NCBI GenBank assembly: GCA_032358255.1
Contig: JAULBX010005331.1
Location: 1 to 64,000 of the forward strand
Direction: 5' to 3'
From: Heterotrichella gracilis
Lineage: Eukaryota > Sar > Xanthophyceae > Tribonematales > Xanthonemataceae
Length of the DNA: 64,000 nucleotides
The translations under genes were made by a program, and so were the position numbers. Below the pieces are notes generated by a model. That model was given only the letters and a program-made list of their open reading frames with translations, was not told the origin of the DNA and did no database searches. Below are positions 1 through 64,000 of the stretch, in pieces. The stretch's first letter is position 1. Each line of letters starts with the position of its first letter.

Positions 1-146
1 CACAAAGGCGGAGTTCAGGGGCCACTGGCTCGCACCAGGGCACCGACCAGCCAGAACGGCCGGTCAAGCACAGGCCTCAGCCTATGCCAGCATGCATGGC
101 ATGCAAAAGGGATAGTGTAGAACTCCAACAGGGCTGCGCCACACCG

Positions 147-3100
147 TCACTCATCCCTGCAGCGCTGTATCAGCTTGGCTTTGGCCTGTGCCACTCTCTC
201 GTTTGCTGCCTCCATCTCCGCAGCTTGGCGCACCTCCACGCCTGCCGCTTCCGCTGCGTGGCTTACCATCACCACTTGCACACCCTCCTCAGCATCCTCC
301 ACCACTTTAGCCAACTCCACATATGTGGAGCTGACTCTTGGAGCTGACGCAGACCTCTGCAATGCTGACACCAGCTCGGCTTTTGCATCCGCCACTCGCC
401 TGTTTGCTGCCTGCATCGCTGCAGCCTGGCGAGTCGCCATCACCCTCACTTGCGCAGCACTGCGCACCATCACCGTTCTCAAATGCTCCTCTGCCTCCTC
501 GACCTCTTTGGCCAACTCGGTGTATGGGGGGGTGGCTCTTGGAGCCGACGCAGGGGTAGCAACAGGTCTGCACAAGCATTGCTAGTCAACAGTATGCCTA
601 TGCAGTGCCGTGACAGTGTTAGGATCAAACTGCTTGGCGCCGCATGTGCAAGACTCTTTGAGGGGGCAAAGCATGAAGTACCCAGATGGTTCACACGCAA
701 ATGAGAGGAAATGATGGTTGCAAATTTGCCAATCTGGCTGGATTGTGAGAGTGCATTTAAGAGCCAGCCAGGAACATCAGAGACAGCGATAGCACGCATT
801 GACACCGCGGCAGATTTCTACGATTCCATCACCAGCAGTGCCCCCTACCTGACAGCACCGCTTCCACTGGCTCCGCCAGCCATATCCGCCGGTGCCTCAG
901 GAGTGTGTGACACCCTGCGCAGACCGCCACAGTGTTCTCAGAAGCCGCCCTTAGACAGTCCCGGGCTGGCCAAAACCATCCAGTTTATTTTTTTTCAAAT
1001 CCCCGATACCCACACATACCCAGTCCCCTACTGCACAATATAAAATCCCCCACTGCGGCTCAAATCTGGTTTGTGCAAGCTTGACCACCATTGGCATGCA
1101 ACACAAGCTTACGCTTACCTGACAGCACCGCTCTCGCTGGCCCTGCCGCCCATATCCGTCAAAGTAGAGTGCGGCACCCTGCGCAAACGGTCACATTGTA
1201 TTATTCCTTGTGTCACGCTGAACCCTAAACCCTGAACCCTGCGCAGACAGTCACATTTTCCCTTGTGCCAATATGACAACAATTTGCACGCACCAGAGCA
1301 CTCCAGCCCTTACCTGGCACCCACAATGCTTCCTACAAAGCGCATTCGGTGCACAGCGTACAAGCCTGACACCCAGCAACATATACAGCCTGCAGATGCA
1401 CCCACACTTACCTGGCACCATCAGCTCCACTGCTGTCCATGTTTGCCGTTGAAGATTGCGGCAGCCTGTACAATGACCCACAACGTTTTCACTCGTGGGA
1501 GCTTCACAACCAGTGGCATGCAGCTGAAGCACAAGCTCTTACCTGAAAGTACCATTTCCACTTGCCCTGCTGCCACTCATGCCCGCCGGTGAAGTGGGCA
1601 GCAGCCTGCGCAGACACCCACAGTGTCAATAACTAGTATGGATTTTCCATCCTGAATGGTGCCACTCAAACACTCCAGGCGCTGGTGTGAATGCAGCTTT
1701 TATATAAAAAAAATGCCCATTCACATGGTTGCAAGCATGCACATGCACCCAGCAACACATGGAGTCACATGCAGCCCACAGGCACTGTGCAGCCCCTACC
1801 TAGCATCATCGCTCCCACTGGCCCTGCCACTCCTGTCTGCTGGTGGAGAAGGAGACAGCCTGCACCAGACCCCACAATGTTTCAATCAGTCATTTGTGCC
1901 AGCATAACACACAGCTACAGGTCTGCCACCCCCTGGCAGCAACTTACGGTGAAGAGGAATGCGTGTCGCGTGGCTACTGGCGTTGGATGCATTCCCTCGC
2001 GGCCACGCATGTAAACTGCAAGTGTATACAAACAGCAGCTTGGATCAGGCACTCTAGCCAATAACCTGGCAGCACCGCCTCCACTGATCCTGCCACCTCT
2101 GCCGCCCCTGCCGCCTCTTCCGCCGCTGGTACCCCTGCCCCTCGTGTCCACCGGTGGAGTGTGTGGCAGCCTGCACAGCCACCCACAATGCTTCCATTTG
2201 CGCCAGCTAGACAAGCCACGAGCCAAAACAAAATATTGAAGTATAAATAACTAAATAGATTATCAGCTCATGGCAAACATGGCAAGTCTCATTGTCAATG
2301 TCAGCATGACAAGTATCTCACGGCAGTCTCATGACAAGCCACTGCAGTGGCCTCAAGCCCGCACATGGCACACCCTAAACCACAAACCCTAAACACCTTC
2401 AGTGCACTCTTTGTATAGTTTTGCAAAGCAGTGTACCGCAGTTTTGAAAAAGTTTGTAAGCATGACACCCAGCACCCCAGCCCCTAAACCCTACCTGGGA
2501 CCATTTCCCCTGCCGCTTCTGCCCCTCCTGCCAACCGGTGGAGAGTGTGACGGTGACAGCCTGCCATGCCATGGACAGAGACTTCAATTATGCTAGCATG
2601 CCAATGCGAATGGCCCCCATGTCAGACTTAATGGGGTGATTGTCAATGGGGATGTTGTGGGCAGATGCACGCATCGGATCCATTCCCATTCGGGAATCAG
2701 AATGGATCCGATGCATGCATTTCCCTCACCGTACCTACTGACAATCAGGCGTTCCTGTCTGGCATGAGGCTCAAGATTTCCATCATGAAGGTTAAGCACA
2801 ACCGGACATATGGTTGTAGGCAATTGAAAGAGGGCGCACCTAGTAGCACGGGAATGGGCATTCAAGCCCTTACCTGGCACGATTGTCCCCCCTAGTTGTA
2901 TACCGACGACACGGTCCTGGCGCAGGCCTGCAGAAACCCATGAAAACCCATGAAGAGCCCATGTAACTAATGAACCCATGAAACCCATGAAAAGGTGGTC
3001 CCTTGCAACAACATGACGACCAGCAGCTCGAAACACGCACCCTAAACCCTAAACCCTAAAACCCTAAACCTTAAACAGTGTGACAACCAGCAGCTCGAAG

Positions 3101-4738
3101 CACGCACTATAGTAGATTTATAAGGCCCTCACCTGCCACGGTTGTCGCTCCTGGTTGCAGGTGGACGAGGCGAGGGTGATAACCTACAGGCACCCAGGTA
3201 AAATATCATGCCATGAGCTCATGCCAATGGAGTTGGTCCCTTGCACCATCATACCAACCAGCATGCACGGAGCAAGAAGCAGTACTATGGTGCAGTCTTT
3301 CTGGACCACTGAACCCTACACCCTGAATCTTCCTTTCACTCTGAGGAGCACAACGTACACAACTGAGGAGCATAATCGGGAGCATAATGTACACACCAAA
3401 GCCGTAAAAGTGGGCACACGTGTATCATGCAACCCCTACCTGCCATTGCCATCCTCCTCACTGCCGCTGTCCACGCTGCGAGACCCCTCGCTCCTGTCAA
3501 GGCGGTAGGATTTAGGGTTTAGGGCTTAGGGTTGCTCAATGAACCTTTGGACTCCAGTGGGTAGGTTCCTTTGAGTGCCCCGCAAAGAGCGAAACATAAG
3601 CCCACTGAGTGATTACAGAGCATCAAGAAAAGGAACGAAAGACGGAGAGCAACAAAAGGCGACTGTTCAGGTACAACATGCAGGCTGTATGCAGCTGACT
3701 AGGGACCATGAAAGCACCAATCACAAGGCACAGCAAAAGCAAGCAGTATCACACTGTGTTGGACTTCAAACAGTCCATATACTCACTGTGTGTTTCCCCT
3801 GCGCCGCTTGCGCCGCGGCCTGCACCACCACGTGTGTGTTTCAGCCTACAGTACTTTTATTCATATTTGCCATGGGCTGTACAACAAGTTGCATTATGGT
3901 GAGCAAATGTGTTACCTATTTGGGGAATTGCCGGGTGCCTCGCGCGCATCAAGGGTTTGGAGTGCTTTAATGAAGCGGCCACCACTGCACAAACACAGAA
4001 CAGCTGTCAGCACCACGTTCAGGCGCACTTGTCACTGGTGATGGTTGGGCAAAAGAGCAGCACGCTACCTGTCCTTCTCGTACACGCCAATGGTGGGGTT
4101 GAAGCTCCTGTGGAATAACGGGGTATGAGACATACTACATACTTTAACATACTCTCAGGCCAGGAAAAGCAAACCCAACAACCAGACCAACTTACAGCGC
4201 ACGGACGTCGTCTGCCAGTGCCGAGTGGCCACACTCCTCCAATGTTCTCGCCAGCCTGCGGAGGTGGCACTTGTGAACATCAACAGGCCAAAGTCAGCAG
4301 AGCAGCATGGGCAGGGCATCCATCTAACCACCTATGGACGTACCCATCCAAACACCTCTCGACATCGTGGTCGTAGCTCTTTGTCCAGTCAAAGAAGAGG
4401 TCAGCAAGCGCGACCCGGGCTGAAAACCGTTTGCCATCCTTCAGGAGGTAGATACAGCTTGGGCGCAGGAGAGGAAGGGGCTCCCCCACTGCAACAAACG
4501 CCAGGCTCTTGTGGTGGGTCTTCTTGATCTTCAGCACCCGGGGCTCGAGCGCCTCAACAACCTGCCTCAGCAGTGGTAGGGTGAGGTGGGCATACAGAGC
4601 CCCTTGCAGGTGAGGCATGAAGTACGGGTCCCTGAACAGGCTGGTCCATGGGAGCTTGACGGGCTTGTGGTGCGCGGGATCGTACACCACTTCTTCACCC
4701 TGCGGCATCTTGACAACCGCCCTCGCAAAGCCACCACG
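147..4738 (-). CDS. RGG/Ser-Pro-rich modular protein with C-terminal coiled coil, function unknown
   Basis: I do not recognise the family. Fifteen exons join in phase: 4344-4738, 4196-4255, 4069-4107, 3787-3819, 3440-3493, 3133-3183, 2874-2927, 2495-2560, 2066-2170, 1800-1859, 1543-1605, 1412-1465, 1119-1178, 849-914 and 147-567. They total 527 codons including the TGA at 147-149. The first exon encodes a folded-looking segment (FFDWTKSYDHDVERCLDG at its end). It continues through SFNPTIGVYEKD into a basic, NLS-like stretch (RPRRKRRRRG). Each following exon is 51-105 nt, starts with one base and ends with AG, and encodes 17-35 residues of Ser/Pro/Gly/Arg; 2066-2170 carries GGRGGRGGRGGR. The last exon holds two copies of a coiled-coil unit of about 62 residues (YTELAKEVEEAEE and YVELAKVVEDAEE). 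RGG tracts usually bind RNA, so a nuclear RNA-related role is an inference. The 5' end above 4738 is unresolved. Confidence 0.65.
849..3493 (-). repeat. Array of ten homologous phase-matched mini-exons
   Basis: The mini-exons at 849-914, 1119-1178, 1412-1465, 1543-1605, 1800-1859, 2066-2170, 2495-2560, 2874-2927, 3133-3183 and 3440-3493 resemble one another in sequence. Several share a core that reads LSPSPPADRSGR-like, and each has its own acceptor (usually CAG then G) and donor (AG then GTAA, GTAG or GTTA). All sit in the same phase, so any one could be skipped or gained without a frameshift. Degenerate donor-side fragments without a full exon lie near 1305-1325. The array looks like repeated exon duplication. 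Confidence 0.7.
2671..2714. repeat. Inverted repeat (hairpin) in an intron
   Basis: Arms GCATCGGATCCATT (2671-2684) and AATGGATCCGATGC (2701-2714) are perfect complements. The loop contains a second short stem, ATTCCC with GGGAAT. It lies in an intron of the RGG-repeat gene. It could be a small hairpin element or chance; nothing else is visible around it. Confidence 0.6.
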
Positions 4739-6118
4739 CTGCCTCGTTGCTCAAACCAAATAGAATGGAAGCCTGTACTGCTGATGGTGATTGCTGTTTT
4801 GCAGGGGGCGAAGCTGTGCCCTAGAGGCCAGTAAGATGGGGAACAATGCCCTTGAGAAGCGTATCAAAGCGCCTCAAAGCACTTAATTTGCCGAACCAGA
4901 CACATGTGCACAGCCACTTCAGAAATGAGTTCTCTGGCAAGGTGCACCCAGAAATATGCCTGGTCGAACACATATATGCTTGACGTAACTCGCAACCTTT
5001 GTGCCACATCAAGGTACGAACAAGAAAGTGTACTTCTATTAGAAATTCTAGGCACTCATATCGTCGCGGGTATGGTCGCAATATTTGTCTCGCGCAGATT
5101 CAGAAACCCTAATACACATGCATGCATGCATGCACGCATGTCATGTCATCGATTTTGCGGCTGTGTGCGCAGTGTTATATTGTCATCAGTATATGACAAG
5201 CAGCCCAAATGCGGAGTGCTAGTAACGCAAAACTGCCCAATAGCAGTGAGCTATCAATACAAATATGCATGCATGGCACAGGCTTGGCCAACGCATATGC
5301 ATGCATGCAACACTGACAGGGAAGGGACATAGCGAGGGTGAGTCAACCTATCACGCTAAACTTAGGCAACAGGCAGCCCTTGCACTTATCACGTGTGCAA
5401 GGGCTGCCTGTTGACCCATGGCAGTAGGTTTTCTGCTTTGCAAACAACTCTTTGCATTCTGGAATTGGCCAACGCATTGCCAGGCCGTTCTGGTCTGACG
5501 AAGGTGCCCTGATGTCAGCCATTTGGCTTGCAATATATGGGGCAAAGTCTATGGGGTCATTGCAATGGGCGCTGGGGGCAAACTGCTGACGCCTGGTCTA
5601 CAGGCCCAAAGCATCTGCTGTGTAATTGAGCTACCTGTAAGTCCGTAGGTTCCGTACGCACATGTTTGCTTTTCCATAGGACTGCGGTGCTAAGGTTCTA
5701 CGCTGTTGGGAGTTGATCATGCAACTAGCAGTACTGCACTTCAAGACCTGACAACACAACCTCAAGTATCGCTGTGTGACCAGGCCAATACCGCTTGCCA
5801 CCATCTGAACCCAGTGTTAGCCCTTGAGTCATATCCCCCAGTGAGCTGCACTTGTCCTCCCTTCCCCCGGGACAATCAGTGGGCACCGATTGCTCCTCCT
5901 GGACACGCCAGTGCTCTCGGCACTCCCCGGGAGGCACTCACAACTTTGCGCAGTCCCCCTCCCCCCTCCCAGCAATCAGTGCCCCAATAAGCACACTGGG
6001 CATCCCCCTTGGCCACCAGTACGCACGCTCGCCGCTCCCCTGCCAATCCAACTTCAACGTCATTCCCCTGGCAGTCCAACCTTGAGGTTGGGTTGCCACT
6101 CCCCCCTTCCCCCCTGAA
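4739..6118. other. Spacer between two minus-strand genes
   Basis: This stretch lies upstream of the RGG-repeat gene and downstream of GART, both on the minus strand, so it should hold the former's promoter and first exon(s). A minus-strand open stretch at 4864-5055 (SSIYVFDQAYFWVHLAREL) could be an upstream exon, but I could not connect it. Runs of alternating TGCATGCA occur near 5115-5142 and 5262-5312, and a strong hairpin lies at 5367-5413. No other gene is apparent. Confidence 0.4.
5367..5413. repeat. Perfect 19-bp inverted repeat, 9-nt loop
   Basis: CAACAGGCAGCCCTTGCAC (5367-5385) is followed by a 9-nt loop and its exact complement GTGCAAGGGCTGCCTGTTG (5395-5413). A 19-bp uninterrupted stem is long for chance in 64 kb. 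A small-RNA precursor, a short terminal-inverted-repeat element remnant, or a cruciform are all possible. Confidence 0.75.
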
Positions 6119-8423
6119 TCAATGCGCTGACCACACCACCGGCACGCCGTCCTCCCGCCACGTGATCCGGCCCTCAACCAGCGCCTTCACAGCCCGGGGG
6201 TACAGCAGGTGCTCCTGAGGAAAAAATGGGGGACGGGGTGAATGGTCATTTTGGAACACCTGGTACTGATGATAGGATATTGTGGTGTTGGAACTGCATG
6301 TGGGCGTAATAGAAGGGGCCATGGGCACGGGACCAGGGGTGTTAATTGACCGTCCCATGTGCGCGCAGCATACACCCTACACACACGTTCCATGCACAGC
6401 CACTAGCACCACCAGTGCCCCAGAACTGAACACCCGCCGGCCCCCTGTCTGACAAACACAGCCCCACATTGCTGAACACCCGACAGACTGCCCCGCACAC
6501 CACCACCCACCCACTCCCACCCCTCACCTGCTCCAGCACCCTCGCCGCCACATGTGCGGGGGTATCCGTGGGATACACAGGCACCACCTGCTGCGCCAAA
6601 ATGGGCCCCGTGTCGTATTCCTCATCCACAAAAGGAAACAAAACCTCCACATACCCCCCCATATATTCAATACAGTCAATCCACCCAGCAGACTCCCCGC
6701 ACACCACCACCACCATTCCACCCCTCACCTGCACCAGCACCCTGGCCGCCACCTGCGCGGGGGTATCTGTGGGGTACACAGGCACCACCTGCTGCGCCAA
6801 AATGGGCCCCGTGTCATATTCCTCGTCCACGAAATGCACGGTGGCCCCCGAGTATCGCGCCCCTGACGCCAACACCGCTGCGTGCACCCGACTCCCGTAG
6901 CACCCCTTGCCGCCGAACGCGGGGAGGAGGGCTGGGTGGATGTTGAGGATGGCGCGCTTGTAGGCTTGGCACAGCTCAGGGGGGATGATCTGCGGGTGGA
7001 GAGGGGGGGTCAAGTGGGTGGGAGAGGGGAGGGAGATGTGGCACGGCTGTAAGGAAAGCATGCTGGGTAAAAAGGGGGGCCCACAAGGGGAGGGAAGAGG
7101 GGCGTGGCGCCTCCTAAAGAATAGCGCAATTGTACGCTAGGTGCATAAATAGCTGCAGCCAAGCTGCATCAAGATTCATGCAGCCCCCACAAGCATACGA
7201 CAACAAACCTAACCAACCCTATTCAAGCCCAGAACCCTTACACCCCAGACCCCACCCGACTCACCCGTAGGTACCCAGCCAGCAGCACATATTGCACGTC
7301 GTGCTCGTCCACTAACTGATGCACCAGCTCCACTGCGCTCAGACCCTCGATGCCCTTCTTCTTTGACCCCGGGTAGACCAGGGTGGGTATGCCGTGGTCC
7401 TGTGCGTATGCCCACCCTCCGCACCCGGGGACGTCGCTGACGCAAGCCTGGTGGGGGGTGGGGGTTTAGGGTTTAGGGTTTAGGGTTTTAGGGTTTCATT
7501 CCCCCACAACAGCATCGCTGACGCGAGCCTGGTGGGGGGTGGGGGATGGGGGTTGGGGGTGTTTGGGGAAGTGGTGGTGCACGCAGCGGTGTGCGCGTTT
7601 ATCGAGTGCGGGCGTGCGGTGTGTGTGAGGGAGTGGGCCGTGGGATGCAAAGTTTGTGAAGGAGAGGGTTGAGGGGTTGAGTGTGCGCAAGGTGGTGAGG
7701 CTGCTATTGTCTCAAGAATAGCTGCACATGCTGCACTGGCATTTTGGCTCGACCAGGAAATAGGGTTTAGGGTGCAGGTACTCAGGAAGCCATGTCGTGC
7801 ATTTCTTGCAATTTTCGAATGTACGTAGGGCACCATTGTATGTCGTGGTGCTATCTGGACTGCAAAGAAGGTCCAGACACAGATTGCCACCTGAAAAAAG
7901 GCTGAGAGGCGACAGTGGCTTCTCATATGCATGCATACACCTAGTTTGGCCCTGCTGATTTTTGCTTCGTCGCACACCACCGATTACAACACTGGCAATG
8001 AACCCCCTTTTTGAATGAATGAACGACTTTGCGGGGCAACGCCCAAAACCTGATAGCTCACGGATGCACGCATGCATGTGTGGAAAGGCTAGTTCACGAG
8101 CGCCGTACCACCACGGATGCGTTCAGCTCCGGTAATTGCCCATGCTTTGCTTGTGTGGCTGCGTGGATGGCTTTGAAGTTCGACCCCCCTCCCGACACAA
8201 ACACAGCCAGCTTGGCTGGAGGCGGAGGGGCGGAGAGCTGTGGTGGCGGTGCGGCGGAGGAGCACCGTAAGGTGCCTGCCGACGGCCGACAGCCCCCTAA
8301 TCGTACACGCATATTGCTGATGGACTTATACGAGCAACCAGAAGCAAGCAAGAGTGCTGCAGGGTATGTGGGGGTTCGCTGCGATGCCACGGATGGTTCA
8401 CTGATGCCAATGGCTTGCATCAC
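6119..8423 (-). CDS. PUR3: Phosphoribosylglycinamide formyltransferase (GART, PurN type), probably plastid-targeted
   Basis: It transfers a formyl group from 10-formyl-tetrahydrofolate to GAR, the third step of purine synthesis. Four exons join in phase: 8109-8423, 7265-7447, 6729-6989 and 6119-6214, giving 284 residues if the upstream ATG is used. Exon 1 has a long Ser/Ala/Pro/Arg leader like a plastid transit peptide (a second ATG begins MRVRLGG), then KLAVFVSGGGSNFKAI, the PurN phosphate-binding start. Exon 2 has SDVPGCGGWAYAQDHGIPT and ends LLAGYLR. Exon 3 carries the catalytic NIHPALLPAFGGKG (Asn and His) and HFVDEEYDTGPILAQ (Asp). Exon 4 has GRITWREDGVPVVWSAH and then TGA. All key residues seem present. 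An extra copy of the exon 3 end lies in intron 3. The start is uncertain between the two ATGs. Confidence 0.93.
6528..6638 (-). repeat. Duplicate of GART exon 3 end inside intron 3
   Basis: This is a near-copy of 6729-6839. It encodes DEEYDTGPILAQQVVPVYPT through ARVLEQ and is followed by the same GTGAGG donor. The reading frame is open and in phase 0. A possible acceptor (GATGAG) precedes it. It may be a decayed echo or an alternative exon that would lengthen the enzyme by about 31 residues. Confidence 0.8.
7440..7545. repeat. Interstitial telomere tract flanked by copies of the exon 2 acceptor
   Basis: The GART exon 2 border with its acceptor (plus-strand GACGCAAGCCTGGTGG) is followed by four TTTAGGG-type units at 7466-7496. 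A second copy of the border sequence follows (7516-7545, GACGCGAGCCTGGTGG). The acceptor region is therefore duplicated around a telomere-like tract. Confidence 0.75.
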
Positions 8424-9077
8424 TGAGGGAGCCGCAACTTCGCCTCTGTATGCTAAGGGCAGTACGTCCTTAAGGAAATAGATGGTTGGTTGGCGTCAGA
8501 CATCAAACGAGTTTGACAGAGACCAAGTTGCGAATGTCTTTGCTATCGGCGGCAGCACCCTCAGTTGTGCCGCGTGTGCGGCCGCCGTCGGGTTTGTCAC
8601 CCGTGGGTTTGTTGCTGTTTGTGAAGCACAGAAAGGCAGGCAAAGGGTGATATGCTGAAACTTGTAAACTGTGTTCATAAAGCATGACTTGTGGTTGTTG
8701 TTTCCTGCACATCCACGTCTGCCGTTGACATTACCGATGCTCCCAGAGATCCTCGCGGCGGGAAACACGCCTGGGAACAACCCCCAAGGTCTGCCCTGAA
8801 AGCAGCGCAGATACAACCTATCTCAGTCTGACTTGGAATACTAGGCAAGCACCAGTGTAATGGTTGACGCTGCTCTGCCGATCTTCTGCTTACACAGCAG
8901 CAGACGCGAAGCTAGTGGGAAACTCAACTTGATGGCAGAACACTGAAAGTTTCTTCCAGTGCTTTCAACGAGGTGGGCACTGGTTGGACGTTGCTAGACA
9001 ACCTACTTCAAAATCCGTTATAACAAGTTGCAATTCGACGTTTCTCACCCCATCGTACCCGTGCAGCATCTGCCCGC
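8424..9077. promoter_or_regulatory. Divergent spacer between GART and the DUF4787-like gene
   Basis: GART is read to the left and the next gene to the right, so both promoters must lie here. I see no clear TATA box or known element. Confidence 0.35.
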
Positions 9078-9904
9078 ATGCCGAGGCACAATCCCAGCAG
9101 CAGTGCAGCCGTGCTGGGACTGCTGGTCCTTTCGTGGTTTTCACGAGAAGCAGCGGCGGTAACAAACCACAGGTCCCGCCCTCCGTTCACCAAACTGGAC
9201 AAGGAGTTTAGGAAAAGGAGGGCAGACTGCGAAGAGCAGTTGCTCCACGCAGTTGCTGGGTGCCTTGGGAGCTATGCCAGGAGGGAGAACTGCGTGATGA
9301 GGTGGGTGTTGGCACCTTGCCTTCTGGTTGGCCACTGGTTATGGTATCTGATACTGCTTCTACAGTTTGGCTCTTGGTTCATTTTCATTTCTAAATGGGT
9401 TGGGGTGACCTAGGCGCCATTCTTGCAATTTCACTGAGGTGTGATGCATACGCGACGATGCTGCTTGCGGAAACTTCTGTTTGGCTTCATATGTGATGCC
9501 TTGGAGTTTTGTTGCCACCGATTTTGTGGCCAGGATGCTTGTTCTGGCGTAATTGGGTCTCACCACCTTTATTTTTGCGAGATTTATCGTTCCTAGCAGT
9601 TTGGGAAGGCAGTCTCAGAGGAGCAGCAGACAACGATGTACTTGACTCCTGACAATTTGCTGTATGCTGCAGGTGCATATCACACAGCTGCTATGGCCAG
9701 CTGTATGGCTCAGACGCCCTGGAGGAGGGGGAGGTTGACAGCGGGAGAGGCAGGGCCTTCAGGGTGTGTGCGCGCAGCGACCTGTACGCGGCCATGCAGG
9801 CGGCGGCGGCTGGGGCGGGGGGCACCATGGTGGGACAAGGGAGGGTGTGGGAGGGTGTAGCAGCAGCTGGGAGGTTGGGCGCAGTGAAATTACAGTATCA
9901 GTGA
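9078..9904 (+). CDS. Small secreted Cys-motif protein, DUF4787-like
   Basis: Two exons, 9078-9301 and 9673-9904, join in phase to give 151 residues. The protein starts with a signal peptide (hydrophobic AAVLGLLVLSWFS, then small residues). A basic stretch (FTKLDKEFRKRRADCEEQLL) follows. The joined exons read ENCVMRCISHSCYGQLYG and then DALEEGEVD. The Cys pattern and the LEEGE motif match the small eukaryotic secreted family Pfam calls DUF4787; this is from memory. No catalytic function is known to me. The acceptor at 9672 was chosen over one at 9688 because only it restores the Cys-Ile-Ser segment typical of the family. The TGA is at 9902-9904. Confidence 0.75.
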
Positions 9905-11242
9905 TGGAGGGTGCACAGAGCCAGGATATTGGCATTCAGAGTTAGTATACCTTCAGCTAGTCAGAGAGTGTTAGGTTTGTGGTGAGGTGTGGTGGTGCGA
10001 ATGTCCTGCATGCAGTACGTACAATTTTGTGAGCCGTGGAGAGAATATATTCAGCGTACAGAGTTTACTGTCTGAGGGCGTAATGAGTGAAGTATAGTTA
10101 CACCATCATCTCTAGAAATCATGCTGCAGCCAACTTTTAGGTACACGTGTATCCTGCCAGGTTTGAAACAGTGTAGACTCCCGGAATTTAAGCAACTGAG
10201 TTTTGCTGCGCATCAAAACTCAGTTGTGCGCACAAACAATTTACCACATCTATTTGCTCCAAGTCGGTATGATGCTTCATGGCAGTGCCGCACTGCCAGA
10301 CTCTTGAGGTGACTGCAGACTTTTGAGATGACTGTAAGCTGCGAGCCAAAGTTATCATAATGGCTGTCCATTGCATATGCGGAGGCCGCCTTTGCAAGTT
10401 AGACATGCCATTCTCACAAATGATTTCAAGCATATGGTGGCTCAAGGTACATTCCTGGCAGGCAGCCTCGGAGGCATGCGTGTGGAGGGTGCACAGTGTC
10501 TGGCACAATCACGAGGCGCAAGGACATAAATGGACTAGTCTAACGGTTACCACTGGGTGGCAACTGTCACTGAGCCGGCGTATGTTACAGCACAAAACCC
10601 TGTGAACTCCCAGTACATTGAATGCGCACAGCATGCACAATGCGTTGCACTGTGTGGCACACATCAAAGCCATGCATTCGATGGCAGTGCCTCCTCAACA
10701 TTGTCACAGTGGTTGAATCTCTAACACACCAGACCCTGGGCTCCAAGCCTGCTCTGGCACTCTAACCCTGTTATCGTAATGCACAACAACCTGCACCCCG
10801 CCAAGCCCATGCTGGCCATCGCCAACCGGGCCCGGGTAGATCCCCAGTCAACTGCACCAACCTCAATTACTGCGCAAATGCTGAGGCACAACTGCTGACA
10901 ACACCCGGGAGGCCGCGCCTTCTGTGCCAGTTTGCTGTAGCACATCCTGAACCCACGCCCCACATAGCTGCATATACTTGCGAGCTGTTTGGCGGAGGGC
11001 ACATACCACCCTGCCACCCATATCCCCGGCAGCGGGGTCTGCCGCAACCCTACCAGGCACCGCCCCATCTCCTTGCCCATGCCCTGGCGCACCCCCCCCT
11101 GACCCCCGTCGCCAGGCGCCCTCCCCAAAACCCTCCACTATGGTTTCCCCGTCTCCCTCCCACAGCCACCTCAATCCTGCTCCCTCGCAGCCGCTGCCAG
11201 GAAGCCTCCCCAAAACCCTACGCAGGGTCTCCCTCAAGCCAA
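9905..11242. other. Spacer between convergent genes
   Basis: This is the shared 3' region of the DUF4787-like gene (+) and HSP70 (-). It has no convincing ORF. A 10-bp inverted repeat, ACTGAGTTTT (10195-10204) with AAAACTCAGT (10215-10224), is the only structure I noted. Confidence 0.4.
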
Positions 11243-17946
<6,704 letters not shown>

Positions 17947-18562
17947 TGCGGCAAGCTATCCGTCGCGCAGCAGGTCAGGGGTGGTCACTATTGAACACCA
18001 GAAGGAGCAAAGGTGGGCTGCACCGGCCCAAATGACATGCCAAGATGGGCTCGCCACTCAGTTAAATGCAAAAGCTGTCACAACAGTGCAAAGCAAAGCA
18101 GTGGGTGAAGAGCCCAATGAGCTTGATAGGTGTGTGGACAAAGGGTGGTTGAGCTCGTGTCTGCCTGCTATGTGTTTGCCTCGAGAAAGCTTGGTGCTGC
18201 ACCCTGACTAACGTGGAGGCTCTCGGACTTTCTAGTGCCTACTGCTGACGTGGACCGAGCAAACCCGGTCACGTGCTGTTTATGCCCTCGGACCTTCATG
18301 AGCTCTGTCCGGTGTGGAATTTTCCAGCATAGCCACAACTACCACAACTTTTGGCAGTCAAGTGTTGCTGCGAACGAGCGCCATCGCGTTGATTCCCCAC
18401 GCACAACAACGGACGAGAGCCATCTACGCCTGAATCACCTCGCCATAGATCTTGCTGTTGCGCTTGCAGTGTGGTTTGCCCGTCGCAGTATCCGTTAGCT
18501 GCGAGCCTCATACAACAGCGCTAGACCTCCGAAAGTAGACTCTCTTACAGCCTTTTGCAGCT
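17947..18562. promoter_or_regulatory. Bidirectional promoter region, HSP70 and DUF4079
   Basis: Start codons of the two genes lie 616 bp apart and point away from each other. A GAATTTTC at 18317-18324 fits a two-unit heat-shock element (GAAnnTTC), but one short match is weak evidence. No TATA box was assigned. Confidence 0.4.
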
Positions 18563-19898
18563 ATGGCGTCGTTCACTGCCAGCACTAGCACACTACGGCT
18601 GCTATCAGCCCGGCCATCCAGCAGCAGGGTGGTGGCATTCAAGCCCCTGCGGACGGCAAGGACCGTGTGTGTGGCTAGGCCTAGCAAGGCGATGGCCACT
18701 CGGAGTGCACCATCAGTCAGCGAGATCGAGGACCAGCTGAGGTCACTGTTCGTGGCTTCAACCGTCATCGCCGCGCCTTTGATGGGAGACGTCAGCAGCG
18801 CCTTTGCCGGAGAGTATGGCATCCTCACCGGGCGCTCCTTCTCACTCATGCACCCCATCGTCATGGCAACACTCTTTGGAGTGACGTTGTACACGGGCTA
18901 CCAGGGCCTGCAGTGGCGACGTGTGCGCACCCTGCCTGCGGAGATCGCTGGCCTGAAGAAGATGCTGCCAGCAGCGGACGCAGAGGGCGTTAGGCCTCCA
19001 TCAGAGTACGACTCCAAGATCGCCGAGCTCGAGGCGGTGAGTCACCCACCACATGCCATGGTGCTCTTCCCCAGGTGCACCCAACAGAGTCAATGCATTA
19101 TACACGTCATGAGAAGGTCCCCTGTCAAGGTCCCGATATCTATGGAACAGCAGCACTTGTTAGGACACACAGTGCCCACAACACAACAGCGCATGCATAT
19201 CACTGCCAGGTGCACATGTTCCATTGGAGGGTACCTTGACCCACGCCCACCCACGTGCAGGAGAGGAAGTCCATGATCAAGGAGAAGTTCAACGAGAAGC
19301 ACCACCAGCTGGGGTCCATCCTGCTGGGCCTGGGAGTCACCTTCTCCATCTCTGGAGCTGTCAACACCTACTTCCGCACAGGTAACCAGCGTGGGGTGGT
19401 AGAGGGTCCTGCACGCAACACGTGGGAACCACATCCACCCGGACCAGCTTGTCCTTTAAATGCACTGCAACTGACAATCAAAGGTGCTACTGGTTGTGCG
19501 CATCACCCACTTGCGTGGCAAGACCTGGATCGACACCTGCGGGACAAGCCATCTCATTGTCATTTTCCCCAGCCCACATACCAGGCAAGCTGTCCCCAGG
19601 GCCGCACGTATTAGCTGGCGTGGGCATCACCCATTGCTGTTAAACCTTAACTCTTAACCCTAAACCCCTCTTGTGTGCAGGCAAGCTGTTCCCCGGGCCA
19701 CACATGTGGGCCGGCGTGGGCATCACCATCCTGTGGGCCATCGCCGCGTCCATGACTCCCTACATGCAGAAGGGCAACGACACCGCCCGCTCCCTGCACA
19801 TCGCCGCCAACACGCTGGGCCTGGCCCTGTTCGTGTGGCAGATCCCCACCGGCTGGGAGATCGTGGTCAAGGTGCTGGAGTTCACCCAGTTCCCTTGA
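18563..19898 (+). CDS. Plastid DUF4079 membrane protein
   Basis: Three exons, 18563-19036, 19261-19381 and 19681-19898, give 270 residues. The N-terminus (MASFTASTSTLRLLSARPSS) is Ser/Arg/Ala-rich and acid-poor, like a plastid transit peptide. About four membrane segments follow, in exon 1 (LMHPIVMATLFGVTLYTGYQ), exon 2 (GSILLGLGVTFSISGAVNTY) and exon 3 (GVGITILWAIAASMTPYMQ and ANTLGLALFVWQIPTGWEIV). The spacing and the HPI and TGxxFPGPHMWAG elements match DUF4079, a family shared by cyanobacteria and plastid eukaryotes; function not known to me. A coiled, charged loop (ERKSMIKEKFNEKHHQ) separates helices. A thylakoid location is an inference. The TGA is at 19896-19898. Confidence 0.85.
19579..19635 (+). 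repeat. Echo of DUF4079 exon 3 start
   Basis: CAGGCAAGCTGTCCCCAGGG and the following bases copy the acceptor and first 50 bases of exon 3 (19678-19735, CAGGCAAGCTGTTCCCCGGG). The echo contains a stop and sits about 100 bp upstream, before a CCCTAAA tract at 19645-19670. Confidence 0.8.
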
Positions 19899-20057
19899 AC
19901 AGGCGCTGGGATTGAGTGCGGGATGGGGAGATTGTGCGAAGGTGCAGACATTGATGGGAGGTTATGCAGCTTTATTGGAAAGGCGCTAAGCGCAGGCCAA
20001 TGGCCACCCTTTGGTTGCTGCAGCACAGATAGGGAGCACAAACTGGTGGTCTATTTT

Positions 20058-20120
20058 TGTGTAGCTGGGAGGTTGTGGTCGAGGTGCTGGAGTTACCCAG
20101 TTCTCGTGAGCTGGAAGCAT
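20058..20120 (+). repeat. Echo of DUF4079 coding end in the 3' flank
   Basis: AGCTGGGAGGTTGTGGTCGA and what follows repeat 19852-19905 (encoding GWEIVVKVLEFTQF and the region after the stop). The stop position itself reads TCGTGA here. It lies about 200 bp after the true stop. Confidence 0.8.
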
Positions 20121-20563
20121 GATCTCATGGGCGATAGGAGCATACAGTGATAGTCTTTAACGCATATCTTGAGGTGGAGATCTTTAAGGTTCACAGCCTT
20201 TTACTCATACAGCCTGGTCAGTGCTGCTGATGGCTTGTTGTTTTGGCACTGGTGATGTGGCTGTATGCCTGTTTTGCAAGAATGGTGTTAGCGATTGCAA
20301 GTACAGGCAACTGAGTGCATTCTGGAGAGATGTTGGTGTCTTAGGCACGAGGTTAACTATACGTACAGAATATTTGGGATGCCACTAGTGCCATAGAGAC
20401 AACGTTTGAGTGTCATGGGGCTTGGAGTGTCATGGGCGGCATACTCGGGCATGTTTTGCTTGGTTTTATATTGCGTAACTAGTTGAAAATGTGGGGATAC
20501 TCATCACCGCACCTTTTGTTGAACAACTGACCTGCTGCTGCTGGCGATTGTACCTGCTCAGCA

Positions 20564-21110
20564 GTGTTTGTGGCTGTAACAACTCCAAGCCCCAATCCCC
20601 ATAGAGCAAACCCTGTCCTGCCAATCGCCCCCAGCCCCAGCCTGCGCAGCCTCAGCTGGGGGAGCGAAGACAGGGCCATCCTCTCTCCCTTGGTGGATGC
20701 CCTCCCCTCCACGCTCCCCAACCTGGCCCACCTGGCGATACAAGGGGTGACCATGTACGCAGCTGGCGCCGCCTCGTTGGCCGCCCTCTCCCGCCTCACC
20801 GCCCTCACCTCCCTCTCCCTGTGCTACCTAGTCAGCCCCAATGGACCCTCCTTGGATGCAGCCATACTCCCACAAGCCGCAGCAGCGCTCACCCGTCTCT
20901 GCCACCTGGAGTTTGCTGAGGTACCTCCACCCAACGATTGAGACTTTGGAGCCATGGGGGATCATGTCAGCTTGCAATTGCTGTTGACACTCACCAGCCT
21001 CAGCTTGGGTTATCCTTGATGAGGTATTGCTGATGGGCGTGGTGTGATGCAAGGAGGGCCTGCGGCCACTGGCGTTCCCCGCACAAGGCAGCGCCCTCAC
21101 CGGCCCATGT
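20564..21110 (+). pseudogene. F-box/LRR gene fragment
   Basis: An open stretch to 20941 encodes LRSLSWGSEDRAILSPL and LPSTLPNLAHLAIQGVTM, closely matching the third F-box/LRR gene (31555-31740). After a stop, further LRR-like sequence (LTSLSLGYP) and a decayed match to the next LRR block follow. There is no F-box or C-terminal domain. It looks like a partial duplication. Confidence 0.75.
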
Positions 21111-21801
21111 ACATGAGCGGCTGGGCGTGCGAGGATGTGCAGGGTTGAACGGTCAGCTCGCAGTCATTAACATAGTGGCCTCTGTGTGTGGTGGGGAGTT
21201 GCATGCCACCCAGAGCCAAGAGCATTCCTGTTTGTTTTTCTACTGAAGGAATTTGATGGACAATGCACACAAAGACCCGAATGAAAATTCCCCGCCTGAC
21301 AAAAGCCGCTTTCTTTGAGTAGTCGATAAATACTGTAACCACAAGGAGCTATTTGTTCATTGAGAAGCACATTTTGCTTCTGACCTGGTTCCTTTGTTTT
21401 ATGAATAAATATATTTGTGTAACTATATACATTTTTAAATCGTCTGCATGCATGCATACATTGTGCAAGCTAGCTGGTGACGACGCCAGACTCTTCTTCC
21501 ACTCTGAGCTGTCTCTGACACTCGGCAACATCGCCTTGTGTAGAAAAAATAAATGGGCGAAAATTAGCTTTATGCGTCCGCCCCGTTCGTCCGCACACAT
21601 GTAGCTGGTGAGGCGAAGGTTTTACTTGCAACATAAAGCGTGGGCTTCCCATTTCAACCCACTGGGTGTGTGCTGGGTCTTATTGCCGTTGCTTTCTAAG
21701 GTGATACTTTACACTTTATCTCAGATGCATGCATGCATATGCTCCATGTCCCTCTAGGGTTGGGAGCACCACCAAGGATCACTTGCCACCCACAGGCAAC
21801 C
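21111..21801. other. AT-richer spacer
   Basis: No gene is seen. TGCATGCATGCA occurs at 21446-21458 and 21726-21738. The promoter of the first F-box/LRR gene should lie here. Confidence 0.35.
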
Positions 21802-24800
21802 ATGGTCCTGGACCAAACTGACTTCCCCTCGCTACCGGACGAGCTGCTCCTGCTTGTGCTTGGCCACCTCCACCTGAAGGAGCGCCTGGGGGTGGTCCCG
21901 TTGGTGTGCAAGGCATGGCACCAGCTCAGCAAGGAACCCTCCCCCATGTGGGCTGACATCGATGTAAGTAGCCGCAGGTGGCGCATTGCAAAACCCTTGA
22001 CCCATGCTTCGCCAAGGCATCGTGTATCACAGTGACTGGATGCCCAATGGACACAAGGGCCTGTTTCAGCGGGTTGCCTATGGCAAAATTAAACCTGCAT
22101 AAGAGTTGCTGTGGCTCTCTGCCCATATGTTTTGTCGTAGGTAGTAAACCCTAAACCCTGCACAAAAGAACCCAACCTTTTGTCTAGGGTTTTTTGTAGG
22201 GTTTTTCGGCAGTGGCAGCTGCTCACAATATGTACTTGCCCACAGTAGAGCTGCTCTGCATTGCTGGCAGAGCGTGCACTGCATGAGAATGTGCAGGGTA
22301 CATGCATGCCCTGGCAACGGTGCGGTGCAATAGTTCTGCATTTCAGAACTGACACCCCCAATGTGCTCTCCCCAACTCTGCTACTCACTGGTCCCCCATG
22401 ACGTACCAGACTGGCAGGCCCCGAGGGCCTCAACCCTTTGCCCCTTGCACTGTGTCTCGCACTGGGGGTGTCCATAATGAAACACACGGGCACATTCGCC
22501 AGCTCCGCCAATCAACCATCCTCGCTGCTTTGCTTGGAAGTGGTGCGCTGAAAAAGCGTCCTGGTTGCTATTCCTGCACCCGGAGACTGGTCCCTCTATT
22601 GTGCTCCCCATAGTTCAACTCGCTGAATCTCCAAGATGACCCAGACTAACACACCCTGGATCCCCAACCCTTTGACCCTTGCATTGCGTCTCCCCAATGA
22701 ACACACAGGCACATCTGCCAGCTCCGCCAATCCAACCTTGCTGTGTGGAGGTGGTGCCCTGAAAAAAGCGCCCTGAAGATGCGACCTATTTAATGCACCC
22801 CGAGACTGACCCTTCACGTTTTCCCCATAGTTCAACTCGCTGGATCTCCAAGATGCCCCAAACTGGCACAACTTCTGCCGCACCATACGCTGGCACAACT
22901 TCTCAGCTTGGCTCATTCGCCACTTGCGAGGTGTGCTGCGCCTGACCCTACCAGATGAAACCCCGTGCCCTAGATACCCTACGGATGCCTGTAAACCAGC
23001 AGTTCTTTTGATGCTATCCCGCGTGTCCCTCTGTGCATTCCCCAGTGCTGCATCAACTTCCTGGCTCAAGCACCACATGCCTAGATTTTACACCCTTGAT
23101 CAGCTTCCCTCAACCTGGCCCTGGCCCCGCATGCCCCTCCTTTACCCCAAATCAGCTTCTCGTCCTTGCTCCTGCTCCACATGCTTGGATCCTATACCCC
23201 AAGGTAGCTTCTCATTCTTGCTCCTGCGCCCCACGCCTGAATTTTGGATCCCAATCAGCTTCTCATCCTTGTTCTTGCGCCACATGCCTAAACCCTACAT
23301 CCTAAATCAGCTTCCCTCAAGCTGGCCCCTGGCACCGCATGCCTAAACCCTACACCCCAATCAGCTTCTCATCCTTGCTCCTGCGCCACATGCCAGGTGT
23401 GCAGCGCTTGGTGCTACCCGACTACCCAAGTTACAAAACCACCCTGCTGAAAGCTGCTCGCAACCTCCTGGACCTGAGCGCTGGCAGGGTGGAAGACAGG
23501 ACCCTCCACTCCATTGCCCGCTGCGCCGCACTGACTCGCCTGGAGCTGGAGATGCGGGGGGATGATGTCATGGATGCTGCCCTGGCAAGGGGAGTAGGGT
23601 CCCTATCCAGCTTGGTGGGGCTGGAGGAGTTAAATATGCGGCTGGAGTTTGTATGCGAGCGGGCCGCGCTTGATGAGCGTGCCAGGAGGTTCCACCAGGG
23701 GATTGCCAACAGCTTGAGCAGCCTGACAGCCCTCACCTCACTGACGCTGCATGGCCTGCCCTCCCCTGCCAGCCTCGACTGCTGTCCCCACCTGGTCAGG
23801 TTTGACAACCGGACAGACTACCTGCCAGCCCTGCAGGCGGGGCATGGCAGCCAGTACCCGCTGCCAGTGTGCACCAGCCACAGCCTCACAAAGCTGGTGT
23901 TTCGGGCACTCCCGATCACCCAGCAAGGTTTCCTGATGCCACAGCTTAATCACATCCCACCCACACTCCCAAACCTCGTCAGGCTGAGCCTTGGTGGCTT
24001 CCTTTTGTGTGCTCTGCAGCCAGACCTGTCCCCACTCTCCATGCTGTCATCCCTCACCTCCCTCTCCCTGCGCCTCTACCCAGCCCGCCCCGGCGGCGTG
24101 AACCACGACCCAGCAGGCAATGTTTTGGAGCTGGTGCCACCGTCCATTGGGCTCCTTACGCGGTTAGAGCTCCTTGCATTGGGTTATGCTATGGACTGGG
24201 GGGAGGAGGGAGTGGACTATGATAAATGGGCAGTTGGAAGCCACATTGGCGATCTCAAGCGGCTGAGTCAGCTGTGCATACAAGGGGACATGGGGGATGG
24301 TATTGAAAGAGTTCCAGAGGCACGCCTCCCGATTGACATCATCTCATTGCACAGCCTCCAGGTGAGTGGCCGCAGTGGCGCTTGTCAAACCCTGAACCCT
24401 GAACCCTAAACCCTAGGTTGGCCAATAACAAACATGTCCTTGAAACTTCACTGTTCGCTCACTGGGTCCATCCCCAAGTGCGGACGCATTCCTGTACTGA
24501 AATGTAGGCGTGTATCCATTGCCACAGCGGTGCAGATACTACCCACCTCACTGAACCCACCTTGGTTGCAGGTACTGAGCCTCCAGGCACGTGCACCAGA
24601 GCATCAGGGCCAGAGTGCAGATGACCCGCAGCTGCTGTTCATCACAGTGCCCGTTCCAGGAGGGATGGTTGGGGTTGCGCACCCAGAATATCAATATGAT
24701 GCAGACGGCCGCTCGGTGGAAGCCGGTACCAACAAATACCTCTTCATACACAGGTACACCAGGTGGTTGGCTGGTGTTTCTCTGCAGTGCTTGGGTGCTT

Positions 24801-25462
24801 GTAGCCAATAATGTGTAATGTAGTGTTGCAAGATTGGCTCTATGTGACGTGTTGTTAAAAGTTCCAATTTTTTTTGTGTTTCAATAAGCTTACCACAACT
24901 TTAATTGTTGTGGCAGAAGAGAGTGTTTTGCTGCAAGCCTGCTTGCATTTATAAATAGGCAAGTAACCCAATCAACTAAATTGTGCGTAGGAGTACCGTG
25001 GACCAAGGGCACCAGCAGGAGGAGTTGGATTGGCAGGCAGTTGCTGATGTGCTGGTGTGGATGTGGGGTCACCTGGAGGGCTGCCCCTCTGACGTCTGCA
25101 TCAAGGCGCCTGCTACCGTTTCATTCGCTGATGGTTTCTGGGTGCATTCCTTCACCCCACACCAGGCGCATCCGCAACTCCACTGCCCATCTGCTGACCT
25201 GGCTGCCAAGCTGGCAGCCAAGACAGACTCAGACATGTGCAAGGCGCCAGCCACACCATGGGGCGTGCCTTCGTGGATGGATGTTGACGCGACGCCGGAT
25301 GAAGAGCCATGGCAAGATTTGGAGGAATATGAAGTGCACAATGAATTATGGGATGCATTCCTATCCTCTGATGGTGACAGCAGCTCTGGAGGGTCCTCAA
25401 CATCAGGAGATGATCAGCATTCAGTTTCAGATGAGGAGCCAGTTGCAGCAGGCGTTATGTAA
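21802..25462 (+). CDS. F-box/LRR protein 1
   Basis: F-box proteins usually recruit targets to SCF ubiquitin ligases. Five exons join in phase: 21802-21963, 22831-22930, 23397-24361, 24572-24753 and 24991-25462, giving 626 residues. Exon 1 is an F-box (LPDELLLLVLGHLHLKERLG, then VPLVCKAWHQLS). Exon 3 holds leucine-rich repeats (LSSLTALTSLTLHGLPSP, LSMLSSLTSLSLRLY). Exon 5 starts with a domain shared by the cluster: DWQAVADVLVWMWGHLEGCP, CIKAPATV, FWVHSFTPHQAH and LAAKLAAK. An acidic Ser/Gly tail ends at TAA 25460-25462. Substrates are unknown. Exon edges are duplicated in introns 1 and 2. Confidence 0.85.
22395..22855 (+). repeat. 218-bp tandem repeat ending in exon 2 acceptor
   Basis: Two units spaced by 218 bp include CCAGCTCCGCCAATC, GGTGxxCTGAAAAA and CCCCATAGTTCAACTCGCTG. 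The second ends in the true exon 2 acceptor (22831); the first carries a decoy copy at 22613. About 80 percent alike by eye. Confidence 0.8.
23130..23396 (+). repeat. Array of exon-edge echoes in intron 2 of F-box/LRR 1
   Basis: CAGCTTCTCATCCTTGCTCC-like units occur near 23152, 23207, 23258 and 23363. Each runs to a CGCCACATGCC-like end, and several are followed by TAAACCCTACA. They resemble the end of exon 2 (AACTTCTCAGCTTGGCTCAT, 22892-22930). Confidence 0.75.
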
Positions 25463-26699
25463 GACGATGACGGCAATGAGGCCCTGTCGAATGGGGGATC
25501 CACTGGTGGTGGTGGTGGTGGTGGTGGTGGTGGTGGCAGCGGTGTTACCACTGGTTGTCCACACTAAGGTTGAATCCCGGATATTGACTAGACCACTATT
25601 TCAGTTATGTACTACTTCTGATAGTGAGTAACCTCCAGGGAAAATCTGGCTCTAGCGAGTGACGATTGTGACGTGGTGGCGACGAGGGTGAGGGTGGGGT
25701 TAGAGACAATGGGGATGAAGATGGGGGATGTGGGCGAGGATGTTTTGCCGTGTCCCGAAGGACTGAACTCATCCAAGCTGGCACTGGGAGGTGAAGGGGT
25801 AGCAGTTGTATTCTGCAGGCTTTTGCTCACATCATAGTAGCTCACTAATACACGGTGGGAACAATTCTATTGCATTGGGCCCATTGCTATTAGCTTGCAA
25901 CACTTGTCCAGCTTGCAAGATCGATCAGGACACCGCTCGCAACAACAGCAGCCACCTAGCTCTGTACTACTACAATGAGCCAAGGCCGTGTGACACTGTG
26001 AGCCGGGTGCTAGAATGGTAAGCTGTGGTCAAGCAGCTCGGTAAGCCTTCAAGGTCTGCTGGATAGCCTGCAAAAACCGGAGTAAAAGCTTGCCAAGGAA
26101 GGAGAGCCTAGACTCATTGCCAGATGCTAGGGTTTTCTGCGTCAGGATGGACCCTCAAGGTTTTTTTGTTGGCGCCATTCCGGTGGAGGAGCCAAGCACT
26201 TCCGAAACAGAAACCGGAAGTATTGAAACCGTGGCCTTCAGAAGATTGGCAGAAGCTCACCTTGCAGGTGAAGCAGAAGAGCTGGTATACGTCACGTTAC
26301 GAGTTGCATACAGCAGCAGTAACAGCTGATAACACACCTCGACAAGGGCCAAGCCAGGGTACATGTGCAGGTGTGAGGCACTGTTGATGGTAAACGCTTG
26401 ATTGGTATTGCCTTCGAACTGGATCTTCCTCCTATCAACTGTTCTCACTGACCAGCGACAACCCGTGTGTACTTTGGGGACCCTTTCCTTGCCATCAACA
26501 ATGCATGCATGCATATGACAGCTGGGGTCTCTGCAGGTTTTGCGCTGACATATGGCTGCCTGAACCCAAAAAGTAAAAGAAGACAAATTAAAATGTTGCA
26601 ACCCAAAATCTGTCGCCTCACCGTCTACCCTGACTGCTTCCCTTCCCTTCGTGCAGTGGGGAGTGGGACCCCTACTTCTGGCGCTAGACCCAAGCGAGG
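25463..26699. other. Spacer between F-box/LRR genes 1 and 2
   Basis: It contains a GGT microsatellite at 25502-25540 and TGCATGCATGCA at 26502-26514. A 79-residue ORF at 26090-26329 has no recognised domain. No gene is supported. Confidence 0.4.
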
Positions 26700-28457
26700 A
26701 TGACGGAACAGGAGGGTGCCATAACCATCCACACACTGCCTGATCCAGTGCTCCTGCTCATACTGGGCTGGGTGGACGCGAGAGATCGGGTACAGGCAGT
26801 GCCCCTGGTGTGCAAGGCATGGCACAGGTTGAGCATGGAGCCCTCTTCTTGGAAGGTTTTGAAGGTATGGAAGCCAGTACTGGGTGGTAACCCACAACAG
26901 CAGTTTTCATCGCTATACGGCCAGTGTGCAGCGCCAAGCTGGCCTATATAGCAAAAGTTACACATGTCAAAACTGAAGAAGGTGCTGCAGTGCAACCCTG
27001 CTGCCGCCTTGCTGAATGCCTTGCCTAAGAGGGGTCCTTTCTGTGCCTAGGTGTCAGACATGGGCTGGCTCTGGGCCGGACCCCTGCCACCGCCTGATGC
27101 CTTAAGGCATGTTTTCACCAACCCTTGCTTCAGAGCCTGGCTGTCCCACCACCAGTCTTTTGAGAACCTCCACCTGGCAGTGGGGCCTCTGGACCCTGTA
27201 CCTGGGGAGGAGTGCACTCAGGGGCAGATGAGCAAGTGCAGTTTGGCCGACTTTGCGGGTAGGCACCTGCGCGTGCTTGAGCTGGGCTTCTGTGCAGAAA
27301 GGGCTTTTGCCGAAGACGAGCTTGATCGGCTCCAGGACGTCTCCGACCAGCTGCAGGCGCTGACAGCCCTCACGCGCTTGAGGCTGCACAACCTGCCCTG
27401 CCCAACCCGCCTTTCCTGCTTCCCTCACCTGGAGGAGCTCGACGTTCTCATGGGGGCAGAGTTGGGTTTCTTCATGCGGTACAGGACACCCGTGGTCCTG
27501 CTGCCCATCCCCCCAAGCGCCAGCCTGCGCAACCTCAGCTTTGGGTGCGGTTACAGCTCCATGGCGCCCCTCCTCCCCTTCAACAAGGTGGATGTTTTCC
27601 CCTACACGCTGCCAAACCTCGCCCACCTGGCGCTGGGTGGGTGGGCCACGAGCGCAGAAAGCGAGGAGACACTCGGTGCCCTCTCCCACCTCGCATCCTT
27701 CACCTCCCTCTCCCTCCGCATCCCTGCAGAGGATATAGATATGCTCCCGGAGCCCGTAGCATTGCTCACCGGTCTCCGCCACCTGGATCTCTCCATCTAC
27801 TTTGATGAGGATTTGCAGGCGGAGCCCTGTGTTGGGGACCACGTCAGCCTGCTGTCGGGACTCGCCAGCCTCAGCTTGGAGTATCCCTCCTTTGTGTGGG
27901 ATGTGGGCCCAGGAGGGCGTACCGCGGTGAGCGCACTGTCGCTCCCCGCAGCCATCACCGCCCTCACAGGGCTGGAGCGGCTGAGGGTGCGGGTGCGTGG
28001 GGATAACAAAGAGCGCAGGTGTAGTCACATAGTGGTCCCTGTGCGCGGTGGGAAGGTGGAGATTGTGTGCCATCCAGAGCCGGGATCAAGCCCGGGGCAT
28101 CAGGCTCCTGGCGCAGGCGGCGGGGAGGGTGACTGCACTGGATGCTATGTGGATAGCTATGCTTCTGACCCCTATGATGAGGATGCATCGGGGGCGGAGC
28201 CTGGGACCGACTGGTCAGCCATGGCGGACGTGCTTGTGTGGCTGTGGGGGCGGCTGGAGGGGTGCCCGCCCCTTGTTGGGGTGAAGGCGCCTGGTGGCAT
28301 GGCAGCTACCGCAGTGCCTGGCGCCAGGGAGGGTGCATGGGTGCACTCCTTTGACTCGCATGCCCACCCTGGCCAGTGGTGCCCACCTGAGCAGCTGGCG
28401 GCCAAGCTGGAGGGGGTGGTGGGGGAGGCGCTGCAGGCAATGGAGCCGGTGGCGTGA
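26700..28457 (+). CDS. F-box/LRR protein 2
   Basis: Two exons, 26700-26864 and 27051-28457, give 523 residues. Exon 1 is the F-box (LPDPVLLLILGWVDARDRVQ, then VPLVCKAWHRLS). Exon 2 has leucine-rich repeats (LQALTALTRLRLHNLPCP, LSHLASFTSLSLRIP, LLSGLASLSLEYPS). The C-terminal block is DWSAMADVLVWLWGRLEGCP, GVKAPGGM, WVHSFDSHAHPGQWCPPEQL and AAKLEGVVGE. The frame is clean from start to TGA at 28455-28457. A role as SCF substrate receptor is inferred from the domain order. It is the best-preserved member of the cluster. Confidence 0.88.
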
Positions 28458-30460
28458 GGCGCAACTTGCGTTCAATCACTGCTTGGTGGTACGACAACTA
28501 TTTGCGATGCGTTTGGCGAGGGTTGCAACTGGCCAAGCTCTTGGGAGTAATGTGCAGATGCATACATCTTTGCATATACATATAGCGCTGATTGGCACCT
28601 TGGCACCTTGAAGCCTGACCGCATGAAGGGCACACAATGCAATCAGGACTCTGCATGGCAAACCCTCCTCCCCTGATGATGGATCAGGGACAATAAAATG
28701 GCTGTTTTGATTTTTTTTGCTAATATATAGCAAAGTAGTGTACTAGTGTAGCTGCCTATGCCATTTCCAATGGCGTGCTTTATCAAGGCTTTTATGCATC
28801 ACACATAGAATAGTACCTGTATGCCTACAGAAAGTGGGATGCTTGCTTGCCACAATGCAATTTTGTCAGCTGGGAAAGGTGCTGCAGCACATGTGTGTAT
28901 GTAATGTGAGCACGTGGGTTAGAGTTTTCCAAGTCCCGCCTAGTATGGCAAGGGCAACACAAATTTGCGTTTAAGCTTGACTGCATTGCTGGTAGTATTC
29001 AACGCTTGTCCCGTACAACGTAGTATGTTTTGTTTCACACCCTTGAGGGTCTGCACATATGTACAGCTTTTATGCACACCCCATTGTCAAGGCCTGTGTG
29101 ATTACTCTAGCACGTACTTTAGCTGGCACTGCTTATTTTGGTGCGGCCACCTGTGTGCCGCAATAGTTATAGTCGTTCACCTGTGTGATAGTTACTGTAA
29201 TTGATGTATTTTTCTGTTTAGTATGATATCAAATGGGTCTTGGGGACACTGCACGTCAGTGAGTATATGATATTATCTGTGCAAATTGAGGCAGCACAGC
29301 AATTTGTATGTACAGTAGAATAAAGCCCTGTGGCTGACCGTGCTATTTTGTTATCATTTTGAACTTGGCATGGTACCTTTTCTGGCTAGACCTGGGAGTG
29401 CATGCTCAGCCTCTTTGCACCAGTATAAGAGTGATGCGGCAGGCCCATATGGCCTGCCCATGTATTCTATGTGGACGCCGCATTTATCAGGCCACGTATA
29501 CCCTATGTGAATGTGTCTTTATCCAGGCGTGAAAGTGGGGATGTGAAAGTGTGGAAATACCCTTTAGCCCTTGTGGTGCTGATTCAGCTGATTGTAATTG
29601 TTGGGTGTATGTCTTGATGGCTTTAGCGCATTGCAGCGGGAGTCCCGTGACTGCATGCAATGATGTGATTAGTACCCATGGGGTCTCATGTTGGACGCCC
29701 CGTCAGGACACCCAATACTGTCATGGGCACGCCGCAAGGACCCGGCGCCAGTGCAGGGTTGGTTGGGTCACCGTTATGGGCAACTTTTGACAGTCTTGGG
29801 AGTGGGCGATGTGTTTGGCACTGTAAGTAGCTGTGCCTGGCAGTCCTTTACACTTTTCTTTCCACTGCGGTGGACCAGTTGCTCGCAAGCTGTTGCCTCA
29901 GGCTTATTGCAGGCGATTTCTCTGAAATGCCATTTCATTATTATTGCCCATTTTGCCTCCGAAGTGTAACACCCAGGCCACAGAAAAAGAGTGGCTTCTC
30001 ACCTCGTACAGTAGAAGCAGATATTATAGCTTAAAGGTCATTTAACTTACGACACTCAGTGAAACCTTGTGGTGGAAGCCCTGTGATGGGAGACTGACAG
30101 AATACAACATTCGACCAGGCTTGACCTTCTGCCAGGAGTGCATGCATTGTGCGTAGGCTTTGTAAAGTTTTTTCCAGACAATCAAGTGCAAAATGGGTGT
30201 ATATGTAGTAAAAGTTGAGACTTTTGAACTGTACAAGATGCATGCATGCATATGGTTGCAAACCACCAGAGTTTACTTGCCTGCACGTTGGTTGCAAGTT
30301 TGAACTCTCCAAGTGATCGAGAGCTCATTATTGCCCTCCCTTCACCAATAATCCCTCACCTATCGTCTCACCACATACCCCAGCGTGTTTCCCCTGATTC
30401 TGTGCAGTTGGAACAGAGCGAGCTGTCACGAGATCCCTGGCTCTGGCCAGACCGAGCGAG
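28458..30460. other. Two-kilobase spacer without a gene
   Basis: I see no exon with coding character on either strand. It contains a short palindrome (GGCAGGCC, 5-nt loop, GGCCTGCC near 29438-29458) and TGCATGCATGCA at 30238-30250. Promoter elements of F-box/LRR 3 should be near its right end. Confidence 0.4.
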
Positions 30461-32513
30461 ATGGCGAAAGGTGCAGCCACCATCCACTCTCTCCCTGACG
30501 CAGTCCTGCTGCTCATACTGGGCCGGGTGGACTTCAAGGAACGGGTGCAGGCAGTGCCCCTGGTGTGCAAGGCATGGCACCAGCTGAGCCAGGGACCCTC
30601 TTCATTGTGGGAGGTGCTGAAGGTATGCCAAAGTTGGCGGTAACTCACTGCAGAGGATTCCCGTTGTCGCACGCCAGAGTGTTGCCGTTGTGCACATGCA
30701 CTAAGCTGTCCAGAACACCTTGCCTTGCTATGGCATGTTCACCACTTGAAACAGCAGCACTGGTATGTATGGTCCACATACTGTATTTACCACTTGCAGT
30801 TTGCCTTGTGGGTCTATCTTTTGCTTGCTATTGACTACGTGACCACGTTACCTGCAGTACAAACCTGCAACAGCTGGCTGACTGCCAATGCTAAGCTAGG
30901 CCCCCTCGGTGTTTCCAGGTGCAAGACCATGGCTGGCTCTCGACCAAACCACTGCCTGCCAAAGACTCGGTCCATACTAAGGACGGCGGTGACTTATTTT
31001 CTTGGCTGTTCCTCCGCGCACTCTCTGTGCGCCACCTGGCAATGCCGGGGTCCCTGCACAGGCTCAATCAACTGCACCTCTTGATAATGGCAAGGAGGGA
31101 GCTGCGCGTGCTTGAAGTGGATTCCCTGACAGCCGATCGCTTATCTCTGCTCCACGACAGTGTGCAGCTCACAAGGCTGCACTGGGGCGTGTTTGGGCAA
31201 GCTCCACCCAGCCTAGCCCTTGCTGTGGAGGAGGTGGGCGCTGGAGTTGGGCACCTGGTGGCGCTGAAGCAGCTGCAGCATTTGGACATATCAGACTTCT
31301 TGATGTTTGAATATGGCTTGCCAGCAGCACAAGCAGGGGAGCAGCTGGTGCCGCTCCAGGGTGTGTCCGACCAGCTGCAGGCGCTGACAGCCCTCACAAC
31401 CTTGAGGCTGCACAACCTGCCCTGCCCGAGCAGCCTCGCATGCTTTCCCCACCTGGAGGAGCTTGCTATCCACATGGGGCGGGAGCTGGCTTACCTCGCA
31501 CAGGGCCCGGACAAACTTACCCCCATCCCGCTGCCTGTGGCCCTCAGCACCAGCCTGCGCAGCCTCAGCTTTGGGTCAGATCGCCGATATGCATTGTCCA
31601 TCCTCCATCTCAGCCTGGCCGCCCTCCCCTCCACGGTCCCCAACTTGGCCCACCTGGCGGTGCAAGGGGTGACCATGTGCACAGCTGGCGCCGCCTCATT
31701 GGCCGCCCTCTCCCGCCTCACCTCCCTCTCCCTCCGCGACTACATGAGCAGTACCTCCCCTGATGGGGACTTGCTCCCTAGGTGGGTAGCAGCGCTCAGC
31801 AGCCTGCGCCACCTCCAGCTTGGCTCGGATGCGTTACCAATGGACGCGCGCTGGAGCAATCCATAGGGGACCATATCAGCCTGCTGACGGGGCTCACCAG
31901 CCTCAGCTTGGGGTACAACTCCTTTGCATGGGTGTTGAACCAGGGAGGCGTGCGTGCGCTGCCGCTCCCCGCAGCCATCACCGCCCTCACAGGGCTTCAG
32001 CGGCTGAGGGTGCGCAGCCACGACCCAGAGGACCAGAACGCGGCCATAGTGGTCCACTTGCGCGGCGGGGAGGTGGGGGTTGTCTTCCACCCTGGGTTGA
32101 AATGGGATGCAGTGGACCAGCGGCGCCCAGGGGTGTTTCCAGGTGGGGAGGTGGGCGGGGGTGGTGGCTGCTATGTGAGTGCAAGTGGCGCCTCTTGTGG
32201 CCAAGGCGAGGAGGGTGAGTTGGGGGCAGAGCAGGGGACCGACTGGGCAGCCATGGCGGGCGTGCTTGTGTGGCTGTTGGAGCAGCTGGAGGGGTGCCCA
32301 CCGCACGTTGGGGTGAAGGCGCCTGGTGGCATGGCTGGTTTTCTGCCGTCCGGCCCCAAGAGGGTTGGTGAATGGGTGCACTCCTTTGACTCGCATCCCC
32401 ACCCTGACCTGTGGTGCCCACCCGAGCGGCTGGTGGCCAAGCTGGAGGGGGTGGGGGGGGTGGAGGGTGAGGCGCTGCGGGGGCTGGGGCTGGGGCTCCA
32501 GACCACAAGTTGA
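30461..32513 (+). CDS. F-box/LRR protein 3, frameshifted
   Basis: Exon 1 (30461-30622) is an F-box (LPDAVLLLILGRVDFKERVQ). Exon 2 starts at 30919 (acceptor TTTCCAG) with LRRs such as LQALTALTTLRLHNLPCPSS. The first frame stops at 31864-31866. The matching continuation (LEQSIGDHISLLTGLTSLSL, then DWAAMAGVLVWLLEQLEGCP, GVKAPGGM, WVHSFDSHPHPDLWCPPERL) is in another frame to TGA 32511-32513. Alignment with gene 2 puts the shift near 31840-31850. No GT-AG intron fits there, so this is a real frameshift or a sequence error. If real, the gene makes a protein lacking the C-terminal domain. The upstream LRR part closely matches the fragment at 20564. Confidence 0.8.
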
Positions 32514-33660
32514 CGATTGTGGGGCTGGTTGAACGTGCAAGTGGTTGCAGGACGTGTCCTGAGAGTTGCTGTCTGTTGTTGGTGGACCTCAATGCACCTG
32601 CATGCGTCTGTGTACGTGCATAGCTTTGGTCAGCAAGACTGACTGATGTAAGAGCACAATGCAGTTGGGATGGCAAGGGATTCCCCAACCCTCCATGGGG
32701 TGCACTCCATTTTTGGGGTAGCTCAAGACACATTCAACACCCTACCGTAGGGTATTCGCTAAGACTGGTTTGGTAAACCCATGTACCGACAGAATGCTAA
32801 AAGCGCTTTTCCGTGCGCTTTTTAGGTAACCGCGTATCTGTGGAGATGATGGTGGGACACGATATGCGCCTCTCTGCTGCAGCAATCGACCCTTTCTCGA
32901 TGCTTTTCTGCGCACCGAGGCCAGACAGAGGCCAGTCCTCGTGTCAAAGTCCAATGATCGTCGCACGTGCTTGCATGCAATTGCGGGCCGCTAGTGATCC
33001 TAGTGCCTACCACTGGTCGCGTATCTCACGCAGTATCCAGTTTCTAGTAAGCAGTTCGTCTGTGCACGGACCGTTCAGACCAAAAAAAGACTCTGGAAGC
33101 AGCAAGGCGCAACAGAGAAGATCAACTATCATCCATAAGCTTCCATGCCTAGCCTTTCAGCCCACGTCACCATCCAATCGGTTGTATCTGCGTTGGGTTC
33201 AAACTGATGGCGCGGAAGGAAAGCAAGCACGCACAGGCGTCTTAGGCTCTGGAAAGCCCTCTTCTTTCTGTGACGGCGACTCACATGTGATGCACCATAT
33301 CGGTGGCCGTAGCCAGGAGCAATAAGCGCAACTGGCTCAGCCATGGCATCGCCGTGAACCTGGACTCCTGGCAGGGGCCTTGCTATTGGCCAGGTAACCC
33401 AATATGGTAGAGTATGCACTGCCAACAGGCGATGCGCTAGTGGGTGCTTGTGCAAGCTCCCTGGGCAAGCTGTGGAGCTCTTGTACTGTTCCGTAACCAT
33501 GCAAGTCGTAGAGTCCCATCAAGCTCATATCCACGTGTGCTGAGGGAGCAAGCCCAAGAGGCGGACGCTTGGTATCAACAGGCTCCGTAGACCATGGGTG
33601 AACACGGCACACGCAACGCCCTTCGCAGCGAGCGAGGGTTGCAAGTGCCATTGCTCACAC
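32514..33660. other. Spacer before the WD40 gene
   Basis: Open stretches at 32813-33325 (+) and 33129-33651 (-) have no recognised motif and lack coding character. Promoter and 5' UTR of the WD40 gene should be here. No NB-ARC motif (GxGGxGKT) was found on either strand. Confidence 0.4.
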
Positions 33661-36600
33661 ATGGTGGGTCTCCCCTCCCGCAGGTGGATCGGATCCGCGT
33701 CGTTGTGCGAGTTCCCGATATTTGCGTGCGGTCAAACCACGTCGCAGCAAACTGTGCTGGGATGTTCCAGCAGACCTTCACGCTCCACCAAGGTTGAAGT
33801 TGGAAAGGCAAAAGGGCTGAGGCGGCATATTCAGCAACGCTGCGACAAGCAACCATGGTACGCGGCATCCCACATGTGCGGGGCACAGGGTGCCCTTTTT
33901 TGTCACAAAACCCGCCTGTTGGGTCTGCACGACACAAAACAGATTGATTCCGCTGCAAAAGGCTGCTCGAGCAGCGTTCTCGCCACTGCTTCCTCGCTGG
34001 TACCCATCAGCAGCACTTTTAGTGCCATGGTGCCCATGCTACAGCACCACCTGCTCACCCTTAACCCTTAACCCTAAACCCACCACCTGCTCACTCTAGT
34101 GCCATTTATAGCTCACTAGAGTGCTCTCAACAGCACCATCGATGCTATTGCGCAGTGCAAGGGGTGAGCTGTAGGGTACTGCATAGCATGTTTTTGCGGC
34201 TCAATGGTATTCTGCTCCCATAGCAATGGTCTGCACGACACCAACTCAAACCCTAAACCTTGAAACCCTAAAACCCTAAACCCTTGCTGACACCAACCCC
34301 CCTGTCCCTGCACCAGTGGTTCTGGTCCTCACCCGCCAAGCCAGCCGCAGACCCTAGCCGAGACCCTAGCCGAGACCCCGATGTTGACGACAGCGCGCGC
34401 CTACCCAGCACCAGCACAAGCACAGACCGACTCTCCAGCGTGGCCACAAACCCCCCTTCAAGGGTGACATCCCTCACATCCCTGCAAGGTGAGTGCGCTA
34501 GTCCCTTAGGGGGCATGGAAGCGGCAAGCAAGGGTATGCCCCCGGCGCATAGGGACTACGGACCCTAAGTCAGCTACCTTAGGGGCCCGTCAATGCCCAC
34601 AAGCCTAAACCATCGAGCGCACCAGCACACCGACTGTCCAGCGACCCTCACATCCCTCATCTCCCCTCTGCTATGCAGACCCTACCCTAAACCCTAACCA
34701 GCCCTAACCCCTAAACCCTAAACCCCGCCCTTCTCGCAGACCCAGTGCCCAGTGAGCCGATGCAGCGCGCATACCACAGCGTGGAGCTGCCGGGGGCTGC
34801 CAGGGGATCAGGCTCACCAGCCAGGGGCAGGCGGCGCGGCAGGCGGCAAACATTCGCGTACACGGGGACGTCCACGGATGATGACGGTGCGTGCATGGCA
34901 CAGTGCATTCCCTTAGGGTTTAGGGTCTGGTGTCTAGGGTTTGTGACCAGTTGCCGTGGGAGGGTGGTACGCATACGCGTAAGCGGGGACGTCCACGGAT
35001 GATGACGGTAAGCACGGGGCACGGTGCACTGGTTTGGGGTTTAAGGTTAAGGGTTTAGGGTTTATGACCAGATGGCTTGGGAGGTACCACACATACGCGT
35101 ACGCGGGGACGTCCACGGATGGTGACGATGTGTGCAAAGGCGCAATGCACTGCTTTAGGGTTCTAAGGAAATCGGAAAACGGGCATGCGCATGGTGGCAT
35201 GTCAAGTTGACATGCCCTTTCCTCCCCTCTCGCAGACTTACTCCCCTACCCCCTGGACCAAAACTACCCAAGCCACCGAAGCCTGCACAGCGCACACGAC
35301 TCGGCCCACTCCAGTGTCCTCTCCTTCCCCCGCACATCCACCTGCGAGCCGCCACGTGGCAGCCTGGACCTCACATCCAAGCTCAGCTTTGAGAGCTACA
35401 GCATGCTAACATACTCGGCTGCCCTCCCCCCGCTCCCGCCACCGCCCAGCACTGGGGTGCCATCAGGCAAGTGGGGTGCCGCACCGTGGCGTTACGACTA
35501 TCATTTGTGATATAATCACAAATCACAAAACAATCACAATCACAGTCAGAATCACAATCACAGTCACATCGTGGCGTCCACAGTGCAATTGCCTATTTAA
35601 TACAGGTTACTTTTTTATATTTGAGTTTTTTGTTTTTATTGTTCTTTAATTATATATATTTTTTATTCTCCTCCCTTCAGGCACCCCGAGGCTTGGCCAT
35701 GGGCCCCGGCCGAGGCCCTTGCCCCCGCCCGCCTCGCTTGCCCCGTCAGACATGCAGGCTGCACTGCCTCCCGCACTGTTTGAAAAGTACCTCAAGCTGG
35801 CGGTGTTCCCATGCGAGGTAACGGTTTTTCAAAACCCTGAACCCTAAACCCTTAACCCTAAACGCGCTGCCACCCGCGCTGTTTGACAAGTCCCTCAAGC
35901 TGGGGGTGTTCCCATGCGAGGTAAGGGGTGATGGAAGAAACCCTGCGGGGTCAACCCTAAACCCTAAAGCCTCAGATCTTAAACCTCAAACGCAGAATCC
36001 CCGAGAGCAAGTTATCTGGTTCCCATGCGAGGGTTTTCCCTACCGGACTTGTAATCAGTTCAGGACAGGGCTCTGGCTGGAGCAACTTATACGGGACACT
36101 TTGATTGGGCTCTAGGCTAGATCCCGTGTGAGTAAGCAAGTCAACAACATTTTATGTAGTTCATGATTTGATAGGTTTTACATCGTTTAACCCCTCCCTG
36201 CTTGTGCCACTGGCGCAGTTGAAGTCACCCATTGAAGCATGGATCAAACTACATTGACCTCATCTATTTGTCCACTTGCCAGGTGCCTGTTCCACTAGCG
36301 CTGCTGCAGCGGCTGTGGGGGTGCGCATCCCTTGATGAGGCGGAGCGGTGCGCGGGCCAGCTGGCGGCGGTTGGGGGCCTGCTCATGGCGCGGGTATTTG
36401 ATGGCAGCTGCTGGTGCCAGGTGCAACCGGCCACTCTGCAGGCGCTGGCGGTGGGTGTGAAATTAGAAAATAAAACTCTTGTTCCCAATTTTCTAACTCA
36501 TCGTAGGCGGCGGAAAGTCATTTTGTCACACATTTTATAAAGGTCCAGCAAGTTTCAAAGGCTCTGTAGTCGAAGGCAACATACCTACATTACAATACAG

Positions 36601-39600
36601 ATCACTGCTTTTGTATCCAAATTCTCATTCCTGCCCTCGCCTCTCTGCGCCACGCCCCACTTGCAGTTGCTCGACTTCCCCATGCAACTGCTGGCCACTC
36701 ACTGCCAGTCCCACCCGCCCTCGCCACCATTTCAGAAATTAGAAACTGACACAGATATATCCACAATTTCCCCAACAAATCTCACTCCTCCCCAACCCAC
36801 TGCAGCCATTCGCTGCGCCCCACCTGCGTGACTATCACGCGCAGCTACTAGCCACCTACCTCCAGTCCCACCCCACCCTGGCCACCATTCCCGATGACGG
36901 CTACATCTTGCTCAATCTGGGGTACCACCTGGCTGGCGCCGGGGATCTGGAGGGTTTCCGGGGGGTGCTGTGTGATCCTGGGTGGCTTGAGGCAAAGGTG
37001 GCTGCCTATGGGGTGGCGGGGGCGGTGGAGGATTTCAGGAGGTGGGTGGTGATGGTGGGGGTGGAGGAGGAGGGGCCGATGGGGGTGCGGGTGCAAACTG
37101 GTGACAGTGGTGGCGATGGCGGTGGCGGTGGTGATGGTCTTCCTCCCAGTTCTTGCTTCCCTTGTGTGTATTCCCCGTTCAAAGGGACCTGTTTCCCTCC
37201 CCTCCCCCTCCCTTCTCACTCACCTCCACACCCCGCGCTTTACCTCCCCTTCCCCAGTTTCCTCACCTTGGGCAGCTTCACCCCAATGTGAAGCTGCTCC
37301 TGGAGGCCCTGCAGCTCTCAAGGAAAAACATACCCTCTCTGCCATTTAGGCCCCTCCTGTTGCCCTCCCCTTGACAGTTCTCACCTCCCCTACCACTCTC
37401 CACCTCTTGCCTGGACTCACCCTCACCCTCCCTCCCCATTTTCACCCCTCCCCAGTTTCCTCACCTTGGGTCGCGACCCCGATGTGAAGCTGCTCCTGGA
37501 AGCGTTGCAGCTGGCCATGGCACAGGCGGAACAGTGCGCACACCCCTCGCTGCTGCGGGCGCAGATGGTCAGCCGCCTGATGGCGGTCACATGCTCGCCA
37601 TTCATCCAGGTGGAGGCAGGGCATTAAATGCCATTTTTCTATTCAAAAGACCCCTGCCATTTTTTTAATCCCATTTATTTTCATTTGTTTGCTGGTGGCT
37701 GTCTGCATGAAGCGGCGAGGTTTTCATTTTGTGTTTGTCTACAGCAAAATCTTGACACTGCAGCTCAGCTGTGCCGGAATTCCACTGTCTGCATGCAAAA
37801 TTGGTTCCGCATCATGTCCTCGTGCTATTTACCTCGCTACATAAAATTGCAATCATCTAACAAAAAGCGATCTTGCGCATGCAGGAGTGGACTCGCACCC
37901 AGACCGAGTTGCTGCGCCGCGAAAACGCGTTGCACGAGAGCAACGGCGCCCTGCGCCACCTGCTGCCCCTCACCCCCTCCCTCAGCCAGGCAGGGGGGCT
38001 GCAGCGCATGCACCTCCGGGGCCACGGGGACGCAATCACGCGCGTGTGCCTTTCGCCCAGTGGGGCGGCGCTGGTGACAGGTGGGTGGACGGGCGGGGGA
38101 GCGGAAAACTAAAATATACTTTCTCTTAATATATGTATACCTTAGATAGACATGCGTATATGTAAATGTGGATGTGTATGTTTTATCCACTCCATTTATA
38201 CTGTCATTGGTTTTGGATGTCTATAAGTTGTCACAAGCGGGGCAGGCGGGTTTTAAACATGCATGGCAATTTGCAAACGTGCATTCCTCCTCCACCACCT
38301 CTCCCGGCCCCTTCCACTACCCACCGCCCCCCACCCATCCAGCACCCCACCTCCCTCCCCGCAGCGTCCGCCGACTGCACCGCCCGCGTGTGGGACATGG
38401 CTATTGGCGACTGCATCACGGTATTGGAGGGCCACAGGCAGCCGCTGGCTGACGTGGCAATCACCGCCGATTCGCTGCGCGCCGTCACCGCCAGTGCGGA
38501 CGCCACGCTGCGGGTGTGGAGCCTGGAGAGCGGCGAGTGCACTGCCGTGCTGCAGGTGGGGGTTGGTGGTGGGGGTGGGGGTGGGGGGTTATTGTTGTGC
38601 AAGTGGGGTTGGTGACGTGTGGAGCGACCCTGGTTCTGCTGTCCATGCTAATCTTACTGTGCTGTTGAATGCGTGTACATGGTCCATAACCACAGCGCCG
38701 TTCCGACAGCCCTCACCAGCCCCTCCAATTTCCCCCTTGCAGGGCCACACAGGGGAGGTCAACGTGGTTTCTGTGGGCTCCACCGGAACCCTAGCACTGT
38801 CTGGTTCCGCTGACCGCACCGCCCGCCTGTGGGATGTGCGGCGGGGGGTGTGCCTCATGGTTCTGGCAATGCGGGGGATGGGTGCGTGGCCAGAAACCCT
38901 TGGCAAGGGTAATTTGTGTGTGCCCAGAAACCCTGCCGCTAGTTAGCTACATCGCCGACCAGATGTTGCTAGCACTGTTGATGCTCCGTGCTTTGTAAGG
39001 ATTACAACTCTAAAGTGTGGGGTGTGGGGCGGGGTGTGTGCCTCATAGTTATCTCAATGAGGGGAACGGGTGCCTGGCCTATGCAACCACTGTAAGGAGG
39101 TAGTTAACCATCAGGCGTGGTTATGCCTGCTGCTGTGTGCGGCGTGCGGCGAGGGGTGTGATTCCTTCCCAGCAAACACTCTCACCACTTCAGCACCCCC
39201 ACATTCACCACCCCACCCATCATCACCTGCGGGGCGGACTACACCCCACCATGGGTCCCCCACCCCATTCACCACACACACCACCCTGCAGGCACCATTC
39301 CCCTCCCCATCAACCACACTCTCCCTCACCCCCCCACCCCATTCCTCATCCAAACCACCCACCCCGCAGGCGCCGTGCACTCCGCCTGCCTCAACGCCAC
39401 CTCCAACACCGCCATCACCTGCGGGGCAGACTACACCGCACTGGTATGGGACCTCATGACCGGGCAGTGCCGCATGCAGCTGAAGGGCCACAAGGAGGTG
39501 CTTACGCATTCGGTGATGAGCGGGGACGGCGGGTTCGCGGTTACAGCTTCGGCGGATGGCAAGGCAATGTGCGTGTGGGTGGGGGGTGGTGGGGGGGGGG

Positions 39601-42600
39601 GTGGGAAGGGGGCCGCCAGTGTGATCATGCACTCCTCCACATGATTGGCCACATCCCACACCATCCCCTCCTTGTGTGCAGACTGTGGCATGTCAGCACT
39701 GGCAAGTGCCTTCACTAGATGACTGGGCCCAAACCCTACCCCGAAACCCTAGTCCTTAAACCCTAGACCTTAGATATAAAGCCTAAACCCTTCTGCAGGC
39801 TGTGGCATCTCGGCACCGGCAAAGTCCTGCACCAGCTCAGCGGGCCCTAAACCCTAATGCTCAACCCTAAACCCCAGACCCTAAACCCTAAACCCTAAAT
39901 CGTCCCGCAGGCTGTGGCACATCGGCACCGGCAAGGTCCTGCACCATCTCAGGGGGCCCAAACCCTACCGCTAAACCTTAGACCTTAAACCCTAGACCCT
40001 AATCGCTATACACCAAACTCTCCCACAGGCTGAAGCCCATCGGCACCGGCAGGTCCTGCACCAGCTCAGCGGGCCTTAACCCAAATGCTACGTGCTAAAC
40101 CCTAAAAGCTAAACCCTAAACCCTTCCGCAAACTGTGGCACATCGGCACCGGCAAGGTCCTGCACCAGCTCAGCGGCCCCAAACCCTAATGCTACGTGCT
40201 AAACCCTAAAAGCTAAACCCTAAACCCTTGCGCAGGCTGTGGCACATTGGCACCGGCAAGGTCCTGCACCAGCTGAGCGAGGGTGGCGGCAGGATCAACA
40301 CAGTCCGGATCAGCAAGGACGAGGCGCTGGTGGCGGCTGGGTCGGACGACGGCGTGGTCCGGGTGTGGGATGCGGGCAGTGGGGCGGCGGTGCATGAGCT
40401 GGCAGGTATGGGCACAATACCAAACAAAATGCTGTGGCCTGCAACAGGGGACTAAACAAACAATGGTAACCATTCCTCCCATGTCAGTTTCATCGTCTAC
40501 CTGTCCCATCCCCTGCATTCTCCCCTCTGACTACCCCATCCCCTTCCTCTTCCATCCTCTACATGTTTCATTAACCACTGCCCCGTTGCAGGGCACACCG
40601 CCTGGATATCCGATGCCGCAGTCAGCCCAGACAACAAAACCCTGGTGACGGCCTCAGGGGACGGCACCGCCATCGCCTGGGATTTGGCCACAGGGAAGCA
40701 ATCCCTGGTGATGGAGGGGCACAACGATGAGGTCACCTCGGTGGTCCTCACCCGCAAGGGGCAGTTTGCAATCACTGGGAGCAGGGATGGCACTGCGCGC
40801 GTGTGGGACCTCAAATCCCCAAACCAGGTAGGGTAGGGGATATATTGAGCAGGAGGGGTCTGGGTTTGTATTAAATCACTACTCCGCACATGCTGTGGCC
40901 AGGCTGCATGGCTAGTTTCCTGCTTATTTAATGCTCATTTCCAAAAGGGGGAGATTGCAATCACTGGGAGCAGGGATGGCACTGCGCGCGTGTGGGACCT
41001 CCAATCCCCAAACCAGGTAGGGTAGACGTGGTCACCGCAGTTAGGGACTAGGGTTTAGGGTTTCATGGCATCTGCAAGGGGGTAGGATCTCTTCTTCACG
41101 CCTCCTATTTCCATGAGCATTTCTTGCTTCCATGTTCGTCGGATGATTATTTTATCAAATCGTCGTAATTCTTTATGTATTTATCTCCTATTCCTGCTCC
41201 AGGGCGCCGCGAAAACCCTCCACAAGGGTAAAGTCACCACAGTGGCCTGCAGCGTGGCAGGGGGAGTAGCCATCAGCGCAGGGGAGGACTCTGCAGTCAA
41301 CATGTGGGACCTGGCAACTGGGGCGCACAAAACCACGCTGTGGGGTCACAAAGCTACCGTCCGGTGGGCGAGGGTTTCACCCGATGGGACCACCGCGGTG
41401 ACCGTCTCTGGGGAGGGCGCCATCAAGGTGCGATAAAAACCCTAAATCGTCAACCCTAAACCCTAAATCCCGGTTACCATGACTGGGAAGGTGCCATCAA
41501 GGTGCAACAACACAGGAACCCTAAGCTTCTAACCCTAAGCCCAAAACGGTTGTAGCTCTGTCTGGGTTAATACTTGTTCCCCTTTGTTCTTATCCACAAG
41601 CGGAACCGCAGTAGCCAAGGTAGAACTGCTCGGCGCCGCATGTGCAGGGTTCTAATTGCCAATCCAGATATGTTACAGGAAAAACATATGTCGACCATAG
41701 TATACCAACCCCCTTTCCCTTCCACCCAGGTGTGGGATTTGGGCACGGGGGAATGCGCCCGGAGCTGCATGGCCTCTGCACAGAACACCCGCGCAACCGC
41801 GGTGGCCATCTCCCACGACTGCCGTGTGGCCGCTGCCATGCTTTTCGACAGCACCATCTGCGTGTGGGATCTGGAGGCCATGGGGTGTGTGCGCGTGCTG
41901 CAGCGCAGGGGGGATGCGGAGCGCCACTCGGTGAGGACTTGTGCCAGTGATGGTCTAGATATCTAAATATGACTGAACATGCGTGTACTAGACACCGATG
42001 TGTGGGCGAGGGGCGAGGCAGCGGAGGAGAAACATGATTAAATGATTAATTAAAAGATCTTCACCTGCTGTTCGCGCGGCTCAATACGACTTTCTTGCCT
42101 CACCATTGCTGTATAGCTGCATGATCCCCTCTGTCCCAGGGCGGCATGAACGGCATCTGCTTGGATTCATAAACACTCAGGAATATTTGTTTAATTTTTA
42201 GATTGTTTTCTATCTCTTGTCACAGGACCGCATGATCGCCTGCCTCATGTCAACTTCAAATCAGGAGTAAATGTTTAGTGTTTTAATTCTTTTATTCTCT
42301 ATTTCTGTCCCAGGGCCGCATGAACGGCATCTGCCTCACTTCCGACGGTCTGCTTGCGCTCACTGTATCCATGGACTCCGATGCCCGCCTCTGGGACCTG
42401 CACACAGGGGAGTGCGCCCACGTCATGAAAGGTAAAGGGGGAAAGAAGGAATCGGGGCGGTGCGGGTGGTGCGCAGGGGAGGAAACCTAAATATGGGTGG
42501 TGGGCGGGGGAGCTGGGTGCGGTGCGTGACTAGGGCAACAGGCTGCGGGCCCTAATTAGTTACCGCCTCTGTGCGCTTCTCTCTTTCATTCCATTTTCTA

Positions 42601-43695
42601 CCGCATCCTTCGACGACAATGGCATCCCTTCTACCCCTCTCTGAACAACCACTTCATCACCACACCACACGTAATTCTCCCCCCTCCAATCCCCCACAAC
42701 CCCACCCCTCGAGGCCACACACACTTCTCCTTCCTCCAAACCCTAAACCCTCCCCACCCCTCCCAGGCCACACCGACGGCATCAACGCCGCAGCGCTTTC
42801 GGGGGACGACACCCTGGCCATCACCGCATCCACATACAACACCCCTTCCTTCTCCTCCCCTCGACCACAACACCTCCCCCCCACACACGCACTGGCACTT
42901 TTCTCTCCCACACAAACATGCATACTTTTTCTCCCTCCAACCACACCCCTCCACCCCTCCAGGCCACACAGACGGCATCAACGCCGCGGCGCTCTCTGCG
43001 GACGACACCCTGGCCATCACCGCATCAGCCGACAGCACCGCGCGCATGTGGGACCTGGCCTCCGGTGCCTGCCGCCACATCCTCCACCACGACTCCCCCG
43101 TCACCCTGGCCGCCATTTCCACCTGCCGAGGGCGGGCTGTGACTGCTACCGAGGATGGACACGTGTCCCTCTGGGATTTGGACAGCGGGACGAGGATAGC
43201 GGGGCTGGAGGGGCATAGTGAGGCGGTCAGCGGGTTGGCATTCGGCGGAGAAGGGGATGGCGAGTTTGTGACTGCTGGGAGTGACGGGAGCGTCATGCTG
43301 TGGGGCTCGGATGCAGGTGCGTGGGGTGTGATTGGGGTGAAAAGGGGAGTGCGATATTGTGCATAGTCGTGGTGGGACTGGGCGGGCTTAGTGGCGCTGT
43401 GCGGGTTGGAGTGGAGAGTGGATGGCCAGGTTGTGACTGGTGGGACTTATGGGAGCGGCATTGAGGCTCAGATGCTAGTGGGTGGTGGCTGGGGTGAAGG
43501 CTAAGTTGCGTGCTCAATAAAGTTAGGGTTTCCTCCTAACCCTCTCGTGCTCCCCTTGCCCTCGCAGGTCATTTGTCTGGCTTCTTCGCTGGCGATGGTG
43601 CCTTCACAGCAGCCTACTTCACCCACCCATCGGTGACCTCCGGGGCGCACCTGGTGGTGGGGGATGAGTGCGGCGCAGTGCACTTCCTGGCCTGA
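33661..43695 (+). CDS. APAF-1-like winged-helix/helical/WD40 protein without NB-ARC
   Basis: Eighteen exons join in phase from 34317 to TGA 43693-43695 (1133 residues): 34317-34488, 34740-34886, 35236-35466, 35681-35817, 36283-36450, 36806-37041, 37456-37609, 37885-38080, 38365-38555, 38743-38881, 39370-39568, 40236-40405, 40592-40827, 41203-41427, 41730-41930, 42314-42431, 42963-43316 and 43568-43695. A first exon at 33661-33792 (44 residues) fits in phase but is unproven. The N-terminal part is Ser/Pro/Arg-rich. LFEKYLKLAVFPCEVPVPLA and LLQRLWG match the winged-helix domain of APAF-1-type STAND proteins; IPDDGYILLNLGYHLAGAGD and DPGWLEAKV match their helical domain. About a dozen WD40 blades follow (SADCTARVWD, DYTALVWDL, DGTARVWDL) and the end is VGDECGAVHFLA. 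No P-loop is visible. Intron 3 uses a GC donor (35467). Cell-death or immune sensing is inferred only from family resemblance. Confidence 0.85.
34500..34557. repeat. Imperfect hairpin just inside an intron
   Basis: AGTCCCT, then TAGGGGGCAT, pair with ATGCCCCC and then AGGGACT across a loop of about 20 nt. It starts 12 bases after the donor at 34489. Confidence 0.5.
34850..35131 (+). repeat. Three copies of exon 2 end and donor with TTTAGGG spacers
   Basis: The real exon 2 end (GGGGACGTCCACGGATGATG, near 34864-34883) is followed by copies at 34984-35003 and 35104-35123, the last with one change. The spacers both contain TTTAGGGTTT or near variants and GACCAGxTGxCxTGGGAGG. The unit is about 120 bp. 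Confidence 0.9.
35863..36035 (+). repeat. Two echoes of WD40-gene exon 4 end
   Basis: GCTGTTTGACAAGTCCCTCA (35878) to GTTCCCATGCGAGGTAAGG copies 35777-35822 (GCTGGCGGTGTTCCCATGCG and donor). A shorter third copy, GGTTCCCATGCGAGGG, is at 36018. CCCTAAA tracts separate all three. Confidence 0.85.
36664..36740 (+). repeat. Echo of exon 6 start
   Basis: TTGCAGTTGCTCGACTTCCC through CAGTCCCACCCGCCCTCGCC resembles the acceptor and first 90 bases of exon 6 (36801-36890). It lies about 140 bp upstream in the intron. Confidence 0.75.
37250..37330 (+). repeat. Echo of exon 7 start
   Basis: CCCAGTTTCCTCACCTTGGG and AATGTGAAGCTGCTCCTGGA copy the acceptor and first 60 bases of exon 7 at 37451-37510, 200 bp upstream. 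Confidence 0.85.
39007..39082 (+). repeat. Echo of exon 10 end
   Basis: GGGTGTGTGCCTCATAGTTA and the following bases resemble 38826-38890, including the donor region (GGGTGCxTGGCC). Confidence 0.7.
39680..40285 (+). repeat. Six-copy array of exon 12 acceptor and start, with CCCTAAA spacers
   Basis: Copies start at about 39682, 39800, 39911, 40030, 40132 and the real exon at 40236. Each has GCAGGCTGTGGCACATCGGC or a variant, then GGCAAGGTCCTGCACCAGCT. The spacers are CCCTAAA-rich, and two share AATGCTACGTGCTAAACCCT. One copy lacks the AG. Unit length is about 100-120 bp. Similarity rises toward the real exon. Confidence 0.95.
39725..40230. repeat. Main cluster of CCCTAAA telomere-type units
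   Basis: This is the densest of about 25 interstitial CCCTAAA/TTTAGGG clusters. Others lie near 1215, 2370, 3040, 3510, 7470, 13080, 24390, 34065, 34260, 34690, 35040, 35845, 41445, 45611, 46925, 53370-53640 and 55240. Most are in introns and both orientations occur. Confidence 0.9.
40950..41025 (+). repeat. Echo of exon 13 end
   Basis: GCAATCACTGGGAGCAGGGA to AAACCAGGTAGGGTAG is almost identical to 40768-40836, including the donor. One base differs in the part I compared (CTCAAA to CTCCAA). Confidence 0.95.
41463..41512 (+). repeat. Echo of exon 14 end
   Basis: TGACTGGGAAGGTGCCATCA, then AGGTGCAACAA, resembles 41406-41435 (CTGGGGAGGGCGCCATCAAG and donor). It is preceded by CCCTAAA units. 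Confidence 0.7.
42136..42260 (+). repeat. Two echoes of exon 16 start
   Basis: CCCAGGGCGGCATGAACGGC (42137) and CACAGGACCGCATGATCGCC (42223) repeat the acceptor and start of exon 16 (CCCAGGGCCGCATGAACGGC, 42309). Confidence 0.8.
42760..42835 (+). repeat. Echo of exon 17 start
   Basis: CCCAGGCCACACCGACGGCA to CTGGCCATCACCGCATCCAC copies the acceptor and first 70 bases of exon 17 (42958-43028). The frame is open and has the same phase, so the copy could be used as an alternative acceptor. Confidence 0.85.
43425..43505 (+). repeat. Echo of exon 17 end
   Basis: TTGTGACTGGTGGGACTTAT and the following bases resemble 43265-43345 (TTGTGACTGCTGGGAGTGAC), including the donor region and the GGGTGA sequence beyond it. 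Confidence 0.7.
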
Positions 43696-43779
43696 TGATC
43701 ATGCCGATGATCGGCATTCAGATGATTATGTGTAGCGATCAGCCTGGCAATCATAGCCGGTGATGGTGTCCTGATTGGC

Positions 43780-43815
43780 GCGGCGCGAGGCACTTCCTGG
43801 CCTGATGATGATAAT
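43780..43815 (+). repeat. Echo of the WD40-gene stop region in the 3' flank
   Basis: GGCACTTCCTGGCCTGATGA repeats the last codons and stop at 43679-43698 (TGCACTTCCTGGCCTGATGA). Confidence 0.75.
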
Positions 43816-46060
43816 GGACGGGGTTCCTGCTGATACATTCTGAAGGTGATGACTGATAAAGAATATCCTATTGGTCAGTTCGACAATCACAGCTGATGAT
43901 GAGTATCCTGAGGAGTATACAATGGGGGCGACTGCATGCATAAGAAGTAAGTGAAAGCACAACGGGATTTGCATTCGGTTGTACCGAGTGGCGTCCAGGG
44001 TACAAACACATGAAACACCGGTATTTTTTGTGACAACTAGAGGACAAGTATCAGGGCTTTATGTCCACCGCAGTAAGCCTTGTTCAGAGGCTGGGCACTT
44101 TTCAGAGGGTAAGCCTTTGATTTTTATTCCATCTGCCATGTTAGGGTAACAATAGGGTAATGATGCTACTGAAGTCACGCACTGCAGCTGGCCCAGCAAT
44201 TAAAATTTCTGAAGGTTTTATTTGATTGAGATTGAGGTGCGGATTGCATCTCGATCCCAGCTGGCCAGCAGTCGAGGAAGCGCTTTATTATTGGGGCCAT
44301 ATGGTTGCCATGAATTTCCCATTTTCAATGAAAACGTATGCCAGCAGTACAGGATCGTAAACCAAATGCCATTTGATAATTTCCCATCAAGTTTCCAGTG
44401 AGAGCGTATTCAAAAAAGTTATGTGCTTTTAAGGTTTTATTGGCCATGCTGCCAGTGGCGCATGTTCTCCAATATTAAATTAATTCCAATTGAACTGTTT
44501 AGGACTCAGGGTTGCAAGCTGTCAATTTTCCATTCATCCAGCCAAACGGGGCTTCTGGAGTACGATTCAAGCATGCGCGCTATCAAGCTTGCCTCCTACT
44601 TGTTCTCAGGTTGTAGTCAAGCCTTTGGAATTCATCATCTGTTTCTCAGTGTCACTGAGTGTGGAAACGCTTTTCACGAGTGCTCCCATGGCTCATGCAT
44701 GTGCGGGTGTTCTCAGACAGCAAGGCAGCCAGCAGCAAACTGCTTGTTTTCCCTCCTAGCCACTGGGCATTTTGGGGAAGCGCCCAAGAGGATAAGTTAG
44801 TGTGTTTTCTCCCTGTGGAAGTGGCACTGTGACAGCCAGTTTTACCAACCTCCCGGGTTGGAGTTAGTGCAGCTTCCACGTGGTTATAATGTGCAATACA
44901 CGCTGATATCTGGCAAGGTGGCGATGAACTTCAGCCGCTGATGCGCCAAAGGACCATTGAGTAGTGGTAGTGCTGAGTGAGACTGAGTTGGAATTTCCAG
45001 CGTACAGCTCGAGGTTACGAGGTGGCCGTTACATGATCGACGTTCACCTGTCAATCCCCCAGGAGCTGTATTTATATTTCAACGGCACCAATTAATTAAA
45101 TAAACCCTGCAGCCGTGGCAGTTCAATATTATTTTGTTGGATACCCCCTTTGCTGGATACCGTATTTGGAGGAAATGATAGCATGCTTGCAAGAAACCAA
45201 CTTGTAATAAAGACTTAGTCGTGCTCTTTGCGAAGTTGTTGTGCAGACTGCGTCTGATTAATAATATGCTGCAGAGCCCTCAATGAATTTAACGTGGACG
45301 GTGTTGGCAGCTTTCTTTTGTTAGCAGCTGCAGTGTGTGTGCTACACAGCAAAACTGTGTAATGTCACAGTCCATATGCCCCTGTTACCGGGGGGTCAAC
45401 GATGACTCCCGGAGGTTTCGGCCAGAAAGCATTGAAATGAGGCTCTCTACATTTGGGATGAAGCCCAGACAGGTTTAAGTTACAATCCTTGGCACTGTGG
45501 CCCCTGGGGCCATTCAAAACAGTATGCAACAATGAAAAGTTACATCGAAGGAGAGTGTCGAGGCGGATGCTGCCGAGGACAGTCCCCTGTGCATGTGGGC
45601 CTGCTGCCCAAACCCTAAACCCTAAACGGCTGAGGTTGCCGGACCAGGTACCTGGCGCCGGCGTGCAATAAATGTGTGTGGACAGACTCTGTGAACTTGC
45701 AATGACATGCAACTAATGCTACAGCTAGTGGTACATGGAAACCTAAAGACAGCTAACGACATCAAAAGTGTGTGCAAACCCGACCCCTGGCCAAGCACAT
45801 CGCAACAAAACTGTGTATGCACGGAAAACAAAGAGGCACCCATGCCCATGCATGCACCCTACCGACCCTGAAGCAGGCCTTTCCAAGCAGCCAGCTCGCC
45901 ACCCACACCCTACATGGCCACCCACACCCCACAGGGTGGCACGTCCACCAAGCCCTCCCACTGCGCCCCCAAGCCTGCACACTGCTGAGACAGCGCCCCA
46001 TCCAACTTGGTGCAGCACAAACCTCTGGCGCTTGCGTTGGCCCTTGCGCTTGCGCTGCCG
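43816..46060. other. Spacer between WD40 gene and PEX11
   Basis: No gene is recognised. The stretch is AT-richer from 44000 to 45300. One pair of CCCTAAA units lies at 45611-45626. Short ORFs lack motifs. Confidence 0.4.
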
Positions 46061-46063
46061 CTG

Positions 46064-46325
46064 CTGCTACCTGACTGGATTTGACACCGCCAAAGGTACA
46101 GCAGGTAGCCGTTCACGAGATGCGCAATGAACCCCCCAGCAACCCCACGGAGCGCATACGCACCCCCAGTGCTGCAGCGCCTTTGGCAGTTGCCGTGGCG
46201 CTGCTGTTACCTGACTGGATTTGACACCGCAAGGTACGGCAGGTAGCCATTCATGAGGTAATGATCCCCCGGCAACCCCACGAAGCGCACACGCCCCCAC
46301 ACCCAGCAGCAGCGCATCGGCCAGC
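46064..46325 (-). repeat. Two echoes of the PEX11 last exon in the 3' flank
   Basis: Two units of about 130 bp carry GTAGCCGTTCACGAG/GTAGCCATTCATGAGG and CAGCAACCCCACGGAGCGC/CGGCAACCCCACGAAGCGC. They match the inside of the last exon at 46432-46500 (GTAGCAGTTCATGAGG and CAGCAGCCCCACAAAGCGC). Confidence 0.85.
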
Positions 46326-46336
46326 ACCGCATCGCC

Positions 46337-48764
46337 CTAGGCCGTTTTCGCAGTCAGCTTCGGCGCAGGGCACACCTCTGACGCTGGCAGGGGTGCCACT
46401 ACCGCCTTGACGGGCTTTGGCACAGTCGGGTAGAGCAGGTAGCAGTTCATGAGGGAGGCTATGATCCCCAGCAGCCCCACAAAGCGCGGCTTCCATGGCC
46501 GCAGCTGGAGGAGCCCGGTGGCCAGCAGTGCCTGCGGGGTGGGTGGAGATGGAGGTTGGGTGGGTGGGATGGGGGGTGGTGCAAGCATATGACTAGAGGT
46601 TGCAAGGAGAAGGGGGTTGTGCGCATGTGCATGAGGACTAGGGTTGCGTTTAAGCTCTCCAGCCTTAATAACGCGCATATCAGCAGCAGAGCTTACTGAC
46701 CCAACCCTAGTACTGTGTTGCTTGCTGCAGGCGTGACAAGTGGTAAACGTATGCGACAGGGAAACGCGACATGGACAACTGCTTCCAGCATTGAGCGCCG
46801 CTGGTGTACCCAAAGGCTGCAACACATAACCTCATTTGATCGTTCCATTTTGATTTCGCTCAGAACAGGATTGAAACACTGGTCCCGCAGGCAGGAAAGC
46901 TCTTTAAAGGCGCGCCCGTGAAAACCCTTAAACCCTAAACCCTAGGCCCTGAACCCTGGTCCCCGCCTCACCTGCACCACTGCGTGGGTGAGCACAAATG
47001 CGCGCCGGTCTATCTCCGCCTTTGACCTGCGCACCCGCTCCCGCCAGGAGGCGTCGTCCTCATCCGGCCGCTTCTTGGCAGCCTACGGCGGGGCTAGGGT
47101 TTAGCGGATTGTATAGGGTACAGGGTTTAGGGTACTAATTAGGGTCTCAGTCAAACAAGCTTGTGGCGCCAGCTGAGGTTAAACCGCAATGGATGCGTGG
47201 CATTGCTGCGTGTTCCCTGGCACGGGTGGCCAAACCGAATGCATGCAGCAGCAGACAATGTGGCAAACCCTTGACAAGGGCAAGCTATTTGATGCATGCA
47301 GGTCCTTGGCAACACCCACCTGTGCCAGCTCATACAGCTCTGCCAGTGCTGTGCACACTGACGCGCCCAGCCAGCTGTACAGGGAAGTCTTCTGGAACCT
47401 ACAGGAGGGCAAACCGATCAAGGGGCGCGGTGCAGCAACCAGTAGGCATAGGACCAGGTGGGTGATTTGGGGCAGAGCTGCAAGGTCAGGGATACAGTGG
47501 CGAGGACCCAGTATGGTGGTGGGGAATGGGCCGAAGGAGGTGCCTTTGCTGAATGGCCCAGAAAAAAAGCGGTTGCAATAGTATGAGTGCCTTGCAGTGT
47601 ACATTGTGCATATGTTTGGTCCAGGTCTGGCGCGTGGGCGCGTGCGCGCGTGGGCGCGCGCCACAGTGACTCACTTGTCCACCAGGGCCTTGTTTGTCAC
47701 GATGCCGGCTTGGCTGGCCCATACCACATGGTCCGCGCCAAAGTACATGGCGTTCAGGATGGGCTTGAGCTGCAGCAGCGATTAAATTTGGAATTTAAAT
47801 CCACAACTCGCGCACGGCGTAGGGGCACAACCAACAGGTACTACAACAAGCCCCTGAATAGTCACGGCAGTGTATGCTCAAGGCGGCGCGTTTCGTCCAA
47901 GTGCACAGCGTGGTGGAGGGCACACCTTGAGCAGGATTTCTATTGCGATGGGCTTGTTCCCGAACCGTGGGTTGAGCAGCACTGGGGAGACGGCCTCCAG
48001 CGGCTGCAAGTGGAGGGTTGCTGTCAGCGGGGAGTTGGAGCACAACGCATGCATATAGGCAGCTGCTGGCAAACCAACCCAGTGCAACAAGGAAAAAGTG
48101 CTTTGCTGTGCATGACTATCCCCTGTAGTAAACTCAGTTAGCTGGTCCTAAATAGCTGGCCTTGTCTGGCATCAAAGGCGCTGTGTACTAATTTAGCAAT
48201 GGCCCAGTTGCCGCTTCAGGAGCAGTGACACAAACTGCTCTGCCTCCGTTCAGGCTTACTGGGTTTCACCGATGATACACCGGCAGTTCAGAGTTGCTAA
48301 CTTACCCTCAGCACACGGAAGACTTTTCGTGCAGCTGTGACGGAAGCCTGGGCCTTTCGGAGGTTGCCAGGCTCCCCAGCAGAAGCAAACATCAACGCAT
48401 ACTGCAAGGACACAGACACGATTTCACGTCAGCATAAACTTGCTGACAGATTGCTGTATTGGGCTCGAGATACTTTGAACCAAGGAGGTTGGGTGAGGCA
48501 CATCTTGATCTTTTCTAGGAACCCTGTTCAAAACGTCCTTGACAACATTTCTTCTCCTTTTCTTGTTTCGGAACACGTACCTGGATAGCTGCTGTCAACT
48601 TGTCCTTGGCATCTGCTTGCCCCAGAAACTGGTTCAACACCTGCAACCAGCGGCTTGCTTTCAAACTGTCCACGGACGCCATCATTCAAAGGGCAGGTCG
48701 CCAGGCGGAGAGGCGCTCATACCTTGAGGTGGGTTGACGCCCTCTCCGTGACCTGCTTATCCAT
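46337..48764 (-). CDS. PEX11: Peroxisomal membrane protein PEX11
   Basis: PEX11 elongates and divides peroxisomes and sits in their membrane. Eight exons join in phase: 48723-48764, 48581-48640, 48306-48401, 47926-48003, 47675-47769, 47320-47398, 46972-47082 and 46337-46531, giving 251 residues. It starts MDKQVTERASTHLK; exon 2 has VLNQFLGQADAKDKLTAAIQ and exon 3 YALMFASAGEPGNLRKAQAS, the conserved N-terminal amphipathic region. FGADHVVWASQAGI and FQKTSLYSWLGASVCTALAE follow. The last exon holds the C-terminal membrane segment (KPRFVGLLGIIASLMNCYLL). A charged loop (KKRPDEDDASWRERVRRSK) is typical. The length fits the family (about 230-260). The PEX11 sub-type was not assigned. Its 3' flank carries echoes of the last exon. 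Confidence 0.93.
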
Positions 48765-49580
48765 CGCTGCAGGATACACGAACGGTCTCCAAGACTTGCA
48801 GGTTACCAGAGCGCTGAAATTGGCTGGAGGCTGTTGTCAGCAACGTTCAGTCGTGTTACGGCAGGTTTCGAGGTTGCGTTGATAGGGGATGGCTCGACAC
48901 AGGCCGACACAGTCACACAGATTTGTGGTTTGTGGTACAGTGTACCGTAGCCCACTACTGAGCATCTGGTAAGGGAGGCGGCTAATGGAAACAAGTTGTG
49001 CTGTGCAAAAAGTCGTGTTGGCGAAAACGACAACGCCCACCGAATTTGAACTGGAGCACGGTGCCACCTCAGCATCGCCAAATGATACGAATTTGCGAAA
49101 TTAAATGGAAATTTTCAGACCCCTCGCGAGGCCTCCGGGCCACAAAGTGACGTGCTATCTGCTAAAATCTGACGTGGTTCCTTTGTGCACACTTTGGCCA
49201 CAAGTCCATTCGCCGATGTCCAAGGCGGTGCTGAGGTGGCATCACATGGTCCGTCGCGTGACCAATACAAAGCGATGCAGCTGCCACGAAGCCCAGCCGG
49301 AACTGCCGCTTCATCGGCCCAGCCAGCCACTCTCGTCCCCCCCCACCAACAAAGCCTGCCAAAACCGGTTTGAACGCAGCAGTTTTTGAAGCGAATTCCG
49401 CGTTCAAACCGCATCTGAAGGGACGTGCTTGGCTAGTCTGTCGGTGCTGTCACAACGCTTGCACACTGCATAGCGGGGGTGGTGGCTCCCGTGAAAGGGG
49501 GCTTACCCATCGTGGAGCCAGTCACCGTGCCTAAGTTCCTCCACGAATTGGCACCACAAAGTGAGCAATTACCGGTCACG
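48765..49580. promoter_or_regulatory. Divergent spacer, PEX11 and ACHT thioredoxin
   Basis: The two start codons lie about 820 bp apart and point outward. No TATA box or known motif was identified. ORFs in this stretch lack recognisable domains. An in-frame upstream ATG for ACHT is at 49479. Confidence 0.35.
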
Positions 49581-51107
49581 ATGGCTTCAATCCAAGGAGC
49601 ACAGTGTTGCCAACCCATCGCAGCAGCATCACCCGTCAGAATTGTGGCCATCGCCACGCCTCGGTCCGCGCGTCGAGTTATAGCGCGGCCCGAGGTTGCC
49701 CTGAGGCCAACCACTCCCACCCAGCAGCTTGCACAACCGAGCTCAACCTCGCAGGCAGACAGCGGCGTGCTGTCGGGCCACCCTGATGCTGTCAAACGGC
49801 GCCTGGAGGCAGAGCAACGGTCCGTGGCTTGGTGCCTGATAGGGCATGGGGTGGTGGTACGGCGCCAGTAGGCTATAAGGTCTACTTTGCTCCTCTTCCA
49901 CGTTGCTGACTGGTTCATTGTCACCTGCAGGCGGCTTGCCAGAGTTGAGGACGCTGAGCTGGAGAGGAGTGGCACGATCCGCTGGTAAGCACTTAGTGGT
50001 TGCACTCACAATGGGGGGCACGCCACTTGGGCAGGATGGATCACGTTTCGGGGGTGGACGCGGGCACAAAAATGCATTAGTACCTAACTAGGGCTAAACA
50101 CCTGGGCAGCTTGTTCCTGTCCTATCTAACCCACATAGCAGTGCCTTGCCCCTTTGGTAGTGTCGGGGGCTGCTTTGTGGCTGCCATCTCGTGTCGGCAG
50201 TGCCTAGGTTGGGTAAAGGAGAAGTAGTTAGGGAGTCCACCGCACCTCACAAGTCTCGGGGGAGGCAGATTGCAGTCACTTTTCTTGCCAGTTTATACTA
50301 TCTACTACGGTGTCTTGGACGCACAGTGTTTGCAGCGGCAAGCTCATGGTTTGCCAACCTAGCACCCTTTGTTGCAAAGCCCAGCACATGCTTGCCCGCT
50401 CAACTATTCACTGTGATAACATGCTTTCCACGCTGGGAGGGCGTGGCCTCAAAGTTTGTGCTAGAATTGTTTTGGTACAAGCCACTGGGCTGTGCAATTC
50501 TGGGGAGCCCCCGTAGCACACAAGTTGGTGTTGGTGTTGAGTAAGCCAAGTTGTGGCCTTTGGACTGGCAAGACCATACCATATAGTTCCTGTTCCACAT
50601 CCATTGGCACTGCTATTCCCTATAAAGGGCTTGCCAGAAGTCTCATCGACCCGACATGCGTTGTGTTTCCAAAGGCTGCCAGATCTGATTGTCCTTGTGT
50701 CACCCCCCTGCAGGTGGCAACGGGGTGAGAAACCCGACAACATGACCCTGGTCAGCAACGCTCAGCAGCTGCTGGAAGCCATGGCCGCAGCCAGGGAAAC
50801 TGGGTCCCTGGTGGTGGTGGATTTCTTCGCCCCCTGGTGCGCCGGCTGCAAGACCCTCTACCCCAAGTTGCGCCAGATCGCCGAGCGCAACCCCGACGTG
50901 GCCTTCATCAAGGTCAACTGCGAGGAGGAGGAGCTGCGGCAGTTTGCCAAGGACTGCGGCATCGTCTCGCTGCCCTTCTTCCACCTGTACCGCGGCGGGG
51001 AGCTGGTGGCCCGCTTCTCAGCCAACATCTCCAGTGTTGCGGTGCTGCGCGCGGAGATAGCCTCCCACAAGGAGTGCACACATGGGAGTGGGTTCCCACA
51101 GGCTTGA
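49581..51107 (+). CDS. Atypical Cys/His-rich thioredoxin (ACHT type), plastid
   Basis: ACHT proteins are plastid thioredoxins that pass oxidising or reducing signals, for example to 2-Cys peroxiredoxin. Three exons join in phase: 49581-49819, 49931-49984 and 50714-51107. I chose MASIQGAQCCQPIAAASPVR as the start because it resembles a transit peptide; an in-frame ATG at 49479 would add 34 residues. After the transit peptide comes SGTIRWWQRGEKPDNM, the ACHT lead-in. The thioredoxin fold follows with VVVDFFAPWCAGCKTLYPKL, an active site of WCAGC instead of the usual WCGPC, then NPDVAFIKVNCEEEEL and the cis-proline region GIVSLPFFHLYRGGE. The last residues (ECTHGSGFPQA) fall in a tandem repeat and are unlike the family end. 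They may be a recent change in the stop position. Confidence 0.85.
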
Positions 51108-51243
51108 GCGCTTGGCGCTTGGTGGCCTGTGGTTGTTCATACACAGCCACGGGGCTTGCACGTGTGGGAGTGGGTTCCCACAGGCCGGAGCCCACTCGGC
51201 GCTTGGTGGCCTGTGGCTGTTCATACACAGCCGCGGGGTTTGC
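51077..51243 (+). repeat. 82-bp tandem repeat across the ACHT stop codon
   Basis: Two units share GGGAGTGGGTTCCCACAGGC, GGCGCTTGGTGGCCTGTGG and GTTCATACACAGCC. The first includes the stop at 51105. By eye they are about 85 percent identical. Confidence 0.85.
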
Positions 51244-53015
51244 CAAGGGGCTTTGCCACAGCAGCGGGGAGATGATGTAGGGCGACAAAGCCTTTGTGAT
51301 TGCTTTGGTCAGCTGGCGCCTTCTGTGTACTGGACTGGCAGCGGATGGGCGGGGTGTGGTTGCAAGTGCATGGGCATTCTAGGCCTGCAACCACGTTCCC
51401 TCAAACCTACTCTGCGGTTGGGTATTCCTGCTCTGACACAAGGTGCATACACCGGTTGATGAATCTGAACCCTACAGTTTCGTTTGTTCATTCGTTCTGC
51501 AAAAATATATGACGCAAGTTAGTTGTGCTCACCTGGGTTGGCTTGCTGCCTTTATTGCAGCTCTGCGGGGATGGTTAGTCAGGGATTCTTTTGGGTTTAG
51601 GAGTGCGACTGGGTGCCTCCGATTTTGTCAGAGCGAGCAATTTTTTCCAATAGCTCTAGCAAGCTTGTACACAAGACGTACAAGTGGCATTTTTTTCACT
51701 GCATCGCTCGTGCAGTAGTGGATCCTGTTGGGTACTTGTTCACTGGTGAAACGTGGGTGTGTATTGACAGTCTGGGGATTTGTGTCTTTTGAGTGAGACA
51801 GGGTTAGATTTAGTGGCGTGCTGTTGCCAATTTAGAGTTGCTTCGCATGCACACATGGTATATTAGCTCCTGGCACTGTTTGGGAGCTGAGTAGGTGTGC
51901 TTGTAGTTTGGATTCTTAGGTAGGCAGGTAGATGTTATGGCGTAGGCCGTCCTGTACCACCACAGCCATGCAGTCGTTGATTCTCAAGTCTCCCTCCTGG
52001 CGGCTTGACAGGTTTTGTTTGCTGACGCTCCCAATAACAAACCAGTGCTGCCGTGGCACTTGAAAAGATATTCTGAAGTTCACTTACTTTCGTGTGCGTT
52101 GCACACTGTAACATACCCGTTGAACAACCTGAGAAGAAATTGTGCAGATGAGGTAACGGGGAGAGCAAAGGGGCTGAGAACAACCTGTCAAACCCCTTGC
52201 AATTGCTGGCTGTTACACGGCCACTCCATGGCACAGGGTCTGGGGCGCTTTTGCCATATTGGCTGCCATACATGGGTTGTGGTTTGGGCAAGCTTGCTCA
52301 CGACCGTTACCTTGGCCCAAAAAACATGCTGGGCTTTTTCCACTCACCATTCATTGCAAATAGGCGCCCAGCGGACAGCCTGTGTGGATGCAACAAGAGC
52401 AGCAAGCACACAGTAGCACAGTGGGAATGCAACTCAAAAGTGGGTTGTGTGCTGTCCTTGTCACTGTTGTCTTCGCCACAGTCCCTGGTCTGAAGAGTGT
52501 GAAAAAAGTGAAACTTTTTTGGTGGAAGTTGGTGGTGAAGGTAGAGGTCAGTAGAGTACTTGCGCTGTCCAGCCAGACTGCGTGCACACCAACCTTTGCA
52601 GCTAAACTCCTCAACTTGTAGGTTTTATACTACTGCTAAACCTTGTTTGTTTGTACGTGTTGCAGACAGACACGAGGCGCTGCTTTATCCTGTGCATGCA
52701 TAGGGGTTCGCTGCATGCATGCATAGAGGGCACCCTTGTGCAGCAAGTACCCGGCACCAAAGTCGCGTTTCCCTCAGCTTTCCTATACCTTAACGGCATT
52801 TTTGCGAGGTTTAAACACCAACAAGGTGCTTCTCAGCCTGAGCTGTCATACCCATCCGCTCCACTGGCATCTCTTATGCCAGCGCTGTCCGCCACTCGAA
52901 CCCCAGCCTTGTTGAGCCTACGGACAGCATAATTCACTGCATAATTATGCGCATATACAGCCCTTTGTTATCCCCGTGAAGAACAGCCTCCAGCGGGGTC
53001 ACCCGGCGGGACACA
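51244..53015. other. Spacer between ACHT and ABCA
   Basis: I see no gene with supported splice structure. TGCATGCATGCA occurs at 52712-52724. The ABCA promoter should lie near its right end. Confidence 0.4.
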
Positions 53016-56000
53016 ATGGCAGCTTCCGATCCAGTGCAGCACGACAGAGGCCATGGCCTGGGCCCCAACTCTTGCGCCGACGGCGGCCAGCCGCGCCGGA
53101 AGCCCTCCTCGTTTCGCCAGTTCTGCGCCGTGCTCAAGAAGAACGCGCTGCTGCAAGTGCGCAGCCGGCGCACGTTTGGGGTCGGGGGGTGGTTGGGGTT
53201 TGTGCTGGAGCTGCTGACCCCAGTTGCCTTTTTCTGCATAATGTGCATCCCCAAGTACTACATCAAGCCCTTCACCAGCCCCCAGCAGACCTTCAGCCAG
53301 ATACCCCTGGAGGAGGAGCGGTGGGGGGTCAAGTACAGAGGTGCGCCCTTGACTCGAAAACCCTACACCATAAACCCTAAACCCAAACCCCTGCCATATA
53401 CCCTTGGAGGAGGAGCGGTGGGGGGTCAAGTACAGAGGTATGCCACGACTCAGAAACCCTAAACCCTAAAACCCTGTCACACACCCATGGAGGAGGAGCG
53501 GTGGGGGGTCAAGTACAAGGGTACGCCACCGCTCAGAAACCCTAAACCCTAAACCCCTGCCACATACCCTTGGAGGAGGAGCGGTGGGGGGTCAAGTGTA
53601 AAGGTGCGCTGCGGCGCAAAAACCCTAAACCCTGAACCACGGCAACCTTGGCCAGGGACCTCTGGAGGAGAAGCGGAGTCAACCACACGTGCGGTGCAAA
53701 AGCCCTACATCCTGACGCACTTACACACTTTTGCCTGCCCTGGACCATCCACACCCTTTGCAAGGGCTTGGCACCTCACCCCCACCACCAAGCACCCCAC
53801 CCCTCCCCACCCAACTCCCTCGCACAGCTACCCACACGAGATGAACTGGGTTGACGTCCAGGAAACCACCCCTCCCCACCACACACACACAGGAACATCT
53901 GTCCCAACCCTGCACTTGCCACAACCACAGCTATGAAAATCGCTGCTGGCTCTCAAATAAGCAATGCCTTACACCAACCATTGCGGCGGGCCAAGTACAT
54001 TTAGCTTGCAAATAAACCAACGGTGGCCGTCCATTGCTTCCCCAGGTCCCGCAGCTGACACCAGCCGCGCGTTCCTGGCATATGCACCATCCACCAACGC
54101 CACCGACGCCATCATGCTGTCCTTCGCCCGCCACGCCGCATGCGCCCCGCAGCGCACCGACCCACCGTCGTCCTTCCCCAGTTTCTTTCGCTTCTTCCAA
54201 CCCCCTGGCGCCCCGCCCGCGTGTGGCCAGTCAAGGGAGGCATGCTATGGCGCACAGGAGTGCTATAGTCATGTGTTGGAGCAGCAGGTGAGGCCACGTG
54301 ATTTGAAATAGAATAATTGGAATAAAGCCGCTGCATGCGAACTGCTCCGCACCAATTAACCTGCGGCTTCAGAAAGCTTTCTCTGGGTGCTACTTTGGCT
54401 CTCTGGTGCAAGTTCCACGTGTGTCCATTTAAGGGAGGCATGCTATGGCGAATAGGCGTGCAATGGTCGTATGGTGGAACAGCAGATGAGGCCGTGCAAA
54501 GAAATAGAAGTTTTGAAATAGAGAATGCTGCATGCAAATGAAAATGTGTGCAAGCGGAAGGAAAGCATCAAGGACTGGTGGGAAAACCCGGCCCTCACCT
54601 CCCATTCTCCCTCCACACAGCTGCTCCCCTTTGACAGCCCTGAGCAGGCAGTCGAGCACGCGCTGAGCCATCCAGGCACCCTCGACGGGGTGATTAAATT
54701 CGACGCCCCTCGGATTGATGGGGGAGTGCCATTCGGCTACAGGCTGCGCATGAACCACAGCTCCACACCCACCAATCGCATGGTGCTGGACGCGTTTGAT
54801 CTGATGCCAGGTGGGGGAAACCCTAGTCGCACCCTAGCAAAACAAATCCCAGCACGCATTTGAGGGGAAGCCCTTGCAATACCCTTGCATGTGTGAGGTC
54901 TTAGAAACCCTGACTTTGACTTTGAATGGACCATTGCAAGGCGTTGTGTGTTTCATCATTATGCACGCACCATGATTGCTCATCTGGCAGCTTTGGAAGC
55001 GCGTTTAACTGCTGCTGCTGACGAAGCTTCTGGTCGTATTTAATTCGTGTTTTTAATCACGTGCCCCTTTGCGTTTCTCCCAGGGGAGGAGTACAAGCAG
55101 TACTGGTTCTTCATCAACCTGCAGCTGCTGATCGACAGCGCCATCATTGCCACATCATCAGGGGTGGATGCGGGGCCAACCAGTCTCCTCCCCTTTGTCA
55201 AACCATTCCCCTGGCCCCAGGTAGGCACATTCCCAAACCCTAAACCCTAAACGTAAGGGGTCTCGTGGCTAGCCAAAACCTCCTACGGGGCGCCACCCTG
55301 CCAGCGTCATGCGGATTTGCTTGCGCAAAATGACCCACATCAATCTGAATAAAAACCATTGTGAGTTTAAATTTTGCCTGCCCAAGTAGACTTTGCTTCA
55401 GTGGGGCAGTGTACAATAATGCTCCCCCATGTCAGCGCCCCTGCCCAGGTGGGGCGTGGTATGTGCGCCAACTGCACCGCAATGGCATCCAATTTCTAGC
55501 TGCTGTGCGCACGTACCAAAGCCTTCCCCACTTCCCGCGCAGGTGGACATTGATCTCCCACCCATACACACCTTCCCCGGTACCCATTTACCAGGGCATT
55601 GATGCGGGCTTTGGCATCGCCACAATGGTGTTAGTTTAGTAAACCAATTTTCCCCATTTTGTTGCGCAGGTGGACATTGATTTGGGTGCCAGCAGCGCAG
55701 CAGTTGTCTTCAACCTGCTGCTGGTGTATGCCTTCCTTGCCCCCACCCGGGGGATGGTGAGCATTATAGTGCGTGAGAGGGAGGGCAGGCTGCGGGAGGG
55801 CATGCGCATACTGGGGCTTAAGGTGAGTGAGGGACCACGAAACCCTGCTCAAAACCCTACAAGAAGCCGTGTAAGGTGAGCATTGTAGTGAAGAAGAGGG
55901 AGGGCAGGCTGTGGGACGGCATACTGGGACTCGGCGTATGGAGAAAAGAATGAAATGCGTCCTTTGCCAATGCCCCCCTCTACAAGGTGAAGGGAAGTGT

Positions 56001-59000
56001 GAAAATTGCTGGGAGTAGTTGGTACCCTCGGTTCCACCTGTTTGCATGCAGCCATGTCCACAAGGACAGGTTGTGACCTACAGTACATGCAGTGTTAGAT
56101 CACGTGGACACCTTCAAACCAAAAAAAAAAAGTGTTAGATCACGCCCGGCCCCTAAATGTGCCACATGTCTTTCTACGTATATTACCCTACATTTGCCGC
56201 ATATCTGAAATATCCACCCACCCCTGCAGGACGGCCCCTACTGGTCCTCCTGGGCGCTCACGCATTTCGCCACCCTGGCCGCATCAGCAACCATGTGCGC
56301 AGCGGTGGCCACCTACCCCTTCGCCCACACACCCTACGGGGTAATGCTAGGGTTTCTGTGCCTGCTGGCGGCCGCCCTGGTAGCCTTCAGCTACGCAGTG
56401 AGCTGCTTCTTCAACAAGAGCAGGGTGGCGGGCATGGCGGCTGCGGTGGTGTACGTGCTAGCCATGATGCCAGGGTGAGTGGGAGGGTGTTTTACCCGAC
56501 GATGGACTGCAGGTTTGAAGTGGATTTTTGAGTGCTTTTAGGGTATTGGTAGGGTTTGGGCTGGTTGCTTCAGCCATGTAGATGGCAGGTGCAACTGTCG
56601 CCTCGCCTGCACCTCCCTCTTCATGCACGTGCTGGTCCACCCATACACCCACAAAATACCCTAAATATTGGGCAATATTGTCCTCACTTGTCATGTAAAT
56701 TCCCCGCATTTCCCAGGCATCTGTTGCATCTCCCTCTTCGCGCATGTGCTGGTCCAACCTGTACCCTGAAAATGCCCCGATATTGACCCCAAAAGTCCCT
56801 GAAATTCTTGAAAATTTTATGTGTTTTTCAGGTACCTGATGCCCACCCTGCAGCCCTACGGGGCGCGCTCCTGGGTCCTCGCGTGCCTGCTGCCCCCCTC
56901 CTGCATCTCCCTCTTTGCGCACGTGCTGGTTCAGCTGGAGGGGGCCCGCCAGGGGGTGACGCTGCAATCCCTGCACATTTCGGTGACATCAAACTACCCT
57001 TTCTCGGCTGCCACGGTCATCGCCATGCTGGCGGTGGATGTGGCGCTGTACAGCCTGGCCGCCTGGTATTTTGACAAGGTAAAAACCCTTCGTTGGGGTT
57101 CTTAGAGGGGGCAGGTTCTTTCTGGGTGTTTCTTTTTGGGGTGTAAGGATGCTTCGGAGCTAAGAGAGCCATGCTCTTCCATTCTTAAACATGGTCTAAT
57201 TGCCGCGGATGTGCCCCATAATCGCGCGTATGCTCTCACCAGGTACTTCCCCAGGACTATGGCAGCCGCTTACCCCCCCTGTTCTTCCTCAAGCCCTCCT
57301 ACTGGAAGGCAGAACACAAGTCAACCCCTGGCGACCAGTCGAGTAAGTTTTGCAACCCCCCCCGCAAGAAGGATGGCATTCATTTAGATGCGGTCATTGA
57401 TCATGGTCTAGTCCAGTGGGAAACACGAGGCTTGTGAAGCATGCAGCCCTACCATCACACATTCTGCGCAGAGCTGTACTTAAGTATTGTGTTTGTGTTG
57501 GTGCACAGTTTTTTCTTCCTTATTTTGTTCCACTTACTCTGAATTACTACATCATATAATATTATTACCTTTTATATATTGTTATATCTATTGTAGGTGC
57601 CGGATGGGTCCCCCCACCCGGGGCGGCTGTGAGTATCCGGGGACTCAGCAAGAATTTTGCTCTCCCCGGTGGGGGCACAAATGCGGCTCTCCAGGGCCTG
57701 GATCTGGATATTTACGGGGGCCAAATCACTGCGCTGCTGGGACACAATGGGGCGGGCAAGACCACAGCCATCTCAATCCTGACAGGTGGGGTGCAGCTCG
57801 TATCCCCAACCCTACATTCGGGTATGAATATAAAACAGTCGAGGGGTGCAGCACATATCCCTAAATCCTTTCTATTTTAGGGGTTAGGGTTCATGGTTTC
57901 TTACATAGGTCGAGACCATAGTAGGTACCCTTTGATACAAGCGATGAATGGTAGGTACCTAGCTGTGTTATCAACCGCTGCTGCCCTTACACAGAAATTA
58001 CGTGACATAATGCACTAACTGTTCTTTCGGCGCATCCCAGGGGTGATTCCGCCAAGCTCTGGGGATGCGATGGTGGGTGGGGAGTCCATCCTGACCCACA
58101 TGGACGCCATCCGGGGCAACCTGGGTGTGTGTCCCCAGTTCGACATCCTATGGCCAGAAATCACCGCCCGGGAGCATCTGGAGCTGTATGCTGCTGTGAA
58201 GGGGTACCAGGGGGAGGAATGCAAGGGGGTGGCCCAGGCAGCTGCGGAGGAAGTTGGTACGCTGCACATTCATGTCGACGCCACCGTATGCATTGGGTGC
58301 CGTGCACGAGGGAAGGACATGGAAGAGGAAGCAACCAAAAAGTACACGTGAAGTAAAAAATCAGACATAAAGGACACATGAATTATGTATGGAAACCCCC
58401 CAAAACAAGCAATAGAGAGCTGGGTTGCACCTATTCCCGCCGTAGCACAGCTGAATATGCAGTTATCCTTGCACGGCCAGCGCCATCCAGCTCTGGGTAT
58501 AAGGCCTAGTACATTTCTGCGGCATTCATATCCTGCCTTGCCTCGAGTACCATCATATTGGGGCTGAAACGCCCACCGTGCTGCAGGTCTGGGTGGCAAA
58601 TTGGACACATTTGCGGGGGATTTGTCTGGGGGGCAGCGGCGCAAGCTGTCTGTGGCCATCGCCTTCCTTGGAAACCCTAGCGTGGTTTTCCTGGATGAGC
58701 CCACCTCGGGGATGGACCCCTACTCCAGAAGGTGGGTAGTTTTGATTTTGTTTAATTGTGTTATGCAACCTTTATTATATTGTACAGCACACTGGGTATC
58801 ACATGTACTATTCTTTCCCAAGGGAGAAGGTAGGCATTCTGACAGCTGCCTCACAACAATTTTTATAAGAAAAATTCAAAAACCCTGGACTCTGGATGCC
58901 GACACAGCCACAATACCCTTCACCGGAAACTCCGGACCATGGCCTCCTGCTTGCAGGTTCACTTGGGAGATCATCAAGCGCAACAAGGCGGGGAGGGCGC

Positions 59001-62000
59001 TGGTGCTCACCACACACTCCATGGAAGAGGCCGACCTGCTGGCTGACTCAATTGCCATCCTGTCACACGGCAAGGTAGGTACCCAACCAAAATGTATTAG
59101 ATTGTATCAGTCAAATACACTGGTATAAAGGTGCATGTGTGTCCACCAAGGACATACCTTATTATTACTTTAACAAAGTGTCTGTTCAGGAATAGTCTGC
59201 AGGGTGTGTTGCCTCTGTTGTTGGTTTTATTCATCTTTTAGGTGTTTTCATGTATTTGTGTTTGTATCCATGTGGCCAGGTGGCGACACGTGGCACGCCC
59301 ATCAAGCTGTAGGCCTTTCCTTATGATTGCAATTGTTATTCATTTTATTTACTTATTCATATTTTTTGTATCCATGTGGCCAGGTGGCGACCCGTGGCAC
59401 ACCCATGGAGCTGAAGGCTGCCTGGGGGGTGGGGTACACGCTGACTGCAGTCAAGGCAGCGGGGAGGGCAGGAGAAGGTGCGTTGACAAGGGTCTAGGGC
59501 CTAGGATTCAGGGTTTACGGTTGGCGTCTGCAGCAGGGAGGCAGGAGAAGGTGCCTGGGAAAGGGACCCTGCCTCATGTGTCCTCCTGTTGTCCTGAAAT
59601 TGGGCAATAGACTATGGTTGTTTCGGTTGGGTACAGTGGGTGGAATCAGTTCGTCAGGATTGATTCCCGATACATCTGCGTGCATGGGGAGCTTGGCCTG
59701 GCTGCACTGTGTTGTATGTGGCACTGACGCGCTGTTTCGTGTGTGGCACTGACGCACTGTTTCGTGTGTGGCAGGCCTTGACAATGAGCTGGCTGACCTG
59801 GCTGCACTGTATTGGATTGTCTGTGGCACTGACTGGCTGTTTCGTGTGTGGCTGACGCGCTGTTTCCTGTGTGGCAGGCCTGGACGAGGAGCTGGTTGAC
59901 CTGGCCGCCCGCCACGTGCAGGGGGCGCAATTAGTGAGCAGCGGAGGGGGGGAAATCTCCGTGCGCCTGCCCAGGGACCAGGTGGCAAATTTCCCTCCCC
60001 TGCTACGCCAACTGGAGGAACAAAAGTAGGTGGCTGTGATGGGTGTCATCACGTTTTCCTGAGTGGCAATTGAAGCCTTTCAAATTGATTACATTGGATG
60101 GCCTCACTTGTTATCGCAGTTGGGGCTGGCAACCCGTCTTTGGGGATGGGGATGCTGTGCCTGGTTCTGATGCAACGCTGGCTGCTCATGTGAACAGTTG
60201 TTCCAATAGTGTTGTGTTATTGGACACAGTTCCTGCATTGGGGGAATGTTTGTCACCATTTCTCACCCCTATTTCATTGCAGGCAATCGCTCAAGATAGA
60301 TAGCTACGGGCTGTCAGTCACAACCCTAGAGGAGGTTTTCCTAAAGGTGGCGGAGCAAGGGGGGGACTACATGGCCACGACTGACGGGACGGGGAAGTCA
60401 GGCGGGGGCCAGCGGAGGAGGGAAGGCAGTTCTTCCCCTGAGGTCGAGGAGGTGTCACCCCCCTTGCAGCCCCTGCTCCCTCCTCCAGGGGAGGATGCCA
60501 TCTCTGTGTCGGATGCTGATGGTGGCACAGGTCGGTGCAAAATTGCGTTTCCTGGGGCAACAAACCCTTTTCCGTGGCAATATGCCCTTTTCATCGACAA
60601 AGTGGCGAAGCCTTATGATCTTGCGCTGGAATGTGATGCAACGCCCCTTTCCACGCTCCCATCTCCCGCGCCCTCCTGACACCCCACGCCACCCCATCAA
60701 CGTCCAGGCCTGCCCTCTGGCCTCCCTCTTACCTGGCGCCGCTTGCAAGCCCTGCTCACAGAACGCTACAATCCACCGCCATACTCATGCCATCCAATGC
60801 CAATTGGTCAAATATAAATGCATATCGACAATTTTCACAGTGGTCCAACGTTCCCATTGCAATAACCCATGTCCATCCAAAACCCAATGAATTGTACAGG
60901 ACATGTCCACCAACCTCCAGCTGGTGTTCGTTTCTAGGTCTGCTATCTGGCCTCTCGCTCACCTGGCGCCGCTTCCAAGCCCTGCTCACAAATGGTCACA
61001 ATTTATTACAATAGTCCATGTCAATGCAAAGAAGGAAAGAAATAACCAAAACAGCCTCACACACGGCCCCAAACCTAAATTAAAATCTGCATTTCCAAAT
61101 TTCCAGGTCTGCTATCTGGCCTCCCGCTCACCTGGCGCCGCTTCCAAGCCCTGCTCACCAAGAGAGCCACGGCCGCCTCCCGCGACAGGCTGGCTGCACT
61201 GACTCAGCTGTGCGTGCCGCTGGTGGTGGTGGCGCTGGCGCTGTGGGCGGGGCGGCAGGGGGAGGATATGGAGCAGGAGCCGGCGCTGGGTATGGACAGG
61301 TGGGGGCAACCACTTGGTGCTGGGGGTACCTGGGATTGTGGTGATCAACAACAACAACATATTTATATATTGCATTTGCCTGGTTTGTTTGTGTGGCCGC
61401 TGTGGGCGGGGCAACATGGGGAGAACTATGAAACAGGAACCCTATGTGTATTTAATCCCTTATTTACCGACCTCGTCCTTTGCTATACAGGTCCACCTGC
61501 TTGGCTGGGCACCCCATGGCATTTGGCGCCACCCCCCCGGCGCGCGCAAATGCCACCGGATTCCAGTCATTGCTGGGGGGCTACGAGCTGGGGTCCTATT
61601 GGGACTCAAATGCCACCGACGTCGTCAAATTCGCCACATTGTGGCCACCCCTCGACCAGACCATAGATGCGCACCTGCTGGCCCATTGGTACAGTCAGCC
61701 CACCTCCTACGATGCACTCTTCATATCGTCCCTACCTGACACACCGGACGTAAGTGCAATTTTCTCTGCGGTTTAGGGTTTAGGTTTGGACATGACGCTG
61801 CACTCTGCTTCATGCCTCATGGTGTCACGCCGTGCATTCGAGGTGACTGTCAAATGAATGCATGATAAATGCATGCTACACAGGTAAGGAAACGTGCAAT
61901 TTCCCCCCATTCCCTTCCCAGCACCTGTTTCAAGGCACAAAGTTCACCACCCTGCAATACATCATGTTCTTGTATATAGCACAGCAAGTACGGAAGCCCG

Positions 62001-64000
62001 GCGCATTCGAATGAATCATAGGCATTTTCTGGGCATTGCATTTTCCCACAATGTAACATTTCCCCCATAATCTAACTGCAAGTCCCTCCTCTGCAGCTTC
62101 GCCATGGCACCACCACCTTCACCCTGCTAGCCAACCAGACCGCCCTGCACGCCCTCCCCGCGGCGCTCAACTCCCTCACCACCGCACTGCTGCGAGCCGC
62201 CACTGGTGATCCTGCAGCCGCCATCACCACCACCAGCCACCCACTGCCGCCGCTGAGCTCGGAGCAGGTGAGTCTTGAGCGCTGAGTGCTGAGTGCTGAG
62301 GCAACGAGGGTCCAGTTTGGGGGGGAGGGGGGCTTGAATAGGCATTGGGGGTTAGGGTGTTGGGTCAGGTTTCTGAGGAGGTGTGGGGGAGGGGAGGAGC
62401 CTGAGTCAGATCCTTAGAAATACCCAGGTAGGGTTGCTGTGGATTGGCCATCCTTAAAAATACCCTAGTAGGGTTACTGTGGATTGGCCATCCTTAAAAA
62501 TACCCTAGTAGGGTTGCTGTGGATTGGCCATCCTTAAAAATATCCTAGTAGGGTTGATGTGGATTGGCCATCCTTAGCATAATTGTGCTCCAAGCACCAA
62601 TTCTGAAGCTGTACAACCTACAACCCATTGTGCGCCATCAGCCCTGAGCACTGCACTGTAAACCTCGTATGCCAACCCTAAATCCTTAAATTCTCATATC
62701 CTAGTCCTGAGCGCTGAACCCTGACCAACCCCCTGCCATTCTTAACAGATCGTCCAGCTGTCAGAGACTGCGTTCGACCTTATGCTAGTCCTGTGCGTGA
62801 CTGTGGCGGTGGCGGTGCTGGGCGCATCCTTTGCGGTGGCCCTGGTCAAGGAGAGGGAGAGTGGTGCCAAGCACGTGCAGCTGGTGTCGGGGGCAGGCCA
62901 GGTGGTCTTCTGGGGGGCCACATATGTGTGGGACCTGGCAAATTTTATGGTGCCCGCGGCAGGTGGGTGGTGGTGGCGGTGGTGGTGGGGACGGTGGTGG
63001 GGGTGGTGGCGGTAGTGGTGGTGGTGGTGGTGATTCAAAAGAGGGAGAGCGGTGCCAAGCATGTGCAGCTGGTGTCGGGGGCAGGCCAGGTGGTGTTCTG
63101 GGGGGCGACCTATGTGTGGGACCTGGCGAATTTCATGGTGCCCGCGGCAGGTGGGTGGTGGTGGTGGTGGTGGTGGTGGTGGTAATGGTGGTGGTGTTGT
63201 GGTGTGGGGGGGGAGGGGGGGGTATTTTTTTTTTTATAGGAGTGGGAGTGCGATACCAAGCACGTGCTGCTGGGTATGTGCGTATCATGGGCCCTGGATA
63301 ACCACCATCTGCCGCATTTACAGTGAACTCATCAATCCTTGAAAGGGACAAGGCGCACCCAGCAATGCTGACCTGGCTGTATGGCTGAGATGCAAGCTCC
63401 CACCCTGGCTGTCCCTGTTCCTCGTGGTTAATGGTTTGGCATGTATTCACGCATGCTGCCACACTCCCCTGCAGGTTTCCTGCTCCTGTTTTGGCTCTTC
63501 CACATGCCGCAGTTCCTGGGAGAAAGGATGGCGGCCCTGGCTGTGACGCTGGCAGCATACGGAGTGGCTTGCCTGCCCCTCACGTATGTCCTGCATTTCT
63601 ACTTCTCGGTAAGTAAACTGTAGATTTTGTAACTGTAATTAATATCGGATAGCGCCAAAAAACAATGAGCAGATGGATGCTGGGAACACCTTTGACTGAG
63701 CTGTCACTGTGATCATAAGTGGAGCTTTTGTCAGCACTCCTGCATATCTTGCATTTGTTGGGTAATTTTACGGCCGAGGGCACATTCCCCTCCATAAGAT
63801 GCGCGCCGTCAACCTGTATTCATGTTTGGTTACCTGCTAAGGGCGCATTACCTGCCCTCCTGCAGGACGAGATGCGCGCCCTGCAGGCCCTCAACACCCT
63901 GTATTTCATGACCGGCTACCTCGGCTTCCTGGCCACCTTCATTTTGGACCTGGTGTGGCAAATGCTGGGCAAGCAGGGGGCCAAAAAGGCCTCCCACATC
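53016..64000 (+). CDS. ABCA-family full transporter (partial, runs off the window)
   Basis: ABCA proteins move lipids or sterols across membranes. I traced 21 exons in phase from ATG 53016, including 53016-53340, 54046-54287, 54621-54810, 55084-55220, 55670-55822, 56230-56474, 56832-57078, 57243-57342, 57597-57785, 58041-58256, 58587-58731, 58957-59074, 59384-59477, 59878-60025, 60283-60530, 61107-61299, 61491-61749, 62097-62267, 62749-62962, 63475-63608 and 63866-64000. The first helix is [20 protein letters not shown], followed by a large Cys-containing loop. NBD1 shows Walker [11 protein letters not shown]-loop [12 protein letters not shown], signature [10 protein letters not shown], Walker [14 protein letters not shown] and H-loop [26 protein letters not shown] is the ABCA regulatory stretch. 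The second membrane half starts at 61107; the second NBD is beyond 64000. No breaks were seen. Confidence 0.93.
53300..53612 (+). repeat. Four copies of ABCA exon 1 end and donor
   Basis: GGAGGAGGAGCGGTGGGGGG, then TCAAGTACAGAGGT or a variant, occurs at 53309 (real), 53405, 53488 and 53573. CCCTAAA-type spacers of about 40 bp separate the copies. The unit is about 85-95 bp and the copies are almost identical. Confidence 0.95.
55535..55562 (+). repeat. Echo of ABCA exon 5 start
   Basis: GCGCAGGTGGACATTGATCT matches the acceptor and exon 5 start at 55664 (GCGCAGGTGGACATTGATTT), 127 bp upstream. Confidence 0.85.
55874..55945 (+). repeat. Echo of ABCA exon 5 end
   Basis: GTGAGCATTGTAGTGAAGAA to GGCATACTGGGACT resembles 55756-55818 (GTGAGCATTATAGTGCGTGA). 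It lies just past the donor. Confidence 0.8.
56600..56775 (+). repeat. Two echoes of ABCA exon 7 interior
   Basis: CACCTCCCTCTTCATGCACG (56611) and CATCTCCCTCTTCGCGCATG (56728) resemble CATCTCCCTCTTTGCGCACG of exon 7 (56902). Each continues into TGCTGGT. They lie upstream of the acceptor. Confidence 0.75.
59265..59315 (+). repeat. Echo of ABCA exon 13 start
   Basis: GGCCAGGTGGCGACACGTGG copies the acceptor and start of exon 13 at 59379 (GGCCAGGTGGCGACCCGTGG). The echo reaches a stop soon after. Confidence 0.85.
59688..59885 (+). repeat. Tandem repeats before ABCA exon 14
   Basis: Units of about 30 bp with GACGCGCTGTTTCGTGTGTG recur. One carries GGCAGGCCTTGACAATGAGC (59771), an echo of the exon 14 start (GGCAGGCCTGGACGAGGAGC, 59873). 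Confidence 0.8.
60700..61003 (+). repeat. Two echoes of ABCA exon 16 start
   Basis: The acceptor and start of exon 16 (TCACCTGGCGCCGCTTCCAA, near 61127) recur near 60728 (TTACCTGGCGCCGCTTGCAA) and 60959 (identical). Each ends in GCCCTGCTCAC, and each has its own AG (CCAG and CTAG) in front. Confidence 0.9.
62404..62580. repeat. 50-bp tandem repeat in an ABCA intron
   Basis: About three and a half units carry GTAGGGTTGCTGTGGATTGG and then CCATCCTTAAAAATACCCTA. They are nearly identical. No coding match was seen. Confidence 0.9.
62962..63290 (+). repeat. Echoes of ABCA exon 19 end, with GGT microsatellites
   Basis: The stretch 63038-63170 copies 62853-62972 almost perfectly (encoding [20 protein letters not shown] through NFMVPAA) with the same donor. 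A short third copy is at 63240-63275 (GATACCAAGCACGTGCTGCT). (GGT)n runs at 62965-63030 and 63150-63205 separate them. Confidence 0.9.

Follow-up and report, generated by a model that had tools for sequence, protein, structure and literature searches.

Schiml et al. in 2016 reportedly found that adjacent nicks in plants lead to tandem duplications. Small tandem duplications arise where 3' overhangs are filled in by CST-guided Pol alpha-primase, which also fills in telomere ends (PMC8355091). Telomeric insertion at double-strand breaks is described in rodents, primates and the horse, in some cases with random filler or target duplication; the share of insertions with a duplication ranges from 4.6% in rodents to 16% in primates, human interstitial telomeric insertions include none in exons, and their intron share fits random insertion (PMC2246262, PMC7215372). 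Telo boxes in Arabidopsis occur at 155 per Mb and are not enriched in introns (150.7), and the paper, on Arabidopsis and rice, proposes that telomerase acts where transcription takes place, on 3' ends that are free (PMC3022908). New introns in Daphnia carry exon-adjacent, staggered-break direct repeats of 4-12 bp that mark intron birth, and the string "telomer" has 0 occurrences in the accessible text of that paper (PMC4202315). Among titles and abstract openings, mostly from journals free of subscription, we found no description of the combination reported here.

We analysed 294 kb of DNA, made up of the window (the whole stretch of 64,000 nucleotides from Heterotrichella gracilis) and loci sampled elsewhere in the assembly. 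Two loci (L003, G+C 0.33; L022, 0.40) were excluded from all statistics, probably not being part of the nuclear genome of the alga. Exons were modelled with a self-written gene finder trained on the same 294 kb to which it was applied; 8 typed protein segments have Pfam support, and predicted exons with a score below 5 were excluded throughout. The gene finder fused DUF4079 with an F-box gene, split HSP70 into two models and placed false donors in both DUF4079 and ACHT; the 3' end of GART came out ambiguous.

An ungapped diagonal scan of the sample gave 366 repeat segments, compared to 0 in shuffled sequence. Chained into pairs, the segments made 319 direct-repeat pairs, compared to 2 in one shuffled version (294 kb). 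Local same-strand copies are real, abundant and beyond chance. Direct segments outnumbered inverted ones by 247 to 11 in the same 240 kb at equal score. This orientation, along with filler that is often telomeric, gives good support to the repair-type copying process proposed by the sequence-only reading. Among the 64 pairs with at least 90% identity (redundancy kept, offsets up to 300 bp), the median start-to-start offset was 167 bp; only 12.5% had adjacent copies, and the remainder carried filler between them. At least one echo (a local copy of exon sequence) was present in 16 of the 37 genes sampled elsewhere that have at least four confident exons, and 40 pairs in 25 clusters lay outside modelled genes.

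Within the window, the gene models and the repeat scan gave 43 distinct echoes: 15 in the WD40 gene, 16 in ABCA (19 in total, 3 of them outside the window), 2 and 3 in the split HSP70 models, 3 in the fused DUF4079/F-box model, 2 in PEX11, 1 in ACHT and 1 in the gene at 147-2572. The main loci are as follows.

3007-3105, no strand: intergenic pair of 32-bp copies (3007-3038 and 3074-3105, 84%); exact telomeric units fill 91% of the 35-bp spacer.
6523-6834, minus strand: GART, 110-bp pair 6523-6633 and 6724-6834, 92%, offset 201 bp, in frame; a CAG|GTGAGG donor in each copy, the gene model being ambiguous as to which is used.
12034-12360, minus strand: HSP70 exon donor edge 12270-12360, intronic echo 12034-12124, 82%, CCCTAAA in the spacer.
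12717-12952, minus strand: HSP70 donor 12891, downstream copies in the 12717-12860 region, 96%, ~92-bp unit with CCCTAA.
16331-16597, minus strand: HSP70 exon edge 16557-16597, echoes 16331-16370 and 16438-16477, 82%.
19582-19727, plus strand: DUF4079 exon 3 acceptor edge 19678-19727, echo 19582-19631 (84%), spacer with a telomeric unit that precedes the real CAG.
19852-20094, plus strand: DUF4079 coding exon end, 19852-19882 copied at 20064-20094, 90%, the copy past the stop codon, no splice border.
34841-35136, plus strand: WD40 donor edge 34886, echoes 34963-35028 and 35069-35136, TTTAGGG between.
35761-35927, plus strand: WD40 donor edge 35817, echo 35864-35927, 89%, 39-bp spacer 77% telomeric.
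37247-37512, plus strand: WD40 acceptor edge 37445-37512, echo 37247-37316, 92%.
39677-40279, plus strand: WD40 acceptor-edge array CAG|GCTGTGGCACATCGG..., ~103-117 bp unit, CCCTAAA tracts between, real exon modelled from 40236.
40756-41025, plus strand: WD40 donor edge 40756-40836, echo 40945-41025, 96%.
42130-42334, plus strand: WD40 acceptor edge 42304-42334, echo 42130-42160, 97%.
42763-43026, plus strand: WD40 acceptor edge 42959-43026, echo 42763-42830, 93%.
46050-46487, minus strand: PEX11 last-exon coding sequence 46408-46487, copies 46095-46155 and 46212-46288, past the stop codon.
51065-51243, plus strand: ACHT/thioredoxin coding 3' end, copy 51147-51243, 86%, past the stop codon.
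53296-53676, plus strand: ABCA donor edge, four CCCTAAA-spaced echoes, ~83-bp unit, donor placement doubtful (53320 or ~53340).
59261-59418, plus strand: ABCA acceptor edge 59365-59418, echo 59261-59314, 91%.
60703-61161, plus strand: ABCA acceptor edge 61100-61161, upstream echoes 60703-60759 and 60931-60992, 90-95%.
62852-63273, plus strand: ABCA copies of 109 bp at 62852-62960 and 63040-63148, 94%, (GGT)n between, partial third copy 63241-63273.

The sequence-only reading had counted more than 30 local copies of exon edges. Of the 43 echoes of exon sequence found here, 5 lie past a stop codon instead of at a splice site (DUF4079 20064-20094, WD40 43773-43812, both PEX11 copies and ACHT 51147-51243). 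PEX11 and ACHT are therefore not splice-boundary cases as had been claimed, since their frames end in stops before the copies. Spacing of copies by CCCTAAA/TTTAGGG or GGT tracts was confirmed, as was the GART copy. The WD40 copy at 40950-41025, described as identical, is 96% identical over the extent listed above. The models at 3440-4708, 27156-28457 and 30461-32513 contain zero echoes, so that "nearly every multi-exon gene" was an overstatement. The intergenic pair at 3007-3105 shows that such duplications also arise away from exon edges.

At 20 modelled borders in the window, the alignment of an echo runs through the splice dinucleotide; 5 of these borders are doubtful or false on reading the sequence (13629, 19871, 40028, 40052 and 53320). 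In the whole sample, echoes of 5' splice sites lay downstream of the border in 16 of 20 cases and those of 3' splice sites upstream in 13 of 14, the arrangement that splicing imposes; some few of the modelled borders behind these counts are doubtful. In border-crossing pairs, identity was 0.867 in the exonic part and 0.860 in the intronic part, as measured by a scan that trims diverged ends. One-sided constraint predicts a difference between the two parts, one that such trimming could mask. Protein repeats (WD40, LRR) were rejected as the cause: the placement tests left out pairs exonic on both sides, and the echoes left after that sit outside modelled exons.

Telomeric units were the firmer finding, the telomeric spacers, which the sequence-only reading had mentioned in passing, giving a stronger boundary-linked signal than the copies themselves. 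Telomeric units were present in 22 of 50 noncoding spacers, compared to 9.6 ± 2.7 when spacers were placed at random in introns, where none of 300 draws exceeded 19. Telomeric bases reached 106 per kb in intron spacers compared to 25 in introns outside duplications, and 73 per kb in intergenic spacers compared to 12 outside. Of 81 pairs with a spacer and an offset of up to 300 bp, 19 had telomeric units solely inside it and 4 solely outside; 42 spacers contained no exact unit. Telomeric stretches exceeded what base composition predicts, the AAACCCT cyclic class giving 962 intron matches compared to 61-140 for 19 other classes of equal composition. Overall unit density was ~932 per Mb (both orientations), with 1754 in introns, 634 in intergenic DNA and 95 in exons; intron edges reached 2371 and interiors 1102 per Mb.

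Telomeric units were also concentrated near 5' splice sites, in a zone of ~60 nt (63 compared to 35.3 ± 5.2 expected; introns below 160 nt excluded from the edge tests). The effect was seen outside the window contig (35 compared to 21.5 ± 4.1), persisted with stricter exons, and likewise appeared in genome-wide pattern counts, which are counts of matches in which a donor with several units is counted repeatedly. Near start or stop codons, telomeric enrichment showed no clear trend. Echoes and telomeric units went together: with window positions 1-2700 excluded (a gene built of repeated exon-intron units), 19.6% of 92 5' splice sites with a unit within 80 nt had an echo, compared to 3.1% of 254 without, and the corresponding rates at 3' splice sites were 20.7% of 58 and 4.3% of 303.

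From the observed copies, their direct orientation and the telomeric spacers with their statistics, we infer breakage, fill-in and the action of telomerase, followed by a selection filter. This is probably how the pattern arose. An event would start with a staggered double-strand break; both overhangs would be filled in, which would duplicate the overhang segment; TTTAGGG-type units would often be added to the exposed ends, presumably by telomerase; and end joining would then seal a copy-filler-copy arrangement. A duplication within an exon would usually destroy the reading frame and be lost. One across a border would do no harm provided that splicing uses whichever site lies farthest from the intron centre and removes the extra copy; after a stop-straddling event the surplus copy would end up in the 3' flank. 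Because the extra copy and its filler must fall outside coding sequence, survivors would lie across splice borders or stop codons, and so would resemble exon-edge echoes in introns or beyond stops. Points against the mechanism are the 42 of 81 spacers that contain no exact telomeric unit, the tracts found outside a copy in 20 of 39 pairs with a telomeric spacer, and the lack of a shared flank of telomerase-RNA kind beside 174 tracts.

We compared the placement of pairs with random placement passed through such a coding filter, leaving out pairs exonic on both sides, pairs spanning an exon, offsets above 600 bp and window positions 1-2700. At the level of pairs (n = 163), 33% crossed a border compared to 28% expected, and the shares of crossing, exon-to-noncoding and intron-only pairs were 0.331/0.313/0.356 compared to 0.283/0.347/0.370 under the filter-only null, some of the crossing counts depending on doubtful modelled borders. 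The argument of the sequence-only reading that coding constraint cannot explain copies containing intron sequence was thus largely wrong. The check that it had set, border enrichment over random positions, gave a mixed result: among non-redundant pairs, in which one copy only of a crossing pair touches an exon by definition and some counts again depend on doubtful borders, the window alone had 13 crossings compared to 9.7 ± 2.3 (P = 0.12) and the whole sample 32 compared to 23.4 ± 3.7 (P = 0.013). Much of the exon-edge association is survivorship, extra copies being tolerated only outside coding sequence.

Survivorship could be the entire explanation, random duplications, telomeric or not, gaining their edge pattern from purifying selection and from slower decay of the coding copy; we consider this a real possibility, short of probable. 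The pair-level shares fit the filter null, the window alone is not significant, and copies past stop codons follow the rule too, although no splice site is involved. The excess nevertheless remains in finer tests with probes, from which window positions 1-2700 were again excluded. Echoes were found at 21 of 439 borders compared to 14 of 920 positions inside introns (p = 6e-4, odds ratio 3.25), and outside contig C55 at 10 of 289 compared to 6 of 617 (p = 0.011). With stronger exons and 8 doubtful window borders removed, the counts were 19 of 370 and 10 of 772 (p = 0.0002), and stricter-exon tests gave odds ratios of 3.75-4.70 (p 0.0002-0.0013). Young copies (at least 90% identity) showed the same excess (12 of 439 compared to 7 of 920, p = 0.005). 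Slower decay of the coding copy could supply up to twofold of the excess; by arithmetic, a twofold advantage would give ~13 border echoes compared to the 21 observed, or ~10 compared to 19 with stricter exons. Survivorship by itself also leaves unexplained the unconstrained telomeric tracts within 60 nt of 5' splice sites. The border excess persists, and targeting of splice sites is unproven.

The tracts might instead be the cause, if pre-existing G-rich tracts near intron ends stall replication or pair and the neighbourhood is duplicated as a result. A telomeric spacer occurs in 39 pairs, 20 of which also have a tract outside a copy, so that the tract may pre-date the duplication there, and tracts lie near 5' splice sites also where the scan detected no duplication in the intron (C-rich 21 compared to 12.0, G-rich 22 compared to 9.5). 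The other 19 have tracts inside the spacer only, and there are telomeric joins with no tract within 30 bp outside (3007-3105 and C55:73526-73690); we consider this explanation unlikely. At C55:73526-73690, a modelled 61-nt telomeric intron lies between 95% copies, a possible intron gain by tandem duplication.

We consider it quite improbable that tracts and echo splice sites are functional elements kept as aids to splice-site recognition. Near 3' splice sites, C-rich units were enriched on the sense strand (33 compared to 20.3) and G-rich units depleted (8 compared to 16.5), a point in favour of such a role. Selection against G-rich tracts that create TAG|G would leave the same bias, and genome-wide TGCAGG counts (C-rich near 2468, far 1550; G-rich near 1979) did not show it, TGCAGG probably not being acceptor-specific. 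At 5' splice sites both orientations were enriched (35 compared to 20.3 and 31 compared to 16.4). The splice dinucleotide was intact in 45 of 49 echoes, close to the ~83% that overall identity predicts, and local alignments ending in matches inflate the figure.

Telomeric motifs common to many introns (the first 80 nt of 80 of 305, the last 80 nt of 57 of 305) could also recall a mobile introner-like element or a transposon with telomeric ends. This is highly improbable: the copied sequence is local exon or intron, a genome-wide search with a single 201-bp piece of the window found no match besides that piece and its neighbour, and the sequence beside 174 telomeric tracts held telomere-like and G-rich words only, with no shared non-telomeric flank or 6-mer of telomerase-RNA or mobile-element kind. 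An assembly artefact is scarcely credible, for although the assembly is fragmented (903 contigs) and seems to include bacterial contigs, many copies are diverged, and the sampled contigs, like the genome-wide pattern counts, show the pattern repeatedly.

Within the break-and-fill-in mechanism, breaks or telomeric additions may also prefer exon-intron junctions, which is its least certain step; a preference is suggested by the residual border excess and by the clustering of telomeric units within ~60 nt of splice sites. The further proposal that DNA breaks preferentially at these junctions and is repaired there with the help of telomerase, each event leaving a tract and an edge copy, so that introns grow from their ends and new mini-introns occasionally arise between duplicated exon pieces, we regard as doubtful. 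If it were true, the telomere maintenance machinery would be an ongoing force in intron evolution.

These data connect small tandem duplications, interstitial telomeric repeats and intron growth, which are usually handled separately. If telomeric filler marks repaired breaks at splice junctions, the genome would be a dense natural record of such events, one that allows preferential breakage at transcribed exon-intron junctions and the lengthening or origin of introns to be tested. On the ordinary reading, it is a clear case of a selection filter giving random duplications a targeted look. Either way, abundant decoy exon edges call for caution in gene annotation.

The copies resemble CST-Pol alpha-primase duplications in being short, direct, local and probably the product of staggered breaks, with a fill-in machinery common to telomeres. 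In contrast to those duplications, filler that is often telomeric stands between most young copies in the alga, and the copies that survive are found outside coding sequence. As in intron gain by tandem duplication, splice-site sequence lies within the duplication; there the duplicate becomes the intron, whereas in the alga it usually sits inside an intron, on one side. Daphnia's new introns share exon-edge direct repeats tied to introns and attributed to staggered breaks, but the alga's copies are ~25-110 bp long and lie in introns that for the most part are not known to be new. The unit AAACCCTA is common to the alga and to the telo boxes of Arabidopsis and rice, and against the Arabidopsis values in the excerpted text the alga has ~932 units per Mb, 1754 in introns, with edges enriched, its count covering both orientations where the paper's may differ. 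Like the mammalian interstitial telomeric sequences in the portions of the papers used, the alga's tracts are short telomeric stretches inside chromosomes; unlike them, they are linked to duplications and to intron ends.

The local exon duplications were real and recurred across the sampled genome. The window spans the opening 64 kb of the 129-kb contig C55 (assembly of 68.5 Mb, 903 contigs), and the sample analysed covered 294 kb: the window, 20 further loci and five adjoining pieces, minus two low-G+C loci. A diagonal scan returned 366 ungapped direct-repeat segments at most 1 kb apart, compared to 0 in one shuffled version at the same score. A lower segment threshold followed by chaining gave 319 pairs versus 2 in a shuffled version. 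Direct segments outnumbered inverted segments 247 to 11 (same 240 kb, score as in the 366-segment scan). We observed 43 distinct echoes (local same-strand copies of exon sequence lying outside coding sequence) in the window, where 20 modelled splice borders, five of them doubtful, had an echo whose alignment ran through the splice dinucleotide. Elsewhere in the sample, 37 genes had four or more confident exons, and 16 of these carried one echo or more. The copies described in the sequence-only reading were thus borne out, while its attribution to nearly every multi-exon gene was too broad, as several multi-exon window models had none; the copy at 40945-41025, said to be identical, measured 96%. 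Echo-type arrays were also present on other contigs: among the first ~100 places listed for genome-wide pattern matches, several donor-plus-telomere sites stood in tandem, ~50-195 bp apart.

Examples of tandem donor-plus-telomere sites from the genome-wide pattern matches
C15:16492/16596, tandem pair
C23:71227/71422, tandem pair
C41:138032/138143, tandem pair

Exons were taken from a purpose-written small gene finder, whose learned splice signals resembled real ones (donor AG|GTRNGT, acceptor GCAG|G). Protein segments from the window models matched the Pfam families Formyl_trans_N (GART), HSP70 (spanning 407 profile positions), DUF4079, PEX11, thioredoxin, ABC_tran, WD40 and F-box. The models had faults of merging and splitting (DUF4079 and F-box fused, HSP70 split) and of gene ends (false donors near the DUF4079 and ACHT ends, an ambiguous GART end). 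The DUF4079 protein had its best match in the record Tetstr1, which we take to be Tetraselmis striata (53% identity), with other green algae and plants next in the list; on this ground we read the window as green-algal DNA. Single-frame ABC-transporter domains on contigs C1, C83, C111, C145, C331, C442 and others, and for C1 a G+C of 33% (locus L003), suggest that some contigs may be bacterial.

An exon-overlapping duplication is tolerated only when the extra copy and its filler lie outside coding sequence, so a border, either splice site or stop codon, falls in or beside the duplicated stretch. The echo geometry agreed with this selection filter: of 20 echoes of 5' splice sites 16 lay downstream, and of 14 echoes of 3' splice sites 13 lay upstream. 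Copies past stop codons followed the same rule. These made up 5 of the 43 window echoes, among them the two copies in PEX11 and the one in ACHT, two genes that had been put forward as splice-boundary cases; here survivorship is at work without splice sites.

Copies of coding ends lying past stop codons in the window
20064-20094, DUF4079
43773-43812, WD40
46095-46288, PEX11
51147-51243, ACHT

The filter accounted for the pair-level shares. Crossing, exon-to-noncoding and intron-only pairs had observed shares of 0.331, 0.313 and 0.356, versus 0.283, 0.347 and 0.370 predicted by the filter under random placement (n = 163 pairs), and nothing further needs explaining on that count. Support for the claimed exon-edge enrichment over random placement was mixed. 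With each region counted once, crossing pairs were in excess in the whole sample (32 versus 23.4 ± 3.7, P = 0.013) but not in the window alone (13 versus 9.7 ± 2.3, P = 0.12). We also slid a 40-nt probe across each border and sought an intron-side echo, using probes 40-120 nt inside introns for comparison. Border probes had an echo in 21 of 439 cases compared to 14 of 920 for intron probes (odds ratio 3.25, p = 6e-4). The difference persisted outside contig C55 (10/289 versus 6/617, p = 0.011), among copies of 90% identity or more (12/439 versus 7/920, p = 0.005), and with eight doubtful window borders dropped at four exon-score thresholds (odds ratio 3.75-4.70; for example 19/370 versus 10/772, p = 0.0002). 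Slower decay of the coding copy can give border echoes an advantage of up to twofold; by arithmetic from the probe counts, ~13 would then be expected versus 21 seen, or 10 versus 19. A border preference exceeding selection is therefore suggested but not established.

We observed no sign that echo splice sites are used or protected: the dinucleotide was intact in 45 of 49 echoes, near the ~83% predicted by overall identity.

Telomeric words were tied to the duplications. They occurred in 22 of 50 noncoding spacers, compared to 9.6 ± 2.7 for random intron stretches, and telomeric bases reached 106 per kb in spacers versus 25 in introns outside duplications. Among 81 pairs with a spacer, 19 had the words only inside it, 20 had them on the inside and the outside alike, 4 only outside, and 38 had none. 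Where a telomeric word lay no more than 80 nt away, 19.6% of 92 5' splice sites had an exon-edge echo, versus 3.1% of the 254 lacking such a word; at 3' splice sites the figures were 20.7% of 58 and 4.3% of 303.

Examples of near-pure telomeric joins
3007-3105, window, between genes
L006:4478-4570, sampled locus L006

The same words were abundant in introns. The AAACCCT cyclic class had 962 intron matches versus 61-140 for 19 other classes of equal composition. The density of the plant telo-box 8-mer, in both orientations, reached 1754 per Mb in introns, compared to 634 in intergenic DNA and 95 in exons; inside introns it was 2371 in the outer 60 nt versus 1102 in the interior. In introns of at least 160 nt, telomeric blocks of both orientations gathered in the 5' 60 nt (63 versus 35.3 ± 5.2 under uniform placement). 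This excess held for each of the three length classes (16 versus 10.7, 23 versus 12.5, 24 versus 12.4), outside contig C55 (35 versus 21.5 ± 4.1) and with stricter exons (47 versus 25.5 ± 4.6; 36 versus 19.3 ± 4.1). Whole-genome pattern counts agreed: the donor motif was followed at 4-34 nt by AAACCCTA 598 times and by TAGGGTTT 1160 times, versus 383 and 419 at 124-154 nt, and AAACCCTA stood on the exon side of the donor motif 190 times (reversed-pattern controls, 15-24). At 3' ends of introns of at least 160 nt, C-rich blocks were enriched (33 versus 20.3 expected) and G-rich blocks depleted (8 versus 16.5), a bias that may reflect purging of G-rich tracts, TTTAG|GG being a possible false acceptor. 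The bias came from the gene models; genome-wide counts around TGCAGG, a word probably not confined to acceptors, did not reproduce it. Near gene starts and stops in the sample models, telomeric words had no clear trend. At 5' splice sites the statistical support for a telomeric component tied to borders is strong, and it merits a proper genome-wide test.

Other repeats were noted in the sample introns. (GGT)n tracts gathered at 5' ends (27 versus 10.4 expected) and (ACC)n tracts at 3' ends (16 versus 8.3); both perhaps grew out of the splice signals themselves. Palindromic TGCATGC/CATGCAT was among the commonest intron 7-mers, with mild 5'-end enrichment (24 versus 15.8). Several individual loci also stood out.

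Individual loci
147-2572, minus strand: modelled gene of seven short exons, starts 130-400 bp apart; each exon, together with adjoining intron, is a diverged copy of the others
5367-5413: perfect inverted repeat, 19-bp arms, 9-base loop, CAACAGGCAGCCCTTGCAC ... GTGCAAGGGCTGCCTGTTG
6523-6834: GART duplication, offset 201 bp
62410-62576: ABCA intron, ~four copies of a 40-bp minisatellite, 94% alike, CCCTAGTAGGG in the unit
C55:73526-73690 (locus L023, just past the window): protein-kinase gene, 62-bp copies, 95%, mostly telomeric spacer

In the GART model the offset equals 67 codons and the frame is open through the spacer, so either donor could yield a translatable product. In the protein-kinase gene, the gene finder modelled the duplicated exon pieces (VELLSSCR[HY]PHIVQ twice) as separated by a 61-nt intron, which is a candidate for a mini-intron of recent origin.

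Known repair processes and the selection filter largely explain the duplication pattern. In the simplest reading, staggered breaks would have both overhangs filled in and then be end-joined, often with telomeric units added ahead of sealing, and selection would sort the products. Such duplications in mammalian cells require CST and Pol alpha-primase, factors that carry out fill-in at telomere ends as well (PMC8355091). Telomeric insertion at breaks, at times with target duplication, has been described in rodents, primates and horse (PMC2246262, PMC7215372). The concentration of telomeric words at intron ends here is unlike Arabidopsis and rice, where telo boxes are without intron enrichment (PMC3022908).
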